DNA of 64,000 nucleotides from Ignavibacteriales bacterium (lineage in GTDB: Bacteria; Bacteroidota; Ignavibacteria; Ignavibacteriales; Melioribacteraceae), in contig JAPLFG010000003.1 in the NCBI GenBank assembly GCA_026390795.1, forward strand, positions 1,550,001 through 1,614,000, read 5' to 3'. The notes under the pieces are model-generated. The model was not told where the DNA came from. It saw only the letters and a list, made by a program, of their open reading frames with translations, and did not search any database. Below, piece after piece: positions 1 through 64,000 of this stretch; the first letter of the stretch is position 1, and each line of letters starts with the position of its first letter. Made by a program: the position numbers and the translations under genes.

Positions 1-603
1 GGAAATTTTATTTGTGAGTCTGCAGGATCAGTAGGTTTTTGTATCAAAGTTAAAGGGAAGGCTTCTCACTCCGGTTTAGCTCCTGAAAACGGAATTGACT
101 CTATCAAAATTGCCAGTGTTGCGATCAGCAAAATTAATTTAGGCAAAATCGATTCTGACACTACCGCAAATATCGGAATAATCAATGGAGGAACCGCCAC
201 TAACGTTGTTCCAGAATTAACTTCTATCCACGGTGAGATTAGATCAACAGTCCCTTCGAAGATTGACGTAAAACTTTCTGAGATAAAACATGAATTTATA
301 TCTACCGCTAAGTTATACGGCGGGGAATGTGAATTCGAGTCTTTTTGGAATTTCAAACCATATAAAATTACTCCTGATAACGAAACTTACAAAACGATTG
401 AGCGTGCAATAAGAAATGTAGGAATAATACCTATTCCTGAAATTTCAAAGGGAGGCAGTGATGCAAACTCTCTAAACACGAAAGGGATCCCTACGGTCAA
501 TCTTGGTATTGGTGCTGAGAATCCGCATGCAAATGATGAATACATCCTTTTCGAAGATCTCCAAAAAACTGCTGAAATAGCAATGGAGCTGATGAAAAAA
601 TGA
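1..603 (+). CDS. M20-family metallopeptidase (peptidase T-like), 5' truncated
   Basis: The reading frame is open from base 1 and stops at TGA 601-603, so about 200 C-terminal residues are present and the N-terminal metal-binding half lies outside the window. The visible part has the M20 dimerisation-domain signature (GKASHSGLAPENGIDSI, GGTATNVVPELTSIHGEIRS) and then the end of the catalytic domain (KGGSDANSLNTKGIP followed by NPHANDEYI, which carries the last metal-ligand His of the family). This pattern fits the peptidase T/PepT2-like branch of aminopeptidases that act on di- or tripeptides. Its stop overlaps the start of the following cyanophycinase by ATGA, so translation is coupled. In this setting it may act on aspartyl-arginine dipeptides, but that is inference; the substrate cannot be read from the sequence. 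Confidence 0.85.
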   Translation, partial: GNFICESAGSVGFCIKVKGKASHSGLAPENGIDSIKIASVAISKINLGKIDSDTTANIGIINGGTATNVVPELTSIHGEIRSTVPSKIDVKLSEIKHEFISTAKLYGGECEFESFWNFKPYKITPDNETYKTIERAIRNVGIIPIPEISKGGSDANSLNTKGIPTVNLGIGAENPHANDEYILFEDLQKTAEIAMELMKK

Positions 604-1469
604 AAATATTTAAACTTTTCTTATCCATTCTCCTCTTTAGTTCGTTTCTCTATTCTCAAACAAGAGGGAAACTATTTATTATCGGAGGCGGAACGGTACC
701 CGGCTATATGATCGACAAATATGTTGAACTTGCCGGAGGGAAGAATTCAAAATTTTTAGTAGTTCCTATGGCAAGCGGAGTGCCTCAGCAATCTGCTTCT
801 TCATTCATCAAAAAACTCCAAACAGCAGGATGTACAAAAGTAAAATATCTGATCAGCAATAAAGAAAGTGCCGATGCCGATTCTAATCTAATAAAATTAA
901 AAAACGTTACAGGCATTTACTTTACCGGGGGAGACCAATCAAAACTAATTGCCGCATTAACCGGGACAAAATTACTTGAAGGGATAAAAAATATTTATAA
1001 GAATGGTGGAGTTATCGGAGGAAGTAGTGCAGGTGCGGCGGTGATGAGCGGTATGATGCTTACCGGAAATGAACTTGTAAACAAAGATACAGTTAACGCG
1101 TTCAATATTATTGTAAAGGGGAATGTGCAGACGGTTGACGGGTTCGGTTTTATTAATAATGCCATAGTAGATCAGCATTTCATTAAAAGAAAAAGAATTA
1201 ATAGACTATTAACTCTGGTGCTAGAAAATCCGAAACTGGTTGGGATAGGAATTGATGAATCTACGGCTATTGTAGTTAATTCCGATGATACTTTTGAAGT
1301 AATTGGAGAAAGCCTGGTCACAGTATTCGACGCATCAAAGGTTAAAGATATTAGCACTGATAAAAATAATAACCTCTCTGCGAGCGATATAAGGATGCAT
1401 CTGTTAAAAAGCGGCGATGCATATAATATTAAAAGTCATGCGGTTACCCATAAAAGGGACAAGCAATGA
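600..1469 (+). CDS. cphB: Cyanophycinase (peptidase S51), exported
   Basis: This 289-residue protein begins with a clear signal peptide (about residues 1-19, ending FLYSQ). It has the S51 cyanophycinase layout: GGG near residue 30, TGGDQ at 109-113, the nucleophile elbow GGSSAGAA with Ser143 as likely nucleophile, and DQHFIKRKRINRL carrying the catalytic His. Family enzymes hydrolyse multi-L-arginyl-poly-L-aspartate to beta-Asp-Arg dipeptides. Length is normal for the compact cyanophycinases. It overlaps the M20 peptidase upstream and the YfcC transporter downstream by ATGA, so the three form a translationally coupled unit. The signal peptide points to a periplasmic enzyme, unlike the cytosolic enzymes of cyanobacteria that turn over their own polymer. 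Confidence 0.9.
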   Translation: MKIFKLFLSILLFSSFLYSQTRGKLFIIGGGTVPGYMIDKYVELAGGKNSKFLVVPMASGVPQQSASSFIKKLQTAGCTKVKYLISNKESADADSNLIKLKNVTGIYFTGGDQSKLIAALTGTKLLEGIKNIYKNGGVIGGSSAGAAVMSGMMLTGNELVNKDTVNAFNIIVKGNVQTVDGFGFINNAIVDQHFIKRKRINRLLTLVLENPKLVGIGIDESTAIVVNSDDTFEVIGESLVTVFDASKVKDISTDKNNNLSASDIRMHLLKSGDAYNIKSHAVTHKRDKQ

Positions 1470-2854
1470 AGAAAAATCTCAACTTTAATACACTCGTAAT
1501 GATATTTGCTGTAGTAGCGCTAGTTGCCCTGATAACCTGGATTGTACCGGGGGGCGAATATTCGAGAGAGATAAAAGATGGAAAAACTCTGGTAGTTCCA
1601 AACTCCTTTAAATATGTTGAGGGTAATCCGCAGGGGATCGGCGCTTTGTTCATGTCACCGTTAACCGGATTTGTGAAGGCAGCTGCCATAATTGGTTTTC
1701 TATTCATAATTGGAGGTGCGTTCAGTATAATCCAGAAAACTGGAGCCATTAAAGTTTCCGTTCAAAGACTGGCATACACATTTGCTAGAAAACCTCATCT
1801 GGAAAAATATTTCATTCCTATAACTATGATTATATTTTCAACTGCGGGAAGTATCTTCGCAAGTTCCGAAGAAGCCCTTCCATTCATTTTAATATTTATT
1901 CCTCTTGCATGGACTATGGGTTACGATTCAATTGTAGGAACAGCGATTCCATTTTTAGGATTAGCGGCCGGATTTGCAGGAGCTACTTTGAATCCGTTTA
2001 CCGTTGGCATAGCTCAAAGTATTGCCGAGTTGCCACTCTACAGCGGTCTCGGTTATAGAGTAATCATATGGCTTATAAGTACTGCGTCTATGATAACATT
2101 CGTTATGGTTTATGCTAAAAAAGTTAAAGCCAAACCTGAAATTAGCCCGATGTTCAGCTTTGACAATGAGCGTAAGAAAAGCATGAACCTAGATAATAAG
2201 GTTGATGCTACTTTCACAATTCAACACAAAATGGTTTTGTTATCATTCTTAGTTGCAATGGTAATTCTGATTGTCGGGATTCTTGGATTTAAATGGTACA
2301 TAACAGAACTTGGAGCTTTATTCCTGGCACTGGGTATTGTAGCGGGATTTGCAGGCAGATTAAATCTCAATCAAATGACAGATGCTTTCAAAGACGGCGC
2401 GAGAGATATGGTGGGGGTTGCCTTAATTATCGGTTGTGCCAGGGCGATTCTGGTAATAGCAACGGACGGTAAAGTTATCGATACGATGCTCTTCAGTCTG
2501 AGCGGATTAATAGTAAATCTGCATCCGGTAGTAGCCTCACAGGCCATGTTTGTTATGCAGGGCGTTATCAACTTTTTTGTTCATTCCGCTTCCGGGCAGG
2601 CTATGCTTACAATGCCCGTTATGTCTCCTCTGGCCGATGTGCTTGGAGTTTCACGGCAAATAGCTGTTCTGGCTTTTCAATTTGGCGAGGGATGGATAAA
2701 TCCTATTCTACCTACTTCCGGTGTTACGATGGGAGTTCTTGGACTGGCGGGCATACCATGGGATAAATGGTTCAAATGGATGCTTCCCGTACAATTATTC
2801 TTTTTCATTCTGGCACTTCTGCTGCTGATTCCCCCATTCTTTTTCAATTATTAA
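1466..2854 (+). CDS. YfcC-family (basic amino acid/C4-dicarboxylate type) transporter
   Basis: This is a 462-residue polytopic inner-membrane protein with about 11-12 hydrophobic segments, from a first helix around residues 11-30 to a last one at 440-460. The opening (ITWIVPGGEY just after the first helix) and internal stretches such as SSEEALPFILIFIPLAW and ILPTSGVTMG are typical of the YfcC/DcuC-like group, members of which are annotated as basic amino-acid antiporters or C4-dicarboxylate carriers. It starts inside the cyanophycinase stop codon (ATGA). Placed with a cyanophycinase and a peptidase, arginine, ornithine, aspartate or their dipeptide is the likely cargo. That cargo is inferred from position, not from binding residues. 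Confidence 0.8.
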   Translation: MKKNLNFNTLVMIFAVVALVALITWIVPGGEYSREIKDGKTLVVPNSFKYVEGNPQGIGALFMSPLTGFVKAAAIIGFLFIIGGAFSIIQKTGAIKVSVQRLAYTFARKPHLEKYFIPITMIIFSTAGSIFASSEEALPFILIFIPLAWTMGYDSIVGTAIPFLGLAAGFAGATLNPFTVGIAQSIAELPLYSGLGYRVIIWLISTASMITFVMVYAKKVKAKPEISPMFSFDNERKKSMNLDNKVDATFTIQHKMVLLSFLVAMVILIVGILGFKWYITELGALFLALGIVAGFAGRLNLNQMTDAFKDGARDMVGVALIIGCARAILVIATDGKVIDTMLFSLSGLIVNLHPVVASQAMFVMQGVINFFVHSASGQAMLTMPVMSPLADVLGVSRQIAVLAFQFGEGWINPILPTSGVTMGVLGLAGIPWDKWFKWMLPVQLFFFILALLLLIPPFFFNY

Positions 2855-2887
2855 ACGGAAGTATTTAAAAAATAGACAGGCTTAAAA

Positions 2888-3745
2888 ATGACAAGCTATA
2901 AAAAACTGAAAGAGAGAATTCAATTACACTACAACGAACTTCCTAAAAATCAAAAAAAGATTGCTGAATTTTTTCTCGAGAATTTCGATCATATCTCATT
3001 TCTTACCGTGCAGCAAGTTGCTGAGGCCACTTCAACAAATGTTGCCGCAGTTGTACGGTTCGCGCAGAGCATAGGGTTTTCCGGTTTCAGTGAAATGCGA
3101 GATGAAATTGTAGCGACACTTCAGAACCGGTTGCAAAGCAACAATGTTTTTCCACTGATTAAACCTTCTGAATTGGTTCACGATACATTAACAACGGTTG
3201 CTAATCAGGATATAACTAATATAAACGACACTTTGAACCTGAACGAAAGGGAAAATTACAATAAAGTAATTGATCTGATCATTAATTCCGAAAGAGTTTT
3301 TACAATCGGTCTGGGAATCTCACATTTACTCGCTCAAATTATTTCTTATCAACTTAATCAGATTGGTATTTTTTCCAATGTACTAACAAATAATCAATCT
3401 ACCTTTCTTGAGCAGATCCTTTTCATGAATAAAAAAGATTTAATAATTAATCTTTCATTTCCCCCATATTCAAAAACAACAATCGAAGCAGCAAAATACG
3501 CAAGTGGTAAAAAGATAAAAGTTGTCTCCCTGACAAATAAAAAATCATCTCCAATTACTTTTTTCTCAGACGTCAGTCTTATTATAAAAAGCGAAAATAT
3601 GTTATTCACAAATTCATTTGCGGCAATTTCAGTATTGATAAACGCAATTGTAACCGAATGCGCCCTGAGAAATAAACCGAAAGCCACTAAATGGTTAAGC
3701 GAACTTAAAAATATTACAAAAATTCAGGGCAATACAGTCGACTAA
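2888..3745 (+). CDS. MurR/RpiR-family transcriptional regulator
   Basis: This 285-residue protein has an N-terminal helix-turn-helix of the RpiR type (residues about 1-78; NQKKIAEFFLENFDHISFLT then VQQVAEATSTNVAAVVRFAQ) and a C-terminal SIS domain (about 120-255; FTIGLGISHLLAQIISYQLN). SIS domains of this family usually bind phosphosugars. The gene sits 33 bp after the transporter and 96 bp before the TonB receptor, inside a block concerned with peptide and cyanophycin breakdown, so it is the natural candidate for a local regulator. A sugar-phosphate ligand would be odd there; an amino-acid or other ligand is possible. No operator half-sites were convincingly found. Confidence 0.85.
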   Translation: MTSYKKLKERIQLHYNELPKNQKKIAEFFLENFDHISFLTVQQVAEATSTNVAAVVRFAQSIGFSGFSEMRDEIVATLQNRLQSNNVFPLIKPSELVHDTLTTVANQDITNINDTLNLNERENYNKVIDLIINSERVFTIGLGISHLLAQIISYQLNQIGIFSNVLTNNQSTFLEQILFMNKKDLIINLSFPPYSKTTIEAAKYASGKKIKVVSLTNKKSSPITFFSDVSLIIKSENMLFTNSFAAISVLINAIVTECALRNKPKATKWLSELKNITKIQGNTVD

Positions 3746-3841
3746 CTATTAATTGAAAAGTTTACCAAGCAGAAAGAGAGCTAGAAAATAAACGGTTAAT
3801 AATAATTCCATACGATAATGCATAGTAAGGAGATAGTCTGT

Positions 3842-6379
3842 ATGAAAGTTACAATAATTCATGTATGCCTATTGATGATCATATCTGTTTCCATAGCATT
3901 TGGCGGAACTACAGGAAAACTTGCCGGCAGGGTAACAGATAGGTTGACAGGTGAGCCTCTAATTGGGGCAAATGTGGTCATAAAATCTATTCAACCAAAT
4001 GCGGGCACAAGTACTGATATCGATGGTTATTACCACATTCTAAATCTCCCGCCAGGAAACTATGATGTTACAATCAGCTATATCGGATATGCCAGCACTG
4101 ATTACCGGATTTCGATTAAGGTGGATCAAACAACCGAACTTAATGTTCCCCTCAGTACTTCAACATTATTAGCCAAAGAAGTTGTCATAGTAGGTGAGCG
4201 TACTATTGTGCAAAGAGATAAAAGTTCCACTATTCAACGTACGGATGCCGAAGAACTTGCATCTATGCCGGTTAATACGCTTACGGGAGTATTGCAGCTC
4301 CAGACCGGTGTTGTCAATCAGGGTGGTGATATTCATATACGCGGCGGTCGCTCTGGGGAGGTTGGATACTATATAGACGGATATCGTGTTGAAGATCCAT
4401 TATTCAATGGCAATGTAATCGAAATAAATAATCAGGCAATTCAGGAGATGGAACTGCTATCAGGTACATTCAATGCCGAGTATGGAAATGCTCTATCCGG
4501 AATTGTGAATATTGTTACCAAAGACAATACCGACAAAATTAAAACGAATCTATCCTACAAACGAACAAAAGTTGGAATTGATGCATCGAGCGATAATTTG
4601 AATGAACGTTACATAGAAGGAACATTCAGCGCACCACTCGGGGAAGGAAGTCCTTTCGGAGTTATGATATCAGGTAAAAAAGTTAATGCAGACAGCTATT
4701 ATTTTTCCGGAATATCGCAGCTTACCGCCAACGGTTTACAGTCGGTGGAATTTTCTAAAGATAATCCGTATGGATTTAACGACCAATCTTCTTTAATAGG
4801 CAAGTTTTTATGGACTCCTTTTAGTGGGGCCAAAGTAACATTACTTGATAACTACTCTTTTAGAAAGAACAGATCTTATAATCATATTATGCGTTTTATC
4901 CCAGACAGTACTTATATCAATGAATCAGAGAGCAACCTTATTGGATTAAATTTCCGCCACGCAGTTTCAAACGACCTCTTTTATGATATACGTCTTTCTT
5001 ATTATCAATACTCTTATCTACGCAGAATAAACGGATGGAGTCCGGATCAATATACATTTCCTTCCTATTCAACATTTTCAAACAGTCTTTTCTACCGCAA
5101 TATGTCTCAGACTGTTTATGAGAATCAAAAAACAAAATCATATTCTGCTAAAGCAGACATGACCTGGCAAATAGATAGATTTAATCTTGTAAAGGCTGGT
5201 TTTGAATTTAAATCAAATGATTTAGATTATTATTATATCGCAAACCCTAAAAATTTAACAGATCAGACAGTCAACATTTACAGAAAGAAACCATTCGAAG
5301 GATCCTTGTATGCTCAGGATAAAATTGAATTTGAAACTATCATTCTTAATGTGGGATTAAGGTATGATTTCTTTGACCCAAGTACTTCTTTTGCGGCCGA
5401 TCCACTCAAACTCTCTGTACTGACTGAAACAAAAATGAAATCTTCCTTAAGTCCACGCGTAGGAATTGCGTACCCGGTTCGTGAAAATATGGTTTTCCAC
5501 TTTGCATACGGACAATTTTTCCAGAGACCAGAATTTCAAACGCTGTATAATAATTTGGAAAGAGCATTTGCCAACCGGGGAACAACATTATTTGGTTCTC
5601 CAGCACTTGAACCGGAAAAAACATCAAGTTATGAGCTTGGAATGACCACTTCATTTGGAACTGGCTCTTCATTACAGATTACATTTTTCAGCAAAAAGAT
5701 AGAAAACCTGATTGGTGTAGTTTGGAACTATACTCCACTGGCCTACGCATATTATATGAATGAAGATTTTGCGTCGGTGAAGGGTTTAGAAACCGGAATA
5801 AAGACTAGATTTCATAATTTTTATTTTACAGCTAATTATACCTACTCGATAGCAAAAGGAAGTTCATCAACACAGCAGCAACGCTATACAAGTGTATATA
5901 ATATAGTGGGTGTTCAATCTCTTAAATTCCTTTCTTTAAATTTTGATCAGAGACATACAGCTAATATCCAAGTTGCCCTTGATTTTGGAAACGGAGAGGG
6001 ACCGTTTGGATTTTTGCCATCTATCTTCGAGAATACATCAATAGATCTGATTGGACAATATGGAAGCGGGTTGCCTTACACTTTTAATCCAGCCAGGGCA
6101 ATTTATGTAGCTGAACCAAATAACGCCCGGCTTCCGGAAAGAATCTCTTTTGACCTTTATGCACGGAAGAGTTTTAAAGTTGGTCCGACGGAACTTGGTT
6201 TATTCCTGGATATTCGAAATCTGCTTAATCGTAAAAATATTGTTTCTGTTTACTCGGCTACTGGTTCACCTGATGTGACGGGCGATCAAACAAATAAAGC
6301 TACTCCTGATTATATGCAGGATCCGACGAATTATGCTTCACCCCGGACAATTTATGTCGGTATAGATATTAAGTTATAG
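3842..6379 (+). CDS. TonB-dependent receptor with carboxypeptidase-regulatory domain
   Basis: An outer-membrane receptor of 845 residues. I choose the ATG at 3842 because AAGGAG lies 9 bp upstream and a signal peptide follows directly (MKVTIIHVCLLMIISVSIAF); the in-frame ATG at 3818 would add eight residues ahead of it. After the signal come a carboxypeptidase-regulatory-like domain (about 23-105, LAGRVTDRLTGEPLIGANV), a plug domain (about 120-230, GGDIHIRGGRSGEVGYYIDG) and a 22-strand-type barrel ending in the terminal beta-strand YVGIDIKL. No SusD partner is adjacent; instead a secreted 642-residue protein and a PorV-like protein follow at short spacing. Likely role: energised import of cyanophycin oligomers or Asp-Arg peptides, inferred from context. 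Confidence 0.85.
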   Translation: MKVTIIHVCLLMIISVSIAFGGTTGKLAGRVTDRLTGEPLIGANVVIKSIQPNAGTSTDIDGYYHILNLPPGNYDVTISYIGYASTDYRISIKVDQTTELNVPLSTSTLLAKEVVIVGERTIVQRDKSSTIQRTDAEELASMPVNTLTGVLQLQTGVVNQGGDIHIRGGRSGEVGYYIDGYRVEDPLFNGNVIEINNQAIQEMELLSGTFNAEYGNALSGIVNIVTKDNTDKIKTNLSYKRTKVGIDASSDNLNERYIEGTFSAPLGEGSPFGVMISGKKVNADSYYFSGISQLTANGLQSVEFSKDNPYGFNDQSSLIGKFLWTPFSGAKVTLLDNYSFRKNRSYNHIMRFIPDSTYINESESNLIGLNFRHAVSNDLFYDIRLSYYQYSYLRRINGWSPDQYTFPSYSTFSNSLFYRNMSQTVYENQKTKSYSAKADMTWQIDRFNLVKAGFEFKSNDLDYYYIANPKNLTDQTVNIYRKKPFEGSLYAQDKIEFETIILNVGLRYDFFDPSTSFAADPLKLSVLTETKMKSSLSPRVGIAYPVRENMVFHFAYGQFFQRPEFQTLYNNLERAFANRGTTLFGSPALEPEKTSSYELGMTTSFGTGSSLQITFFSKKIENLIGVVWNYTPLAYAYYMNEDFASVKGLETGIKTRFHNFYFTANYTYSIAKGSSSTQQQRYTSVYNIVGVQSLKFLSLNFDQRHTANIQVALDFGNGEGPFGFLPSIFENTSIDLIGQYGSGLPYTFNPARAIYVAEPNNARLPERISFDLYARKSFKVGPTELGLFLDIRNLLNRKNIVSVYSATGSPDVTGDQTNKATPDYMQDPTNYASPRTIYVGIDIKL

Positions 6380-6426
6380 ATAACTAGGATGAACTCGTTT
6401 CATCATTCTTTTTAGGAGAATAAAAT

Positions 6427-8355
6427 ATGAGAACGAATTTAAAAACAATATTTCTTGCAATAGCTATTCTTGTTGGTTCATTGGATGCCCAATATCGCCC
6501 AGACGCTCGTGAAAGTAAAGATGAGTATAGACAGCTCTCAAAAACAGCTGCACCAATCGATAGAGCACAAAATGTGATTAGCATAAATCAGCTGGGGCAG
6601 GTTGTTACTAATATGGGTCAATGGCATCCATATACAGGAGTCTTTCCGCGAGGCCGATGGCCAATTACTACCAACCACGATCAGATTTATAAGATGTCAT
6701 TTTTTATCGGCATTCCTTATAATGTTGCTAATGCAAGAGGAAACGGTACAAAAGAATGGGATCCGCTTTCGGGAAATCATAATCCTATTACAGGAAAAAT
6801 TGCAATCAGTACTGATAAAACTACCTGGCCATTAAATAATTCTGATCAGGCTTATTGGCCGGTTAGAACAACTGATGGACGTGACAGCATTGTTTCTCAA
6901 CAAGATACATATTGTCAATACAATGACAATACAAATGCACGTCCCGAGAAACTTAATATTCAGGTAACGCAGACAAGTTATGCGTGGAGTACATCCAAAG
7001 ATCAGGATTATATTATCTGGAAATTAGAAATATACAATAATACCAGTACACCGAAAGATAGTCTCTACTTTGGCTTGTATTACGATTATGATGCCGGCGG
7101 AATTACAAACGAGTATGACAACGATTATTATGTTTTTGATCAAGAAAAACAATTGACATATGTCGTTGGTCCTACCGGGACAACCGGCTGGGAACCCGGA
7201 TCAAAACCTTTCTTATTAGGACTTAAGTTTTTAGAAACACCGATGGTTGATTCGAGAGGGTGGGTTGTAAATCAGAATGGAACCAGAATGGGAATTACTG
7301 ACTGGCATTACAGCGGTGTCTATAGTTCCGCCTGGGGTGATAACCCTACTGACGATATTATATTCTTTGATTGGGTCAGCAGTAATCAACGGCTTAGGAA
7401 CAATGCTTCAAGACCAAATCTGTTCCATGGAACGAATAGAAGAATTGATGATTGGCGTCTGCAGGATTTAGTTAATGGCACTCAACCCGGTGGTGATGGA
7501 GTAGATGGTGTTGCATCAAGTGGTCCATATCATATGGAACCATTTCAGAAGATGACTTTCATTTTTGCTCAAGTTGCGCAGCAGACCGAGAGTCAATTAT
7601 ACCAAGTAGCTGATCGTGCCAATCAGATTTATAACAACGGATTACAATTAGTTCCGCCGTCGAAACCAACTTTGACATTTACAGCCTATGATAATTCTGT
7701 TACTCTAAAATGGGGCAATGATAAAGAATTTTCATATAAAGATTTGAGAACCGGTAAATCTGCTGTTAAGGAATACCGGATTTATAAAACAAAAGATCCA
7801 AACCGGGAAATATGGGGTAATCCGGTTGCTGTCATTAAAAGAGACTCAACAAAAAATACTATTATTAGTGATCTTTATCAGTGGCAGGATAACATTGACA
7901 TAAAAAATTATTTCTACTATTCGTACGCAGTTACAGTTTATGATGTTGACGGACTTGAATCAGGTAAAGCATTACTTCCGGCAGATAAGACAGCTGAAGA
8001 AAATGTTGTAGAAGCAAGACCGGTCAGTTCTCCTAGATCTTCTCTTGGTGACATTAAAGTTGTACCAAATCCATATATAATTTCTGCAACATGGGAAAGA
8101 AAAAGATTAGGGGACCCTAAACTGGGTGAACCGATTCGTGATATTGCTTTTACTAATCTGCCTGCACAATGTACTATTAATGTCTACACGATTGATGGAA
8201 ACCTCGTTAAAACCATCGAGCATTCAAACGGAACCGGAACAGAATTTTGGGACTTAAGATCATTCTCTAATCAACTTATTGCCTCCGGAATTTATGTCTA
8301 TCATGTTAAATCAGATGCTGGAGAAAAGGTCAGCAAATTCGCCGTAGTGCGTTAG
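6427..8355 (+). CDS. Secreted protein with C-terminal FlgD-like/sorting-type domain, function unknown
   Basis: A 642-residue exported protein (signal peptide to about residue 21, LVGSLDAQ) with a strong AGGAG site 7 bp upstream. The middle is rich in Trp, Tyr and Asp and resembles large beta-rich surface proteins. Residues about 415-515 look like a fibronectin type III-like module (TLTFTAYDNSVTLKWGNDKE). The C-terminal 100 residues hold a FlgD-like beta-sandwich typical of Ignavibacteria secreted proteins (IKVVPNPYI ... INVYTIDGNLVKTIEH ... ASGIYVYHVKS). It lies 47 bp after the TonB receptor and just before a PorV-like gene, an arrangement that suggests a surface-exposed partner of the receptor. 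I do not recognise an enzyme in it. A binding role for the imported substrate is speculation. Confidence 0.7.
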   Translation: MRTNLKTIFLAIAILVGSLDAQYRPDARESKDEYRQLSKTAAPIDRAQNVISINQLGQVVTNMGQWHPYTGVFPRGRWPITTNHDQIYKMSFFIGIPYNVANARGNGTKEWDPLSGNHNPITGKIAISTDKTTWPLNNSDQAYWPVRTTDGRDSIVSQQDTYCQYNDNTNARPEKLNIQVTQTSYAWSTSKDQDYIIWKLEIYNNTSTPKDSLYFGLYYDYDAGGITNEYDNDYYVFDQEKQLTYVVGPTGTTGWEPGSKPFLLGLKFLETPMVDSRGWVVNQNGTRMGITDWHYSGVYSSAWGDNPTDDIIFFDWVSSNQRLRNNASRPNLFHGTNRRIDDWRLQDLVNGTQPGGDGVDGVASSGPYHMEPFQKMTFIFAQVAQQTESQLYQVADRANQIYNNGLQLVPPSKPTLTFTAYDNSVTLKWGNDKEFSYKDLRTGKSAVKEYRIYKTKDPNREIWGNPVAVIKRDSTKNTIISDLYQWQDNIDIKNYFYYSYAVTVYDVDGLESGKALLPADKTAEENVVEARPVSSPRSSLGDIKVVPNPYIISATWERKRLGDPKLGEPIRDIAFTNLPAQCTINVYTIDGNLVKTIEHSNGTGTEFWDLRSFSNQLIASGIYVYHVKSDAGEKVSKFAVVR

Positions 8356-8375
8356 TAATGAAAAAGGAATCTACT

Positions 8376-9389
8376 ATGAAAACTAAAATTAATAGAATCG
8401 TTTTCGTCATTTTATGGATTAGTGTAACGGCAGTTTCCTATGGTCAAGGATTTAGCAATGTGGGATCTGCAAGTGCAAACTTTCTTAAAATTCCTGTTGA
8501 ACCGGTTGGTGCAGCATTAGGCAATTCCAACGTTGCTACTAACCAGGGAATCCTTGGTCTTTATTGGAATCCCGGTGCGATTGCATATACAGAGGGAACT
8601 GAAATTCTTCTTTCTCAGGTGAATTGGATAGCTGATACACATGTTTCATTTCTTGGTGCAACGCACAGTTTAGGTTTTGGTGTGATTGGATTGAGTATTA
8701 CTGCTTTGACTGTTGGAGAGATGGAGATTACCACTGAAACGGCCCCAAATGGAACCGGTACGTTTTTCAATTCAGGCAGTTATGCTTTTGGTCTTTCTTA
8801 CGGAATGAAAATAATTGACCGTTTTAGTTTCGGCGGAACTGTAAAATATATCTATGAGTACATTTGGGAAACTCACGGCTCGACACTCTTATTTGATCTT
8901 GGTTCCGTATATCAGACAGATTTTTATAACATGCGCATCGGAATGAGATTAGCGAATTTTGGCGGCAATGTAAAATTTGCCGGAGACCCTATTGATAATA
9001 AATCTCAAGTTATTGCTGAATCCGGTATTTCATATCCTTACGATCCTCGCCTGGACAGAATTTCTCCCGAATATCAATTACCGCAACTATTTAATGTTGG
9101 AATATCGATCGATCCAATTCACATGGAAGATCATCGGTTAAGTATTACCGCTGCCGTCAATGATCCCAATGATAATAACACTCAATTGGTTTTCGGAAGT
9201 GAATATGCATGGCATGATATGCTCTTTCTAAGAATGGGATATAAATCCGGTTATGATGAACAAAATATAAGTGCTGGTTTAGGCGTTAAAGTAATGGTCG
9301 GAAACATTACTCCTCAAATTGATTTTGCTTATTCAGCATTTGGAAAATTGGGAAGTGTTTTATTTCTAAGCATGCGATTGGGATTATAA
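8376..9389 (+). CDS. PorV/PorQ-family outer-membrane protein
   Basis: A 337-residue protein that begins at the ATG at 8376, chosen because AAGGA sits 7 bp upstream and a signal peptide follows (IVFVILWISVTAVSYGQG). An upstream in-frame ATG at 8358 lacks a site. The N-terminal segment GSASANFLKIPVEPVGAALG followed by GLYWNPGAIA is the hallmark of the PorV/PorQ family, 14-strand FadL-like barrels that in T9SS bacteria shuttle or anchor sorted cargo at the outer membrane. The rest alternates short beta-strands as expected for a barrel. Position after a TonB receptor and a secreted protein, and just before two T9SS-tagged proteins, fits a dedicated delivery or anchoring role for this locus. Confidence 0.8.
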   Translation: MKTKINRIVFVILWISVTAVSYGQGFSNVGSASANFLKIPVEPVGAALGNSNVATNQGILGLYWNPGAIAYTEGTEILLSQVNWIADTHVSFLGATHSLGFGVIGLSITALTVGEMEITTETAPNGTGTFFNSGSYAFGLSYGMKIIDRFSFGGTVKYIYEYIWETHGSTLLFDLGSVYQTDFYNMRIGMRLANFGGNVKFAGDPIDNKSQVIAESGISYPYDPRLDRISPEYQLPQLFNVGISIDPIHMEDHRLSITAAVNDPNDNNTQLVFGSEYAWHDMLFLRMGYKSGYDEQNISAGLGVKVMVGNITPQIDFAYSAFGKLGSVLFLSMRLGL

Positions 9390-9465
9390 AAAATGCAAAT
9401 CGTATTACGGCTTAATGAACTAAAGTATTGATTGATCATATAGTTTTGATATTGAGAATGGAGAA

Positions 9466-11493
9466 ATGAAGAAAAATTTATTTTATATATATTTTCTATT
9501 GGTCACAATATCGGTCTATCCGCAAGGATCGGTTCTTCTTGTAGGAGGAGGAACGGAAAATTATGGAGACTGGTCAGATCAGCCTTATAAATGGTTTGTA
9601 GAGCACGCTCCAAACCAAAAAATATTAGTTCTATCTTACGCCGATACTACAACATGGTTTTCAGGATATTTCCCTTCTCTCAGTCAATGTAAAGTCTCAA
9701 ATAAATTTATCAGTTCAACAGCACAGGCAAACGACTCCTCAATTTATAGATTGATTCTTCAGCATGATGGAATATTTCTCCGCGGAGGGGATCAGGCGCA
9801 GTATGTCTCTAAATGGAAGAACACTTTAACACAAAAAGCCATTAAGGAAGTATTTCAGCGCGGGGGAGTAATTGGAGGAACAAGCGCCGGAGAGATGGTT
9901 CTTAGTAATGTCTCTTACACATCAGGCAGTACAGATAATGGTGCCATTCTTAGAAACCCAAATGCAACGATAAATCTGGAAGAAGATTTTTTACCTTTTG
10001 TACAAAACGCTATTGCGGAGAGTCATACGAATGAAAGAGGAAGGCTTGGAAGGCTGCCCGTCTTTCTTGCCCGCTACAAAGATTCAAAAGGAAAAGAGAT
10101 CACAGGAATTGCTGTTGATGCGAATACTGCTGTAGCTATTGATCAGAACGGAATTGGCCAGGTGATGGGCGGCAGTGCTGTAGCATTATTAAGATGGAAT
10201 CCAGATACAAAATTCACGATCGAACCCGGACGATCTTTTTCAATTCAGAATATGAACTTTGATCAACTATTACCCGGCTGGAAATTCAACTTTAAGACTG
10301 GTGAGATCGAAAAATTATCTACGGCAGCGGCTTTTAACCCTAAACAAATTTCTTCTCCTAAAGGAACAATAATATTAGATGGAAGCGGCAGCATATCGGA
10401 TTGGTCAGCTGCAACAGGAAGTCTGAAAAAATTTAAGTCTGTCTTGAAAAATTCTACTGATATAGTGGGAATATTTTCATCGCCATTGTCAGTAGCAACC
10501 GCAGGTGCAATTAGCTCGGCATTGAATTCTTTTGGTTCAAATACAAAAATTCTTTTGGTAAATGAATCGCGGAAAAATGATTCACAGTTTACTTCCGATG
10601 CAAATCTTTGCGGGGCCTTTATTTTTGCCGGGAACTCGCTTGATAGTTTAGCTGGTTTCTTCAATTCTTCAACATCAATAGGACAAATGTTGAATGCAAA
10701 GATACAAGATGAAAAACCGCTTCTATTTCTTTCGGAAGATGTAATGCTTGCTGGTGAAAAAGTAATCGGCGGAATCTATGGCAGTCAATACAGTGCATAC
10801 TATGGAACAATTACACAGTTGATCGGTCTTGATCTTATCAAAGGGATTCAATTTGTCCCGCGCTTTTATCAAAACCTGAATAACTCTATAGGATATGATT
10901 ATTCGGAGAATAGAATTGATGGTTTATTCTGGTCAATGGCAAAATCTAAGCTTCCATACGGGATGATTATTGATGCTGGTACTTATATGATCTTTTCAGA
11001 TGGAAAATTTTATGTCGAAGGAGTTTCTCCGACTTCAACTTCAGTAATTATGATTGATGCACGCAAAGTCCAATGGATTGATTACCCGGTTTTTCATAGA
11101 CCGGGAAGACCGAATGCAGTAAATAATGCGGCATTGATTGGTGCTTCGCTAAACATAATACGACCGGGAGATTCAAACCCTCTTACTAGTCTAAGACAAG
11201 AAAGAAATCTTGCACCAAATTCATTTTGTCTCGAGCAGAATTATCCAAATCCGTTTAATCCCACAACTACATTGCGCTATTCTATTTCTGAACCCGGAAT
11301 AGTTACGCTGAAAATATATGACATCCTTGGACGCGAAGTTGCATCGTTACTTAACGATCACATTGATGCCGGAATTTATGAAACACATTGGGATGCTTCC
11401 AGAAATGCAAGCGGGATATATTTTGCCCAACTTAATTATTCATCGAAGGGTACAATTAGTAGTAAAACAAATAAACTCGTTTTAAATAAATAG
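9466..11493 (+). CDS. T9SS-secreted cyanophycinase-like S51 peptidase
   Basis: A 675-residue protein with a signal peptide (to about residue 20), an S51 domain in the N-terminal 270 residues, a middle region of about 300 residues, and a T9SS type A sorting domain at the C-terminus (LEQNYPNPFNPTTTLRYSI ... KIYDILGREVASLL ... ASGIYFAQL). S51 motifs are complete: GGG at 27-29, LRGGDQ at 105-110, GGTSAGE with Ser140 as nucleophile, and ESHTNERGRLGRL bearing the His. Its His-region (ESH rather than DQH) and long insert set it apart from the compact enzyme at 600-1469. The sorting domain implies release or attachment outside the cell, where it could attack cyanophycin from dead cyanobacteria. The middle region resembles a second degenerate Rossmann-like unit, and its role is unknown. 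Confidence 0.85.
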   Translation: MKKNLFYIYFLLVTISVYPQGSVLLVGGGTENYGDWSDQPYKWFVEHAPNQKILVLSYADTTTWFSGYFPSLSQCKVSNKFISSTAQANDSSIYRLILQHDGIFLRGGDQAQYVSKWKNTLTQKAIKEVFQRGGVIGGTSAGEMVLSNVSYTSGSTDNGAILRNPNATINLEEDFLPFVQNAIAESHTNERGRLGRLPVFLARYKDSKGKEITGIAVDANTAVAIDQNGIGQVMGGSAVALLRWNPDTKFTIEPGRSFSIQNMNFDQLLPGWKFNFKTGEIEKLSTAAAFNPKQISSPKGTIILDGSGSISDWSAATGSLKKFKSVLKNSTDIVGIFSSPLSVATAGAISSALNSFGSNTKILLVNESRKNDSQFTSDANLCGAFIFAGNSLDSLAGFFNSSTSIGQMLNAKIQDEKPLLFLSEDVMLAGEKVIGGIYGSQYSAYYGTITQLIGLDLIKGIQFVPRFYQNLNNSIGYDYSENRIDGLFWSMAKSKLPYGMIIDAGTYMIFSDGKFYVEGVSPTSTSVIMIDARKVQWIDYPVFHRPGRPNAVNNAALIGASLNIIRPGDSNPLTSLRQERNLAPNSFCLEQNYPNPFNPTTTLRYSISEPGIVTLKIYDILGREVASLLNDHIDAGIYETHWDASRNASGIYFAQLNYSSKGTISSKTNKLVLNK

Positions 11494-11546
11494 ATCATTA
11501 GCGTATTGGTACCATTAACTATCATTTATAAACAACGGAGGACACA

Positions 11547-13439
11547 ATGAAATCTCGTTTACTAATTGGGATTCTTCTTTTACTCAGCGTACTTTTTATA
11601 GCGCCTATATCTGTTAACGCTCAGACGTTAACTGGGAACAAAATTGTTGGAACAGGGGGAGATTATACATCTCTTGCCGCTGCAATTACAGATATCAACA
11701 CAAAAGGTGTTGCGGGAACATTAACATTATTAATCAACGGAGATTTAACCGAAACAGGCGTTCATGAAATTACATCTACAACATTAACAGGTACCAACAA
11801 TCTTATTATTAAACCAAATACAGGCAAAACTCCAACAGTTACATTTACAGCCTTAACAACATCCGGTACTGGCGGAAATGCCGGACTTGCTGTTTCCGGT
11901 GCTACCACAAATGTCGGTAATATTACTGTGGATGGTTCCAATACGACTAATGGTACAACAAGAGACATGACTTTCGCCCTTAATGATGCTGCAGCGGGAC
12001 GTTATGGATTCAGACTAAATGGAGAAACTGATAATATTACAATCAAGAATTTGAAAATAATTGCGGCTGCAATTCTGCCGACTACCGCCAGCGGCTCAAG
12101 AACTTACGGTGTTTATGCGGTGGCTTCGTCTACTGCTGCAGCAGATAATCTAACAGTCACAAATTGTCAGATCGGCAGTAATACAGCACCATTCTACTAT
12201 GGCCTCTATAAACCTGATGGAGGAACTTTTCCTTTCGGTTCAACATTAACAGTTTCGAAAAATGAAGTTTTTGCGCAGCATAAAGGATTAAGCATTTGGG
12301 GAACAGATGGTACAAGCAACATAAATGATAATACAATCTCGATGATGGGTCATCCAACAGGAGCCTATGTTCAAAACTCCGTTAATGGTATTTACGTTGA
12401 AACATGGAAGGGCACATTAAACGTATTCAATAACAAGTTAATCGCTTTGAATTGCAAAGCTGTTACTCAAACTGCAACCAAAGCTTTATACGGCATACTT
12501 GTATATTTTGCCTCGGGGTATTCAATTACCGGACAAACTGCGAATGTTTACAATAATTTTATAAGCAATTTCTCTTATGCAGGTGATGCGACAACAACCG
12601 CGTCTGAAGTAATTGGAATTGCAGTTGATGCTCTTGATAATAATGTTAATGTTTATTTTAATACAGTTTACATGAGCAACGTTACCACAAATCCTGTTTA
12701 TGGAATTCGCGTTTATGATGATGCTGGTCTTTCTGCAAATGTTAAAAATAACATCATTGTTAATACAGTCAATCAGGATAATGCTTATGCTATTTATGTT
12801 GACCCGATTGTAAATAATGCACTTAAAACATCCGACTATAACGATCTTATTGTTACTGGTGCTAGCGCAAATGTAGGCTACTACAATAGTGCTAAATACA
12901 AGGCTATGACGGATTGGAAAACTGCTTCAGGTAAAGATGCTAACAGTATAAGCATCAATCCCGCAAATCCTTTTGGCGCTGCCGGACAATTGACAAGTCT
13001 AACAGATCTTCATTGGGTTTCTAAGCCGGCTGCTTCTTTTGGCGGAACTCCAATAACAGGATTTACAACCGATATTGACGGAACAACAAGAAGCACAACA
13101 AAACCATATATGGGCGCTGATGAAGGCGCAGCATTAACAAGTGTAAAACTTGACGGCAATATAATCCCAACTGAATTCGCTCTTGAACAGAATTATCCAA
13201 ATCCGTTCAACCCGAGTACTGTTATTAATTATAAACTTTCTAGTAATGCACATGTAACATTAAAAGTATATGACATTCTTGGTAAAGAAGTCGCAACTTT
13301 GGTAAATGAATTCCAACAGGCAGGTGCTTATAAAGCATCATTCTCTACATTAAATTCTTCGTTGGCAAGCGGAATTTATCTTTACCGATTACAGGCCGGA
13401 TCATTTGTTGATGTAAAGAAAATGATTCTTGCTAAATAG
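11547..13439 (+). CDS. T9SS-secreted beta-helix-like repeat protein
   Basis: A 630-residue secreted protein (signal peptide to about residue 26, ISVNAQ) with GGAGG 5 bp before the ATG. The body, about 30-540, is rich in Asn, Thr, Val and Gly with repeated short strands (NLTVTNCQIGSNTAPFYYGL, NVNVYFNTVYMSNV), a pattern of right-handed parallel beta-helices of the pectate-lyase-like kind. The C-terminal 85 residues are a T9SS type A sorting domain (LEQNYPNPFNPSTVINYKL ... KVYDILGKEVATLVN ... KKMILAK). It lies 53 bp after the T9SS cyanophycinase and ends at a strong terminator. No catalytic residues could be identified, so it may be a binding or surface protein as easily as an enzyme. Confidence 0.75.
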   Translation: MKSRLLIGILLLLSVLFIAPISVNAQTLTGNKIVGTGGDYTSLAAAITDINTKGVAGTLTLLINGDLTETGVHEITSTTLTGTNNLIIKPNTGKTPTVTFTALTTSGTGGNAGLAVSGATTNVGNITVDGSNTTNGTTRDMTFALNDAAAGRYGFRLNGETDNITIKNLKIIAAAILPTTASGSRTYGVYAVASSTAAADNLTVTNCQIGSNTAPFYYGLYKPDGGTFPFGSTLTVSKNEVFAQHKGLSIWGTDGTSNINDNTISMMGHPTGAYVQNSVNGIYVETWKGTLNVFNNKLIALNCKAVTQTATKALYGILVYFASGYSITGQTANVYNNFISNFSYAGDATTTASEVIGIAVDALDNNVNVYFNTVYMSNVTTNPVYGIRVYDDAGLSANVKNNIIVNTVNQDNAYAIYVDPIVNNALKTSDYNDLIVTGASANVGYYNSAKYKAMTDWKTASGKDANSISINPANPFGAAGQLTSLTDLHWVSKPAASFGGTPITGFTTDIDGTTRSTTKPYMGADEGAALTSVKLDGNIIPTEFALEQNYPNPFNPSTVINYKLSSNAHVTLKVYDILGKEVATLVNEFQQAGAYKASFSTLNSSLASGIYLYRLQAGSFVDVKKMILAK

Positions 13440-13448
13440 TTTTATGAT

Positions 13449-13489
13449 AACCAGCGAGGAATAATAATCCAATTATATTCTCGCTGGTT
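13449..13489 (+). other. Inverted repeat (hairpin) after the beta-helix gene
   Basis: AACCAGCGAG at 13449-13458 pairs perfectly with CTCGCTGGTT at 13480-13489 around a 21-base loop. It lies 10 bp after a stop codon and 14 bp before a second, stronger hairpin. There is no long T-run, so it may be a transcript-stabilising 3' hairpin or the first part of a tandem terminator. Confidence 0.55.
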
Positions 13490-13502
13490 TATGATTTCAC
13501 AA

Positions 13503-13543
13503 GAGATGGGCGATGAAACTCGCCCATCTCATAATATTTTTTT
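13503..13543 (+). terminator. Rho-independent terminator
   Basis: GAGATGGGCGA (13503-13513) pairs perfectly with TCGCCCATCTC (13520-13530) around the loop TGAAAC, and a T-rich tail ending in seven T follows at 13537-13543. It separates the upstream secreted-protein genes from the carboxypeptidase and rules out the ATG at 13513, inside the stem, as a start. Confidence 0.85.
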
Positions 13544-13569
13544 ACTTACCTGATAATGGTTCTATCCAA

Positions 13570-15060
13570 ATGAAAAAATTAATTTTATTTTTTTTGCTCG
13601 GTTCTATAGCTATCAATGCTCAGATCAAGACTCCCTTGGAAAAGTCAAACTATTCCAAACTTACATCAAATTCCGAGTTGATAAACTTTGTAAAGCAATT
13701 ACCGGGTCTTTCAAAATTTATCACATTTGATACACTTGCAATATCACCGGAAGGGAAATTAATTCCCTTACTTAAAATATCTAAAAATAGTTTTGGTAAA
13801 TCAAAAGGAAAGATAAAAGTCCTGATATTTGCTCAGCAGCACGGAAACGAGCATTCGGGTAAAGAAGCCGCATTGATTCTTTTAAAACAGATTACATTGG
13901 GAAAGCTAGATTTCATATTTGACAAAATAGATCTACTGCTAGTCCCTCAGATGAATCCTGATGGTAATGATAAGGATCAAAGAAAAAACGGCCACGAGGC
14001 AGACCTAAATAGAAATCATCTGATTCTAACAGAGCCCGAGGTGATTGGCTTGCATAAAGTTTTCAATCAATATTTGCCTGAAGCAACTTTGGATCTTCAT
14101 GAGTATGGGCCATTCAGTAAAGACTGGATGAATTTTGGTTACAGGAAAGATTATGATGAACAAATAGGAAAGCTTACAAACCCTAACATTTATAAACCTC
14201 TCTTAGAATATCAGAACAAAAAATATCTGCCTTATATTAAAAAGTTTCTTGATAAGTCCGGATTCAGTTCTAATGAGTATGCTGTTGGTGGTCCTCCCGA
14301 TAAATCACGATTGAGATATAGCACTGTGGATATTAATGATGGAAGGCAAAGTTTTGGAATACTAAATACTTTTTCATTTATAATTGAAGGAAAAAATGGA
14401 AGAGAATCATTAGATAATATAAAAAAAAGGGCAGAAGGGCAGTACACGGCTATTCTGGGATTTCTAAAATTCATTCATGATAATAATTCGTCACTAAAAA
14501 AAATAGTTACGGAAGGCAGGAATATTCTTAAAAAAAAGATACAGGAAGATGTTTCTATTCAAATGGAACATATCGGTGATGGCAGACAAAAAATGAACAT
14601 GCTTTCCGTTAAAACAGGCAAGGATACGACAATTGATGTTGTAAATTATCATACAAAGGTTGAATCAATCCTAAAAGTCAATAAACCGCTAGGTTATTTA
14701 ATTCCTAAAACTGAAAGCGAACTGATCTCTTTACTTCAAAGAAACAATGTTAAAATTGCAACTTACAACCGAAAAAATTCGGATCAGATTCAGGAATACT
14801 ATATCATAAAAAAACTAAAAACAAAGCTTGAAGAATTGTATATCAATACACCGGTTGTTGAACTGAAGGATGCTGCTGAGATAGAATCTGATAAATATTT
14901 TTTCGTTCCTCTAACTCAGATTTATTCAAATATGTTAGTGCTTCTTTTTGAACCTCAATCTATGATGAATCTATTGCAATATGAAAAATTTTCATATCTG
15001 CTTAAGGAGAACGATTACTATCCAATATTGCGGGTGATTGAAAAGAAAAAGAACAATTGA
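13570..15060 (+). CDS. M14-family zinc carboxypeptidase, exported
   Basis: A 496-residue protein from the ATG at 13570, where a signal peptide begins (MKKLILFFLLGSIAINAQ). A longer frame from 13513 would begin inside a terminator stem and is rejected. M14 signatures are clear: HGNE (His91 and Glu94, zinc ligands), NPDGNDKDQRKN and DLNRNH (substrate-binding Arg/Asn), LDLHEYG (His177, third zinc ligand) and IIEGKNG carrying the likely general-base Glu. The domain covers about residues 30-310; the remaining 180 residues are unassigned. Family members remove C-terminal residues from peptides or hydrolyse amidated side chains. In this locus it could trim arginine-rich peptides in the periplasm, which is inference. 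Confidence 0.85.
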   Translation: MKKLILFFLLGSIAINAQIKTPLEKSNYSKLTSNSELINFVKQLPGLSKFITFDTLAISPEGKLIPLLKISKNSFGKSKGKIKVLIFAQQHGNEHSGKEAALILLKQITLGKLDFIFDKIDLLLVPQMNPDGNDKDQRKNGHEADLNRNHLILTEPEVIGLHKVFNQYLPEATLDLHEYGPFSKDWMNFGYRKDYDEQIGKLTNPNIYKPLLEYQNKKYLPYIKKFLDKSGFSSNEYAVGGPPDKSRLRYSTVDINDGRQSFGILNTFSFIIEGKNGRESLDNIKKRAEGQYTAILGFLKFIHDNNSSLKKIVTEGRNILKKKIQEDVSIQMEHIGDGRQKMNMLSVKTGKDTTIDVVNYHTKVESILKVNKPLGYLIPKTESELISLLQRNNVKIATYNRKNSDQIQEYYIIKKLKTKLEELYINTPVVELKDAAEIESDKYFFVPLTQIYSNMLVLLFEPQSMMNLLQYEKFSYLLKENDYYPILRVIEKKKNN

Positions 15061-15119
15061 AGTGGCTACAAATATATTATCCGTAAATAATTATAATTTT
15101 AAAACAGTTTGAGGAATTG

Positions 15120-16334
15120 ATGTTAACAAAAGATTATATCGAGCTAGAAGAAAAATATGGAGCGCATAATTATCATCCTCTTCCGGTAGTACTTACAAGA
15201 GGAGAGGGCGCATATGTATGGGATGTTGAGGGGAAAAGATATTTCGATTTCCTTTCTGCATATTCGGCTGTAAATCAAGGGCACTGTCACCCCAAAATTG
15301 TTAAGGCAATGACAGAACAAGCAAAGATATTAACACTAACCTCGAGAGCGTTCTATAATAATACTCTCGGGGAGTATGAAAAATATATAACCGAGTATTT
15401 TGGCTATGATAAAGTCCTTCCAATGAATTCCGGTGCTGAAGCTGATGAAACAGCTCTCAAACTCGCAAGAAGATGGGCTTATGATAAAAAAGGTGTTCCA
15501 GAAAATGAAGCTAAGATTATTGTCTGTGAGGGAAATTTTCATGGAAGAACAATTACCGTAATCTCAATGTCGAATGACCCCGATTCATACAAGGGATTTG
15601 GTCCATATACGCCGGGATTTATTAAAATTCCGTATAATGATCTGAATACACTTTCGAGAGCGCTGGAAGATCCTAATGTTGCGGGATTCTTAGTGGAACC
15701 AATACAGGGCGAAGCCGGTGTATTTGTCCCAGACGAAGGCTACCTTTCAAAAGCATATGAACTGTGTAAATCGAAAAATGTATTATTCATCGCTGATGAA
15801 GTTCAGACAGGATTAGCTCGGACCGGTAAGATGCTTGCCTGCGATCATGAAAATGTCAAACCCGATATTTTAATTTTAGGCAAGGCTCTTTCAGGAGGAA
15901 CAATGCCGATATCCGCAGTACTTGCGAATGATGAAATAATGCTGGTAATAAAACCTGGTGAGCATGGTTCAACATTTGGCGGAAATCCTCTTGCATCCAA
16001 AGTTGCAATTGCCGCTCTTCAAGTTTTAAAAGATGAAAAATTGGCAGAGAATGCGGAGAGGCTTGGAAAAATATTTCGTGATGAACTTCGAAACACCAAG
16101 TCAGAGATGATTGAATTAATTCGCGGTAAAGGATTGTTAAACGCGATGGTGATCAAGCCAACTATTGATAAAGAAGCGTGGGATGTGTGCTTGAAGATGC
16201 GTGATAATGGCTTACTAGCAAAACCAACTCACGGTAACATTATTCGCTTTGCACCTCCTTTGATTATTAATGAAGAACAAATATTAAGTGCTGTGGAGAT
16301 AATCAGAAAATCAATTATGGAGTTGGGCAGTTAA
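15120..16334 (+). CDS. rocD: Ornithine aminotransferase
   Basis: A 404-residue class-III PLP aminotransferase. I take the ATG at 15120 over the TTG at 15117; GAGGA lies just upstream. The N-terminus ([33 protein letters not shown]) and [17 protein letters not shown] are characteristic of ornithine-oxo-acid transaminase, and the PLP lysine sits in [10 protein letters not shown]. The enzyme converts ornithine and 2-oxoglutarate to glutamate-5-semialdehyde and glutamate in the cytosol. It follows the M14 peptidase by 59 bp. As the last gene of the block it provides the exit route for arginine carbon and nitrogen, although no arginase or arginine deiminase lies in the window. Confidence 0.93.
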
Positions 16335-16481
16335 CTCAGAAATGGTTAAGAAATAAATTCATGTGGGAATTAAATTGTCCTGGTATACTTCTCCATAATC
16401 GTTGAAGATGAGGAGTCGTTCAGGTTTGAATTCCACATTCTACGATGGGATCTCTAATAATTAAAAGTATTGTGTGGATTA

Positions 16482-16563
16482 GAAATCAAAAGCTCTTGAA
16501 GCCTATATATTTTTTTGAGGTCTTCAATAAATTGGTTCGAGAATAGTCCCGCAGGTGCACACT
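16482..16563 (+). repeat. Dispersed degenerate repeat, copy 1
   Basis: The core TCTTCAATAAATTGGTTCGA followed by GAATAGTCCC and GGTGCACAC recurs with substitutions at 18136-18219 and, without the last part, at 19149-19210. On the minus strand the copies read as related peptides around FSNxFIEDLKK, in different frames between copies, so they could be decayed gene ends. A T-tailed hairpin follows 7 bases later. Confidence 0.7.
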
Positions 16564-16570
16564 AGGGTAC

Positions 16571-16597
16571 AAGTCGCGTTTCGGAGCGACTTTTTTT
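16571..16597 (+). terminator. Hairpin with T-run (terminator-like)
   Basis: AAGTCGC (16571-16577) pairs with GCGACTT (16586-16592) around an 8-base loop and the T-run extends to 16597. It follows repeat copy 1, and a different hairpin occupies the same place after copy 2. Confidence 0.6.
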
Positions 16598-16651
16598 ATG
16601 TGCCCTCCGTTCGAAAACAGAACGCTTTTAAATACAATATGAAATCTCAGT

Positions 16652-16750
16652 CATGATGATTTGGCAACTACTCAGATTTACAGTCATCTTCAACCTCAGA
16701 ACTTACAGGATGCTGTGAATATGTTATACTTTTCCGAACTCAAGAGATAG
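16652..16750 (+). pseudogene. Tyrosine recombinase, C-terminal fragment
   Basis: The plus-strand frame reads HDDLATTQIYSHLQPQNLQD and continues AVNMLYFSELKR before TAG at 16748-16750. This matches the end of XerC/XerD-type integrases, where the segment H-x-D/S-L-x-T-T-x-x-Y-S-H-L carries the nucleophilic Tyr (here in QIYSHL). An in-frame TGA at 16640 and no further homology upstream show that the rest of the gene is gone. It marks a past integration event next to the Fic gene. Confidence 0.75.
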
Positions 16751-16921
16751 TCATTTGACATAACTCTTGTAACCACCACCACTTGGGTATGATTAGAAGT
16801 TCGCAAGATTCGCAGAATCATCCGCCCTATCGGGGATTTCCGAACCCGGCACATAATGTTCTTTACTAACAGACTATAAATTAATATCTTAGCTTTAGAA
16901 AAGATTCGGAAAGTACGAAAA

Positions 16922-17950
16922 ATGGACAACTTACAGCTGGAAAAAGAATTTCAGTCACTTCGAAAAAAAGATCTCCTTCACATAGCGGTATCAAACAGCG
17001 AGTGGTATACTTTGTTTAAGGATGAAATCCGAAACTCAATTGCAATAGAAGGTATTTTTGCAAACCGGAATGAACTTCTCGATGTCCTCGATAAAAACAA
17101 AAGGACCAGTGATCAAAAAACCTCTGCGATACTCGGTTATTTTGAATCAGCAAGTTCAGTCTATGAATACGCTAACAATCTACATGACCAAAAAGAATTT
17201 TCTGTTCGGCTTTCTGATATTCGCCAGATCCACACATTGCTCATGCGTTATGAAAAACAAGTCGGTTCATTTACCGGCAAGCTTGGTGATTTCAGAAACG
17301 AGACGGTTGAAGTTACTCAGTCACACTTTTCTTCTCTGAACTATATGTATATCAAAGATACGATGGAGCTATTCGTAAAATGGCTTAACAAAAAATTAGT
17401 TGACAGAAAACCTGATCCAATAAAAATTGCTGCGTTGAGCCACATCCTTTTCGAAACAATTCATCCATTCAGAGACGGCAATGGTAGAACTGGAAGAATT
17501 TTTCTTTCATTCATTCTAATCGGTTGTGGCTTTACAAATATTGCAATCAAAGGAACTCAGAAAATTGATCGTGATAAATATTATGAAGCTATGGAACAGG
17601 GTGATGATGAATTTGAAAAGATGCTTCGATTGATTGAGAATGGAGAAAAATTAACCGCTAGAGATATTGACGAGTTTGCCTCCCGAACTAACTCATCCAT
17701 ACTTGAGAAAATAATATCCGAGCGGTTGAACCATAGCTTAACACGGTTGAAACAACAGCCCTCGATTCAGCATAATCTTGAAGCAATAATTCCTCTGCGT
17801 GATGCGGCTAAATTTTATAATTATTCTCAGGACTATCTGCGGAATCTTATCAACAAACAAAAAATTCCCGCTCACAAGAAGGGCAAACTCTGGTATATAA
17901 AGATTAAGGATATTGAAAAATATATATCATCATTCGAAAAACTCAAATAG
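16922..17950 (+). CDS. Fic-family protein with N-terminal inhibitory motif
   Basis: A 342-residue Fic/DOC protein. The catalytic loop HPFRDGNGRTGR (residues 181-192) is complete, with His181 for AMP transfer and the Asp/Asn/Arg residues that hold ATP-Mg. Upstream, Ser39-Ile-Ala-Ile-Glu43-Gly44 matches the class II inhibitory motif (S/T)xxxE(G/N), so the enzyme should be self-inhibited and possibly also able to reverse the modification. The last 50 residues (RDAAKFYNYSQDYLRNLINK, then KGKLWYI) look like an excisionase/MerR-type helix-turn-helix. Such proteins AMPylate target proteins in the cytosol; the target is unknown. It sits alone among recombinase debris and repeats, suggesting acquisition by transfer. 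Confidence 0.9.
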   Translation: MDNLQLEKEFQSLRKKDLLHIAVSNSEWYTLFKDEIRNSIAIEGIFANRNELLDVLDKNKRTSDQKTSAILGYFESASSVYEYANNLHDQKEFSVRLSDIRQIHTLLMRYEKQVGSFTGKLGDFRNETVEVTQSHFSSLNYMYIKDTMELFVKWLNKKLVDRKPDPIKIAALSHILFETIHPFRDGNGRTGRIFLSFILIGCGFTNIAIKGTQKIDRDKYYEAMEQGDDEFEKMLRLIENGEKLTARDIDEFASRTNSSILEKIISERLNHSLTRLKQQPSIQHNLEAIIPLRDAAKFYNYSQDYLRNLINKQKIPAHKKGKLWYIKIKDIEKYISSFEKLK

Positions 17951-18135
17951 AGAGGTGGATTAATTAATAAAAATGCAAAAGAATATTTTTAATAATCACA
18001 GATGTGTAGCACATTTAGTCAGACATTGAACTGAACTTCCTTTAGCCGCGGCATTACTAGCTTACCCATTAAAGAGATTCTGGATTTATCTCTTCTTCAA
18101 TGGACCCTTACTTTCTGTTGATGAGTTATTTGTTG

Positions 18136-18219
18136 GATATTAATATTTTCTGAAGTTCGATTATTTTTTTCAGATCCTCAATAAGCGGTTCGAGAATAGT
18201 CCCTCGGGGTGCACACTCT
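18136..18219 (+). repeat. Dispersed degenerate repeat, copy 2
   Basis: Shares with copy 1 the string GGTTCGAGAATAGTCCC and then GGTGCACAC, plus the weaker TTTTTT-GA-TCxTCAATAA flank. It is one base shorter than copy 1 in the region before GGTTCGAG. On the minus strand it reads TILEPLIEDLKKIIELQKIL and stops, a plausible decayed C-terminus. Confidence 0.7.
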
Positions 18220-18220
18220 T

Positions 18221-18256
18221 AGCTCGATTCCAGTTCAGAATTGAGCTTTTTGTTTT
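18221..18256 (+). terminator. Hairpin with T-run after repeat copy 2
   Basis: AGCTCGATT (18221-18229) pairs with AATTGAGCT (18239-18247), one G-U pair, loop of nine, followed by TTTTGTTTT. It has the same placement relative to the repeat as the hairpin after copy 1 but an unrelated sequence. Confidence 0.55.
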
Positions 18257-18469
18257 AAAACACCACTCACAAAAAGACGGTTTTCTATCGAACTTATGAA
18301 GACAGTCATCTTTTAGGAAAGTTGCTGGATACGGACATATAAATTTTCTAACCATTACCTACGCCCTTTAATACTATTTTTAAAACCATATCAATCCTCA
18401 AAAACTTCATAAATTTACAATGCCTTTTGGCAAATAATTAAAATATCAATTAACAACAAGAGAGGTCAT

Positions 18470-18586
18470 ATGTCTACCATACCCGAGAACCCTAAGAGTT
18501 CTGGTTTCGGCAAAGAATTACTAAAGCTATTGATCGTAGTGATTGCTTTAGGAATTCTCATGTTCATCATAAAAACATTCTTATAG
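18470..18586 (+). CDS. 38-residue single-span membrane protein
   Basis: A short frame with AGAGG just upstream encodes 38 residues: a polar N-terminus (MSTIPENPKSSGFGKELLK) and one hydrophobic helix (about 19-36, KLLIVVIALGILMFIIKTFL). The composition, the ribosome binding site and the following gene 11 bp downstream support a real small protein. I do not recognise a family. It lies in the accessory patch, so it may be specific to this lineage. Confidence 0.55.
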   Translation: MSTIPENPKSSGFGKELLKLLIVVIALGILMFIIKTFL

Positions 18587-18597
18587 AATTGTTTCAG

Positions 18598-18951
18598 ATG
18601 AACACATTTCTTAAATCCATAATAATTTATAGTGAGTTGTTCTTACTTACTATTTTTTCTAGTGTAACTATTTTCATTACTCCAAATTATTATGAGACAA
18701 GAAATAATAACAGTACTCCCACAATTGAAAGAAATAATTTTCTTTCAGAACTGTTTTATGTCAAGAACAATCATCAGAACAATGAAGAGAGAGATCCACA
18801 AACTAAAGCCGACCATCTTTCTTTAGTAAATTGCCCTCCATATTTCGATACAATCAAATGTTTTGGAGAATTAAAAAGTCAGTCTCTGATCTCTTCAATA
18901 ACGCCCGAATATCTATTATCGTCAGATCTTAAAAGTCCGCCAAAGAATTAA
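18598..18951 (+). CDS. Hypothetical protein with N-terminal hydrophobic segment
   Basis: A 117-residue protein from the ATG at 18598 (a TTG at 18589 is possible but weaker). The first 30 residues hold one hydrophobic segment (IIIYSELFLLTIFSSVTIFI) that may be a signal anchor or signal peptide; the rest is polar, rich in Asn, Glu and Ser, with no recognised domain. It starts 11 bp after the 38-residue membrane protein, so the two may be cotranscribed. No clear ribosome binding site precedes it beyond GTTTCAG, and AT-rich composition leaves some doubt that it is coding. Confidence 0.4.
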   Translation: MNTFLKSIIIYSELFLLTIFSSVTIFITPNYYETRNNNSTPTIERNNFLSELFYVKNNHQNNEERDPQTKADHLSLVNCPPYFDTIKCFGELKSQSLISSITPEYLLSSDLKSPPKN

Positions 18952-19425
18952 TAATTCTCTTTCTTGCCTAACCGAAAAGTAATCTACACATTTACACCAA
19001 TCCGAAGAAAAATGAGACCAGGCATATTCCAATGAGCAATATTAAATAAATACAACGCATTGAGATGAGCCATTCGATTGATTTGCAATGTAAAAAGCGT
19101 TTCAAAATTTATTCAGATCAATGTATCATAATCCGCAATACTGTGCACTTTAAGATTTTTTATAGCTTCAATAATTTTTTGAAATCTTCAATAAATGGAT
19201 TCGAGAATAATTTTTATATAATCTGATTTTTTTGTTTTCTGTACTAATCAAAATCGCAGTAATTATTTTAACGAACATAGTTGATGCCCTCAAATTGTTA
19301 CTTAATATTTGCACAAACCGGGTCAATACATTCACCGGCGAGTATGTCAGAACCAAATAAATATATTTGCTGATATGTAGAATAGTCTTTAGATTGATTT
19401 AGGTTTAATAAAGGATTTTCTCCAA
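18952..19425 (+). other. Intergenic region with repeat copy 3
   Basis: These 474 bases contain the third, most decayed copy of the dispersed repeat (19149-19210) and otherwise show no gene, RNA or hairpin that I can support. Confidence 0.5.
19149..19210 (+). repeat. Dispersed degenerate repeat, copy 3 (partial)
   Basis: Retains TTTTTTGAAATCTTCAATAA and ATTCGAGAATA but lacks the following GTCCC...GGTGCACAC part and any terminator-like hairpin. It appears to be a truncated relative of copies 1 and 2. Confidence 0.65.
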
Positions 19426-20499
19426 ATGAAATCATTGTTATATTTTTTCCTCCTAAATCTAAATTTGCAATTTGCCTCTCTCAGTTGCCAAACGGTTCGC
19501 CCTATTAGGGATAACATCGGCTTTTGCTGGAACGCCGCCGAAATGAATCATTTCGTGGATTATTTATCAAAAGTAAATTCGGGCAAACAAAAAGAGGAAT
19601 CAAAAAATCTGGTTGCCGCAATTTCTGTCCATGATGATTATCTCTATGCGGGGAATGTTTACTATCCATTATACAAAAACATTAAAACTAAAGAAGTTGT
19701 AATTTTCGGTGTAACACACGGATCTGTACGAAAAGAAATGGGAGTTCTTTCCAACGTTTTGATATTCGATGAGTTTGATAAATGGAGCGGACCGTACAAA
19801 GATGTGGAAATATCACCGCTGAGGGAAATAATTAAATCGAAATTGCCAATGGAAGATTTCATAGTAAGCAATAAAGCTCACAGCATCGAACATTCAATTG
19901 AAGCACTGATTCCATTCCTGCAATATTATAACAGAGATATAAAAATTACGCCAATAATGGTAACACAAATTCCGTTTGAAAGAATGGATGAAATGAGCAC
20001 ACGGCTGATGAAAATCATTGCAGAATATATTCGAACTAAAAAACTTGAGTTTGGCAAAGATATTTTTTTCTTGATTTCGAATGACGCGAATCATTACGGA
20101 GAAGATTTCGGCAACTCACCTTATGGTCTAGACGCAAACGCACACAAAACTGCAACCGAGAATGATCAAAGGATTCTAAAACAAAATCTTGATGGAGAAA
20201 TAAATCTGGCGGGGATAAAAAAATTAACAACAGAGCTATGGCCCGATTCAACAAGTAAAAAACCGATTCCAATTTGGTGCGGAAGATATCCGATTACATT
20301 CGGTCTACTTACGGTTTCAAAAATTCTGAATGAATTTGATATAGGCGCACTGAATGGAAAACTTTTCAAATATTCCGACACCTTTACAGAAAAAGTTCTA
20401 CCGGTTAAAAATACGAGTATGGGATTAACAGCCGTATTTTCATATAGACACTGGTGCGGCTGGTTTACAGAGGGTTTATATATGGAAAATAAAAACTAG
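19426..20499 (+). CDS. MEMO-family (AmmeMemoRadiSam system B-type) protein with signal peptide
   Basis: A 357-residue protein of the MEMO1/AmmeMemoRadiSam protein B fold, related to class III extradiol dioxygenases. Recognisable parts are AAISVHDDYLYAG (the metal-site His), VVIFGVTHG, NKAHSIEHSIEALIPFLQYY and ISNDANHYGEDFG. Family proteins bind a metal, and their reaction is unsettled. The N-terminus is hydrophobic (MKSLLYFFLLNLNLQFASLS), which looks like a signal peptide; most family members lack one. No AMMECR1 or radical-SAM partner is adjacent. A small methyltransferase follows 10 bp later, probably in the same transcript. Confidence 0.8.
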   Translation: MKSLLYFFLLNLNLQFASLSCQTVRPIRDNIGFCWNAAEMNHFVDYLSKVNSGKQKEESKNLVAAISVHDDYLYAGNVYYPLYKNIKTKEVVIFGVTHGSVRKEMGVLSNVLIFDEFDKWSGPYKDVEISPLREIIKSKLPMEDFIVSNKAHSIEHSIEALIPFLQYYNRDIKITPIMVTQIPFERMDEMSTRLMKIIAEYIRTKKLEFGKDIFFLISNDANHYGEDFGNSPYGLDANAHKTATENDQRILKQNLDGEINLAGIKKLTTELWPDSTSKKPIPIWCGRYPITFGLLTVSKILNEFDIGALNGKLFKYSDTFTEKVLPVKNTSMGLTAVFSYRHWCGWFTEGLYMENKN

Positions 20500-20509
20500 G
20501 AATTAAAAA

Positions 20510-21145
20510 ATGAAAGGTGAAGCAGAAAATCCGTGGCTGCAAATTCCTCTGGAAGATTATGAGGGACATATGTCCGCATCCAATGTTCAACAGCTTCAAA
20601 TGCTTGATGAGTTATTTGAAGAAATTCTTAACGAGTTTTCACCTAAGTCCTTATGTGTTTTAGGATCTACCGCCGGAAACGGATTCCAGCATTTAATACA
20701 ACGGACTATTGACCGTGTAGTTGGAATAGATATTAATTTTAAATATACGTCGGAATGCAGAGCCTGGTTCATACAAGATATCTCGAATCTCCAGTTAATA
20801 TGTGCTGATCTTAATGAGATTGAATTGGCAGATTCAGTTTTTGATCTGATTCATGCGGCATTAATCTTTGAATACGTTGATGTTGAGAAGCTCCTTACGA
20901 AAATATACAGATGGCTTAAACCGAGCGGTATATTATCTGTGGTATTACAGCTGCCGTGTGAAAATTCCGGCGCAGTTTCGGAAACACAATTTCAAAGTGT
21001 TAAAGTTCTAGAACCGTTTATAAAACTTGTTGAGCCGGATGAATTTAAAAGGAAAGCAGAAGAGCAGCAATTATTTTGTGAAGACGAAATTGAAATTGAA
21101 TTATCTACCGGAAAGCCGTTTTTAAAAGCTTCTTTTAGAAAATAA
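20510..21145 (+). CDS. Class I SAM-dependent methyltransferase
   Basis: A 211-residue cytosolic protein. The Rossmann methyltransferase core is visible: motif I is degenerate (LCVLGSTAGNGFQHL), the acidic end of strand 2 is RVVGIDIN, and motif IV/V regions are ICADLNEIELADSVFDLIHA and IYRWLKPSGILSVVLQLP. Motif I lacks the usual GxGxG pattern, so cofactor binding may differ. It lies 10 bp after the MEMO-type gene and ends at a strong terminator, giving a two-gene operon. The substrate is unknown. Confidence 0.75.
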   Translation: MKGEAENPWLQIPLEDYEGHMSASNVQQLQMLDELFEEILNEFSPKSLCVLGSTAGNGFQHLIQRTIDRVVGIDINFKYTSECRAWFIQDISNLQLICADLNEIELADSVFDLIHAALIFEYVDVEKLLTKIYRWLKPSGILSVVLQLPCENSGAVSETQFQSVKVLEPFIKLVEPDEFKRKAEEQQLFCEDEIEIELSTGKPFLKASFRK

Positions 21146-21167
21146 AAAGCCGGCTAACGCCGGCTTT
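21146..21167. terminator. Bidirectional terminator
   Basis: AAAGCCGGC (21146-21154) pairs perfectly with GCCGGCTTT (21159-21167) around TAAC. T-rich tracts follow on both strands, so it serves the methyltransferase gene and the convergent minus-strand gene ending at 21213. Confidence 0.85.
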
Positions 21168-21212
21168 AATTAATCTTTCTACCAATTCTTCTTTTTATTT
21201 ATTCTTCTTAAT

Positions 21213-22466
21213 TCATTCCTTATTTTCTTCATTGACTACAACTACTTTCTTTCTCCCCTTCAGAAAATATGCGATCACTAAGAATACAATTACCACCGCA
21301 CCGCCGATATAAACCCAGTTCATCTTTGAAGCCGGCGCAACTTTTTCTTTCCAAACAGCAATTCGTTTTTCAACAGAATCTTTGTTCGCCTCGGTCATCA
21401 TGTTATTTTCAATTAATAAAGGGACCCACACGGGCTGAATAGTTTTAAAATAAACACTGTCTGTAAAGGCGTAAAATGTATTTTGTGACTCGGAAGAACT
21501 TTTAACTCCGTAATTTTTTATTTCATCGTCAACAAAAGCGTTAACACTGTTTACAAACTGATCTCCGTTTCTAAATGGAAGTACTGCAAGTTTTTGACTG
21601 CGGAATAGTTTATTCACCTGTCCCCACATCTCTTCATTCAATCTCGCATTCCAATCCGAGAATAAATTATCTATGTTGGCTATCTGCGAGACTTTATCGC
21701 GCCGGTTCAAATAAACCTCGGCGAGTTTTGGACCAACCTGGCGCCACACTTTGTTGAAATCTTTGTATTGTTCTTTCATTTTGGAAAGATCTTCCGGAGT
21801 GGTCTGCGTAACTTTCATAAATTGAACGTTGTCGCTGATTGTACGTTCAATATTAAAGAATAGATTTCCGTTATCAACTTTTTTGAAGATTGCTTGTTTC
21901 TCTGCATCGTTAAGTGTTCCGGGAGTTTTAACAAACTCTTGAAGCAGACTATCAACAATACCTCGTACAAGTTCATCGCGCTGCGCAATGTTGGCCTTCA
22001 ACTGAGAAACTAATTTTGATAATGATGCGATTGCCTGCGCATCTTTATTTGATTGAATCTGTAATTGTTTGATTTGAACAATCAGTCCCTCGTTCTGCTG
22101 ACTTAGTTCGGAAACTTTGTCTTTCAAAGTGCCGACTTCAGTGGTCAATTGAACGATCTGAGTAAAGTCGCCTTTGCGAACCTCAAGCGTTCGTTCGATT
22201 TTTGAAAACGCATCGTCATAATTTATTTGTAAAGATTTTTCTATAAGCGTTTTCGAATCCGCGAACTCGGTTTTTAATTGAGCAATATTTTCTGCAATTA
22301 CATTACACTCGGCAAGAGACGCCGCGTTTTTGATTGCGTTTTCATATTGTTTATATCGCGTATCAAAATTATTTACTTTTTCGCGGTCGGATTGAGCAAG
22401 TGATGTTTGATTTAATACAAAGGCGGTAAAAAGGAAGATCAAAAAGAAAAATTTGTTTGCTTTCAT
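21213..22466 (-). CDS. Exported coiled-coil protein with C-terminal membrane anchor
   Basis: A 417-residue protein with a signal peptide (to about residue 24, QTSLAQ), long heptad-like helical regions (about 30-200, including TEVGTLKDKVSELSQQNEGL), a helical globular region (about 200-360) and one C-terminal transmembrane helix (about 381-402, WVYIGGAVVIVFLVIAYFLK) followed by a basic tail. This predicts a periplasmic coiled-coil protein tethered to the inner membrane. It is 4 bp downstream of a lipoprotein gene in the same direction, so the two are likely made together and may interact. No family is recognised. Confidence 0.65.
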   Translation of the reverse strand: MKANKFFFLIFLFTAFVLNQTSLAQSDREKVNNFDTRYKQYENAIKNAASLAECNVIAENIAQLKTEFADSKTLIEKSLQINYDDAFSKIERTLEVRKGDFTQIVQLTTEVGTLKDKVSELSQQNEGLIVQIKQLQIQSNKDAQAIASLSKLVSQLKANIAQRDELVRGIVDSLLQEFVKTPGTLNDAEKQAIFKKVDNGNLFFNIERTISDNVQFMKVTQTTPEDLSKMKEQYKDFNKVWRQVGPKLAEVYLNRRDKVSQIANIDNLFSDWNARLNEEMWGQVNKLFRSQKLAVLPFRNGDQFVNSVNAFVDDEIKNYGVKSSSESQNTFYAFTDSVYFKTIQPVWVPLLIENNMMTEANKDSVEKRIAVWKEKVAPASKMNWVYIGGAVVIVFLVIAYFLKGRKKVVVVNEENKE

Positions 22467-22470
22467 TTCA

Positions 22471-22917
22471 TTACCTCACAATGCCTTTGTTGTTCAATAA
22501 ATATTTATTCGGAGAATCGAGGAGTTCGATGTTCGGCGATTTTTGATTGAATGCCGGCGAGACCAAACCTTTTTCGGCAACCATTATTTTTTCATCGAGT
22601 TTCATTCCGCCTTCCATCGACATAAAAACATAAACGTTTTTGAAATTTTTTCCGGTTATATAAACATAACCTAGTTTATCGCGGATTATTCTAATTTCTT
22701 TTCCGGCAAAATTGTTGGAATCCGCAAACTCTTCAAAGAAAAGAGATTTGACCTTTAAAGTAAAAGCATATCTCTGCTCTTCAACAAATCCTTTGCTGTC
22801 AACTTTTAGTACGTTTTCAATCGGCCATGAAAAATCCGCCGGCTTAAGTATAAGAGATGAACACGCTGCAGTTATTAAGACAATTAAAGGAATGAAAAAA
22901 TATTTCAAAATCCTCAT
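22471..22917 (-). CDS. Small lipoprotein
   Basis: A 148-residue protein with a lipoprotein signal peptide (PLIVLITAAC, lipidated Cys19). The mature part is mostly beta-like (FVEEQRYAFTLKVKSLFFEE, VYITGKNFKNVYVFMSMEGG) and no domain is recognised. The next gene starts 4 bp downstream, forming a two-gene operon with the coiled-coil membrane protein. It is likely attached to the inner leaflet of the outer membrane or the periplasmic face of the inner membrane. Confidence 0.7.
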   Translation of the reverse strand: MRILKYFFIPLIVLITAACSSLILKPADFSWPIENVLKVDSKGFVEEQRYAFTLKVKSLFFEEFADSNNFAGKEIRIIRDKLGYVYITGKNFKNVYVFMSMEGGMKLDEKIMVAEKGLVSPAFNQKSPNIELLDSPNKYLLNNKGIVR

Positions 22918-23014
22918 AATAATTCTCCTTGATGAATATCAACAGTTGAAAGTTAGCTATTTGGAAGATTATTTGTAAGAAGAATTCTATTAATTCTAGT
23001 TTGCTGAAGAGAAA

Positions 23015-23045
23015 GGTCGGTCTGTCATGGAAATACAAACCGACC
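23015..23045 (-). terminator. Rho-independent terminator for the cytochrome gene
   Basis: On the minus strand GGTCGGTTTGT pairs with ACAGACCGACC (one G-U) and TTTCTCTT follows. It lies 8 bp beyond the stop of the cytochrome gene. Confidence 0.75.
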
Positions 23046-23052
23046 GGTATTA

Positions 23053-23799
23053 CTATAATTTGTTCTCCTTGATACGGTCTAGCATCTGTCGTGAGAACCG
23101 GTTTTGAGGATCGATTACCAATGCTTTTTCAAAGTATGAAGCGGCGGTTTCCTTCTCTCCCTTGGTTAAATAAGTGTTTCCGATGGAGTTTAAGGTTCTT
23201 GTTGATTGAGGAAAAATTTCCAAATTTTTGTCAAGGATTTTTAGAGCGTCATCAAATTTTTTATCATTTGAAAGTTTAGCTGCGAATGAAATAAGTGAGT
23301 TTTCTCTAAAATCATAAATGGCTCCGCCGTAATATTCTTTTTTTAGAGAATTGTATTTCTCAATCGACGTGTCAAATCCGCTCTTCTGATAAGTTAAATA
23401 GAGTTCGTCCTCAAGAAGTGTAACATTAGGAGAACCGTGATGGCAATTAACGCAATTGATATTTCCGAGGTCACTTTTAATTGTCCGAGCTTCTTTTAAA
23501 AACGTATCGTTAATGTCTGTTCTCATTTTCATCATAACACGGGCAATTTGTTTTTCCGGTTTTATGTCGGATGCTTCGCCTTTATCTTCATCGTGGCAGT
23601 AATCGCAATGAACGCCAAGCGCGGTTGTAAAACTTTGCATAATGCTGCGCAATTCATGCGGATCAATATCCGGCGGGAGAACTTTTAAGTTAGTCGGTTT
23701 TCTATCACGGTTGTTCTGAGCATTTATATTTGTACTAAGAAAAATACCGAACGTTAGAAAGAGAAAGATCGGAAGAGATTTTGATTTATATATATTCAT
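23053..23799 (-). CDS. Two-haem c-type cytochrome with TPR tail
   Basis: A 248-residue exported protein. The start at 23799 is preferred because an in-frame TTG at 23814 is itself part of the ribosome binding site (TTGGAG). Signal peptide to about residue 27. Two CxxCH haem sites are present, CDYCH at 65-69 and CVNCH at 116-120, in an arrangement with IMQSFTTALGVHCDYCH and KQIARVMMKMRTDIN that resembles the reaction-centre-type cytochrome c domain. Residues about 170-245 form two TPR-like helical pairs (NSIGNTYLTKGEKETAASYF). Likely a periplasmic electron carrier or assembly-linked cytochrome. It is monocistronic. Confidence 0.85.
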   Translation of the reverse strand: MNIYKSKSLPIFLFLTFGIFLSTNINAQNNRDRKPTNLKVLPPDIDPHELRSIMQSFTTALGVHCDYCHDEDKGEASDIKPEKQIARVMMKMRTDINDTFLKEARTIKSDLGNINCVNCHHGSPNVTLLEDELYLTYQKSGFDTSIEKYNSLKKEYYGGAIYDFRENSLISFAAKLSNDKKFDDALKILDKNLEIFPQSTRTLNSIGNTYLTKGEKETAASYFEKALVIDPQNRFSRQMLDRIKENKL

Positions 23800-23995
23800 A
23801 AAACGTAACTCCAATTAATTGATGGCGGAAAATAATCGTAAAAAATCTTTTTTCAATAACTGAGAGAGAATTTTTTTTAAGTTATCAGATATTGATGTTC
23901 CATTATAATGGAGAACAGATTTGTTATTTTAACATATCAGTAGTTATGGCTAAGATTAATATCAAAAAAATCAATCTCGAGAAAATTATAAATCT

Positions 23996-25210
23996 ATGAA
24001 TCCCTGGCGCGGGCTAAATAATATTCCGCGGAATGTTTGGATTATAACAACCGCAACATTAATCAACCGAAGCGGAACAATGGTTCTTCCGTTTCTGGTA
24101 ATCTACATGACCACGAAAATCGGCGTTAGTCAAAGTGCCGCCGGAATGGTTCTGGCATTTTACGGTGCCGGAGCGTTACTAACCGCTCCGTTCGTTGGCA
24201 AGCTAAGCGATAAACTTGGTTCCTTACGAGTTATGAAATCCTCTTTAATTCTTACCGGGTTAGTAATTATTCTTTATTCATTTGTACATAATTACTATGC
24301 GATACTTTTTGTTACGTTGTTGTGGGCTGTTATAAGCGAAGCTTTCCGTCCTGCAAATCTTTCTCTTATATCAGATGAGGTTGAGCCGGAACAGCGTAAA
24401 ACCGCGTTTGCACTAAACCGTCTTGCCATAAATCTTGGAATGAGCATCGGTCCTGTTGTCGGTGGATTTCTTTCGGCATTCAACTTCTCTCTTTTGTTTT
24501 ATGTAAATGGAACTACAACTATTCTTGCCGGAATTTTTTTGATGATATCGCATATTAGACCGCGGAAAGAAGTAAGAAGCGAGAAGAAAAAAGAAAATTT
24601 AATTTTTAAGCCAACGATAACCAACAAACAATCGCATTCAATTTTAAAAGACAAAAAGTTTTTACTTTTTATGCTCGCCCTTATACCGGTTGAGTTAGTT
24701 TTTTTTCAGTTCCTCGGAGGGCTGCCGCTCTATATAGTACATGAATTAAAATATTCTACATCAACTTTTGGAATATTAATGGCGGTTAATACCGTGTTGA
24801 TCATTTTTGTAGAAGTTCCTCTTAACAACGCGATGGCTCGCTGGGATGACCGTAAATCTCTTGCGCTTGGAGCATTTCTATGTGCGGTGGGTTACGGCGC
24901 AATGATAATTTCTCAAAGTTTAGTTCTTATAGTAATTACAATTATGATCTGGACTTTCGGCGAGATGATTTTCTTCCCTTCAAGTACATCATACACGGCT
25001 GCGCTCTCACCGGAAAATCGGCGAGGCGAATATATGGGTTATTTCCAAGTGACTTTTAGTTTCTCATTAATGGTTGGCCCATGGCTTGGTTCATTAGCAT
25101 TAGATTATATCGGTTCAACAATACTATGGATCTGCGCATTTGTAATGGGAATGATCTCAACAATCTTGTTTTTACTTTTGAATAGGAGCTCTGCAAATCA
25201 AACTAAATAG
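23996..25210 (+). CDS. MFS transporter
   Basis: A 404-residue inner-membrane protein with about 12 hydrophobic segments and a central loop near 190-225. The major facilitator signature after helix 2 is present (GKLSDKLGSLRVMK), as is the motif in helix 5 (INLGMSIGPVVGGFLSAF). The pattern fits drug/metabolite efflux members such as MdtH or YceL-like proteins. It stands alone, 181 bp from the divergent cytochrome gene. No substrate can be read from the sequence. Confidence 0.85.
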   Translation: MNPWRGLNNIPRNVWIITTATLINRSGTMVLPFLVIYMTTKIGVSQSAAGMVLAFYGAGALLTAPFVGKLSDKLGSLRVMKSSLILTGLVIILYSFVHNYYAILFVTLLWAVISEAFRPANLSLISDEVEPEQRKTAFALNRLAINLGMSIGPVVGGFLSAFNFSLLFYVNGTTTILAGIFLMISHIRPRKEVRSEKKKENLIFKPTITNKQSHSILKDKKFLLFMLALIPVELVFFQFLGGLPLYIVHELKYSTSTFGILMAVNTVLIIFVEVPLNNAMARWDDRKSLALGAFLCAVGYGAMIISQSLVLIVITIMIWTFGEMIFFPSSTSYTAALSPENRRGEYMGYFQVTFSFSLMVGPWLGSLALDYIGSTILWICAFVMGMISTILFLLLNRSSANQTK

Positions 25211-25332
25211 CAATCCAATCCGGACATTACTAGCCGGTTAAGCAAATATATTTTCAACAAACCTTTCCATATTATACTTTAACTATTATATTTAACATAC
25301 AACTCATAATAAAATCAGAAAGGAGCACCACC

Positions 25333-25914
25333 ATGAAGATTAAAACATTATTCAGTGTAATGATGTTATCGGTAATCTTCTTTTCAACTTCCGCAAATTT
25401 TGCCCAACAGGGAGATCAAGCTGAGATGATGAAAAAGTGGCAGGAGTATATGACTCCCGGTCCGGTTCATCAGCAATTTGCTAAAATGGTTGGCAATTGG
25501 AAAGCCGCAGTATCTACATATATGGACGGTCAAGAAACAAAATCCGAAGCGACCGCAACATACCAAATGGTTCTTGGCGGAAGATATCTGCATGGTTCCT
25601 TTAAAGGAAACATGATGGGAATGCCGTTTGAGGGAATGGAATTAGATGCTTATGATAATGCGACTAAAGAATATATCAGTGTATGGGTTGACAATATGGG
25701 TACAGGAGTTATGTACATGAAAGGAAAGCTGGATGAGAAAACCGGCGATGTTGTTTATATGGGAACAATGGTTGAGCCGATATCCGGTAAAGATCAGATG
25801 GAAAAAACCGTTATGAAACGAATTGATGACGATCATCAACAAATGTTAATGTTTATGATTGATGGCGAAAAAGAAATTAAAACCATGCAAATTGATTACG
25901 TACGCGTAAAATAA
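25333..25914 (+). CDS. DUF1579 domain protein, exported
   Basis: A 193-residue protein with a signal peptide (to about residue 24, TSANFAQQ) and AAGGAG before the ATG. The mature part matches the DUF1579 pattern: HQQFAKMVGNWKAAVSTYMD, then ATYQMVLGGRYLHGSFKGNM and GMELDAYDNATKEYISVWVD. This domain is a lipocalin-like beta-barrel of unknown function, often in exported or cytosolic small proteins. It has its own terminator and stands as a single-gene unit. Confidence 0.8.
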   Translation: MKIKTLFSVMMLSVIFFSTSANFAQQGDQAEMMKKWQEYMTPGPVHQQFAKMVGNWKAAVSTYMDGQETKSEATATYQMVLGGRYLHGSFKGNMMGMPFEGMELDAYDNATKEYISVWVDNMGTGVMYMKGKLDEKTGDVVYMGTMVEPISGKDQMEKTVMKRIDDDHQQMLMFMIDGEKEIKTMQIDYVRVK

Positions 25915-25940
25915 TTTCTCCATTAAAAGAATTGATTTTA

Positions 25941-25977
25941 AAAACCCGGACTATAAATAACAGTTCGGGTTTTTTAT
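25941..25977 (+). terminator. Rho-independent terminator
   Basis: AAAACCCG (25941-25948) pairs with CGGGTTTT (25966-25973), extended by a G-U and an A-U pair, and a run of T follows. It ends the DUF1579 gene. Confidence 0.8.
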
Positions 25978-26027
25978 TTCTATTATTTCGAAATTTCTTA
26001 TTTGTCAAATTGTGCCGCAATTTTTAA

Positions 26028-27131
26028 TCAATCAAAGTTAAAATTTACGAATGGTAATATCTTCGCAATCCCGCTCTTATTCTTAGCAATATTAAGAAGT
26101 CCAATTTGAATACCATGTAATTCTTCGGCGCTGTTAAATAATCCAATTACAAGTCCTTTCTGAACACCGGTAATTCTATTGTAACCGGAAACAGAGAATC
26201 CCGTAAAGTTGTTTATCTCACTCCAGCCAACTGCAATGTTCATCCCCTTAAAATCATCTGCTTCGGTTTTATAACCGGCAACACTAATTCCTTTTATTAA
26301 TCCTTTGCTTACTATTGCACCGAGCGCAGTTGACAAACCAAATATATCTCCATTGCTGACTACCGCAACACCGCCGATGTTTAATCCCTTCATCGATCCA
26401 TTTGATACTACCGCTAAACCGCTAATGTTTACTCCCATCATATTCTTATTTGAAACAACCGCAAGTCCACCTAAATTAATTCCTTTGATTTCTCCATTCG
26501 CAACCACCGCTAAACCGCCAAAGTTTATTCCCATCAAATCCTTATTGGCTACTGTTGCTATTCCGCCAAAATTCATTCCGGAGATATTTCCATTTGCAAC
26601 AACAGCCAACCCGCTAAAGTTTAGCCCTAAGATATCCTCGTTGGCTACAATAGCGAGTCCTCCAAGATTAATTCCTTTGAGATCGCCATTTGATACTACT
26701 GCCAATCCGCCAAAATTAATTCCTTGTATTACTCCATTCGATACAGCAGCAAGCCCGCCAATATTGATTCCGCTTAGCTCTGTTTCTGCAACTACAGCGG
26801 CAAGTCCAAGTGAAAATCCTCTTAGTCTTGATGCGCCCGGAGCCACGCCAATCGATAAACCATTAACAGTTGAATTCGGGCTCGGTTCCGGTTTCCAAAA
26901 TGTAATGTTGATGCCGTTAATTTTCTCGATGTCGCAATCGGAAAAATTAAATCTTAATCCATTCCAATTTTTTGAATTGCCGATGCTAATTCCGCTGTTA
27001 TGACTTCCTAAATCCAGGCTATTGTGAGAGCATTCAAATTCCGTAGTATCGCGTTCGCGGGATTTTCGGTCTTGCGCTGTGACGATAGAACTCAATGTGA
27101 TAATGATAAAAAGTAAAAAGATTCTTTTCAT
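26028..27131 (-). CDS. Exported protein built of 16-residue repeats (surface-repeat type)
   Basis: A 367-residue protein with a signal peptide (to about residue 20, SSIVTAQ). Residues about 105-280 consist of eleven near-perfect 16-residue units with the pattern G-(I/L/M)-N-(F/I/L)-x-G-(L/I/V)-A-x-V-(A/S)-N-x-x-(I/L/M)-x, followed by about five decayed units ending GIQIGLLNIAKN. The regular alternation of Gly and aliphatic residues predicts a stacked beta-solenoid or a set of beta-hairpins. It resembles the LA_2272-type surface repeat proteins known from Leptospira; that link is from memory of the motif and is tentative. Function is unknown. It is monocistronic or the last gene after 27231. 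Confidence 0.75.
   Translation of the reverse strand: MKRIFLLFIIITLSSIVTAQDRKSRERDTTEFECSHNSLDLGSHNSGISIGNSKNWNGLRFNFSDCDIEKINGINITFWKPEPSPNSTVNGLSIGVAPGASRLRGFSLGLAAVVAETELSGINIGGLAAVSNGVIQGINFGGLAVVSNGDLKGINLGGLAIVANEDILGLNFSGLAVVANGNISGMNFGGIATVANKDLMGINFGGLAVVANGEIKGINLGGLAVVSNKNMMGVNISGLAVVSNGSMKGLNIGGVAVVSNGDIFGLSTALGAIVSKGLIKGISVAGYKTEADDFKGMNIAVGWSEINNFTGFSVSGYNRITGVQKGLVIGLFNSAEELHGIQIGLLNIAKNKSGIAKILPFVNFNFD
26292..26819 (-). repeat. Eleven tandem 48-bp coding repeats
   Basis: The DNA repeats with a 48-bp period, in frame, within the gene at 26028-27131. Units differ by several synonymous and conservative changes, which shows selection at the protein level and an age greater than a recent slippage event. 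Confidence 0.8.
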
Positions 27132-27230
27132 ATTTTATTCATCCGTTTGTGGATAATCCATTTTTGGTTTAGACGCTCTTATCATTCGGCAGGTTACTAC
27201 TATCTACATTATATATTCCGGAATAGAATT

Positions 27231-27665
27231 TTATTTCTTCTTAAGGAATCCGTATTTCTTTAAATGCTGATAGGCAAGATATCCAACGGCCCCAACTTGA
27301 ACGGCACCGAGAATGTTTCTAAGGGTTTTAAGGCTTTGAGAAGCAGTGTATTGCTGGCTTAATGCATCAAGAAAGTTTGACTGCATACCGCGGGATAAAT
27401 TATTGCGATCATACATTCCGGATAACTGCATTCGTGTTCTCATCCAGATGGAAGCAGAGTCGTCAATGGAATATGAATTGATTCTTAGATTATTCAGTTC
27501 GCTGAAGAAATATGTATCGGATAAATTATTATAAGGATTAAAGTATGAAGAAAAGGTCAAAGGTGTCTCGGTTCTTCTCAAGCTGTCAACTTTTGTCTGG
27601 CCTAAAACGGGAACGGTAAATATTAAAAGTAATAGTGAACTAAAAACTGCTCTCTTCGTCTTCAT
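27231..27665 (-). CDS. Small exported protein, function unknown
   Basis: A 144-residue protein. I place the start at 27665, where GGAGAG precedes the ATG and a signal peptide begins (MKTKRAVFSSLLLLIFTVPV). Longer in-frame starts run back into the upstream gene. The mature part is helical (WMRTRMQLSGMYDRNNLSRG) with a weak hydrophobic stretch near the C-terminus (LGAVQVGAVGYLAYQHLKKY) and a basic end. It overlaps the end of the acidic protein gene by 26 bp, so the two are coupled. No family recognised. Confidence 0.6.
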   Translation of the reverse strand: MKTKRAVFSSLLLLIFTVPVLGQTKVDSLRRTETPLTFSSYFNPYNNLSDTYFFSELNNLRINSYSIDDSASIWMRTRMQLSGMYDRNNLSRGMQSNFLDALSQQYTASQSLKTLRNILGAVQVGAVGYLAYQHLKKYGFLKKK

Positions 27666-28152
27666 CAAACTCTCCATCGTCAAAAATGTCTTTGTCTTCA
27701 AGATCAATTTCTTCTTCATCAATTTTATTGGGTTCGGTATCTTCGTCAAGTTCTTCGGGTTCCACTTTCTTCACGGGAACGAAAGCGGTTTCCGGCTGTG
27801 AAAAATATGAGTCTTTAGAAGAATAATTGTCGTCCATTCTATCCATAACCTGACCGAGCATTTCATCCGTCAGATCTTCTTTCATCTCTTTTACATCAAC
27901 CTTTTTGTCTTCATCAAATTTTTCAAATCCTTTGTCCGTACTTTTCCACATTTCCGTAAGATCTTTTTTTTCAATTTTATTCAAGTGAGAATTGATTTCC
28001 TTTTCAATCACTTTAAGATCGTTCTTATCCCAAGTGGTTTCGGAATAAAGCTGGTCTTTAAGGTAATCCCAAAATGTCTTGCTCTTCTTTTCCGGTGAGG
28101 GTAGTTTTTTAAGAGAAGCCACAACTTCGGTCACAATTTTTTTCATCGCCAT
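27640..28152 (-). CDS. Acidic cytosolic protein, function unknown
   Basis: A 170-residue protein starting at the ATG at 28152 (GGTGG upstream; a TTG further up at 28173 would begin in the binding site). The N-terminal 100 residues are helical with mixed charge (KSKTFWDYLKDQLYSETTWD, KKDLTEMWKSTDKGFEKFDE). The last 45 residues are almost entirely Asp and Glu (DEEEIDLEDKDIFDDGEFDE), an intrinsically disordered acidic tail. No signal peptide is seen. It overlaps the following exported-protein gene. Such acidic tails occur in histone-like chaperones and stress proteins, but no domain supports a specific role. Confidence 0.65.
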   Translation of the reverse strand: MAMKKIVTEVVASLKKLPSPEKKSKTFWDYLKDQLYSETTWDKNDLKVIEKEINSHLNKIEKKDLTEMWKSTDKGFEKFDEDKKVDVKEMKEDLTDEMLGQVMDRMDDNYSSKDSYFSQPETAFVPVKKVEPEELDEDTEPNKIDEEEIDLEDKDIFDDGEFDEDEESSF

Positions 28153-28311
28153 GGGCACAATTCCACCTTTCAAATAATTACACCGATAAATTAGTAAATT
28201 ATAACAAAAGTAAATAAGCAGAAATCGCTCTTCCTTTTATACTTGAAAAATAATTTTGTTCCGCAACAATAATCTTTTTATATAGTTTTTTGAAATTAAA
28301 GTTGCGTTTTT

Positions 28312-28339
28312 TTGATCGGGATAATTCATAAGTTATATA
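28312..28339 (+). promoter_or_regulatory. Promoter of tRNA-Arg
   Basis: TTGATC (28312-28317) and TATATA (28334-28339) are separated by 16 bp and the tRNA begins 20 bp further on, a spacing suited to transcription starting just before the mature 5' end. Confidence 0.45.
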
Positions 28340-28358
28340 CCAAAAAAATAATTTCTTT

Positions 28359-28430
28359 GCCCCCATAGCTCAGTGGATAGAGCAGTGGCCTCCGGAGCCA
28401 TGCGCGCAGGTTCGACTCCTGCTGGGGGTA
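28359..28430 (+). tRNA. tRNA-Arg (anticodon CCG)
   Basis: A complete 72-base cloverleaf. The acceptor stem GCCCCCA pairs with TGGGGGT, followed by discriminator A; the D-arm contains AGCTCAGTGGATAGAGC; the anticodon stem GTGGC/GCCAT encloses CTCCGGA with anticodon CCG at 28392-28394; the T-arm is GCAGG-TTCGACT-CCTGC. No CCA is encoded. It reads CGG codons. Confidence 0.95.
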
Positions 28431-28575
28431 CGATGAACATGAAACGTGAAAGGTAAGACGCGAGAAGCAAGAAATGCATGAACCGGAAGTGCACCCATAT
28501 TTGATGTAATCAATTTGAATAATAATTTATCTGTTATAGGAATATTCTAATTTTATATCAAAATAATAATAACGT

Positions 28576-31086
28576 CTAAAAACTTAAACGCGCTTTCATT
28601 GCTGCCATTCTAGGATAACCGAAATGCGTCCCACCAAAAGTCGATTCGAACTTATACAGAAAAGTTGAATCGAATAGATTCAAGATACTGATCGAAATTT
28701 CCAAAGGTATCGAACTAATGTTTTTGAAATTATACCCGAAAGCGACATCAATGATAGTACGTGGTTTTAATGATTTATCCGGCGAGCCTGGTTTTTCAGG
28801 AGTCAGAGAGAGAAGGCTTATTACTTCATCGGAATAACCGCGTCTCTTCAATTCTGCAACCGACGCAGCTTCATCCAAACCAACCCCGTTCTTATCCGTG
28901 AGGTCAAACGGCAAACCGGAATCGAAACGCGTATTGAGATTCGCAAATAATCCAGCCGGATGTTTGTAAGTCAAATTTAATACAGCAGTGAATAGTTGAT
29001 TATGCTCTGTCGGAAAAACATCTTCACCGGCAAACGGATGCGAATAGTTTTGTCCTTCTTCTCCCAAAATTAATCCGGCTTCAATCGGTGATGAACCGTC
29101 TTCCGGTTTTAAGCCCAGCGAAACGCTTGTGCTGAATGAAAGCCATCCGGAAAAGTTATTCCAATTATGTAACCGTGTTCTAAATTCTCCTCCCGCCGCT
29201 ATTCCATTCTTTAAATTTACCGGAAAGATAATGCCGCTGTTTCCCAGCTCAACCTTCACCAAAAAATTATCTATAAATTTTGAATATCCTACTAACTCCA
29301 AATCAATGTTGTCATTAAGACGGTAAGCGCCGCCAATTTCAATTACGTTCGCACGTTCACTCTTTACAACGTTTGATGTTTGACCTTGTTCAGAACCTGT
29401 TAAAATTTTAGCCTCATTTGAACTTGACACTAAAATGTTTTCAACAGGCGCTTCCATAAAAATATAATTGTAGGATGCATGTAGAATTAGTTTTTCGTTT
29501 GCGCTGTATGTTGCCGACAATCTTGGAGAAACTCCCGTCTCAGAATTAAATAAATTGAATTGATCGAACCGTATTCCTGCGCTAATAGTCCACTTGCCGT
29601 TTAGCGCGAATTGATCCTCAGCGTATGCCGAAAACCTGTATCCGTTTTTTGATTGATCAACAAGAAACGGTTTTCCGCCTTGTGTTATATCGTAAGGTTT
29701 GTATCTTATATCGCCACCGGGAAGAGTTGAATCAGAAAGTTGAGGATTTGTTACAGCAAAAGTGAAAAATTCTTTTAACGGAAAAAGTTCTCCGCTCACC
29801 CCCGCCTTAAATACATGATGCAGTGAATACCAATTTTGGTTTGAAGAATATTCCAACTGAATTCCGTTGTTTTCGTTTATACGCTCGCCGCCAATAAACA
29901 TTTTTTCATTCTCATTTATTGCTTTGTTATAATCAGCGGGAGAATTTAAACGGCTAATTCCACCGGAACTAAAATTCATTTTGGCGTAACGTCTATAAGC
30001 CAAAGCGCTGATAACGCTTTTGTTATCTGTAGTAATATTTAAACGTGAGCCGAGCATATAGTCTTCTAACTTCTGGCGCTGATCCTGATTTGAAAAAGCG
30101 GCGAAGTTTGGAATCTCAAACTCTGTGTTGTTTATACTTCCTAGAAAATGAAGATCAATAGAAGAGCTTAGAATAAAATCGGCTTTACCGAAGTAAGAAA
30201 GATTTTTCCCGAAACTGTGATTCGGCTGTGAACTTGAAATTGGATCGAGATATCGATCGGATGAAGAAAAATTTGCAGCGCCGAAAAATGCAGCGTTCTC
30301 GTTTAATGATCCGCCCAGTTCAACACCGCCGTCTTTTGAATTGAATGTACCGACACTTGAATATGCGTTCGCGGTTAATTTTTTATCAAATCCGGATTTA
30401 GTAGTAACAGATAAAACCGCCGCATTGGCAATTCCATATTCGGCATTGAAATTACCGGTCTGCAGATCAACCGATTTAATTATTCCTGCATTAAATAAGC
30501 TCGAATATATTCTAGTCATGTTTCCTGTAACGGGAATTCCATCAATTACATATTGAAGCTGTGCGTCTTCGCCGCGAACATGCATTCGTCCATCTTCATC
30601 CGGTACCACACCCGGTGTCGACAGTATGATAGTCTCAATTTTTTTGGAAGACGAGAGAGCGGGAAAATCTTCAATTGAAGTCTGCGTTAATATTGTTTTT
30701 GAAGACGCTAATGATTTATCGAACTCGGTCTTTCCGGAAACGACCACCGATTCCATCTGGAACGTCTTTATAGAATCGATAAATACTTTTACCGGTACGG
30801 TTGAATTTACAATTACTCTTTTTGTGGCAAATAATTCGTCGCTGTTCAGCAAATAAATATCGTACGCGGCAAAGGGAATATTACGGAATATAAAACTGCC
30901 GTCTTTTCGTGGAGTTGTTTCTTGAAGGATAGTCTTTGAACTGGCTTCGATCAGTTTGATTACAATATTATCTTCCAATTTAGAAGATTCTCCCGGAATT
31001 AAACCTAGGACTGTTCCAGTGGATGTTTGCGCGGAAATAATATTAAGCGAAAAAAGTATTAGCGGTAAGACGTATATTTTTTTCAT
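28576..31086 (-). CDS. TonB-dependent receptor (carboxypeptidase-regulatory type)
   Basis: An 836-residue outer-membrane receptor. Signal peptide to about residue 20; a short carboxypeptidase-regulatory-like domain (about 22-110, ending IKTFQMESVVVSG); a plug with IIVLSTPGVVPDEDG-like text (IETIILSTPGVVPDEDGRMH) and DGIPVTGN; and a long barrel ending FGYPRMAAMKARLSF. The TonB box may lie near the start of the plug but is not evident. It is monocistronic, with no SusD-like or lipoprotein partner and no substrate clue nearby. Alternative: a general peptide or siderophore receptor. Confidence 0.85.
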   Translation of the reverse strand: MKKIYVLPLILFSLNIISAQTSTGTVLGLIPGESSKLEDNIVIKLIEASSKTILQETTPRKDGSFIFRNIPFAAYDIYLLNSDELFATKRVIVNSTVPVKVFIDSIKTFQMESVVVSGKTEFDKSLASSKTILTQTSIEDFPALSSSKKIETIILSTPGVVPDEDGRMHVRGEDAQLQYVIDGIPVTGNMTRIYSSLFNAGIIKSVDLQTGNFNAEYGIANAAVLSVTTKSGFDKKLTANAYSSVGTFNSKDGGVELGGSLNENAAFFGAANFSSSDRYLDPISSSQPNHSFGKNLSYFGKADFILSSSIDLHFLGSINNTEFEIPNFAAFSNQDQRQKLEDYMLGSRLNITTDNKSVISALAYRRYAKMNFSSGGISRLNSPADYNKAINENEKMFIGGERINENNGIQLEYSSNQNWYSLHHVFKAGVSGELFPLKEFFTFAVTNPQLSDSTLPGGDIRYKPYDITQGGKPFLVDQSKNGYRFSAYAEDQFALNGKWTISAGIRFDQFNLFNSETGVSPRLSATYSANEKLILHASYNYIFMEAPVENILVSSSNEAKILTGSEQGQTSNVVKSERANVIEIGGAYRLNDNIDLELVGYSKFIDNFLVKVELGNSGIIFPVNLKNGIAAGGEFRTRLHNWNNFSGWLSFSTSVSLGLKPEDGSSPIEAGLILGEEGQNYSHPFAGEDVFPTEHNQLFTAVLNLTYKHPAGLFANLNTRFDSGLPFDLTDKNGVGLDEAASVAELKRRGYSDEVISLLSLTPEKPGSPDKSLKPRTIIDVAFGYNFKNISSIPLEISISILNLFDSTFLYKFESTFGGTHFGYPRMAAMKARLSF

Positions 31087-31326
31087 TGCAAATCTTTTCT
31101 TCTGAAAGGACTGAGTATTTTTGTTAAAAAGTCAATTTATCCGGAATGGCGCAAAAATATAAAAGAGAATTAAATAAAACACCAGCTTTTGATTGATTAA
31201 ATCTTTGCCGCGCTTTGCAATAAATCATTTATTAATACATGAATTAAATAATGAGCTGGGGTTTATTTGTATGAAAATATATATTTTTTATCCGGACAAT
31301 AATTCAATAAACTAATCGGTGTAGAA

Positions 31327-33579
31327 ATGGTGACAAGTAAAAAATATTTTCTTCTGATAATGTTTCTATTTATCGGATCATTAATAGCACAGGAAGTTGA
31401 CAAATCCCTATTAACTGTTGATCGAATTTTCAATAGTCCTGAATTCATGGGCGAACGTTTTGGACCAGCTCGTTTCATAAAAGATGGAAAATATTATACA
31501 ACTCTTGAAGCTTCAAAAGATGTACCCGGCGGAAGGGACATAGTTAAGTACGAAACCGAATCCGGTGCACTGGAAATTATGGTCTCTGCTAAACTTTTAA
31601 TTCCGGAAGGAGAGACCAAACCATTATCCATCAGTAATTATATCTGGTCGCCTAAAAGCGATATGCTGATGATCTTCACGAACACAGCACGTGTGTGGCG
31701 TCAAAACACGAAAGGCGATTACTATGTTCTGAATCTTAAATCGGGAAAGCTTCAAAAAATGGGAGGCGATGCCAAACCGTCAACATTAATGTTTGCAAAA
31801 TTTTCGCCGGATGAAAAGATGGTCGGATATGTTCGCGAGCATAATGTTTATGTAGAAAATTTATCCGATGGAAATATTACTCAATTAACATTTGACGGCT
31901 CTACAACAATCATCAACGGAACTTTCGATTGGGTTTACGAAGAAGAACTTGATCTGCGCGACGGATTTAGATGGAGCCCGGACAGCAAATCAATTGCATA
32001 CTGGCAACTTGACGCGTCCGGTATCGGTGTGTTTTATATGATCAATAATACAGACTCACTTTATTCTAAAATTATTCCAGTTCAATATCCAAAAGCCGGA
32101 ACTACAAATTCAGCTGGTAAAGTTGGAGTTGTAAGTGTTGCCGGCGGAACAACTGTATGGATGAAAGTCCCCGGCGATCCGCGTAATAACTATATCGCTA
32201 GAATGGATTGGGCAGCAAACTCTGATGAAATTGTTATTCAGCATTTGAACCGCCTTCAAAATAGAAATGATGTTATGCTTGGGAACGCAAAGACCGGGGA
32301 GATGAAAACAATTCTCACGGAAACAGATGACGCGTGGATTGATATTAATGATGATATGAATTGGATGAACAACGGCAAAGAATTTACATGGGTTAGTGAA
32401 CGAGACGGCTGGCGTCATTTATATTTAATCTCAAGAGACGGGCAGAAAGTAAAACTTCTAACACCGGGTAAATACGATGTAATTGATGTTCAAAGCATCA
32501 ATGAAAAAGATGGATGGGTTTACTTTATGGCGTCACCTGATAACGCTGCGCAAAGATATTTATTTAGAGTTTCTCTTAACGGTAAAGGAAAATTGGAACG
32601 GATCACCCCAAAAGAATTCAGAGGAAGCAACAATTACCAAATTTCCGACGGCGCAAATTATGCGATTCATTCTTTCTCCTCATCGGACACTCCGCCAATA
32701 AGTAATTTGATTAAACTTCCCGAACATAAAATAATCAAGAAATTAGTTGAGAATAAAAAACTTGCTGAAAAAATTGAAGCATTAAAAAGAGTTCCGACGG
32801 AATTTTTCAAAGTTGATATCGGTGATGGAGTAAGCTTAGACGGCTGGATGATAAAGCCGCCGGATTTCGATCCGTCTAAAAAATATCCCGTTCTTTTTTA
32901 TGTTTACACTGAACCGGCGGCTCAGACAGTTGTTGATCGATGGGGCGGAGCGCAGTATCTCTGGTATTTAATGTTTGCACAACAAGGATATATTATAGTA
33001 AGCGTTGATAACAGAGGGACACCGGCACCACGAGGACGCGAGTGGAGAAAATCGATCTATAAAAAAATTGGAATTTTAAATTCAGCCGATCAAGCTGCAG
33101 CGGCGAAAGCGCTTATGCAGAAATGGAGTTTCATGGATCCGGAAAGAATTGGTGTATGGGGATGGAGCGGCGGAGGTTCGGAAACTCTTCAACTAATGTT
33201 CAGGTATCCCGATATTTATAAAACCGGAATGGCTGTTGCGGCAGTTAGTAATGAAAAATTTTACGACACAATCTATCAAGAACGTTATATGGGATTGCCC
33301 TCGACAGTGGACAGCGTTTACGAAAAATGTTCTCTCTACTCTTATGCAAAGAACCTCAAGGGAAATCTTTTAATTGTACATGGAACCGGTGACGATAACG
33401 TCCATTATCAGAATGCGGAGTTTGTCATCAACGAGCTGATCAAATACAATAAACCGTTTACGATGATGGCTTATCCAAACCGCACTCACGGCATTTATGA
33501 AGGCCCGGGGACAACACTGCATCTTTATAATCTTCTGACTAAATATTTACACGATAATTTACCGGCTGGTGCAAAATAA
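31327..33579 (+). CDS. Dipeptidyl peptidase IV (S9B family), exported
   Basis: A 750-residue protein with a signal peptide (to about 22, FIGSLIAQ). Residues about 40-480 form the eight-bladed propeller typical of DPP-IV, with the double-Glu motif DWVYEEEL that binds the substrate amino terminus. The alpha/beta-hydrolase domain follows, with Ser614 in GWSGGG (GWSYGG in most family members), Asp at 689/690 in HGTGDDNVHY and His721 in NRTHGIYEG. The enzyme removes X-Pro or X-Ala dipeptides from peptide N-termini in the periplasm. It is monocistronic and ends at a strong terminator. A second family member starts at 62517. Confidence 0.93.
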   Translation: MVTSKKYFLLIMFLFIGSLIAQEVDKSLLTVDRIFNSPEFMGERFGPARFIKDGKYYTTLEASKDVPGGRDIVKYETESGALEIMVSAKLLIPEGETKPLSISNYIWSPKSDMLMIFTNTARVWRQNTKGDYYVLNLKSGKLQKMGGDAKPSTLMFAKFSPDEKMVGYVREHNVYVENLSDGNITQLTFDGSTTIINGTFDWVYEEELDLRDGFRWSPDSKSIAYWQLDASGIGVFYMINNTDSLYSKIIPVQYPKAGTTNSAGKVGVVSVAGGTTVWMKVPGDPRNNYIARMDWAANSDEIVIQHLNRLQNRNDVMLGNAKTGEMKTILTETDDAWIDINDDMNWMNNGKEFTWVSERDGWRHLYLISRDGQKVKLLTPGKYDVIDVQSINEKDGWVYFMASPDNAAQRYLFRVSLNGKGKLERITPKEFRGSNNYQISDGANYAIHSFSSSDTPPISNLIKLPEHKIIKKLVENKKLAEKIEALKRVPTEFFKVDIGDGVSLDGWMIKPPDFDPSKKYPVLFYVYTEPAAQTVVDRWGGAQYLWYLMFAQQGYIIVSVDNRGTPAPRGREWRKSIYKKIGILNSADQAAAAKALMQKWSFMDPERIGVWGWSGGGSETLQLMFRYPDIYKTGMAVAAVSNEKFYDTIYQERYMGLPSTVDSVYEKCSLYSYAKNLKGNLLIVHGTGDDNVHYQNAEFVINELIKYNKPFTMMAYPNRTHGIYEGPGTTLHLYNLLTKYLHDNLPAGAK

Positions 33580-33646
33580 ATTACATAGGTTAGAGTCATC
33601 TTATAAATAATTTTATCTTAACATATTGTAACATTTTCAACATCAT

Positions 33647-33680
33647 AAAACGGTCTGCCTTCAAGCAGACCGTTTTCATT
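33647..33680 (+). terminator. Rho-independent terminator
   Basis: AAAACGGTCTGC (33647-33658) pairs perfectly with GCAGACCGTTTT (33665-33676) around CTTCAA, with a T-rich end. It ends the DPP-IV gene. Confidence 0.85.
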
Positions 33681-33693
33681 AGGATCTGTTATG

Positions 33694-33773
33694 TTGAGCG
33701 AAGACGAAACATGAGTGAAAAGGTAGTGTGACAGAAACTTCATTGTCCATTTCTCGACTTCGCTCGAAATGAC
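33694..33773. repeat. REP-like dispersed palindromic element
   Basis: TTGAGCGAAGACGAAA (33694-33709) and, inverted 41 bp later, TTCTCGACTTCGCTCGAAAT (from 33751) form imperfect arms. The string CTCGACTTCGCTCGAAATGAC is a commonly seen intergenic repeat in this part of the bacterial tree. It lies between the DPP-IV terminator and the glycan cluster. Confidence 0.5.
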
Positions 33774-33876
33774 CGAGTGGTCTTTTGTAATAAAACAGCA
33801 AACTTCTTTTCTTTTGGAATTTCTCCCCAAGTTTACCAATTTTCAAATAGTCATTTCAAATACTCGGAGTAAACTT

Positions 33877-36800
33877 ATGCGCATCAAACTCCTGCTTATT
33901 CTTTTTCTTACATCAATAATTTTATCCGCACAAATAAAAGTCGGATTTGTAAATTTTAATAACGCCATTGAATACAGCCATGAAGTAAAAGCCGCATATG
34001 AATTTCTGAAAAATGATAAAGCTTTTAAAACAGAATTAGTTAACACAAATCAAATTCTCAATTCTCAATTCTCAATTCACAATTATAAAATTATTTGGAT
34101 TCACCACCCCGATTCAACCGAATTAACAAAAAAAGAAACAGATGTTCGTTTTATCAGTTCTCTAAAAAACTATATTAAAAACGGCGGCAATTTATTTTTA
34201 ACTCTCGATGCGATGAAATATCTGAACGCTCTTGGTTTAGAAAAAGTCGTGCCGACTGTAAAATATGTTGAAGCAATTGATGACGGCTACGGACGGAAGC
34301 TGGGATTGCATTCGTTCCGTTCTCACCCAATATTCAATAGCCTGAACGGCGGTGCTTATATTTTTAATCCAACATTAGATATGAAAACAAGGCAGATTGG
34401 ATTCTTCGATGAATCAATCCCGCAAAACGGAAAAGTGGTTGCTGTTGATTGGGCATACATTACCATGAAAGAAGATTCCCGCCTTGTTGTTGAATATAAA
34501 TTTGGAAAAGGAAAAATTCTTGCGGTTGGCGCTTACACATATTTTGCAATAAAAAATAACAGCAGAGATCACTTGGAATTATTTACCAAAAACTGCATGA
34601 ACTATCTTGCCGGAAAACATGCTAAGGAAACAGAACATTATTGGAATTATAAGCCGTCTCAAGTTCTGCTAACGAAAATGAAAACCGGTAAACCCATAGT
34701 GGTCGCTTCATTAAAAGCTGCGGAATGGAAAATGGACCCAAACTCATTAAAACTTATTAATGAAACTGCTACAGATAATTATTGGAATGTTGCGGGACAG
34801 CGGATGCTTTTAATGGGGAAAGAGAAAGCGGGTATTGATGAAATCTGGGCACATCCGTTCATGGCATTGCGGGATTATGAAATTGGAATAGTTAAAGGCG
34901 ATTCCGTTTCCTGGTTGAAAAATTTTCAAGCTAAAGTTGAAGTACGTCCGGAATCTTTTACACGCAATTATAAATTAGCTAATGCAACTCTCACAGAGAT
35001 AATCATAACATCAATTAACAAACCAACGGCAATTGTTCATTATGAATTAAGAGGAACTGTTCCTTTGAAATTGGTTGTGAGATTCAAAAGTAACTTACGT
35101 TTCATGTGGCCGTATTCTGAAAAGACTACCGGCTCTATCTATTATAGTTGGAATGACGAGCTCAACGCATTTGTTGTAAAAGATGAGAGCGGAGATTTTG
35201 TTAGTATTGTCGGTGCCGATAAAAAACCGGTTGATAAAAACATTGGACATTTTGAGAATTTCGATTCTCATTTTAATGGAATCTCAACTGAGAATTCTCA
35301 AATTGCCGCTTACTCTCAATTTAATCTTGAGCCTGATGACAATCTTGATATTGTAATCTCTTCTTCTAATGAAGGAGTTCAAAAAACTATTAAAGAATAC
35401 CGCTCGGCAATTTCCAATCCGGGAAAAGTTTTTAAATCAGCGAATGATTACTCACAGAAATTTTTAGATAACTCATTAATGATTACAACTCCGGATAAAG
35501 ATTTCAATGAAGGATATAGATGGGCACTTGTTGGAACGGATCGATTCTTTGTGAACACTCCTGGAATTGGTAAATCTCTGGTTGCCGGATATTCTACAAC
35601 AGCCAAGGGATGGGACGGCGGACAAAAAATTAACGGGCGACCGGGATATGCATGGTACTTTGGTCGTGATGGTGTCTGGAGCAGTTTTGCTCTGCTCGAT
35701 TACGGAGATTTCGAAAAAGTTAAGTCGGTTCTCGAGTTCTTCAATAAGTATCAAGACTTAAATGGGAAAATATTTCACGAACTTACTACTTCCGGTGCCG
35801 TTCATTATGATGCTTCGGATGCGACTCCGCTTTATATAATTCTTGCGGGAAAATATCTGCAGCATACCGGCAATGTAGAATTTATTAAACAGAATTGGAC
35901 GCACATAAAAAAAGCAATTGATTTCTGTTATTCAACCGATACCGATAAAGATCATTTAATTGAAAATACGAATGTTGGTCATGGCTGGGTTGAAGGCGGC
36001 GGGCTTTATACCGCGCACACGGAAGTTTATCTCGCAGCATGCTGGTCGGAAGCTCTTAATGAAGCAGGCAGAATGGCTAAAGCAATCGGCTTGAATATAG
36101 AGAGTAAAATGTATGATGAAGAATCACGCACTGTTAAAAAAATAATTAATGATCAATTCTGGAACAAAGAAAATGATTTTCTGAGTTTTTCTAAAATGAA
36201 AGACGGAAAATTCAATTCCGAAAAAACTGTGTTAACGGCTGTGCCGGTTTATTTTGATATGCTCGATAACATCAAAGCTAAAAAAGTGGTGAATGCGTTT
36301 GCCGAAAATTATTTTTCATCGGATTGGGGAGTTAGGATTCTTCGTGAAGACAGTCCAATCTTCAATCCGCGCGGTTATCATACCGGAAGTGTCTGGCCTC
36401 TATTCACCGGCTGGTCCGCGCTTGCCGAATATAAAAACGGGAATTCAGTTCAAGGATTTACTCACGTAATGAATAATCTGCTCGTTTACAAAAACTGGCA
36501 GCTCGGTTTTGTCGAAGAAGTTCTGAATGGCTCGGAGTATAAACCGTCCGGAGTTTGTTCACATCAAGCTTGGAGTGAAACAATGGTTCTCCAGCCGGCA
36601 ATTGAAGGAATGCTCGGATTAGAGGTGGATGCTCAAAAAAGTATTTTAAAACTTTCACCACGTTTTCTCGCAAACTGGGATTCAGCTAAAGTTGAGCGCA
36701 TTAAAATTGGGAAAGCGCTTGTAAACTTTGAAATGAAACGGGAAAACGGGAAAACAATTTATAACTTTTCAACCAATTCAACCGAGCCGCTTACAGTTGA

Positions 36801-37236
36801 ATTCAACGCGTCATTTCCTCCGGGAACAAAACTATTATCACACTTAGTTGTAAGTAAATCATTTTCTATAATGCCTTTGAAAGACGGGGTAGTTCATCTA
36901 ACATTCTCGCTTAATAAATCTTCCAAAATAGTACTTGAACATTCCGGTGAAATATCGGTTTTACCCGATATAGTTCTTCCCAAACCAAACGATCTCTCAA
37001 AAGGATTTAGAATCCTAACGGACAAACTTGACGGAAATATTTATTCTGTAGAAGTTCAGGGAAAGAGCGGCAGCACGAATGTAATGAAAGTTTACTGTTC
37101 GGAGAATAAAATTACTAATGTTGAAAACGGGAAAATTATTTCTTCTGATAAAACGGTTTACACAATTGCAGTTGAGTTTGAAAAAAGCGAATCCAAATAT
37201 TTGAACAAAATTGTGAAATTAAAAATTGATCGATAA
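33877..37236 (+). CDS. Glycoside hydrolase of the amylo-alpha-1,6-glucosidase-like (alpha/alpha)6 type fused to a GATase/ThuA-like domain
   Basis: An 1119-residue exported protein. The start is placed at 33877, with CGGAG 8 bp upstream and a signal peptide (LLLILFLTSIILSAQ); a frame open from 33769 runs through the REP-like repeat. Residues about 20-240 resemble ThuA/GATase-like domains (IIWIHHPDSTE, IKNGGNLFLTLDAMKYLNAL). After a beta-rich linker, residues about 560-960 form an (alpha/alpha)6 barrel with NGRPGYAWYFGRDGVWSSFA, GHGWVEGGGLYTAHTEVYLA and GYHTGSVWPLFTGWSALAEY, typical of amylo-alpha-1,6-glucosidase and GH15-like enzymes. A C-terminal beta-sandwich closes the protein. It is a paralogue of the enzyme at 42284-44893 and heads the glycan cluster. 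Substrate unknown. Confidence 0.75.
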   Translation: MRIKLLLILFLTSIILSAQIKVGFVNFNNAIEYSHEVKAAYEFLKNDKAFKTELVNTNQILNSQFSIHNYKIIWIHHPDSTELTKKETDVRFISSLKNYIKNGGNLFLTLDAMKYLNALGLEKVVPTVKYVEAIDDGYGRKLGLHSFRSHPIFNSLNGGAYIFNPTLDMKTRQIGFFDESIPQNGKVVAVDWAYITMKEDSRLVVEYKFGKGKILAVGAYTYFAIKNNSRDHLELFTKNCMNYLAGKHAKETEHYWNYKPSQVLLTKMKTGKPIVVASLKAAEWKMDPNSLKLINETATDNYWNVAGQRMLLMGKEKAGIDEIWAHPFMALRDYEIGIVKGDSVSWLKNFQAKVEVRPESFTRNYKLANATLTEIIITSINKPTAIVHYELRGTVPLKLVVRFKSNLRFMWPYSEKTTGSIYYSWNDELNAFVVKDESGDFVSIVGADKKPVDKNIGHFENFDSHFNGISTENSQIAAYSQFNLEPDDNLDIVISSSNEGVQKTIKEYRSAISNPGKVFKSANDYSQKFLDNSLMITTPDKDFNEGYRWALVGTDRFFVNTPGIGKSLVAGYSTTAKGWDGGQKINGRPGYAWYFGRDGVWSSFALLDYGDFEKVKSVLEFFNKYQDLNGKIFHELTTSGAVHYDASDATPLYIILAGKYLQHTGNVEFIKQNWTHIKKAIDFCYSTDTDKDHLIENTNVGHGWVEGGGLYTAHTEVYLAACWSEALNEAGRMAKAIGLNIESKMYDEESRTVKKIINDQFWNKENDFLSFSKMKDGKFNSEKTVLTAVPVYFDMLDNIKAKKVVNAFAENYFSSDWGVRILREDSPIFNPRGYHTGSVWPLFTGWSALAEYKNGNSVQGFTHVMNNLLVYKNWQLGFVEEVLNGSEYKPSGVCSHQAWSETMVLQPAIEGMLGLEVDAQKSILKLSPRFLANWDSAKVERIKIGKALVNFEMKRENGKTIYNFSTNSTEPLTVEFNASFPPGTKLLSHLVVSKSFSIMPLKDGVVHLTFSLNKSSKIVLEHSGEISVLPDIVLPKPNDLSKGFRILTDKLDGNIYSVEVQGKSGSTNVMKVYCSENKITNVENGKIISSDKTVYTIAVEFEKSESKYLNKIVKLKIDR

Positions 37237-37250
37237 TAAAGAAGAATTAT

Positions 37251-37290
37251 CCGCGTACATCAGTTAAATCTGTGCAATCTGTGTTCTATT
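37251..37290 (+). repeat. ATCTGTG-type dispersed repeat, forward copy
   Basis: CAGTTAAATCTGTGCAATCT followed by GTGTTCTATT precedes the GH3 gene. The inverted relative lies just after that gene at 39944-39983, sharing ATCTGTGTTCTAT when reversed. Both belong to the CAGTGTTATCTGTG class of short intergenic repeats frequent in these genomes. Confidence 0.65.
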
Positions 37291-37302
37291 AAGGAGGCAG
37301 TA

Positions 37303-39948
37303 GTGAAAAAAATGATTGTCCTTTTATTCATGTTCGCATCGTTATTCGCGCAGCAGAAAAATGATTTTCCATTTCATGACACAAAATTATCTATAGAAAA
37401 ACGTGCGGCAGATCTTGTTTCCCGGATGACGCTTAAAGAAAAAATTTCGCAAATGAGTTATGATGCACCGGCAATCGACCGTCTAGGCATTCCAAAATAT
37501 AATTGGTGGAACGAATGTCTTCACGGAGTTGCCCGTAACGGATTAGCAACTGTATTTCCTCAGGCCATCGGTTTGGCTGCGATGTGGGATAAAATTTTTA
37601 TGTACAAAGTTGCCGGTGCTATTTCGGATGAAGCCCGTGCAAAATATAATTATGCCGTTCAGCACGGGGAAAGAGGTCTCTATCAAGGGCTGACTTTCTG
37701 GTCACCTAATATCAACATCTTCCGCGATCCAAGGTGGGGACGCGGAATGGAAACATATGGAGAGGATCCGTACCTCACCGGACAAATGGCTGTTCAGTTT
37801 ATAAAAGGTTTGCAAGGAAATGATCCGAAATATTTGAAAGTAGTTGCAACCGCAAAACATTTTGCCGTTCACAGCGGTCCGGAACCGGATCGTCATTCGA
37901 TTGATGTGAATCCCAGTGAATACGATTTGCGCGAAACATATCTGCCGGCATTTAAGATGAGTGTACAAGATGGACATGTTCAATCGTTGATGTGCGCATA
38001 TAATAGTTTAAGAGGAAAAGCGTGCTGCAGCAACGATCCATTGCTCGAAAAAATTCTCCGCGAAGAATGGGGTTTCAAAGGTTACGTAGTATCAGACTGC
38101 TGGGCAATCTCCGATATTTATGAATTTCACAAACAGACTAAAGACGTAACCGAAGCATCCGCTGTTTCCGTGAAAGCCGGAACCGATCTTGAATGTGGAA
38201 ATTCTTATCCGGCATTGAATGATGCAATTCAAAAAGGATTGATAAAAGAAGAAGAAATTAATCTCTCGTTGAAGAGATTGATGGAAGCTCGTTTAAGACT
38301 TGGAATGTTCGATCCGCCGTCAATGGTTCCATATTCAAAATTAAAGATGGATGTTGTTGATTCGAAGAACAATCAACTACTTGCAGATGATGCAGCCAAA
38401 AAGTCTATAGTCTTATTGAAGAATGAAAATAATCTTCTTCCTCTCAAAAAAAATATTAGGACGATTGCTGTCATTGGACCAAATGCGAACGATGAAGAGA
38501 TTCTTCTTGGCAATTATAACGGAATGCCTTCAAACCCCATCACTCCTCTGAACGGAATTATTCAGAAAGTTGGAAAAAATTCCAAAATTATTTTTGAAAG
38601 AGGATACAACATTGCCAATGGAATTCCGTACTTGGAAATCATCCCGACAGATTTTCTTTTTACGTCACCGGATAAAAAACAAAACGGATTAATCGGAGAA
38701 TATTTTGACAATCCGGAATGGAAAGGAAAACCGGCTAAAATTAGAGTCGATAAGACGATTGATTTCAAATGGCTTCAAAGTTCTAAAGACAATTTTTATA
38801 GAGGAAATAAAAGCGTGCGGTGGACCGGATTTATCGCACCTAAAAAATCCGGCACTTATCAAATCGGAGGTTATGGTTTTAACGGGTTCAATATTTATCT
38901 GGACGATACATTACTTGTAAAATATAATGGTGAACATCACCCCAATAAAATATATAAAGATGTTAAACTTGATTCGGGCAAATTATATAAAATCAAAATT
39001 GAATTTTTTGCGCATACTCGATATGCGCAGATGCAGTTTATTTGGTCTGTGCCGGATGACAATGCCGAAGCGCGCGCGATCGAAGCAGTGAAGAAAAGCG
39101 ATTTGGCCGTAATGTTTTTGGGGCTTTCACCGCGTCTTGAAGGAGAAGAACTGAATATTGATGTAAAAGGATTTAAAGGCGGCGATAGAACAAGTCTTGA
39201 TCTGCCGGAGACTCAAGAAAAATTATTAGAAAAAGTTTATAAATTGGGAAAACCGGTTGTGCTTGTGCTTATTAATGGAAGCGCTCTTTCGATCAATTGG
39301 GCTGATAAAAATATTCCGGCAATAGTTGAAGCATGGTACGGCGGTCAAGCCGCGGGAAGCGCAATTGCAGATGTCTTGTTCGGTGATTATAATCCTGCCG
39401 GTAGATTGCCGGTGACGTTTTATAAATCTGTTGACCAGCTGCCGGATTTCAAAGATTATAATATGAGCAGCAGAAATCATACTTATGTGAGCGGGGATAA
39501 TGCAATAAGCGTTTTAGGTAAATCCCATGGCAGAACATACAGATATTTTGACGGAGAAGTTTTATATCCGTTTGGATATGGATTGAGCTATACTACATTT
39601 GAATACAGCAATTTGCGTTTAAGCAAAGACAAAATCTGTGTGGGCGACTCTGTAAATTTATTTATTGAAGTGAGGAATACTGGAAAAGTCTCCGGTGAGG
39701 AAGTTGTCCAGCTTTATAATTACGGAAATATTTTTAATTCATTCGGTGCTATTAAATCTCTTAAAGGTTTTGAACGCATCTCGTTGAAACCGAATCAAAC
39801 AAAAACAGTTGAGTTTAAAATCAATTCTCAAACTCTGGAGCAATTCAGAGAAAAAGGATTTGTGGTTGACAAAGGGGAATATCATCTGTCTGTTGGCTCT
39901 TCTTCAAGAACTTCGGATTGTAAGGAAATAAAACTAATAATTGAATAG
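37303..39948 (+). CDS. Glycoside hydrolase family 3 with PA14 insert
   Basis: An 881-residue exported enzyme starting at GTG 37303, which is 5 bp after a perfect AAGGAGG; the in-frame ATG nine bases on is too far. Signal peptide to about residue 17. The GH3 barrel (about 25-330) has YNWWNECLHGVARNG, KHFAVHSGPEPDRHS and the nucleophile Asp265 in YVVSDCWAI. The second GH3 domain is interrupted by a PA14 domain (about 455-590, GLIGEYFDNPEWKGK, QMQFIWSVP), and a fibronectin-like domain ends the protein (GYGLSYTTFEYS). The WNECLHGVARNG type is common in beta-xylosidases and beta-glucosidases. Acts in the periplasm on oligosaccharides from the cluster's other enzymes. Confidence 0.92.
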   Translation: MKKMIVLLFMFASLFAQQKNDFPFHDTKLSIEKRAADLVSRMTLKEKISQMSYDAPAIDRLGIPKYNWWNECLHGVARNGLATVFPQAIGLAAMWDKIFMYKVAGAISDEARAKYNYAVQHGERGLYQGLTFWSPNINIFRDPRWGRGMETYGEDPYLTGQMAVQFIKGLQGNDPKYLKVVATAKHFAVHSGPEPDRHSIDVNPSEYDLRETYLPAFKMSVQDGHVQSLMCAYNSLRGKACCSNDPLLEKILREEWGFKGYVVSDCWAISDIYEFHKQTKDVTEASAVSVKAGTDLECGNSYPALNDAIQKGLIKEEEINLSLKRLMEARLRLGMFDPPSMVPYSKLKMDVVDSKNNQLLADDAAKKSIVLLKNENNLLPLKKNIRTIAVIGPNANDEEILLGNYNGMPSNPITPLNGIIQKVGKNSKIIFERGYNIANGIPYLEIIPTDFLFTSPDKKQNGLIGEYFDNPEWKGKPAKIRVDKTIDFKWLQSSKDNFYRGNKSVRWTGFIAPKKSGTYQIGGYGFNGFNIYLDDTLLVKYNGEHHPNKIYKDVKLDSGKLYKIKIEFFAHTRYAQMQFIWSVPDDNAEARAIEAVKKSDLAVMFLGLSPRLEGEELNIDVKGFKGGDRTSLDLPETQEKLLEKVYKLGKPVVLVLINGSALSINWADKNIPAIVEAWYGGQAAGSAIADVLFGDYNPAGRLPVTFYKSVDQLPDFKDYNMSSRNHTYVSGDNAISVLGKSHGRTYRYFDGEVLYPFGYGLSYTTFEYSNLRLSKDKICVGDSVNLFIEVRNTGKVSGEEVVQLYNYGNIFNSFGAIKSLKGFERISLKPNQTKTVEFKINSQTLEQFREKGFVVDKGEYHLSVGSSSRTSDCKEIKLIIE

Positions 39949-39983
39949 AACACAGATAACACTGATTTACACAGATTAAATCG
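39944..39983 (-). repeat. ATCTGTG-type dispersed repeat, inverted copy
   Basis: Plus-strand ATAGAACACAGATAACACTG followed by ATTTACACAGATTAAAT is the reverse complement of a sequence like that at 37251-37290. It starts within the last codons of the GH3 gene. Confidence 0.65.
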
Positions 39984-40004
39984 TTTTTAATTAAAGAGAC
40001 AGAC

Positions 40005-42161
40005 ATGAAAAGAATATTAATATTACTTCTGTTGACATCTCAATTGTTTGCGCAAGAACTGAAAGTTTCGGATTCCTATCTTACTTTCAAGTCAAAGCAG
40101 AATGACCCGCTCTTCACAACATATACAGCCGCAATGGAACGGTCCAGATTATATGGCGATAAAGGTTATAAGATGGATTACTATTCGGAACATTCTCCAA
40201 TAAGTTATTCGGGAGATCAAGCTGGAAAATTTTATTGTATATGGAAAGTTGATCAAGTTGTTATAATGAATACCGGAGAGTTTTACGAGAAGCCGGTTGT
40301 TACTTCATCATTCCCGGATATGATGATAATGGAATATTCGCCTTTCAAAGGAATAAAAGTACAAGAGACATTTTTCGTTTACAGTTCTTCTATTGCGCTT
40401 GTCAATTTGCAAATTAAAAACATAGACAACATAAATCATAATATCGAACTTTACCCGGTTCTCGAACTAGGCAATGATTCTCTTCTTATTAAAGAATACG
40501 ATAAGAAAAATAACGGATACATCACGGAACATCATGAATCGAAATATAGATTGATAAGTTCGTTGTATAAGAACCAACCTTATCCAACAGAAACGCTCGA
40601 TTACTTCACTTCAGACTTTATCCCGTATTCATTCGGCGGGTACCATAAGTCGCTTGAAGATTTTTACATAACGATCAAAACTGATTTTTATGCTGAGAAT
40701 AGGAATGATTCGCTGAATCACAAAACAAACGGACTCGTGAATTTTATTTCACTTCACGGTAAATTTTCTTTGAAACCGGGTGAAGAAACAAATGTGCGTT
40801 ATTTCCGGGGATGGCAGGATCAAAAAGAAGATTTGCAAAAGCTGATAACTGAGATAGAAAAATTAAAAACAGAGCCTCTTCAGAAATACGTTGATGCAAA
40901 TGTGAAATTGTTCTCAAGAATCCCGCGAATAAAATTTAAAACTCAAGATGAAAAACTAGTTTATCTAGGTTCTTTCAATCTTGCGCGCGGATCTTTCTAT
41001 CCGCCGACAGAAAAAACGAATTACAATTTTTATGTTTTCTCACGACAGCCGTTATGGGGATGGGGACACGGTCATCAGGTTTTACATGAATCATTAAGTA
41101 TGCTTGCGTATGCCTATCTCGACCCGCTCTCGGCAGAAGGCTCGCAACGCATATATATGGAACAGCAGCGTAGTGACGGACTTATCGCATATCGGCACGG
41201 ACCGCGCGGTTTGCAAGATTATCCTCACTTCAGCAAAGAATTAAACAAAGAAATGTCAACAACCTCCGCACCGTTTTTCAGCTGGATCAATTGGGAAGTT
41301 TATAAAGTCAGCAAAGACAAAAATTTTCTTGTCGATGCATATCAGAGCGGAACAAAATACATGAACTGGCTGATTCAAAGCCGCGATGTTGATAAAGACG
41401 GTTTGTATGAATGGGGACCGTACGGAATAATTGAAAATGTCCGCGATTGGTACAATGCTGTTTTTCAGGTAAGCGCTGATAGGCATCTTGATGTTGACAA
41501 GGAAGATATTTCAGATGAACTTGATTGTGTTGATCTTACTTTAATGATGATCAAAGAGATGCGGTCGCTCTCTGAAATTGCGAAAGAACTCGGTATGAAA
41601 AGCGGATCACTCGCGTGGGAAAAAATGGCAGACGCAACTTCCAAAATAGTAAATGAAAAAATGTGGGATGACAGCAGCAAGTTTTATTATTCAATAAATA
41701 GAAAAGATCACTCATTCAAATATCTAACACGCGATCTTCGGAGGATGGAGATAATAGGATTTTTGGCGCTGTGGGCTGAAGTTGCACCGAAGGAGAGAGC
41801 GGGCTATCTTGTAAAACATCTTTTGGATCCGAAAAAATTTTGGAGAAAATATGGAGTGCCCACTCTCGCTGCCGATGATAAATGGTTTTCGCCATATGTA
41901 GATTATTGCTGCAAGTGGAACGGACCCGTCTGGCTTTTGTGGGATTATATGGTTCTTGACGGATTAAAAAATTATGGATACAATAAAATTGCGTCTGAGC
42001 TTGCCGATAAGATGATGCTAGCTGTTTCAACTCAACTTAAAAAGAACCATAGTTTTTGGGAATCATACAGTCCGGATAATGAAGTACTCAACTCGCCTCC
42101 CAATTATATTTGGGATTCTATTATGGCGAAAGTGTTGATCGAAAAATACAAGAAGAAATAG
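40005..42161 (+). CDS. Putative (alpha/alpha)6-barrel glycoside hydrolase (MGH1/GH63-like), exported
   Basis: A 718-residue protein with a signal peptide (to about residue 16, LTSQLFAQE). Residues about 17-290 form a beta-rich N-terminal domain. Residues about 315-715 form an alpha/alpha barrel with SRQPLWGWGHGHQVLHESL, SRDVDKDGLYEWGP, EDISDELDCVDLTLMMIKEM and CKWNGPVWLLWDYMVLDGL, patterns of GH63/MGH1-like and trehalase-related enzymes. Acidic residues at DKDGLYEWG and DELDCVD are candidates for catalysis. It lies 56 bp after the GH3 gene in a run of glycan-degrading genes. Substrate cannot be named from sequence. Confidence 0.7.
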   Translation: MKRILILLLLTSQLFAQELKVSDSYLTFKSKQNDPLFTTYTAAMERSRLYGDKGYKMDYYSEHSPISYSGDQAGKFYCIWKVDQVVIMNTGEFYEKPVVTSSFPDMMIMEYSPFKGIKVQETFFVYSSSIALVNLQIKNIDNINHNIELYPVLELGNDSLLIKEYDKKNNGYITEHHESKYRLISSLYKNQPYPTETLDYFTSDFIPYSFGGYHKSLEDFYITIKTDFYAENRNDSLNHKTNGLVNFISLHGKFSLKPGEETNVRYFRGWQDQKEDLQKLITEIEKLKTEPLQKYVDANVKLFSRIPRIKFKTQDEKLVYLGSFNLARGSFYPPTEKTNYNFYVFSRQPLWGWGHGHQVLHESLSMLAYAYLDPLSAEGSQRIYMEQQRSDGLIAYRHGPRGLQDYPHFSKELNKEMSTTSAPFFSWINWEVYKVSKDKNFLVDAYQSGTKYMNWLIQSRDVDKDGLYEWGPYGIIENVRDWYNAVFQVSADRHLDVDKEDISDELDCVDLTLMMIKEMRSLSEIAKELGMKSGSLAWEKMADATSKIVNEKMWDDSSKFYYSINRKDHSFKYLTRDLRRMEIIGFLALWAEVAPKERAGYLVKHLLDPKKFWRKYGVPTLAADDKWFSPYVDYCCKWNGPVWLLWDYMVLDGLKNYGYNKIASELADKMMLAVSTQLKKNHSFWESYSPDNEVLNSPPNYIWDSIMAKVLIEKYKKK

Positions 42162-42283
42162 AACGCTGATTATTATGATTGTTTAAGATTGATAGTGAAA
42201 AATCATAATTATTATAAAAAAATTATTTGCGGTTGGTAAATCTGTCCCATTAATAAATTTTTAAACAATTGAGCGATAGTACA

Positions 42284-44893
42284 ATGAAACGAATAAAACT
42301 TTTTCTAGTATTTACTTTTATCGTAACGCTAAATATTTCTGCACAAAACGGATTAATTAATAAATTCGAACTGAAAAAAAACAATCTTTTACTTACACGT
42401 CTTGCTCAGCCGAATCAGTATATGGATAAGATTGGGCAGAAAGCGGCGTTGCTTGGATTTGAAAACGGTTCATTTGAAATGTGGATCTGGCCATGGAAAG
42501 TATTACGTAATTTCGAAATACAATTTTTTGTCGGTACAACAACGCAGCCGATTCTCGCAAAAGATATTCTGCGTGACATTTCCGTTACTCCTGAAGCGAC
42601 AACACTTACTTATGTATACGAATCATTTACGGTCAAAGAAATAATATTTATACCAAACGATCAGCCGGCAGCTATAATACTTTTGGATGTTAATACAACA
42701 ACCCCGCTTACAATTGTTCCGGGATTCATGCCTGTAATGCAGCCGCAATGGCCTGCGGGAATTGGCGGGCAGTATAGTTATTGGGATGATGATGTAAAAG
42801 CTTATGTGATTTCCGAATCCCAGCAGCGCGGATTATTTTTATGCGGCTCACCAGTAGCGCAGCAGATGGCAGCACCTCCGGCTCATATGTTCGCAGATAA
42901 TCCGATTCAATTTAAAATTGAGATCAAACCTGGAGATGCAAAAAATAATTCTATTCCAATTGTTATTGCCGGCAGTCCGGTTAAAACAAAATACGATTCA
43001 GTAAAAACTCTTTATAAAAACCTTTTATCAAATGTTGAAACACTTTATAACAAAAATTACGATTACTATAAAAACTTACGGAATTCAACAGTTGAAATTA
43101 TCACTCCCGATGAAAAGTTAAATCTTGCATTCGAATATGGAAAAGTTGCGCTGAGAAATTTGATGGTTAATAATCCAACTCTCGGTAAAGGATTAGTTGC
43201 GGGATATGGATTGAGCGGAGGCGGCGGGCGTCCGGGATTCGCGTGGTACTTCGGTGGCGACGCATTTATTAATTCTCTTGCGATGAACAGTTATGGCGAC
43301 TACCCCTCAGTTCGAGAAGCGCTTGAGTTTACTCAAAAATGGCAACGGGAAGAAAATTATCCGATTAGAAAAAAATCAAAAGACGAAAAAAATATTGATA
43401 TCGGAAAAATGTCTCACGAGCTTTCTCAAAGTGATGGACTTATTGATTGGTGGAACGATTATCATTACGGGTATAATCACGCCGATACATCGCCGTGGTA
43501 TCTGGTTGCGATCGGTGATTATTTTAAAAAGACGGGAGATATTGAGTTCATCAAAAAAAGCTGGAAATCAATTGTTCAAGCATACAACTGGTGCAAGAGT
43601 AAAGACAGCAACGGGGACGGTTTGATGGATCTTAAAGGTGCTGGTCTCGGAGTGCTTGAATTTGGTTCTCTTGTAAAAATCTTCAATGATAATTACACGC
43701 AAAGTTTGTGGACACAAGGAATCAAAGAAGTGAATCTCATGGCAAAGTATACCGGCGATAAAGAGATTGAAACGGAAACGGAAAGTCTATTTCCTAAAGC
43801 ACAGAAAGCGTTAGAAAAAATATTTTGGATAGATGATTTAGGATTCTACAGTTTTGGCGCAGCCGAAGACGGAAAGCAAGTCCGCGATAAAAATATTTAT
43901 TCATCGGCATCAATTCTTTTCGGCCTGATGAATCAAGAACGCGGAATCAGTACTATCAAAAAATTTAATGAAAGCGATATGGTAACGGATTGGGGAGTGC
44001 GTAATCTTTCAAATAAATCTTCAATGTACGAACCGACAAATTATAATTACGGAACTATTTGGCCGTTCACTTCTTATTTCATCGGTGCGGCACAATTTTA
44101 TACTCACTTTGATTTGCAAGGATACGAGACTGTTAAAAAAACTTCTCAACATGCTTTTGATTACGGACTTGGAATTGTACCGGAAGTTTTTTCCGGTGAC
44201 ATAAATACAAAGCTCGGTGAAGCTTATCATAATCAAGGATTTAGCGTTAGCGGCTATCTTTTCCCAATGGTACAAGGATTGATAGGACTTGAGGTTGATG
44301 CTTTGAACAATAAAATTACATTTGCGCCAAAACTGCCTGCGGATTGGAAATTCTTGAAAGTGAGCAATATTATAATTGAAAAAACAATTGTGAGTTGCGA
44401 GTTGAGAATGGAAACTGGAGTCCTGAAACTATTTGCTGATAATACCGGAAAGAGTGGAATTGATTTTGACTTTATGCCGGACTTACCTCTCGGTTCAGAA
44501 ATTATTTCTGTTTTTCTAAATGGAATATCAATTCCGTTTGAATTTATAAAACATGAACAGGCGTATCAGCTTAAATTAAATTTCAAAGCAAAAGGGAAGA
44601 ATGAGATTAAAATAAATTATAAACCGGCAACAGCTATTTATTCCTTATCTCATACAATTCCTATCGGTGAAACGAATGAAGGTCTGAAAATCATTTCACA
44701 AAAGCTGGAAGGAAAGAAACTTATTGTCAACTGTGAAGGAAAAGCCGGAAGAGTTTACGAATTAGGAATTATGAATGGCTATTTAGTAAAATCAGTTTCA
44801 GGAGCTGAATTAGAAAATGAAAAATTATCGATCCATGTCTCGGGAAGCGGGAATGAGTTTGTAAAACATGAAATTTCAATAGAAATGAAATAA
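42284..44893 (+). CDS. Amylo-alpha-1,6-glucosidase-like glycoside hydrolase, exported
   Basis: An 869-residue protein from the ATG at 42284 (an upstream in-frame TTG at 42269 adds only five residues ahead of the signal peptide LVFTFIVTLNISAQ). The N-terminal 280 residues are a beta-rich domain; about 280-690 form the alpha/alpha barrel with GGGGRPGFAWYFGGDAFINS, WWNDYHYGYNHADTSPWYLV, KDSNGDGLMD and TNYNYGTIWPFTSYFIGAAQ. A beta-sandwich domain follows. It is paralogous to the barrel of the 33877-37236 protein but lacks the GATase-like domain. Debranching-type or trimming activity on glucans or related glycans is likely; the exact bond is unknown. Confidence 0.75.
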   Translation: MKRIKLFLVFTFIVTLNISAQNGLINKFELKKNNLLLTRLAQPNQYMDKIGQKAALLGFENGSFEMWIWPWKVLRNFEIQFFVGTTTQPILAKDILRDISVTPEATTLTYVYESFTVKEIIFIPNDQPAAIILLDVNTTTPLTIVPGFMPVMQPQWPAGIGGQYSYWDDDVKAYVISESQQRGLFLCGSPVAQQMAAPPAHMFADNPIQFKIEIKPGDAKNNSIPIVIAGSPVKTKYDSVKTLYKNLLSNVETLYNKNYDYYKNLRNSTVEIITPDEKLNLAFEYGKVALRNLMVNNPTLGKGLVAGYGLSGGGGRPGFAWYFGGDAFINSLAMNSYGDYPSVREALEFTQKWQREENYPIRKKSKDEKNIDIGKMSHELSQSDGLIDWWNDYHYGYNHADTSPWYLVAIGDYFKKTGDIEFIKKSWKSIVQAYNWCKSKDSNGDGLMDLKGAGLGVLEFGSLVKIFNDNYTQSLWTQGIKEVNLMAKYTGDKEIETETESLFPKAQKALEKIFWIDDLGFYSFGAAEDGKQVRDKNIYSSASILFGLMNQERGISTIKKFNESDMVTDWGVRNLSNKSSMYEPTNYNYGTIWPFTSYFIGAAQFYTHFDLQGYETVKKTSQHAFDYGLGIVPEVFSGDINTKLGEAYHNQGFSVSGYLFPMVQGLIGLEVDALNNKITFAPKLPADWKFLKVSNIIIEKTIVSCELRMETGVLKLFADNTGKSGIDFDFMPDLPLGSEIISVFLNGISIPFEFIKHEQAYQLKLNFKAKGKNEIKINYKPATAIYSLSHTIPIGETNEGLKIISQKLEGKKLIVNCEGKAGRVYELGIMNGYLVKSVSGAELENEKLSIHVSGSGNEFVKHEISIEMK

Positions 44894-45027
44894 CAATTGT
44901 CAACGAATAAAATTTATTTACTAAAAATATTTTTTTAAGAAAATAATTTTCTTATTAGGAATAGAAAATCAATTTTTATAAATTTTGCCAGAGTTTAACA
45001 GTAACCTAATTATTCTTTTTAGGAAAG

Positions 45028-45237
45028 ATGCTGCCAATAACACTAGAATCCCAAGAACAGATTAATCTTTTTCCAAAGCAATTTTATAATGCTCGTAGTT
45101 ATGAACTTGAAGTCATAACTAATGGCCCTAATGCAGAAATCCGCCTCTCCTTTCTAACCAAGCAAAAAGAAAAAGTTGTAAGACGAACTAGAAGAAAATC
45201 ATTTCCCAAGTACGAAACAATTTTATTATTCCAGTAA
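45028..45237 (+). CDS. Small basic protein, function unknown
   Basis: A 69-residue protein with TTAGGAAAG before the ATG. It is polar and mixed alpha/beta with a basic patch (KQKEKVVRRTRRKSFPKYET) and a hydrophobic last segment (TILLFQ). No signal peptide or transmembrane segment. It ends 12 bp before the symporter start, so it may be cotranscribed with it. I do not recognise it; the ribosome binding site and tight spacing are the main support for its being real. Confidence 0.45.
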   Translation: MLPITLESQEQINLFPKQFYNARSYELEVITNGPNAEIRLSFLTKQKEKVVRRTRRKSFPKYETILLFQ

Positions 45238-45249
45238 TAAGGATACGCT

Positions 45250-46926
45250 ATGCAAGCAATAGGCTTAACGTTTGTTGATTGGATAATTATACTAATTTAT
45301 TTTGTTTTCGTTCTAGGCATAGGGTGGTATCTTCGTAAATTCACTACAAGCCAGGAAGATTTCTTTCTTGCCGGCAGAAAAAATTCTTCGTGGGTTGCCG
45401 GACTCGCATTTTTATCTGCAAATCTTGGCGCACTCGAACTTCTTGGGATGACAGGTAATACATTTAAATACGGAATGTATGTTGCTCACTTTTATTGGAT
45501 CGGCGCAATTCCAGCAATGCTCTTCCTCGGAATTTATATGATGCCGTTTTACTACAGCAGCAAAATAAAATCCGTTCCAGGTTATTTAAAACTTCGCTTT
45601 GATGAAAAAACACGCGTATTAAATGGAATAGCTTTTGCAATTATGACTTTACTTGTTTCGGGAATAAATCTTTATGCTATGGCTCTTGTGCTTCATACTT
45701 TTCTTGGATGGAACTGGGATGTAAGTATGTGGGTCTCAGCGATTACCGTAGCGGGTTATGTCGGTTTGAGCGGACTGATGTCTGCAATCTTTACGGAAAT
45801 TATCCAGTTCTTTATGATTTGGTTTGGTTTGTTCCTTGTTTCACTTCTAGGAATAATTGAAATCGGCAGTCTGAAAGAAATCATAGCTCGAATTAATGAG
45901 TATAGTTCACAAGTTTCTTTTACAACTCTATGGTCAACGGCATCGGATCCAACGCAGAACGGAATGTTTATTCATTGGGGAGGAATTGTTCTGGGATTAG
46001 GATTTGTTCTGTCATTTGGATATTGGACCACGGACTTTCTTGTTGTCCAGCGTGCGTTTTCTGCAAAAGATTTACGGTCGGCACGCATGACTCCAATTCT
46101 CGCATCATTTTTTAAAATGGCAATTCCGTTCTTAGTAATTGTTTCGGGATTGATTGCAATAGCCCTTTCATTAGATCCGAAAAGCGGATTCAAACTTTTG
46201 CAGGATGGCGGACAAGTAAATTATGATTCTGCGCTTCCTCTTTTGATCGCCAGATATTATCCATCCGGTTTGGTTGGATTAGGTGTAACGGCTCTGCTTG
46301 CCGGATTCATGGCTGGGCAAGCCGGTAACATCAGCGCTTTCAATACTGTTTGGACTTACGATATTTACAAATCAGTTTTGAATAGAAAAGCTTCGGATTC
46401 ACATTTACTTTGGATGGGACGTGCTTCAACAATAGTTGGTGTAATAATTTCTCTCGGCACAGCATATTGGGCAAAGAGTTTTCCAAGTATAATGGATTAT
46501 ATGCAGGCAATTTTTTCTTGGGTTAACGCGCCTCTCTTTGCAACGATGCTTCTTGGAATGTTTGTTTGGTGGATCACCCCTAACGGTGCATTCTGGGGAC
46601 TGGTTGCAGGAATGTCGTCATCATTTTTTATGTGGATGGCGGTAAAGTTTCATTGGTTCCACGAGAGTATAATTACAATGTCCCAAACTCAAAGCGATAT
46701 GGCGGCAAATTTCTGGCGAGCATGGTGGGCCTGGTGTATCTGTGCTGGAATAACTATTCTGGTTAGTCTCTTCACTAAGAGAAGACCGAAAGAGGAATTG
46801 GTTGGTTTAGTTAAAGGCTTAACTGATGAAAAGCATGATCAGCATCTGCCGTTTATAAAACGTCCGGAATTTGTTGCAATAATTTCATTGATCGTCTTAG
46901 TGATTCTAAATATTCTGTTTTGGTAA
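45250..46926 (+). CDS. Sodium/solute symporter (SSS family), SGLT-like
   Basis: A 558-residue inner-membrane protein with about 14 hydrophobic segments. The N-terminal helix leads to the family signature FFLAGRKNSSWVAGLAFLSANLGALELLG, and later comes the helix-8-type stretch GVTALLAGFMAGQAGNISAFNTVWTYDIYK with conserved Ser/Asn of the sodium site. The FLAGR start and long C-terminal loop resemble sugar-type members (SGLT/YidK). It follows the three glycoside hydrolases and precedes galactokinase, so sodium-coupled uptake of galactose or a similar sugar is the best guess. A 71-residue membrane protein follows. Confidence 0.88.
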   Translation: MQAIGLTFVDWIIILIYFVFVLGIGWYLRKFTTSQEDFFLAGRKNSSWVAGLAFLSANLGALELLGMTGNTFKYGMYVAHFYWIGAIPAMLFLGIYMMPFYYSSKIKSVPGYLKLRFDEKTRVLNGIAFAIMTLLVSGINLYAMALVLHTFLGWNWDVSMWVSAITVAGYVGLSGLMSAIFTEIIQFFMIWFGLFLVSLLGIIEIGSLKEIIARINEYSSQVSFTTLWSTASDPTQNGMFIHWGGIVLGLGFVLSFGYWTTDFLVVQRAFSAKDLRSARMTPILASFFKMAIPFLVIVSGLIAIALSLDPKSGFKLLQDGGQVNYDSALPLLIARYYPSGLVGLGVTALLAGFMAGQAGNISAFNTVWTYDIYKSVLNRKASDSHLLWMGRASTIVGVIISLGTAYWAKSFPSIMDYMQAIFSWVNAPLFATMLLGMFVWWITPNGAFWGLVAGMSSSFFMWMAVKFHWFHESIITMSQTQSDMAANFWRAWWAWCICAGITILVSLFTKRRPKEELVGLVKGLTDEKHDQHLPFIKRPEFVAIISLIVLVILNILFW

Positions 46927-46981
46927 TAAAAAATTGTCATTCTGGACTTTTGCTGTAATGACTTAAAGGAGAAATTGAAAA

Positions 46982-47197
46982 ATGTCTACACCTAAAATGA
47001 AACCGATCTGGTTTTTTGTTGGATTGATCTTGCTGGTAATGGGTGCTGTAATATTTCTATCCGGAATCTATCAATTATTGAATCCTCCGGAAGTTAAAAC
47101 GGTGCTGGCAGAAATACATCCGGCAATTTGGTGGGGTGCAATAATGTTTTTGTTCGGCGGATTTATGTACTGGAAAACAAGAAACCAAACTGTATAA
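46982..47197 (+). CDS. Small two-helix membrane protein
   Basis: A 71-residue protein with AAAGGAG 9 bp upstream of the ATG. Two hydrophobic helices (about 9-28, IWFFVGLILLVMGAVIFLSG, and 46-62, AIWWGAIMFLFGGFMYW) are separated by a polar turn containing LLNPPEV. Small proteins of this kind are often found beside SSS symporters in this bacterial group and may assist the transporter. The link is inferred from the 55-bp spacing and shared direction. Confidence 0.65.
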   Translation: MSTPKMKPIWFFVGLILLVMGAVIFLSGIYQLLNPPEVKTVLAEIHPAIWWGAIMFLFGGFMYWKTRNQTV

Positions 47198-47402
47198 TAA
47201 AAATCATAGCGGAACCTTTTCAGAAAAAATTTTTTTCGAACCAATATTGATTTTACATCAGTCTTAAACACTTTCCAAATTTATTCTTGCTCTAATTTTT
47301 TCTTTTGATATAAACGTGTATTAAGGAGAGCATACATTCTTTTATACACTTTTTTTCCGCCCAGACGGATTCAAATGATCAATGCGAGAAAGGAATTTTT
47401 AC

Positions 47403-47423
47403 TTTCTATTTGGCAAATAGAAA
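47403..47423. promoter_or_regulatory. 21-bp palindrome, candidate operator upstream of galactokinase
   Basis: TTTCTATTTG-G-CAAATAGAAA is a perfect inverted repeat with a single central base, so it cannot form a usable RNA hairpin and fits a dimeric repressor site. It lies 56-76 bp before the galactokinase start, in a 281-bp gap with no other feature. The regulator is not in the window as far as I can see. Confidence 0.5.
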
Positions 47424-47478
47424 AAGAATGTTTTATGAAAAATGAATAATTTGATATTGAAATTAAACTGGGATTGAA

Positions 47479-48630
47479 ATGCCAACCGAAATCGTTCGAA
47501 AAAAATTCAAGGAATTATTTAATGAAGAACCTTTGCTTGTTCGCTCTCCCGGCAGAGTTAATTTAATCGGCGAACATACTGATTACAATTCGGGTTTTGT
47601 ACTTCCTGCTGCAATTGATAAAGCAATCTACTTCGCAATTACTCCGCGCAACGATGGAGAATGCAAACTTTTTGCGGTTGATATGAATGACGGATTCGAC
47701 TTTTCGATTGATTCTCTTAAGTTTTCTGAAAAACTTTGGCCGAATTATTTGATGGGTGTAGTCGATCAATTAAATAAAGCCGGAAAAAAGTTAACCGGAT
47801 TCAATTGTGTTTTCGGCGGAGATATTCCTCTCGGTGCCGGTTTATCATCTTCCGCAGCACTTGAAGCGGGCTTGGCATTTTCACTAAACCATATTTTTAA
47901 TCTCGGTATTGATAAACTATCATTGGTAAAACTAGCACAGAAAGCAGAAAATGAATTCGTTGGTGTGAACTGCGGAATTATGGATCAATACATAAATATT
48001 TTTGGAGCGAAGCAAAAAGTTCTAAAAATTGATTGCCGTTCGCTTGAATATAAATACTATCCTTTTATGAATAATGATTTAAGAATTGTTTTATGCAACA
48101 CGATGGTTACGCATTCGCTTGCTTCATCAGAATATAACATACGCCGATCCCAATGCGAAAGCGGGGTAAACATTATACAAAAATACAATCCGGAAATAAA
48201 AAGTTTGCGTGATGTATCGCTCGATCTTCTTTATTCGCATAAATCAAATATAGACGATATAGTTTTCCGCCGGTGTAAATATGTTATTGAAGAAAATGAT
48301 CGGGTAACAAAGTCATGTGAAGATTTGGAACAAAATAATTTTGAATCGTTCGGACAGCGAATGTATGAATCTCACCGCGGTCTGCGTGATGAATACGAAG
48401 TTAGCTGTGAGGAGTTGGATTTTTTGGCAGAAGAGGCATTGTACAGCGACGAGGTAATAGGCGCAAGAATGATGGGCGGCGGGTTCGGCGGATGCACAAT
48501 TAACTTAGTATATAAAAGTATGGTCAAAAAATTTCAACTATTTATGGAAAAAGCTTATATGAAGAAATACGGCAAGAATCCGCTGATTTATGTCTGCAAG
48601 ATTGGAAAGGGAACGCATATAATAAGCTAA
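47479..48630 (+). CDS. galK: Galactokinase
   Basis: A 383-residue cytosolic GHMP kinase. The galactokinase signature RVNLIGEHTDYNSGFVLP is at about 25-43, the ATP-binding PLGAGLSSSAALE at about 115-128, and the third motif GARMMGGGFGGCTINLV near 330-346. Catalytic Arg, Glu and Asp of the first motif and Asp in NCGIMDQYI are intact. Converts galactose and ATP to galactose-1-phosphate. It is downstream of a symporter and glycoside hydrolases, which points to galactose as one product of that cluster. A 21-bp palindrome precedes it. Confidence 0.96.
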   Translation: MPTEIVRKKFKELFNEEPLLVRSPGRVNLIGEHTDYNSGFVLPAAIDKAIYFAITPRNDGECKLFAVDMNDGFDFSIDSLKFSEKLWPNYLMGVVDQLNKAGKKLTGFNCVFGGDIPLGAGLSSSAALEAGLAFSLNHIFNLGIDKLSLVKLAQKAENEFVGVNCGIMDQYINIFGAKQKVLKIDCRSLEYKYYPFMNNDLRIVLCNTMVTHSLASSEYNIRRSQCESGVNIIQKYNPEIKSLRDVSLDLLYSHKSNIDDIVFRRCKYVIEENDRVTKSCEDLEQNNFESFGQRMYESHRGLRDEYEVSCEELDFLAEEALYSDEVIGARMMGGGFGGCTINLVYKSMVKKFQLFMEKAYMKKYGKNPLIYVCKIGKGTHIIS

Positions 48631-48748
48631 AGAAGCAAGGAAGTTTATATTTGTTTGCTTATTAAAAATGCTCTTCGCAAAGAAATAAATTTTTAAAAAT
48701 GGAACAAACGAAAGCGCTGCTTCATCTAAAGACGAAACGGAAAAATGT

Positions 48749-49003
48749 ATGAACGAGTTTAAAGTCAAAGGGAATGAACTGATACAGAAGATTGAAGAGC
48801 TTATTCACGAAGGTAACGTAACACGCATAATAGTTAAAGATGAAAAAGGGAATACTTACATTGACATCCCGGTGACGATTGGCATTTTAGGAGCAGTTTT
48901 TGCGCCGATTGTTGCTGCAGTTGGAGCCCTTGCCGGCATGGCTGCAAATTATACAGTAGAAGTAATCCGCAAGGAAGATGAAAAAAAAGAGGATGCCGGA
49001 TAA
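48749..49003 (+). CDS. DUF4342 family protein
   Basis: An 84-residue protein: the N-terminal half resembles a UBA-like helix pair then a beta-hairpin (GNELIQKIEELIHEGNVTRI, VKDEKGNTYIDIPVTIG), and the C-terminal half is a hydrophobic helix (AVFAPIVAAVGALAGMAANY) with an acidic tail. This is the DUF4342 pattern; function is not known. Likely membrane-associated. It stands alone 118 bp after galactokinase and converges on a PAS-domain gene. Confidence 0.75.
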   Translation: MNEFKVKGNELIQKIEELIHEGNVTRIIVKDEKGNTYIDIPVTIGILGAVFAPIVAAVGALAGMAANYTVEVIRKEDEKKEDAG

Positions 49004-49026
49004 TCAAACAACAGACGCACCGATTA

Positions 49027-49362
49027 CTATCTTATGAAGTGAGGCATCTCAAAAGGAATTTCAATAGATAATTCTACCAGACCCTTCATCTTGCCGTTCT
49101 CAAACCATGGAGATTGATATATAAGTTTTTTCTTACCGTTCTTCTCAATAGTATAAATATTCGGTTTCTGTTTATTCATTATTTCTTTGATTTTTTCATT
49201 TGATGCATCGCTGTGGCAACCGAACATATTCTTACCAACTAAATCATATCCGCCGTCATCCTCAAATACTTCGGCAGATTTTTCATTCATTTCTGTTACA
49301 ATTCCATCTAAATCGCATACGGTTATTGCTGCGGGAAATTCCTTAAACCATTTTGAGTTCAT
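49027..49362 (-). CDS. Stand-alone PAS-domain protein
   Basis: A 111-residue protein that is essentially one PAS domain: FPAAITVCDLDGIVTEMNEK, then DLVGKNMFGCHSDASNEKIK and a C-terminal sheet (YQSPWFENGKMKGLVELSIE). The GCH motif followed by a KI(K/E)EIM helix resembles the PAS part of DUF438-type hemerythrin proteins, where that region may bind haem or a ligand. No output domain is attached, so it would have to signal through another protein or simply store a ligand. Confidence 0.75.
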   Translation of the reverse strand: MNSKWFKEFPAAITVCDLDGIVTEMNEKSAEVFEDDGGYDLVGKNMFGCHSDASNEKIKEIMNKQKPNIYTIEKNGKKKLIYQSPWFENGKMKGLVELSIEIPFEMPHFIR

Positions 49363-49535
49363 TTATTATCCGAAAATTATTTACATCTAAAAGATACTGA
49401 AACTTGTCTTAGTGAGCGAGACGAAATTTATCTGACACCGGACTAGGTCATTTTTGGCTTTGCCATAATTGTTCGAAATTATTTCCCAATATTAATAAGC
49501 ATTTTAAATTCACTGACCATAGCGCGAAATCTATT

Positions 49536-50090
49536 TTACAAGGGCTTGTAGTAAAGTAAAACATTTCCGGAATTGAAAGTTTTGCTGTTAATAAGTTTTA
49601 AATGAAATTTTTGGTTGAATCCTTTAAATAACGGATTGCCGTTACCCAATACAACCGGGTTCACCATAATCCGGTATTCATCAATTAAACTCTTCTGAGT
49701 AAATGTTGATACTAATTCAGCGCTACCGAAGATTGCGATATCTTTTCCTGGCTCTTGTTTCAATATTGAAATTTCCTCTTCAACATTCCATCTAATCAGT
49801 TTTGTGTTTTCCCATTCGGCTTTTTCCAGAGTTTTTGAAAAAACGATTTTAGAAATACTATTCATCTTATCTGCAACTATCGGATCGTCCCTCATTGCAG
49901 TTTCAGTCGGCCAGTAACTTGCCATTAATTCATATGTTACCCGTCCGAATAAAAGGAGATCAAGTGATTTCAGCTGTTCGATGGCTAATTCATTGAACTC
50001 CTCGTCAACATTATGCCAATCAATTTCTCTATTTGGTCCTTCAAAGTAACCATCGAGTGTAACTAAGTTAAACCAGAATAGTTTTCTCAT
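49536..50090 (-). CDS. Dihydrofolate reductase/RibD C-terminal family protein
   Basis: A 184-residue cytosolic protein of the RibD C-terminal/DHFR-like fold: LDGYFEGPNREIDWHNVDEE, LLLFGRVTYELMASYWPTET, KIVFSKTLEKAEWENTKLI, then DIAIFGSAELVSTFTQK and VLGNGNPLFKGF. This is the YyaP/YwjB-like group of small NADPH-dependent reductases whose substrates are mostly unknown. Monocistronic. Not the housekeeping DHFR. Confidence 0.85.
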   Translation of the reverse strand: MRKLFWFNLVTLDGYFEGPNREIDWHNVDEEFNELAIEQLKSLDLLLFGRVTYELMASYWPTETAMRDDPIVADKMNSISKIVFSKTLEKAEWENTKLIRWNVEEEISILKQEPGKDIAIFGSAELVSTFTQKSLIDEYRIMVNPVVLGNGNPLFKGFNQKFHLKLINSKTFNSGNVLLYYKPL

Positions 50091-50292
50091 CTCTTAATCC
50101 TTTCTATAATAAATTATTCTTTCTGAAAGAACATCGTTTTTTTGATTTTAGTTTACAACACTATGGAAGGGAAAAAATGTTCAAAAAAGGAGATCAGTCT
50201 ACAGTGGAATGTCACGAACTATCTTGCAGCTTTTATTTAAGGGCGACAATTTGACAACGAACTAATTCATGAATAATCAATTTTTCAATAAA

Positions 50293-50676
50293 TCACAGCA
50301 TTCGTGGGATTTGTGATGAATGATGGTGTAGAATTGGATTAGCTAAGGAAAGATCCAGCACAAAACTGAATCTGGCTTCAAAACTGAGAAGTTCACCCTC
50401 AACTGTAAATTGCCAACGGTAAATGCCGGATAATGCATAAACATTTTCAGTTATTTTTTGAGATTTAACGAGATTTTCATGCAGTGAAACGCTAAGTTTT
50501 TCACGAGTTTGAAGCTGCTCATAATAATTACGGATTTTTGCCGGAGTATTTAAGATTCTATTTGAGAATGTCGGAATTAATAATGCTTTCTCGTCGTATA
50601 GAGCTAAAACATTTTTTATCTCCCCATTATTAACTGCATGTAACCATTCCGAGAGAATAATTTCGGGTTTTTTCAT
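50293..50676 (-). CDS. NTF2-fold protein (SgcJ/CaMKII-association-like)
   Basis: A 127-residue protein with the cone-shaped NTF2 fold: ILSEWLHAVNNGEIKNVLAL, YDEKALLIPTFSNRI, NYYEQLQ and YRWQFTVEGELLSFEARFSF, ending HHHSSQIPR. This matches the SgcJ/EcaC and calcium/calmodulin kinase association-domain group, which includes ligand-binding and small catalytic proteins. No signal peptide. It is 17 bp downstream of a 120-residue STAS-like gene and likely shares its transcript. Confidence 0.75.
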   Translation of the reverse strand: MKKPEIILSEWLHAVNNGEIKNVLALYDEKALLIPTFSNRILNTPAKIRNYYEQLQTREKLSVSLHENLVKSQKITENVYALSGIYRWQFTVEGELLSFEARFSFVLDLSLANPILHHHSSQIPRML

Positions 50677-50693
50677 ATTAGAATAGGCTTTCT

Positions 50694-51056
50694 TTATTCA
50701 TTTAAAAACTTTTCCGCTTCTTCGATTGTTGGAACGTAATATAATTTGTAAGCATCTGTTGCTAATGAATTATTAGCAAACTGAATCAGTCCCGTTTTTG
50801 ATGTACCAACTATTCTAACAACCCGGTTAACTTTCTTCTGTATCAACAATATCATAATTTCTTTTAAAATCGAGCCGGCTTCATCTGCGCCGTGTATAAA
50901 TTTTGAAATATCGTTAATCAAATCGAAACCCGGTTTTAGAAGTTCCACCTCTTTTGTAATTAATTCTTTCGCTTTTTCAGCTTCGTCGAATGAAAGCATT
51001 CCGCTTATAAAAACATATAGCCTGTTCTTCTCAATATCTTTTTTAACTTTTACCAC
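50694..51056 (-). CDS. STAS/SpoIIAA-like protein
   Basis: A 120-residue protein with an alternating alpha/beta pattern: NRLYVFISGMLSFDEAEKAK, FDLINDISKFIHGADEAGS, VNRVVRIVGTSKTGLIQF and YYVPTIEEAEKFLNE. The order and spacing of elements resemble STAS-like SpoIIAA folds, in which one protein partners another or binds small ligands. No close family is certain. Followed by the NTF2-fold gene. Confidence 0.55.
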   Translation of the reverse strand: MVKVKKDIEKNRLYVFISGMLSFDEAEKAKELITKEVELLKPGFDLINDISKFIHGADEAGSILKEIMILLIQKKVNRVVRIVGTSKTGLIQFANNSLATDAYKLYYVPTIEEAEKFLNE

Positions 51057-51098
51057 TTTAATCCCCTAATTAGATTTAGCAATTATACTAAATCTTTC

Positions 51099-53267
51099 TT
51101 AAAAAAATATCTCAAAACTAAATGAATAGTTTCTAATCGGTGCAACATTACCGATGAATTCTACGCAATTGTAGTTAAATATATTTTTTGCATTTATAAA
51201 TATTTTTGCTGGAATGCTTCCAAATAAAAAATTGTATCCTATATTTAAGTCGGTGACATATACAGGAACACGCTTATCACCGTCTATAACAAGTGCAATT
51301 GGAGGTTGTGTAAGATTAAAATCAATCTCTTCAACTTTACTCATGTATCTAAAGTCAATTCCAAATTCAAATGGATATGGAGAGTATTGCAACTGAGCGG
51401 AAACGGAATTTCTAGGACGATATTTCATTGCTATATTTTTTTCAAGATCGCGCGCCCACATGTAGTTGTATCCCGCTTTCAATTTTAATTCACCCGGAAT
51501 GAGAGTCCAATCGCTGTTCAACTCAACGCCTTGAATTCTTGCTCTGCTCAAATTAGTAAATTGAATTTTCGCTTCTTGAGTCAAAACCGGTTCAATAAAA
51601 TCCTTGTATTCATTTTGATAGAATGCAAGATCGAAAAGAAGGTTTTTAGAATAGTTGTAAACAGCTCCAATCTCAAATGAAATACTTGTTTCGGCTTTTA
51701 AATCCGGATTGGATTTAACATCAATGCCTCCACCGATGGCTGCAGTTGTGAATACCTCCGAAGGAGTTGGTGCCCGGAATCCTGTTCCAAGAGATGTCCG
51801 CAATATAAAATCTTTTGTGAGTTTGTAGTTAAGTCCAGCTTTTGGTGCCACCGCATTTGCACTTTTGAGTGTATCCAGTTTCATGTAATCAAATCTTAAT
51901 CCGAGAGTCAAAGAAAGATCCGGATTTATTTTTATAACTCCCTGAGTATATGCACCAAAACCAAAAAAATCCGGGCTTTTAAAAATATTGGAAGATATTT
52001 TGGAATAAGAAGTTTCAATACCCGGTGTAAGAACAAAGGAATCTGACAGATTAATATTTGCGAGCAGTTCATTACGGAAAAGATCGGCTTTTGAAGTCGT
52101 CAATTCTATTCCATAGCCGTCAAATTTTGTGTGATAAAAACTGGATTTGAATTCTGCAGTAATATCTTTGTTAAAAGTGTGATGATAAATTAACCCGGTA
52201 AAAAGCCGGTTGGACTTAACAGTATTGCCGTTATCTTCATCTTTTGGAACGAGAGCATTACGCGAATCTTTCCAATAAAGAAAATTTCCTCGGTTCATGT
52301 TCAGAAAATCCGCAAAAAACAATAAATGATTCTGAGATGTGAAATCATAATTCAATTTTAGATAACCAAGATTTCGTTTTGTATAATCGTTTTGCCTATA
52401 ACCCATATTGTCAAATTTTTTCAAAGAAAGAGTATAGCTCAAATTATTAACTGAATTGGAATGAGTCAGTTCGACACCATAAAAATATCTAGTATTGTTG
52501 TTCCATTTCCAAATATCATATGTGGGTTTATCATATGCACCGATATACGAACTGAAATGAGTAACGGGATTTTTTACAGATGATTTGGTTATAATATTTA
52601 TTACACCTCCAATTGCGGTAGAGCCATAAAGAGAACTTGCCGGACCTTTAATTATTTCAACACGTTCAATATCTGCGACCGGAATTAGTTCCCACACAAT
52701 ATCGCCGGTATCGCCTGAATAGAGCGGAATTCCATTTGCTGCAACTAGGACGCGTGCACCAACACCTTTGCTGTAACCATTAGATCCTCGAATACTGACT
52801 TGTTCAAGATTCATTTGTACACCGGGTACAAACCGGAGTGCGTCATCAAATGTCAAGTAATTTTTTTTGGAAATATTATCTGGAGTTAAAATAGCAGTGC
52901 TGACGGAAAGATCCTGAACCTTTTGCTGATACTTACCGGCGCTAACTATTATTTGTTCGCTTTGAATAGCTTCTTCTATTAAAATAATTGTGATTGGTTT
53001 TGTTTTTGCATCAAATGCTAAAGAGATGGTTTTCTTGCCGTATCCAATTAGAGAGACTTCAAGTGAGTATTCTCCAAATTGAACATTACTAATCTCAAAA
53101 AAGCCGTCCGGTGATGTAGCCGCACCTTGTTGAGTTCCAATAATTACCACATTTGCATTTATCAGCGGTTCGTTTTCGCTGGTAATTACCTTTCCTTTAA
53201 TGCTGCCGGATTGAGCAAATGAAACTAAAAACGGAAGAAGTGTAATAAGAATAAAAATTTTTTTCAT
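51099..53267 (-). CDS. TonB-dependent receptor (BtuB/FepA-like with carboxypeptidase-regulatory domain)
   Basis: A 722-residue outer-membrane receptor. The start is set at 53267, after AAAGG and directly before a signal peptide (MKKIFILITLLPFLVSFAQ); a longer frame begins 48 bp upstream without a site. A carboxypeptidase-regulatory-like domain (about 20-105), a plug (about 115-230 with VADIERVEIIKGPASSLYGS and TAIGGVINIITKS) and a barrel ending RNYSFSFEIFF follow. The plug text is of the vitamin B12/siderophore receptor type. It is 55 bp downstream of a lipoprotein gene, and the pair probably acts together. Metal or cofactor uptake is likely; the ligand is unknown. Confidence 0.87.
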   Translation of the reverse strand: MKKIFILITLLPFLVSFAQSGSIKGKVITSENEPLINANVVIIGTQQGAATSPDGFFEISNVQFGEYSLEVSLIGYGKKTISLAFDAKTKPITIILIEEAIQSEQIIVSAGKYQQKVQDLSVSTAILTPDNISKKNYLTFDDALRFVPGVQMNLEQVSIRGSNGYSKGVGARVLVAANGIPLYSGDTGDIVWELIPVADIERVEIIKGPASSLYGSTAIGGVINIITKSSVKNPVTHFSSYIGAYDKPTYDIWKWNNNTRYFYGVELTHSNSVNNLSYTLSLKKFDNMGYRQNDYTKRNLGYLKLNYDFTSQNHLLFFADFLNMNRGNFLYWKDSRNALVPKDEDNGNTVKSNRLFTGLIYHHTFNKDITAEFKSSFYHTKFDGYGIELTTSKADLFRNELLANINLSDSFVLTPGIETSYSKISSNIFKSPDFFGFGAYTQGVIKINPDLSLTLGLRFDYMKLDTLKSANAVAPKAGLNYKLTKDFILRTSLGTGFRAPTPSEVFTTAAIGGGIDVKSNPDLKAETSISFEIGAVYNYSKNLLFDLAFYQNEYKDFIEPVLTQEAKIQFTNLSRARIQGVELNSDWTLIPGELKLKAGYNYMWARDLEKNIAMKYRPRNSVSAQLQYSPYPFEFGIDFRYMSKVEEIDFNLTQPPIALVIDGDKRVPVYVTDLNIGYNFLFGSIPAKIFINAKNIFNYNCVEFIGNVAPIRNYSFSFEIFF

Positions 53268-53322
53268 TTGAAGACCTTTTTCTTTTGAGAAATAAATTCT
53301 CATGTCGTAATACAATTATATT

Positions 53323-53838
53323 TTACATTGGTGGCTGAGGCGGAGGATTGTTGAAATCAACAATAATATCTACGCCGGAAGTAATTTCTCGATCCAAAAT
53401 TGTAAGCGTCCTCGGTTTATTTGGATCGTTGCCGATATTATAAATTCCAACAATTAACCAGTCTTTTCTATCAAGTGAAAGAACCGCAGTCTTAGATTGT
53501 GCAACAACCAGATAATTATAATCACCGGGCGCCAAAGTAAAAAGCGGAATAAAATTATTATCAACTGAATTATATGTGAACGATGTAGATCGATAGGGTA
53601 TAGAATCAATTACGAACGCGAGATTGGGCGGAAAAAAATCTGCGCTTGTGTTAATTACATTTTTGAAAAGAACAACGTGTGTGCGTTTAATATCTGCCGG
53701 CCAATTGCCAACAAACGTTACTTTACCGCTGAAGCCGGTTACGCCGGATTTTAGGGGCTCAGGCTCGATCCCTTTATCGCACCCGGCTATAAAAGAAAAC
53801 AATGCAAGAGTAACTATTGCGGCAAACAAATTTTTCAT
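53323..53838 (-). CDS. Lipoprotein upstream of TonB receptor
   Basis: A 171-residue protein with a lipoprotein signal (LALFSFIAGC, lipidated Cys20). The mature part is beta-rich (VTGFSGKVTFVGNWPADIKR, LFTLAPGDYNYLVVAQS, LTILDREITSGVDIIVDF) with a Pro-rich end. It reads like a transthyretin- or carboxypeptidase-regulatory-like beta-sandwich. Cotranscription with the TonB receptor suggests a surface or periplasmic accessory for that receptor. No named family. Confidence 0.7.
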   Translation of the reverse strand: MKNLFAAIVTLALFSFIAGCDKGIEPEPLKSGVTGFSGKVTFVGNWPADIKRTHVVLFKNVINTSADFFPPNLAFVIDSIPYRSTSFTYNSVDNNFIPLFTLAPGDYNYLVVAQSKTAVLSLDRKDWLIVGIYNIGNDPNKPRTLTILDREITSGVDIIVDFNNPPPQPPM

Positions 53839-54007
53839 TTATTCTCCATCCAATCTTATAACACGTCTAATATAACAGAACTTGAAGAACAAATCACGCG
53901 GCATTTATCAATGTAATTAAGATGAATTTGGCTTTTTATTTGAGTAGATTTTTATGTAGTCAATTTATATTGTGAATTGAAAACTCAATATTTAATTAAG
54001 AATTAAT

Positions 54008-57000
54008 GTGAAACCTGGCTTGCAGAAAAATACTTTTATAATTCTTTTAATTTTATCGCTAGTTTCAACAGTTTTACGCGGTCAATCGACCACGCAGCAC
54101 CTAGAATATCAATTCAATCAAATTAAAGTTGAAGACGGACTTTCTCAGAGTACTGTTTTTTGTATGCTTCAAGACCGTAAAGGATTTTTATGGTTTGGAA
54201 CGGCCAATGGGTTGAACCGTTATGATGGATATAACTTTACAGTTTTTACTAACGATCCAAATGATACAACAACAATTTCCGATAATGGAATTTTATCTCT
54301 CCTGGAAGATAAAGATGGTTTTATATGGGTAGGAACAGTGGGCGGAGTTCTAAATAAATACGACAGAAAAAATGGAACATTTACCCGTTATAATTTCACA
54401 GAATATTTAAAAACAGAAAATGACCTGGATGAAAAATATTACGACTTTCCTCTGCCATTTTCGCGGAATAATAATAAATCAATAACAGTTATTGAGCAAG
54501 ACGATAAAAGTATGTTGTGGATAGGAACATGGGGAAAAGGATTGATAAAATTCGATCCGGTTAAAAATACGTTTGAGCATTTTCATTCCGATAAAAATCA
54601 GCATGACGGGCTTCAATCCAATAGAATAAAAGCAATAGTTCCCGTCAGCGATGGAACGGTATGGGTTGGCACACTTGGCGGTGGGCTTTATAAATTAATT
54701 ACGCGAAGTAATCAAATACGGTTTCAAAAATATGAGCACAATAAAAATTTCTGGAGCTTGAGCGATAACAAAGTCATCTCACTATTTAAAGATGTGGACG
54801 GAAATTTATGGATTGGAACCTATGGCGGGGGATTGAACAAACTTACAATGCAATTTCAATCAGCTGAAGCATCTCAAGCAAGATTCGAAAGATTTATGAA
54901 TGATCCGCAAAAAAATAGTTTATCGAATAATATAGTTACTTCAATAATTCAAAATACAGACAGATCACTTTGGCTTGGTACTATTGGCGGAGGTTTGGAT
55001 CACTTTGATTTAAACAATAAAAAATTTACAGTTTATAAAAACGATCCTAAAATTCCAACATCGCTTCAAAAAAATGAAATTCTTTCCTTACTCGTTGATA
55101 AATCCGGAACACTTTGGATCGGTACCAATCTTGGGAAAGGTCTTAGCCGCCTTGAACCGAGCATAATAAAATTTGGACAAATTAACAGAGATATAAATGG
55201 TGTCAATGGTTTAAATGATGATGTGGTGTGGGCTATCAGTGAGGATCAAAATTCCGTTGTGTGGATCGGAACATATAAAGGGGGATTAAACAAATATGAT
55301 CGCAAAAATGGAAAATTTACATTCTACAAATCCGATAGGAATAATAAATCCACATTAAGCGATAATCACATTCGTTCAATTGTTGATGACGGCAATAGAT
55401 ATTTGTGGATTGGTACATACAGCGGCGGATTAAATAAATTTAATAAATCAACCGGACGCTCAACTAGATATACATTCGGCTCTAACGACTCTTCGAACCG
55501 AGGCTCAAATCAAGTTCAAGCTATTCTAATAGATCGTGAGAAGAATCTTTGGGTTGGTACTTTTGGCGGCGGATTGAACAAGGTGGTTGCCGAAGATTTA
55601 AAAACTGATAATATCCGGTTTGAAAATTTTGTTCACAATGTTACTGATCCATTTAGTCTCAATGACGATAGAGTCTATTGCATAACCGAAGATCGGGATG
55701 GAATATTATGGATTGGAACATTCGGCGGCGGGCTAAATAAATTTGATCCCAAGACAAAAAAATTCATCTCTTACAAAAATATTCCTGGTGATGAATCAAG
55801 TTTAGCTGATAACCGTGTAATGACAATTTACGAAGACAATTTTAGTAATTTATGGATAGGATCATACGGAGGCGGACTGCAGAAATTTGATAAACGTACC
55901 GAAAAATTTAAAAGGTTCAACAAAAAAAATCGGCTGATTAGTTCGGTGGTATATGGCATACTTGAGGACAACAGCAATAATCTTTGGATGAGTACTGATG
56001 ATGGCCTATTCAAGTTCAGCATAGCAACTGAAATCTTTACTCAATACGATCTTCACGATGGTTTGCAAAGTTCGGAATTCAGCGGCGGAGCCTATTTTAA
56101 ATCTAAGCAAGGAGAAATGTTCTTCGGGGGAATTAACGGATTTAATTATTTTTATCCGGATAGCGTTAAAGATAATTTGTTTACTCCCCCAATTGTAATC
56201 AGCAACATAAAAATCTTCAGCAATCCGGTTCGGGGAGAAATTGACTCTTTGGAGCTTTCCTACTCGCAAAATTTCTTTTCATTTGAATTTGCAGCGCTTG
56301 ATTTTACAAATCCGGTTGATAATCAATACGCTTATACCCTGGAAGGATTAGATTCAGACTGGCACTATGTAGATTCACGAAGAAGAATTGTTAATTATTC
56401 CAATCTTTCACCCGGAGAATATATCTTCCGTGTGCGTGGTTCGAACAATGACGGTGCATGGAATAATGATGGAGCAAAAATATTTATTAAAATTTTTCCG
56501 CCGATTTGGATGAGGTGGTGGTTTATAACGGTTGTTCTTTCGTTTATCGCTTTTTTAATTTTCTATCTAAGTACAGTCCGTTTCAGAAGTCTGCTTGCAA
56601 TTGAAAAGCTAAAAGGGAAACTTGCCGCCGATCTGCATGACAATGTCGGCTCGGGTCTAACTGAAATTTCTATCCTTAGTGAACTGACATCTCAAAAGAT
56701 AAATAATGCAGAAGACGGTTCATCACAAAATTTAAGTGCCATAAGCGAGAAAGCTCGTCAATTAATCGACAGCATGAGCGACATTGTCTGGATGGTCAAT
56801 CCGCAACGCGACTCTTTTCATCATCTAATTATGAGATTGAAAGATACATACAGCGATCTGCTCTATTCTTCCGAAATTTCATTTCGAACCATCAATCTGG
56901 AAAAATTGAGCTCTCTTAAATTACCGATGGAATACAAACAGAACATGTATCTGATTTTTAAAGAGGGAATTAACAATGCAATAAAACACAGTAAATGTAA

Positions 57001-57241
57001 AAAAATTGTTCTTGAAGCGGATCTTAATAAAGATACAATAGTTATGGTTTTAAAAGATGACGGATTAGGCTTTGATGTGGAAAATGCAAAATTAGGCAAC
57101 GGCTTATTAAACATGAGAAAACGTGCTGATTCAATTGGATGCGAACTGATTATTGATTCGAGCGAAGAAGGGACATCACTCAAATTTATTGGTAAACTCG
57201 GAGGAATTAAAAAAGTATTTCTCTCGTTTATGAATTCATAA
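54008..57241 (+). CDS. Propeller-type membrane sensor histidine kinase (Reg_prop, Y_Y_Y, HisKA_3)
   Basis: A 1077-residue protein starting at GTG 54008; the ATG two bases earlier is out of frame and meets a stop at once. Signal peptide to about 26. Residues about 30-720 contain around 14 two-component-regulator propeller repeats (LWIGTYGGGLNKF type), then a Y_Y_Y domain (about 755-830, NQYAYTLEGLDSDWHYVDS), one transmembrane helix (about 838-858), a HisKA_3 dimerisation domain with His877 (AADLHDNVGSGLTEISIL) and a HATPase (about 975-1070; NNAIKHSK, DDGLGFD, GNGLLNMRKRA). The next gene is its NarL-type regulator. The periplasmic propellers probably sense a glycan or peptide fragment. Confidence 0.92.
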   Translation: MKPGLQKNTFIILLILSLVSTVLRGQSTTQHLEYQFNQIKVEDGLSQSTVFCMLQDRKGFLWFGTANGLNRYDGYNFTVFTNDPNDTTTISDNGILSLLEDKDGFIWVGTVGGVLNKYDRKNGTFTRYNFTEYLKTENDLDEKYYDFPLPFSRNNNKSITVIEQDDKSMLWIGTWGKGLIKFDPVKNTFEHFHSDKNQHDGLQSNRIKAIVPVSDGTVWVGTLGGGLYKLITRSNQIRFQKYEHNKNFWSLSDNKVISLFKDVDGNLWIGTYGGGLNKLTMQFQSAEASQARFERFMNDPQKNSLSNNIVTSIIQNTDRSLWLGTIGGGLDHFDLNNKKFTVYKNDPKIPTSLQKNEILSLLVDKSGTLWIGTNLGKGLSRLEPSIIKFGQINRDINGVNGLNDDVVWAISEDQNSVVWIGTYKGGLNKYDRKNGKFTFYKSDRNNKSTLSDNHIRSIVDDGNRYLWIGTYSGGLNKFNKSTGRSTRYTFGSNDSSNRGSNQVQAILIDREKNLWVGTFGGGLNKVVAEDLKTDNIRFENFVHNVTDPFSLNDDRVYCITEDRDGILWIGTFGGGLNKFDPKTKKFISYKNIPGDESSLADNRVMTIYEDNFSNLWIGSYGGGLQKFDKRTEKFKRFNKKNRLISSVVYGILEDNSNNLWMSTDDGLFKFSIATEIFTQYDLHDGLQSSEFSGGAYFKSKQGEMFFGGINGFNYFYPDSVKDNLFTPPIVISNIKIFSNPVRGEIDSLELSYSQNFFSFEFAALDFTNPVDNQYAYTLEGLDSDWHYVDSRRRIVNYSNLSPGEYIFRVRGSNNDGAWNNDGAKIFIKIFPPIWMRWWFITVVLSFIAFLIFYLSTVRFRSLLAIEKLKGKLAADLHDNVGSGLTEISILSELTSQKINNAEDGSSQNLSAISEKARQLIDSMSDIVWMVNPQRDSFHHLIMRLKDTYSDLLYSSEISFRTINLEKLSSLKLPMEYKQNMYLIFKEGINNAIKHSKCKKIVLEADLNKDTIVMVLKDDGLGFDVENAKLGNGLLNMRKRADSIGCELIIDSSEEGTSLKFIGKLGGIKKVFLSFMNS

Positions 57242-57335
57242 TTATTGTTTTTATTGAATTGTTGTTTCCGCGAAATCATCTTAACCGTATATTCTAAAAA
57301 ATTGTTATTTTACACTTAAGACAAATCAATGTATT

Positions 57336-57974
57336 ATGATCAAAGTCGCAATCATAGAAGATAACAATACAATCCGGGAAGGATTAGCCGCGCTAATTAA
57401 CGGCACAAGCGGTTACAGTTGCATTGGTTCTTATAGTGATTGTGAATCTTTTCTCCCAAAACTTTCCACAATGGACATAGATGTTGCTTTGATGGATATA
57501 GGTCTCCCCGGAATGAGCGGAATTGATGGAATTGCAAAAGCAAAAAAAATAAAGCCTGAACTCAATATTCTTATGCTCACAATTTATGAGGACAGTCAAT
57601 CTGTATTCAAAGCGTTATGTGCAGGTGCATGTGGATTTCTTGTAAAGAAAACTCCGCCAAGCAGATTACTGGAAGCAATAAAAGATGCTTACGAAGGAGG
57701 CGCTCCAATGAGTTCTTTGATTGCCCGGCAGGTTATAAATGTTTTTCGGCAGACTCAAGGCAAATCTCCAGATGAAGAAGAAACAAATTTGTCCTCGCGC
57801 GAAATAGAAGTGTTAACATCTCTTTCAGATGGAAATAATTATCAAGAAATAGCCGACCGGCTTTTCATAAGCGTTGATACAGTCCGCCATCATATTAGAA
57901 ATATTTATCGTAAACTCCACGTGCATTCACAATCGGAAGCCGTCGCTAAAGCAATCCGCAAAGGACTTATCTAG
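57336..57974 (+). CDS. NarL/FixJ-family response regulator
   Basis: A 212-residue protein: receiver domain (about 1-120) with IIEDN at 7-10, phosphorylatable Asp54 in LMDIGLPGMSG and Lys near 104 in FLVKKT; LuxR-type helix-turn-helix (about 147-212, LSSREIEVLTSLSDGNNYQE then IADRLFISVDTVRHHIRNIY). It lies 94 bp after the sensor kinase and is its obvious partner. Targets are not evident. Confidence 0.95.
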   Translation: MIKVAIIEDNNTIREGLAALINGTSGYSCIGSYSDCESFLPKLSTMDIDVALMDIGLPGMSGIDGIAKAKKIKPELNILMLTIYEDSQSVFKALCAGACGFLVKKTPPSRLLEAIKDAYEGGAPMSSLIARQVINVFRQTQGKSPDEEETNLSSREIEVLTSLSDGNNYQEIADRLFISVDTVRHHIRNIYRKLHVHSQSEAVAKAIRKGLI

Positions 57975-58250
57975 AAATTTAATTCTCATTTTTTGTTACA
58001 AGATTTTAAGTAATCCGACGTACCAAATTTTTATTTTTAACCAATATTAAGAATCTAGAATCCAGCATAGACCAACCAGCCGCATAAATATGTAGGTCAA
58101 TCCCATTTTTTATCTCTTTTCTTGTTAAAACTGCACAATTGTGCTGTTTACAAGCCACTTTCATTTCATTAAATACAGATCAGAAAAAGAGAAAAACGAA
58201 TCAACCTTAGTTGATAAAATAAAGACAACATCATAACAACAGGAGGAACA
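57975..58250 (+). other. Intergenic region with short palindrome
   Basis: A 276-base gap. GCACAATTGTGC at 58133-58144 is a perfect 12-bp palindrome and might be a binding site, possibly for the adjacent response regulator, but such a short palindrome is weak evidence. AGGAGG precedes the next gene at about 58242. Confidence 0.3.
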
Positions 58251-58502
58251 ATGGAAAATCTAAATAGTAATGATGGTAATAATCCAATCTCGGAATTAAT
58301 CAATGATGATGTTTACACCCTCCTTACAAGCCGAGGATTAATTGACGAGAAATCTGTGCGGGATTATCTGATCAGAAAAAAATTCAAAGATCTGAGAGCA
58401 AAAAAAATAAGTGCAAGCAATGCAATTGAAGTACTTAGAGAAGAATATCCGTATTTGCAATTCGATACAATTCGAAAAATAGTTTATCAACCTCGAAATT
58501 AG
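58251..58502 (+). CDS. Small helical protein, function unknown
   Basis: An 83-residue protein with a strong AGGAGG site 5 bp before the ATG and its own terminator. Text such as LLTSRGLIDEKSVRDYLIRK and ISASNAIEVLREEYPYLQFD gives three or four helices; the last (TIRKIVYQ) could be a recognition helix of a small DNA-binding fold. Basic overall in the centre. No family recognised, but the expression signals make it a convincing gene. Confidence 0.65.
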   Translation: MENLNSNDGNNPISELINDDVYTLLTSRGLIDEKSVRDYLIRKKFKDLRAKKISASNAIEVLREEYPYLQFDTIRKIVYQPRN

Positions 58503-58525
58503 ATAATACCTCCTCATAGAAAAAC

Positions 58526-58562
58526 AACCGGAAAAGGAATTCGTTCTTTCTCCGGTTTTTTT
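58526..58562 (+). terminator. Rho-independent terminator
   Basis: AACCGGA (58526-58532) pairs with TCCGGTT (58551-58557), and an inner helix closes on a TTCG loop (GAA-TTCG-TTC). A run of seven T follows. Confidence 0.8.
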
Positions 58563-58655
58563 ATTTATTGGGAAGAGTAATTCATTTCTTGTTATTTTTG
58601 TCATAGCAATCATTGCAATTTGGAATAATCCACAAAACAAATAAATGAGGCAGCT

Positions 58656-59363
58656 ATGAAACTCCGCTCTTTTCTTTTTCTTTTATTAGTATTATCAATA
58701 CCTCTTATTGCGCAAGAGAAACACGAAGTAAACTCAGAAGTAAAAGAACTTTCCGAATTCCATGATGTGATTTACCAAATTTGGCATACCGCCTGGCCGG
58801 AAAAAAATGTTCAGTTACTAAAACAACTTTTACCAGATGTTGAAAAAGCATATGACAAAGTCAAAACCGCCGTACTGCCGGGAATACTACGCGACAAGAA
58901 AAGCAAGTGGGATGAAGGATTAAAAAAGTTTGGTGTGTCTGTTGACGCTTATAAAGACGCTGCAGGCAGAGAAAATGCTCAAGCCATTTTGGACGCAGCG
59001 GAAAAATTGCATTCAGATTATGAAGGTCTGGTTAGAATTGTAAAACCTGTTCTAAAAGAAGTTGATGCTTTTCACCAGGAACTTTATATGATGTATCATT
59101 ACTACTCGGCCAATTTTGAATTAGAAAAAATCAAAACTTCAGCAGCAACACTTAAAAATAAAATGGTTGATGTAATGGCGGCAAAATTGACTAAACGCCT
59201 GGAACCAAAACAAGAAAAATTTGACAAAGCTAGAAATGAGCTAAACGATGCTGTTCTGAAACTGAATGAGATTGTTGCTAAATCAAACGACAAAAAAGAA
59301 ATTACAAATGCTGTTGATGGGATGCATTCAAAATATGAAGAATTAGAAAAAGTATTCGATTGA
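58656..59363 (+). CDS. Exported helical protein, function unknown
   Basis: A 235-residue protein with a signal peptide (to about residue 20, LLVLSIPLIAQ). The mature part is almost all helix in two repeats of about 100 residues (VKELSEFHDVIYQIWHTAWP and VLKEVDAFHQELYMMYHYYS share a pattern, each followed by KxL...Lxx...KAxxxLxxA). This predicts a helical bundle of periplasmic type. The pairs of His and Trp/Tyr at repeat starts might bind metal or haem. Monocistronic with a bidirectional terminator after it. Confidence 0.65.
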   Translation: MKLRSFLFLLLVLSIPLIAQEKHEVNSEVKELSEFHDVIYQIWHTAWPEKNVQLLKQLLPDVEKAYDKVKTAVLPGILRDKKSKWDEGLKKFGVSVDAYKDAAGRENAQAILDAAEKLHSDYEGLVRIVKPVLKEVDAFHQELYMMYHYYSANFELEKIKTSAATLKNKMVDVMAAKLTKRLEPKQEKFDKARNELNDAVLKLNEIVAKSNDKKEITNAVDGMHSKYEELEKVFD

Positions 59364-59367
59364 TCTC

Positions 59368-59398
59368 TTTTGGGGCTCGTTATATGCGAGCCCCAAAA
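59368..59398. terminator. Bidirectional terminator
   Basis: TTTTGGGGCTCG (59368-59379) pairs perfectly with CGAGCCCCAAAA (59387-59398). It lies between two convergent genes and its stem carries A and T ends suitable for both strands. Confidence 0.85.
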
Positions 59399-59399
59399 T

Positions 59400-60065
59400 T
59401 TAATTTTCGCACGACCCGCCCTCACATCCGCATTCTTTTCCTGTCCTTGCCTTTTCGAAAGCTTCTCTTCCTTCTTTAAAGGAATAATAAGCAATTAGTA
59501 ATGCCCCAATAGAATCAAAGGCACCAAAACCGGTTAATTCATATCCAACACTTGCAACGAGTAATATTACAGAAAGATAAAGACAAGTTTTGGTACAGTT
59601 GGCATCTGCTATAATTGCCCGCGACCCGAGAGCTTTTCCAACTTTCATTTTGTGGTATATTAATAAACTCATTGCCACAATAGAAATAAGAGAAATAACC
59701 ACACCCCAAAAAGTTGTTTCAGGCTTATGATTATTTATAACATTTAAAATGGATGATGCTATTAATCCGATTGTCAAAGTATAGAATGAGGCTCCGGTAA
59801 TTTTTAGCGCTCTTTTTTCAAAATCATCACGCTCAGACCCCAGTGCTCTAATTCTTGAGAGCATATGCCAAATACCGATTCCGGAAATAACTTCAACAAA
59901 CGAATCAATCCCAAATCCGAGTAAGGAAAGAGTCTCGTCTTTAACCCCAAAATAAACGGAGATCAATCCCTCTCCAATATTATAGAATACGGTAAACATT
60001 GCCAGCGACAATGCCCACCGATATAAACTTTTTTTCTCGTCAGATAAAGTATTTTCTTGAATCAT
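59400..60065 (-). CDS. Short CDF-like cation transporter with cysteine-rich tail
   Basis: A 221-residue inner-membrane protein with six hydrophobic segments. GFGIDSFVEVISG in the second helix and ADANCTKTCLYLS in the fifth stand where CDF transporters have their metal-binding HxxxD/DxxxD residues, here altered to D..E and D..C. The cytosolic metal-sensing domain of normal CDF proteins is missing and replaced by a tail with KECGCEGGSCEN (four Cys). Such variants are annotated as cation transporters or TMEM163-like. The Cys/Asp pattern suggests a soft metal such as zinc or copper, but this is inference. The next gene in the direction of transcription is a convergent one. Confidence 0.75.
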   Translation of the reverse strand: MIQENTLSDEKKSLYRWALSLAMFTVFYNIGEGLISVYFGVKDETLSLLGFGIDSFVEVISGIGIWHMLSRIRALGSERDDFEKRALKITGASFYTLTIGLIASSILNVINNHKPETTFWGVVISLISIVAMSLLIYHKMKVGKALGSRAIIADANCTKTCLYLSVILLVASVGYELTGFGAFDSIGALLIAYYSFKEGREAFEKARTGKECGCEGGSCEN

Positions 60066-60075
60066 TAAAAACTTT

Positions 60076-60486
60076 CTATGAAGGGATCGAATACTGTGAG
60101 AATAGACTCATGAAATATGCAATAAAAAATATCAGGAAAACAATGCCCAGAATAATCATTACGATTTGAATGATGACGAGGATTTTAAGAATATGAAAAA
60201 ACTTTCCTTGAAGTTCAAACCCGGCACGCATAGATGCCGCACTGTTTGTTACTCTAAAATTTGAAAATTGATCTGCCGCTTCTCGCATTCGTAAACCGAT
60301 GAAAATAATCGGAACACCTAGTAATGCGCCAATTATTGATATACACGTGATTGCACCATATATAATGGCGAACATTCCTACGAACTTCATATCGTTCGTC
60401 ATCTTTTCAAAATTATATTGAAACATTGAAGGCGGATTGACACTTGTCGAATTGGAATCGAGATTTAGATTATCGATGGTATCCAT
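60076..60486 (-). CDS. DUF5362-like membrane protein
   Basis: A 136-residue protein from the ATG at 60486 with AAGGAG 6 bp upstream. A longer frame to 60591 would run through tRNA-Ala and is rejected. Residues 1-35 are polar; two hydrophobic segments follow (about 38-68, FVGMFAIIYGAITCISIIGA; about 100-128). The middle VPIIFIGLRMREAADQF resembles the DUF5362 pattern of small membrane proteins in Bacteroidota. Function unknown. It is 10 bp before the CDF-like gene in the same direction. Confidence 0.65.
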   Translation of the reverse strand: MDTIDNLNLDSNSTSVNPPSMFQYNFEKMTNDMKFVGMFAIIYGAITCISIIGALLGVPIIFIGLRMREAADQFSNFRVTNSAASMRAGFELQGKFFHILKILVIIQIVMIILGIVFLIFFIAYFMSLFSQYSIPS

Positions 60487-60533
60487 GCTATTCTCCTTAA
60501 CAAGTTTAATTAATTGTATGAATCTGAATAATG

Positions 60534-60606
60534 TGGAGCTGAAGGGATTCGAACCCTCGACCCCTTCGTTGCGAACGAAGTGCTCTCCCAACTGAGCTAC
60601 AGCCCC
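60534..60606 (-). tRNA. tRNA-Ala (anticodon CGC)
   Basis: A 73-base cloverleaf on the minus strand. Acceptor GGGGCTG pairs with CAGCTCC, discriminator A; D-arm AGCTCAGTTGGGAGAGC; anticodon stem CTTCG/CGAAG around TTCGCAA with anticodon CGC; T-arm with GGTTCGAATCC. No CCA encoded. TATATTTG lies 13 bases upstream as a probable -10 element (plus-strand 60620-60627). Confidence 0.95.
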
Positions 60607-60657
60607 TAATAAAACATTTCAAATATAAAAACGACAAAAAATTATAAGCGGTAACTT

Positions 60658-60704
60658 GTCGCGAATCCCTCAATGCGGGACTCTCCCAACTGAGCTACAG
60701 CCGC
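60658..60704 (-). pseudogene. Partial tRNA duplicate (5' half)
   Basis: Minus-strand GCGGCTGTAGCTCAGTTGGG and AGAG (60681-60704) match the first 24 bases of the adjacent tRNA-Ala with one change. The following bases diverge and do not form an anticodon arm or full cloverleaf. Further upstream, GACAAAAAATTA recurs as it does upstream of the real tRNA, which suggests that gene and leader were duplicated together and one copy decayed. Confidence 0.7.
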
Positions 60705-60937
60705 TAATGCCTTAATTATAATTTCGTTGTTTTAAAGTACGATTTCAACTTTTATTGCGACAAAAAATTAATTTTCCTAGAACAAATAAATGAAAGGTAA
60801 GGAATTAATCTTAGTAAAATGAATTGAGAAGAATATTTTTTGATCAAAATAGGAAATGATGAAAATCTTCTAAAAGAATAAAATGTATTTGTGTTGAAAC
60901 GAAGGATTATATCTTACAGATCTCGGTGTATTGGCGC

Positions 60938-61087
60938 TTAATAAGAACTGTAGTTTTTTGAAGAGAAATCGGAATAACTTTTTTTCTCTTTCCTTGTTTT
61001 ACTGATAATGTACGTTGAAATTATCAATATAAAACAAAGCGAGAAAAAAATACTAACTGATGTATAAACAATTGCTGATAAAGTCAT
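60938..61087 (-). CDS. 49-residue membrane protein
   Basis: A small frame with AAAGGA 7 bp before its ATG at 61087. It has one hydrophobic helix (about 4-27, SAIVYTSVSIFFSLCFILII) followed by a basic stretch (ISKTRKEKKSYSD), the classic layout of a small inner-membrane protein with its tail in the cytosol. Its own promoter and a leader hairpin lie upstream on the minus strand. No family recognised. It is the only coding candidate in the gap between tRNA-Ala and the aldo/keto reductase. Confidence 0.6.
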   Translation of the reverse strand: MTLSAIVYTSVSIFFSLCFILIISTYIISKTRKEKKSYSDFSSKNYSSY

Positions 61088-61112
61088 TTACAAATCCTTT
61101 CTCTAAAATTTC

Positions 61113-61141
61113 AAAAAGGGAAGCCCAGCCGAGTACTTCCC
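61113..61141 (-). terminator. Leader hairpin with T-run (possible attenuator)
   Basis: On the minus strand GGGAAG, a 12-base loop, CTTCCC and TTTTT form a terminator-like hairpin in the leader, about 26 bases before the start of the 49-residue protein. It may be an attenuator or the end of a very short RNA that starts at the promoter at 61170-61197. Confidence 0.5.
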
Positions 61142-61169
61142 CCTCTGATCAATCAAAAACTACATGACA

Positions 61170-61197
61170 AATATAATTGCTGAAATAATTAAGTCAA
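61170..61197 (-). promoter_or_regulatory. Promoter of the 49-residue protein gene
   Basis: On the minus strand TTGACT (61192-61197) and TATATT (61170-61175), 16 bp apart, with the -10 extending to TATATTTG, the octamer also found ahead of tRNA-Ala. Transcription would start about 20-30 bases before the leader hairpin. Confidence 0.5.
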
Positions 61198-61439
61198 TGC
61201 TTAAGTTGTTAATATATTATAAACCGTGGGCTGTATCACAATTAAGAATTTTATGAGACGTGAAAGTCTTTGATGGACTTCCTTGAACTACCATTAGGTG
61301 ACAAAAATAGATTTTGGGAAAAATGAAATTTTAGATCTCGAAAAGTTTCTATATAATTCGCTATTTAACTTTCTGGAACATTCAGCGGTTTCTTTTGTAG
61401 ATTTAGCTACAAAAAATTTTTAATAGAAAGGAAGAAGAA

Positions 61440-62420
61440 ATGGAGTACACATTTTTAGGAAGAACCGGATTAAAAGTTAGCAAACTTTGTCTTGGAACAA
61501 TGAACTTCGGTCCGTACACAAACGAATCCGATAGTTTTAAAATTATGAATCGTGCTCTTGAACTCGGAATCAATTTTTTTGATACGGCAAATGTATACGG
61601 CGCAATGTGGGATGCCGGCGGTGTTGGCAATACAGAAAAGATAATCGGTAATTGGCTTTCGGAAGATAAAACGCGTCGTGATAAGATAGTTCTTGCCACA
61701 AAAGTTTATGGCAATATGGGAAGCGCACCCAATGAATCGAAGCTATCCGCCTATCATATCCGAAAAGCTTGCGAAGAGAGCCTGAAAAGAATGAAGACAG
61801 ATCATATTGACCTTTACCAGATGCATCATATCGACCGGAGTACACCATGGGAAGAAATATTTCAGGCAATGGAACAATTAGTTAAAGAAGGTAAAATTAT
61901 ATATGTCGGCAGCAGCAACTTCGCAGCTTGGAATATTGCCGAATCATTTTACAAAGCAGAAAAAAGAAATTTTCTAGGAATAGTTTCCGAACAAAGCATC
62001 TATAGTTTACGCAACCGTCAAATAGAGCTAGAAGTCATTCCGGCGTGCAAAAATTTTGGAATAGGACTTATTCCATGGAGCCCTTTAGGTGGTGGAATTC
62101 TTTGCGGTGTATTGGAAAAAGGAAAAGAAGGAAGACGATTAAGAGAGCCGTTACAGAAATCAGTTGAAAAACTTCGTCCGCAGATTGAAGCTTACGAAAA
62201 TTTGTGTAAGGAGATTAATCTCAAACCGGCGGACGTTGCCCTCGCATGGGCTCTAAACAATCCGGTTGTAACATCCCCAATCGTAGGTCCTCGAACCATA
62301 GATCAGCTAAATGAAAATGCGGCAGCACTTGAAATTAAATTAACCGATGACATAATGAAAAAACTGGATGTAATTTGGCCCGGTCCCGGAAATCAAGCGC
62401 CTGAGGCATACGCATGGTAA
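61440..62420 (+). CDS. Aldo/keto reductase
   Basis: A 326-residue cytosolic NADPH-dependent oxidoreductase. Catalytic residues are in FFDTANVYG (Asp, Tyr), LATKVYG (Lys) and QMHHID (His), and the cofactor loop is near WSPLGGGIL and VGPRTIDQLNEN. The group is close to YajO/Tas-like and voltage-channel-beta-like reductases. RBS AGGAAG precedes the ATG. Monocistronic; substrate unknown. Confidence 0.92.
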   Translation: MEYTFLGRTGLKVSKLCLGTMNFGPYTNESDSFKIMNRALELGINFFDTANVYGAMWDAGGVGNTEKIIGNWLSEDKTRRDKIVLATKVYGNMGSAPNESKLSAYHIRKACEESLKRMKTDHIDLYQMHHIDRSTPWEEIFQAMEQLVKEGKIIYVGSSNFAAWNIAESFYKAEKRNFLGIVSEQSIYSLRNRQIELEVIPACKNFGIGLIPWSPLGGGILCGVLEKGKEGRRLREPLQKSVEKLRPQIEAYENLCKEINLKPADVALAWALNNPVVTSPIVGPRTIDQLNENAAALEIKLTDDIMKKLDVIWPGPGNQAPEAYAW

Positions 62421-62516
62421 GCCGGCAACCAGTTTTTTAACATTTATTAAATAGGTTGAGGTAAATTTTTTTTATAATTTTTAATTGATACTCTCAAAAC
62501 AGAATTTGGAGAACAG

Positions 62517-64000
62517 ATGAATCATCAAAAATTATTTTTAATACTTTTCCTTTTTGCTATTGGATTTGTATTCAGTCTTTCCGAGATATCCGCACAAAAC
62601 AAGAAACTGACTTATAAACAAGTTTATGAAAGCGGCGGTATGCGCGGCAGAATGGGAATGTTCGGTCGTGGTGAATTGGGCTGGGTAGATGAAGATCATT
62701 ATCTTGAGATGAAATCGGATCCGGCTAAGACGGATTCAAAACCTGTGTTGATGAAAACAAATGCTGCAGACGGTAAATCGGAAGTTTATATTGATAACAG
62801 TTCAGTTCAGCTGCCAGAAGGATTTAGTATTGACCGACCTCTTGGAATGACAAAAGATTATAACAATTATCTTTTCTTTTCTAAAAACAATCTTTATTTC
62901 TATTCCCGTTCGGAAAATTCATTTAAGCAATTGACCAAAGATGACGCTGTAGAAAAAGTTGCAAAACTATCTCCTGACGGCAAGAAAGTCGCATATGTTA
63001 AGAATAATAATTTATATGTATTCGATATTGATTCTGAAAAAGAAACTCAGCTTACAAATGATGGAACCGACCTAATATATAATGGCTGGGCTTCATGGGT
63101 ATATATGGAAGAGATTTTAGGAAGAGGCACCGCTTATTCCGCTTTCTGGTGGTCTCCCAAAAGTGATAAAATTGCATTCTTACACACCGATGATAATCCA
63201 GTGCCCGATTTTCCAATTTATCATGCAGATGGAGTGCATGGTGAATTAGAGCATCAGCGTTATCCAAAACCTGGCGATCCCAATCCTTATGTAAAATTTG
63301 GAATTGCTAATATTGCCGATAGAAAAATCACATGGGCAGATTTTGATGAGAAGGCAGATCAATATATTGCATGGCCGACATGGACCAAAGACAACAAACT
63401 AACTGTTCAATGGATGAACCGCGCACAGGACAATATTATTCTTTATTGGATTGACACTAATTCTGGAAAGAAGACCGAGATCTATAACGAAAAACAAAAA
63501 GAGTGGGTTGAATGGTTTGAAGATATCTACTTCTTTGAAAATGGAAGCGGATTTTTACTGCGGTCAAACGTTGATGGATGGGATCATCTTTACTACTACG
63601 ATTTAAATGGAAAATTGATTAAGAGATTAACGCAAGGAGACTGGCAGGTAACAGATATCGCTTATGTTGATGAAGCCAATAAAAAAGTTTATTTCCACAG
63701 TCCAATGAAAAATAATACAGATAAATATCTCTGTGTTGTTGGTCTTGACGGGAAAGGATTGAAACAAATAACTACAACTCCCGGGACGCATTCAGCATCA
63801 GTTTCTCCAAAAGGAAAATATTATATTGATACTTACACCAATATAACTACTCCTTTTAAAACTGAACTTTTTAAGATGGACGGCAAACTTGTTAGAACGC
63901 TTAGCGATACTAAAAGCAACCAATATGATGATTACGCACTGGCAAAAGTTGAGCTGTTCACAATTCCTTCCGGCGATGGATATGACCTGCCGGCAATCTG
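62517..64000 (+). CDS. DPP-IV-type S9 peptidase, 3' truncated by window end
   Basis: The frame opens at ATG 62517 (TTGGAG upstream) and remains open to the window end: 494 residues. Signal peptide to about residue 27 (FSLSEISAQ). The visible part is the beta-propeller of the S9B family (KVAKLSPDGKKVAYVKNNNL, FWWSPKSDKIAFLHTDDNPV), including WVYMEEILGRG in place of the usual double-Glu DWVYEEE. An insert of Met, Gly and Arg-rich sequence (GGMRGRMGMFGRGE) lies near residue 44. The catalytic hydrolase domain lies beyond the window. It is paralogous to the peptidase at 31327-33579. Confidence 0.85.
   Translation, partial: MNHQKLFLILFLFAIGFVFSLSEISAQNKKLTYKQVYESGGMRGRMGMFGRGELGWVDEDHYLEMKSDPAKTDSKPVLMKTNAADGKSEVYIDNSSVQLPEGFSIDRPLGMTKDYNNYLFFSKNNLYFYSRSENSFKQLTKDDAVEKVAKLSPDGKKVAYVKNNNLYVFDIDSEKETQLTNDGTDLIYNGWASWVYMEEILGRGTAYSAFWWSPKSDKIAFLHTDDNPVPDFPIYHADGVHGELEHQRYPKPGDPNPYVKFGIANIADRKITWADFDEKADQYIAWPTWTKDNKLTVQWMNRAQDNIILYWIDTNSGKKTEIYNEKQKEWVEWFEDIYFFENGSGFLLRSNVDGWDHLYYYDLNGKLIKRLTQGDWQVTDIAYVDEANKKVYFHSPMKNNTDKYLCVVGLDGKGLKQITTTPGTHSASVSPKGKYYIDTYTNITTPFKTELFKMDGKLVRTLSDTKSNQYDDYALAKVELFTIPSGDGYDLPAI

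Follow-up and report, generated by a model that had tools for sequence, protein, structure and literature searches.

Positions 1-16334 of the window, a stretch of 64,000 nucleotides from an Ignavibacteriales genome, contain the genes listed in Table 1. A sequence-only reading had placed two S51 cyanophycinases, an M20 peptidase, a YfcC-type transporter, an RpiR regulator, a TonB receptor, a PorV-like protein, T9SS cargo, an M14 carboxypeptidase and ornithine aminotransferase (OAT) on one strand over 16 kb, and all of these were found on the + strand. The M20, S51a and YfcC genes are joined by 4-base overlaps, the subsequent gaps through to OAT are of 2-76 bases, and 587 bases separate OAT from the next gene downstream. 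A plasmid search gave no match. Because the same gene order is found again in many genomes, the arrangement is beyond chance, and the genes make up a genuine operon that has been conserved.

Table 1. Genes of the operon, with positions in the window
Feature	Position	Strand	Basis or remark
M20 (PepT-like) peptidase, 3' part	1..603	+	whole gene L003:17515-18603, starts 485 bases ahead of the window
S51a cyanophycinase (predicted)	600..1469	+	TIGR02069 195.6 bits (cut-off 126.6); binding and catalytic residues invariant
YfcC/DcuC-type inner-membrane transporter	1466..2854	+	profile matches
RpiR-family regulator	2888..3745	+	profile matches
TonB-dependent receptor, not SusC type	3818..6379	+	profile matches
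T9SS-tail protein, between TonB receptor and PorV-family gene in cassettes	6427..8355	+	profile and neighbourhood comparison
PorV/PorQ-family outer-membrane protein	8358..9389	+	NF033709 181.8 bits (cut-off 90)
S51b, T9SS-tailed cyanophycinase relative	9466..11493	+	Ser140 and His187 kept; Ala219 at catalytic Glu position
Second T9SS-tail protein	11547..13439	+	neighbourhood comparison with relatives
M14 metallocarboxypeptidase-like protein	13513..15060, probable start 13570	+	profile and motif
Ornithine aminotransferase (OAT)	15117..16334	+	TIGR01885 688.2 bits (cut-off 378.4)

S51a scores above the cut-off of the cyanophycinase model, and its residues Q113, S143, D191, Q192, H193, R197, R199, R202 and E220 are invariant in 14/14 aligned rows. 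The same Gln, Ser, Asp-Gln-His, three Arg and Glu are shared with CphB, with spacing identical to that of 3en0, and residues of that set are named as critical in the available part of PMC3235067. The motif DQHxxxRxRxxR occurs in 28/28 S51a proteins on contigs with the M20 gene and GG[DN]Q in 26 of the 28 (one row is a duplicate); neither occurs in any of five weak S51 proteins. These residues support the prediction that S51a is a cyanophycinase, as the sequence-only reading had it. By reading, the protein has a signal-like sequence at its N-terminus.

The second S51 protein is more divergent. S51b scores 83.7 bits against TIGR02069, below the cut-off of 126.6, and ends in a T9SS sorting tail (39.8 bits, cut-off 23). 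Gln110, Arg191, Arg193 and Arg196 are kept along with the Ser and His of Table 1, and the position of the catalytic Glu is occupied by Asp in 10 of 13 rows, such that the combination of Ser-His-Glu triad, Gln and three Arg that marks CphE-like extracellular cyanophycinases is not found. Structure comparison matches the fold of residues 21-284 to CphB with a Z of 26-27. A second S51 domain, suspected from a second match in one G023 frame, is not claimed, because the fold comparison of S51b covered mainly residues 21-284 and 584-675.

The presence of TonB, T9SS and PorV-family genes in the same operon agrees with the outer-membrane uptake system proposed from sequence. The receptor reaches 78.7 bits against the SusC model TIGR04056 (cut-off 368.25), and no SusD family match was obtained among the operon proteins scanned. 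In two relatives a SusC-type receptor occupies the receptor position of the cassette (531 bits in G004, cut-off 368), which bears out the suggested likeness to polysaccharide loci; beside the G004 SusC lies a protein of 514 aa that appears SusD-like by eye and matches no Pfam or NCBIfam model. By analogy, the operon would resemble a polysaccharide utilization locus in its surface protein, TonB uptake, periplasmic enzyme, inner-membrane carrier and local regulator, but it differs from SusC/SusD loci in that it has neither a SusC above cut-off nor a SusD. The inner-membrane protein scores 329.7 bits against the DcuC Pfam model (cut-off 23.1) and 369.4 bits against the antiporter model NF008611 (cut-off 500), and YfcC accompanies S51a in M20-, IadA- and IaaA-type loci.

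The cassette order M20-S51a-YfcC-(T9SS protein)-RpiR-TonB-T9SS protein-PorV, to which S51b and M14 are often added, is found again in Ignavibacteria, Calditrichota, KSB1 and unplaced MAGs, and the synteny that the sequence-only reading had looked for in relatives is therefore present. Three Holophagaceae loci (L151, L156 and L161) keep RpiR, TonB, S51a, M14 and YfcC and have IadA and no M20 (504.9 bits for the L151 IadA, cut-off 331). Locus L108 has S51a, RpiR, TonB, T9SS protein and PorV, with M20 and YfcC absent in view. Two loci, L094 and L099, have contigs as long as G148 C32 and G013 C13 and were treated as copies of these; they were dropped from the gap, palindrome and co-occurrence counts and retained in the neighbourhood map, the 106-contig count and the S51a motif count. 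Longest-ORF calling concealed S51a in G089 and one of S51a and M20 in G013; an HMM map restored them.

A palindrome, TGTAATANNTATTACA, lies upstream of the first gene of the cassette in about half of the loci. A score of at least 12/14 is reached by 14 of 28 leader regions, the other half falling below this threshold, by 0/171 internal regions and by 0.34% of shuffles. The palindrome was first spotted in the same loci that were later scored; a separate check of new cassettes found it in 3 of 7.

The T9SS-tail protein at 6427..8355 has 14 matched pieces in the window genome, several via the tail region only, which correspond to about eight reading frames including itself (counted by eye). A fold from its predicted model was rejected as too poor, with a mean pLDDT of 56.2. 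These numerous relatives, together with M20 relatives that exist without S51, could point to an ordinary locus for peptide scavenging in which the S51 genes are incidental, but gene order and leader palindrome are kept around S51a over phyla, and such a reading is highly improbable. The T9SS-tail protein at 11547..13439 has a full-length counterpart only in the relative G089 among the surveyed loci of relatives.

The new point of this analysis is that the M20 peptidase, which overlaps S51a and was listed previously simply as "an M20 peptidase", appears from its genomic context to fill the slot of the dipeptidase. It scores 264.3 bits against the PepT-like model TIGR01883 (cut-off 274.25), has Pfam M20 domains above cut-off and, by reading, has no signal sequence. 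Its putative metal ligands are invariant in the alignment. The protein is matched at 485 bits or more in 18 of 149 genomes, and a strong cyanophycinase-family gene (above the TIGR02069 cut-off, or 95 bits in G035) is present in 18/18 of these versus 7/131 of the others. Among newly drawn genomes from a phylum scan with a high-scoring M20, 8 of 9 carry S51a on the stretch that was fetched. In G425, M20 and YfcC are likewise grouped with an S51 above cut-off and two synthetase-like genes. Another fifteen genomes of the class have weaker M20 matches (230-450 bits) and no TIGR02069 match; surroundings were sampled for the weak matches other than those in G015, G045, G025 (its second copy) and nine family f3 genomes.

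M20 is found on 27 of 104 contigs with S51a, IadA or IaaA on 19, and both on none. This exclusivity is modest (hypergeometric P 0.007 with 15 same-strand IadA/IaaA cases, kinship ignored), and the 80 outside loci were chosen by likeness to the cassette S51a. In 49 of 106 S51a contigs, no same-strand M20, IadA, IaaA or CphA is seen within 12 kb. The earlier suggestion that an isoaspartyl dipeptidase or arginase could lie upstream of base 1 fails over an 18-kb extension (C3:1532001-1550000), in which neither IadA nor arginase was found; by reading, this region holds, besides the beginning of M20 (the one gene here that was family-scanned), genes for a P-type ATPase and transporters, glycosyl genes and a gene for a T9SS-tail protein. 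The window genome has no IadA match, and its arginase-family genes (C3:1082827 and C4:127973) and PF01112 genes (C3:1305808 and C3:1517287) all lie outside the extension.

Given that PF01112 genes of some kind occur in 24 of 25 genomes, with one of IaaA type at 385 bits and a second, lower-scoring one in the window genome, the last step might be performed by an unlinked IaaA-type gene, as in many bacteria, with M20 as an accessory. This is unlikely: G021, G031, G051, G089 and G131 have only the lower-scoring type (224-245 bits), G041 (88% complete) has no PF01112 gene, and M20 overlaps S51a and tracks it across genomes. IadA is above cut-off in 0/25 genomes, the TIGR01975 matches in 24 of them being short and weak.

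A second candidate for the dipeptidase lies in the operon itself. The M14 protein matches PF00246 (49.4 bits, cut-off 21.6) and, weakly, AstE_AspA PF24827 (20.9 bits, below the cut-off of 25). It has an invariant HxxE motif and, further along, an invariant His, which presumably have a role in zinc binding. By reading, a signal-like sequence follows the probable start. No match was obtained between its profile and that of M20. Enzymes annotated as M14 or as succinylglutamate desuccinylase/aspartoacylase have been shown to be cyanophycin dipeptide hydrolases, according to the accessible text of PMC10206079, and are named CphZ in that of PMC12661447. The M14 protein, a relative of CphZ in the broad sense, could thus be the dipeptidase, with M20 trimming ordinary peptides or longer fragments. 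That too seems unlikely, as M14 seems to be exported, the PDB entries that it matches are of carboxypeptidases and their relatives and include no named cyanophycin dipeptide hydrolase, and it is in view in 8 of 28 M20 loci, although many contigs end before its position. Moreover, because M14 accompanies IadA in Holophagaceae and M20 in the window, it does not act as the alternative.

Of the operon's genes, M20 is the strongest candidate for the dipeptidase that was missing. According to PMC10206079, the isoaspartyl dipeptidases paired with cyanophycin synthetase in Firmicutes and Bacteroidota remain undiscovered, and the first gene of the operon is a good candidate for this enzyme reported missing in related bacteria. 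M20 may well represent a further, unrelated family of cyanophycin dipeptidases, with YfcC as its dipeptide importer, in a module that works for the synthetase-like clusters of family f24 as well. Like CphZ in the available part of PMC10206079, it would be a dipeptidase family tied by neighbourhood to cyanophycin genes, but CphZ is of M14/AstE-AspA type. No proposal of an M20 peptidase for cyanophycin appeared among the literature matches listed, in a search that covered few subscription papers. The window's group is placed within Bacteroidota in some schemes, and Ignavibacteriota is listed apart by NCBI.

The substrate could also be another isoaspartyl or Asp-rich peptide, such as a cyanophycin-like polymer or peptides of damaged protein. 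The M20 profile also matches the poly(aspartic acid) hydrolase 7ljh, and the two synthetase-like genes of G425 are unlike standard CphA (340 and 364 bits, cut-off 850). According to the portion available of PMC9239234, other isoaspartyl compounds can be substrates of S51 enzymes. Retention of the cyanophycin-binding residue set in S51a argues against this, and it is considered quite unlikely.

Cyanophycin synthetase is above cut-off in 6 of 25 genomes, all of family f7, and in 0/17 genomes with the M20 cassette; therefore, the polymer would be foreign. The f7 storage clusters of CphA, CphB and IaaA share the S51 family with the window, with S51 beside true CphA in six genomes and an IaaA-type gene nearby in three, but they have no M20 at E 1e-40. 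The gene set, synteny, residues, palindrome and lack of a synthetase above cut-off suggest that the operon, probably under RpiR control, serves for the use of cyanophycin, a polymer for nitrogen storage, from other organisms. S51b would act on or bind the polymer at the cell surface, and the TonB receptor, aided by its T9SS and PorV-family partners, would bring fragments across the outer membrane. Exported S51a would cut these to beta-Asp-Arg, YfcC would bring the dipeptide inward, and cytoplasmic M20 would split it to Asp and Arg, replacing IadA or IaaA. In the window strain, Arg may continue via arginase, encoded elsewhere, and the operon OAT. RpiR would bind the leader palindrome as a putative operator, such that a predicted importer and operator are supplied for the same pathway as the M20 candidate. 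The locus marks uncultured bacteria that may live on cyanophycin, not only store it.

In the abstract of Ben Hania et al. (2017), on the locus of strain L21-Spi-D4, the complex is reportedly called PUL-like. A PUL-like cyanophycin locus is not the new type that was first supposed; a "cyanophycin utilization locus" with cyanophycinases, iadA and a transporter had been described in 2017, as cited in the available text of PMC10206079. The window locus has cyanophycinase genes and a transporter but neither a synthetase nor a clustered iadA (or iaaA), and is a variant of it. In the same text, loci of L21-Spi-D4 (Salinivirga cyanobacteriivorans) and Flammeovirga pacifica WPAGA1 are read as scavenging foreign cyanophycin. 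The window locus shares with these cyanophycinases and a transporter, and paired S51 enzymes of which one has a Por tail (PMC6243061), but iadA and iaaA are absent from it, M20, YfcC, RpiR and M14 being there instead, and its TonB receptor is not of SusC type and is partnered by a PorV-family protein. In Flammeovirga, locus L126 combines S51b, SusC, S51a, IaaA, YfcC and OAT.

OAT, which had been included in the pathway from polymer to glutamate, is on the contig in 2 of 28 M20 loci and was rejected as a core gene; the window genome has a second OAT outside the operon. It is a lineage-specific addition. A link of OAT to such loci has weak independent support from the Flammeovirga and Flavobacterium neighbourhoods. 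The NCBIfam check of OAT identity was confined to L126 and L128. In eight Flavobacterium loci OAT is on the opposite strand ahead of S51a, and in Flammeovirga it is on the same strand.

The window spans G000:C3:1550001-1614000 of a 4.08-Mb genome, and the genes named by the sequence-only reading are all present in it and co-directional. The gene for M20, a PepT-like peptidase and proposed β-Asp-Arg dipeptidase, starts 485 bases upstream of window base 1; 4-base overlaps join it to S51a, the putatively exported cyanophycinase, and S51a to YfcC, the proposed dipeptide importer. Gaps of 2-76 bases follow from YfcC through the ornithine aminotransferase (OAT) gene, with 587 bases between OAT and the next gene. 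The operon is real and conserved, of an already known kind, and carries a testable new element. The available part of PMC10206079 credits the "cyanophycin utilization locus" to Ben Hania et al. 2017, also names a Flammeovirga cluster, calls the dipeptidases of Firmicutes and Bacteroidota still undiscovered, and gives as neighbors S9, M14 and cocaine-esterase-like proteins, with M20 not among them. A TonB receptor for cyanophycin was proposed in 2012 (PMC3400609), and paired S51 enzymes, one Por-tailed, were noted earlier (PMC6243061). No earlier proposal of M20 for cyanophycin was found in the literature searched, mostly outside subscription papers and available in part.

Conservation in relatives, raised by the sequence-only reading, is borne out within and outside the class. 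TIGR02069 matches occur in 44 of 149 class genomes, above cut-off in 24, and around the stronger matches the order M20-S51a-YfcC-(370-aa T9SS protein)-RpiR-TonB-T9SS protein-PorV recurs, often with S51b, the second S51 gene with a T9SS tail, and M14 next. A contig scan with an S51a alignment, from which the best 80 of 586 relatives were taken, found cassettes in Calditrichota, KSB1 and unplaced MAGs; among those 80, the closest named relatives of window S51a are mostly Ignavibacteria, which suggests that the window genome belongs there too. Over 28 M20 loci (two duplicate copies removed), gene counts are lower bounds because many contigs stop within the cassette: S51a at 27, RpiR 25, YfcC 23, TonB 19, the 370-aa and the other T9SS protein 17 each, PorV 16, S51b 12 and SusC 2, with IadA, IaaA and CphA at none in view. 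In two genomes (G004, G025) a SusC-type receptor (531 bits in G004) and a 514/515-aa neighbor replace the TonB-T9SS-PorV trio; the G004 neighbor matched none of the family models scanned. At locus L108, S51a is accompanied by the uptake genes, and neither M20 nor YfcC is in view.

The M20 profile matches 33 of the 149 class genomes at E 1e-40. A strong cyanophycinase-family gene is found in all 18 genomes with M20 at 485 bits or more, versus 7 of the other 131, with a profile built partly from 15 of those 18; the other 15 of the 33 (230-450 bits) have no TIGR02069 match. A phylum scan of 345 genomes provided a fresh test set of nine new genomes at 485 bits or more. S51a lies on the fetched stretch in eight, directly adjacent in seven and separated by two synthetase-like genes in G425; in the ninth, G370, YfcC and a synthetase-like gene were seen instead. 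S51a also adjoins M20 in three more distant genomes (347-350 bits). It is absent on the stretches of seven lower-scoring M20s (G096, second copies in G043 and G004, G054, G073, G125, G320), and was not seen beside a G148 copy close to a contig end. In a 48-member M20 tree, the S51-linked label requires 6 changes versus a shuffled mean of 9.2 (2 of 500 shuffles as low). Therefore, S51 linkage is clustered, though not a single clade. The M20-YfcC pairs of L204 and L205 could be a module for other β-aspartyl compounds, and the set in L196 and L197 is perhaps a sister peptide-uptake locus.

Cyanophycin synthetase is above cut-off in 6 of 25 genomes, every one in relative family f7, where S51 adjoins the synthetase and an IaaA-type gene is close by in three, and in none of 17 M20-cassette genomes, so that any cyanophycin used by the cassette would come from other organisms. 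In G425, an S51 that passes its cut-off at 168 bits is followed by two synthetase-like genes, which score 340 and 364 bits against a cut-off of 850, and then by M20 and YfcC; this M20 falls inside the main cassette clade. As judged from gene order, this cluster ties M20 and YfcC to a putative cyanophycin-type metabolism, with no uptake genes in view.

IadA is above cut-off in none of 25 genomes; PF01112 (IaaA) genes occur in 24, none within any M20 cassette in view and only of the lower-scoring type in G021, G031, G051, G089 and G131. Among 104 S51a contigs (either strand), M20 is on 27, IadA or IaaA on 19, and both on none. For 49 of 106 S51a contigs (copies included), 12 kb of same-strand neighborhood contains none of M20, IadA, IaaA and CphA. 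YfcC accompanies M20 on 23 S51a contigs and IadA or IaaA on 6, occurs with neither in L105, L131 and L169, and is on no CphA contig. Three Holophagaceae loci have the order RpiR-TonB-S51a-M14-IadA-YfcC, with weak TonB matches (80-127 bits); IadA scores 504.9 bits in L151, and in the other two it was detected with an E. coli IadA profile only. Exported cyanophycinases and isoaspartyl dipeptidase were noted earlier in Acidobacteriota (PMC8528874, in part). The penicillin-amidase-family protein of L128 might be a further candidate for the dipeptidase slot. That M14 does the last step instead of M20 is a real rival, because known cyanophycin dipeptide hydrolases are annotated M14 or AstE/AspA (PMC10206079, in part); the window M14 is a distant carboxypeptidase-like protein, and M14 was seen at 8 or more of the 28 M20 loci.

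S51a is above the TIGR02069 cyanophycinase cut-off and keeps, with identical spacing, the Gln, Ser, Asp-Gln-His, three Arg and Glu of CphB (3en0), whose critical residues beside Ser132 include Gln101, Asp172, Gln173, Arg178, Arg180 and Arg183; in the extracellular CphE, Thr replaces Gln173 (both PMC3235067, in part). In a 13-row alignment, S51b has a CphE-like Asp-Thr-His in 10 rows, all relatives, Glu-Ser-His in the window and G089, and Asp-Ser-His in G013; at the catalytic Glu position the window has Ala219, G089 an Ile, G013 a Tyr and the remaining 10 rows an Asp. The first domain of its predicted structure (mean pLDDT 84.5) resembles CphB structures at Z 26-27. Window S51b may be a slow enzyme or a surface binder.

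The operon OAT is a good equivalog match. However, OAT was seen on only 2 of the 28 M20 loci, and the window genome has a second copy elsewhere. The proposed arginine-to-glutamate route gains some independent weight from other groups, since OAT lies near S51a on the same strand in Flammeovirga and on the other strand in eight Flavobacterium loci. OAT is above cut-off in 12 of 15 other cassette genomes searched, the sole one near the cassette being on the other strand in G089.

A palindrome like TGTAATANNTATTACA lies upstream of the first cassette gene. It scores at least 12/14 in 14 of 28 leader regions, versus 0 of 171 internal regions and 0.34% of shuffled leaders; the other 14 leaders are below 12/14. 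Where present it tracks the leader, whether before M20, S51b (G004, G025, G035) or RpiR (L104, L120). Among seven new cassettes a score of 12 was reached in three and 11 in five, and no M20 lacking S51a scores above 10. In the window genome the leader palindrome occurs twice (at least two copies in 4 of 200 shuffles), and sites with at most one mismatch number eight genome-wide, leader copy included, versus four for the reversed control. The shared operon suggests RpiR as a possible binder.

Coordinates of features in the window genome and in fetched loci
Feature	Location	Remark
T9SS protein	window:6427-8355	many relatives within genomes compared
Fic-domain-like protein, as read from sequence	window:16922-17950	3' of operon
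Lone further palindrome site	window:52590-52605	one mismatch; chance expectation ~0.9 sites when two mismatches are allowed
Leader palindrome copies	L003:17467-17482, 17496-17511	stretch holding operon start
Second OAT	C3:568849	683.6 bits
PF01112 genes	C3:1305808, C3:1517287	385 and 240 bits
S51, two divergent cyanophycin-synthetase-like genes, M20, YfcC	L191:3-7556
M20-YfcC pairs without S51	L204:4335-7990, L205:3281-5863	L204 neighbor Asparaginase_2 (206 bits)
M14-M20-PorV-T9SS-protein set without S51a	L196:9006-17999, L197	L196 adds Na+/H+ antiporter-family protein
OAT (other strand), Lrp/AsnC regulator, S51a, penicillin-amidase-family protein	L128:8057-13035	Flavobacterium
Distant, different M20 protein	L122:10863-12176	Gelidibacter; directly 3' of S51a, 5' of T9SS-tail S51
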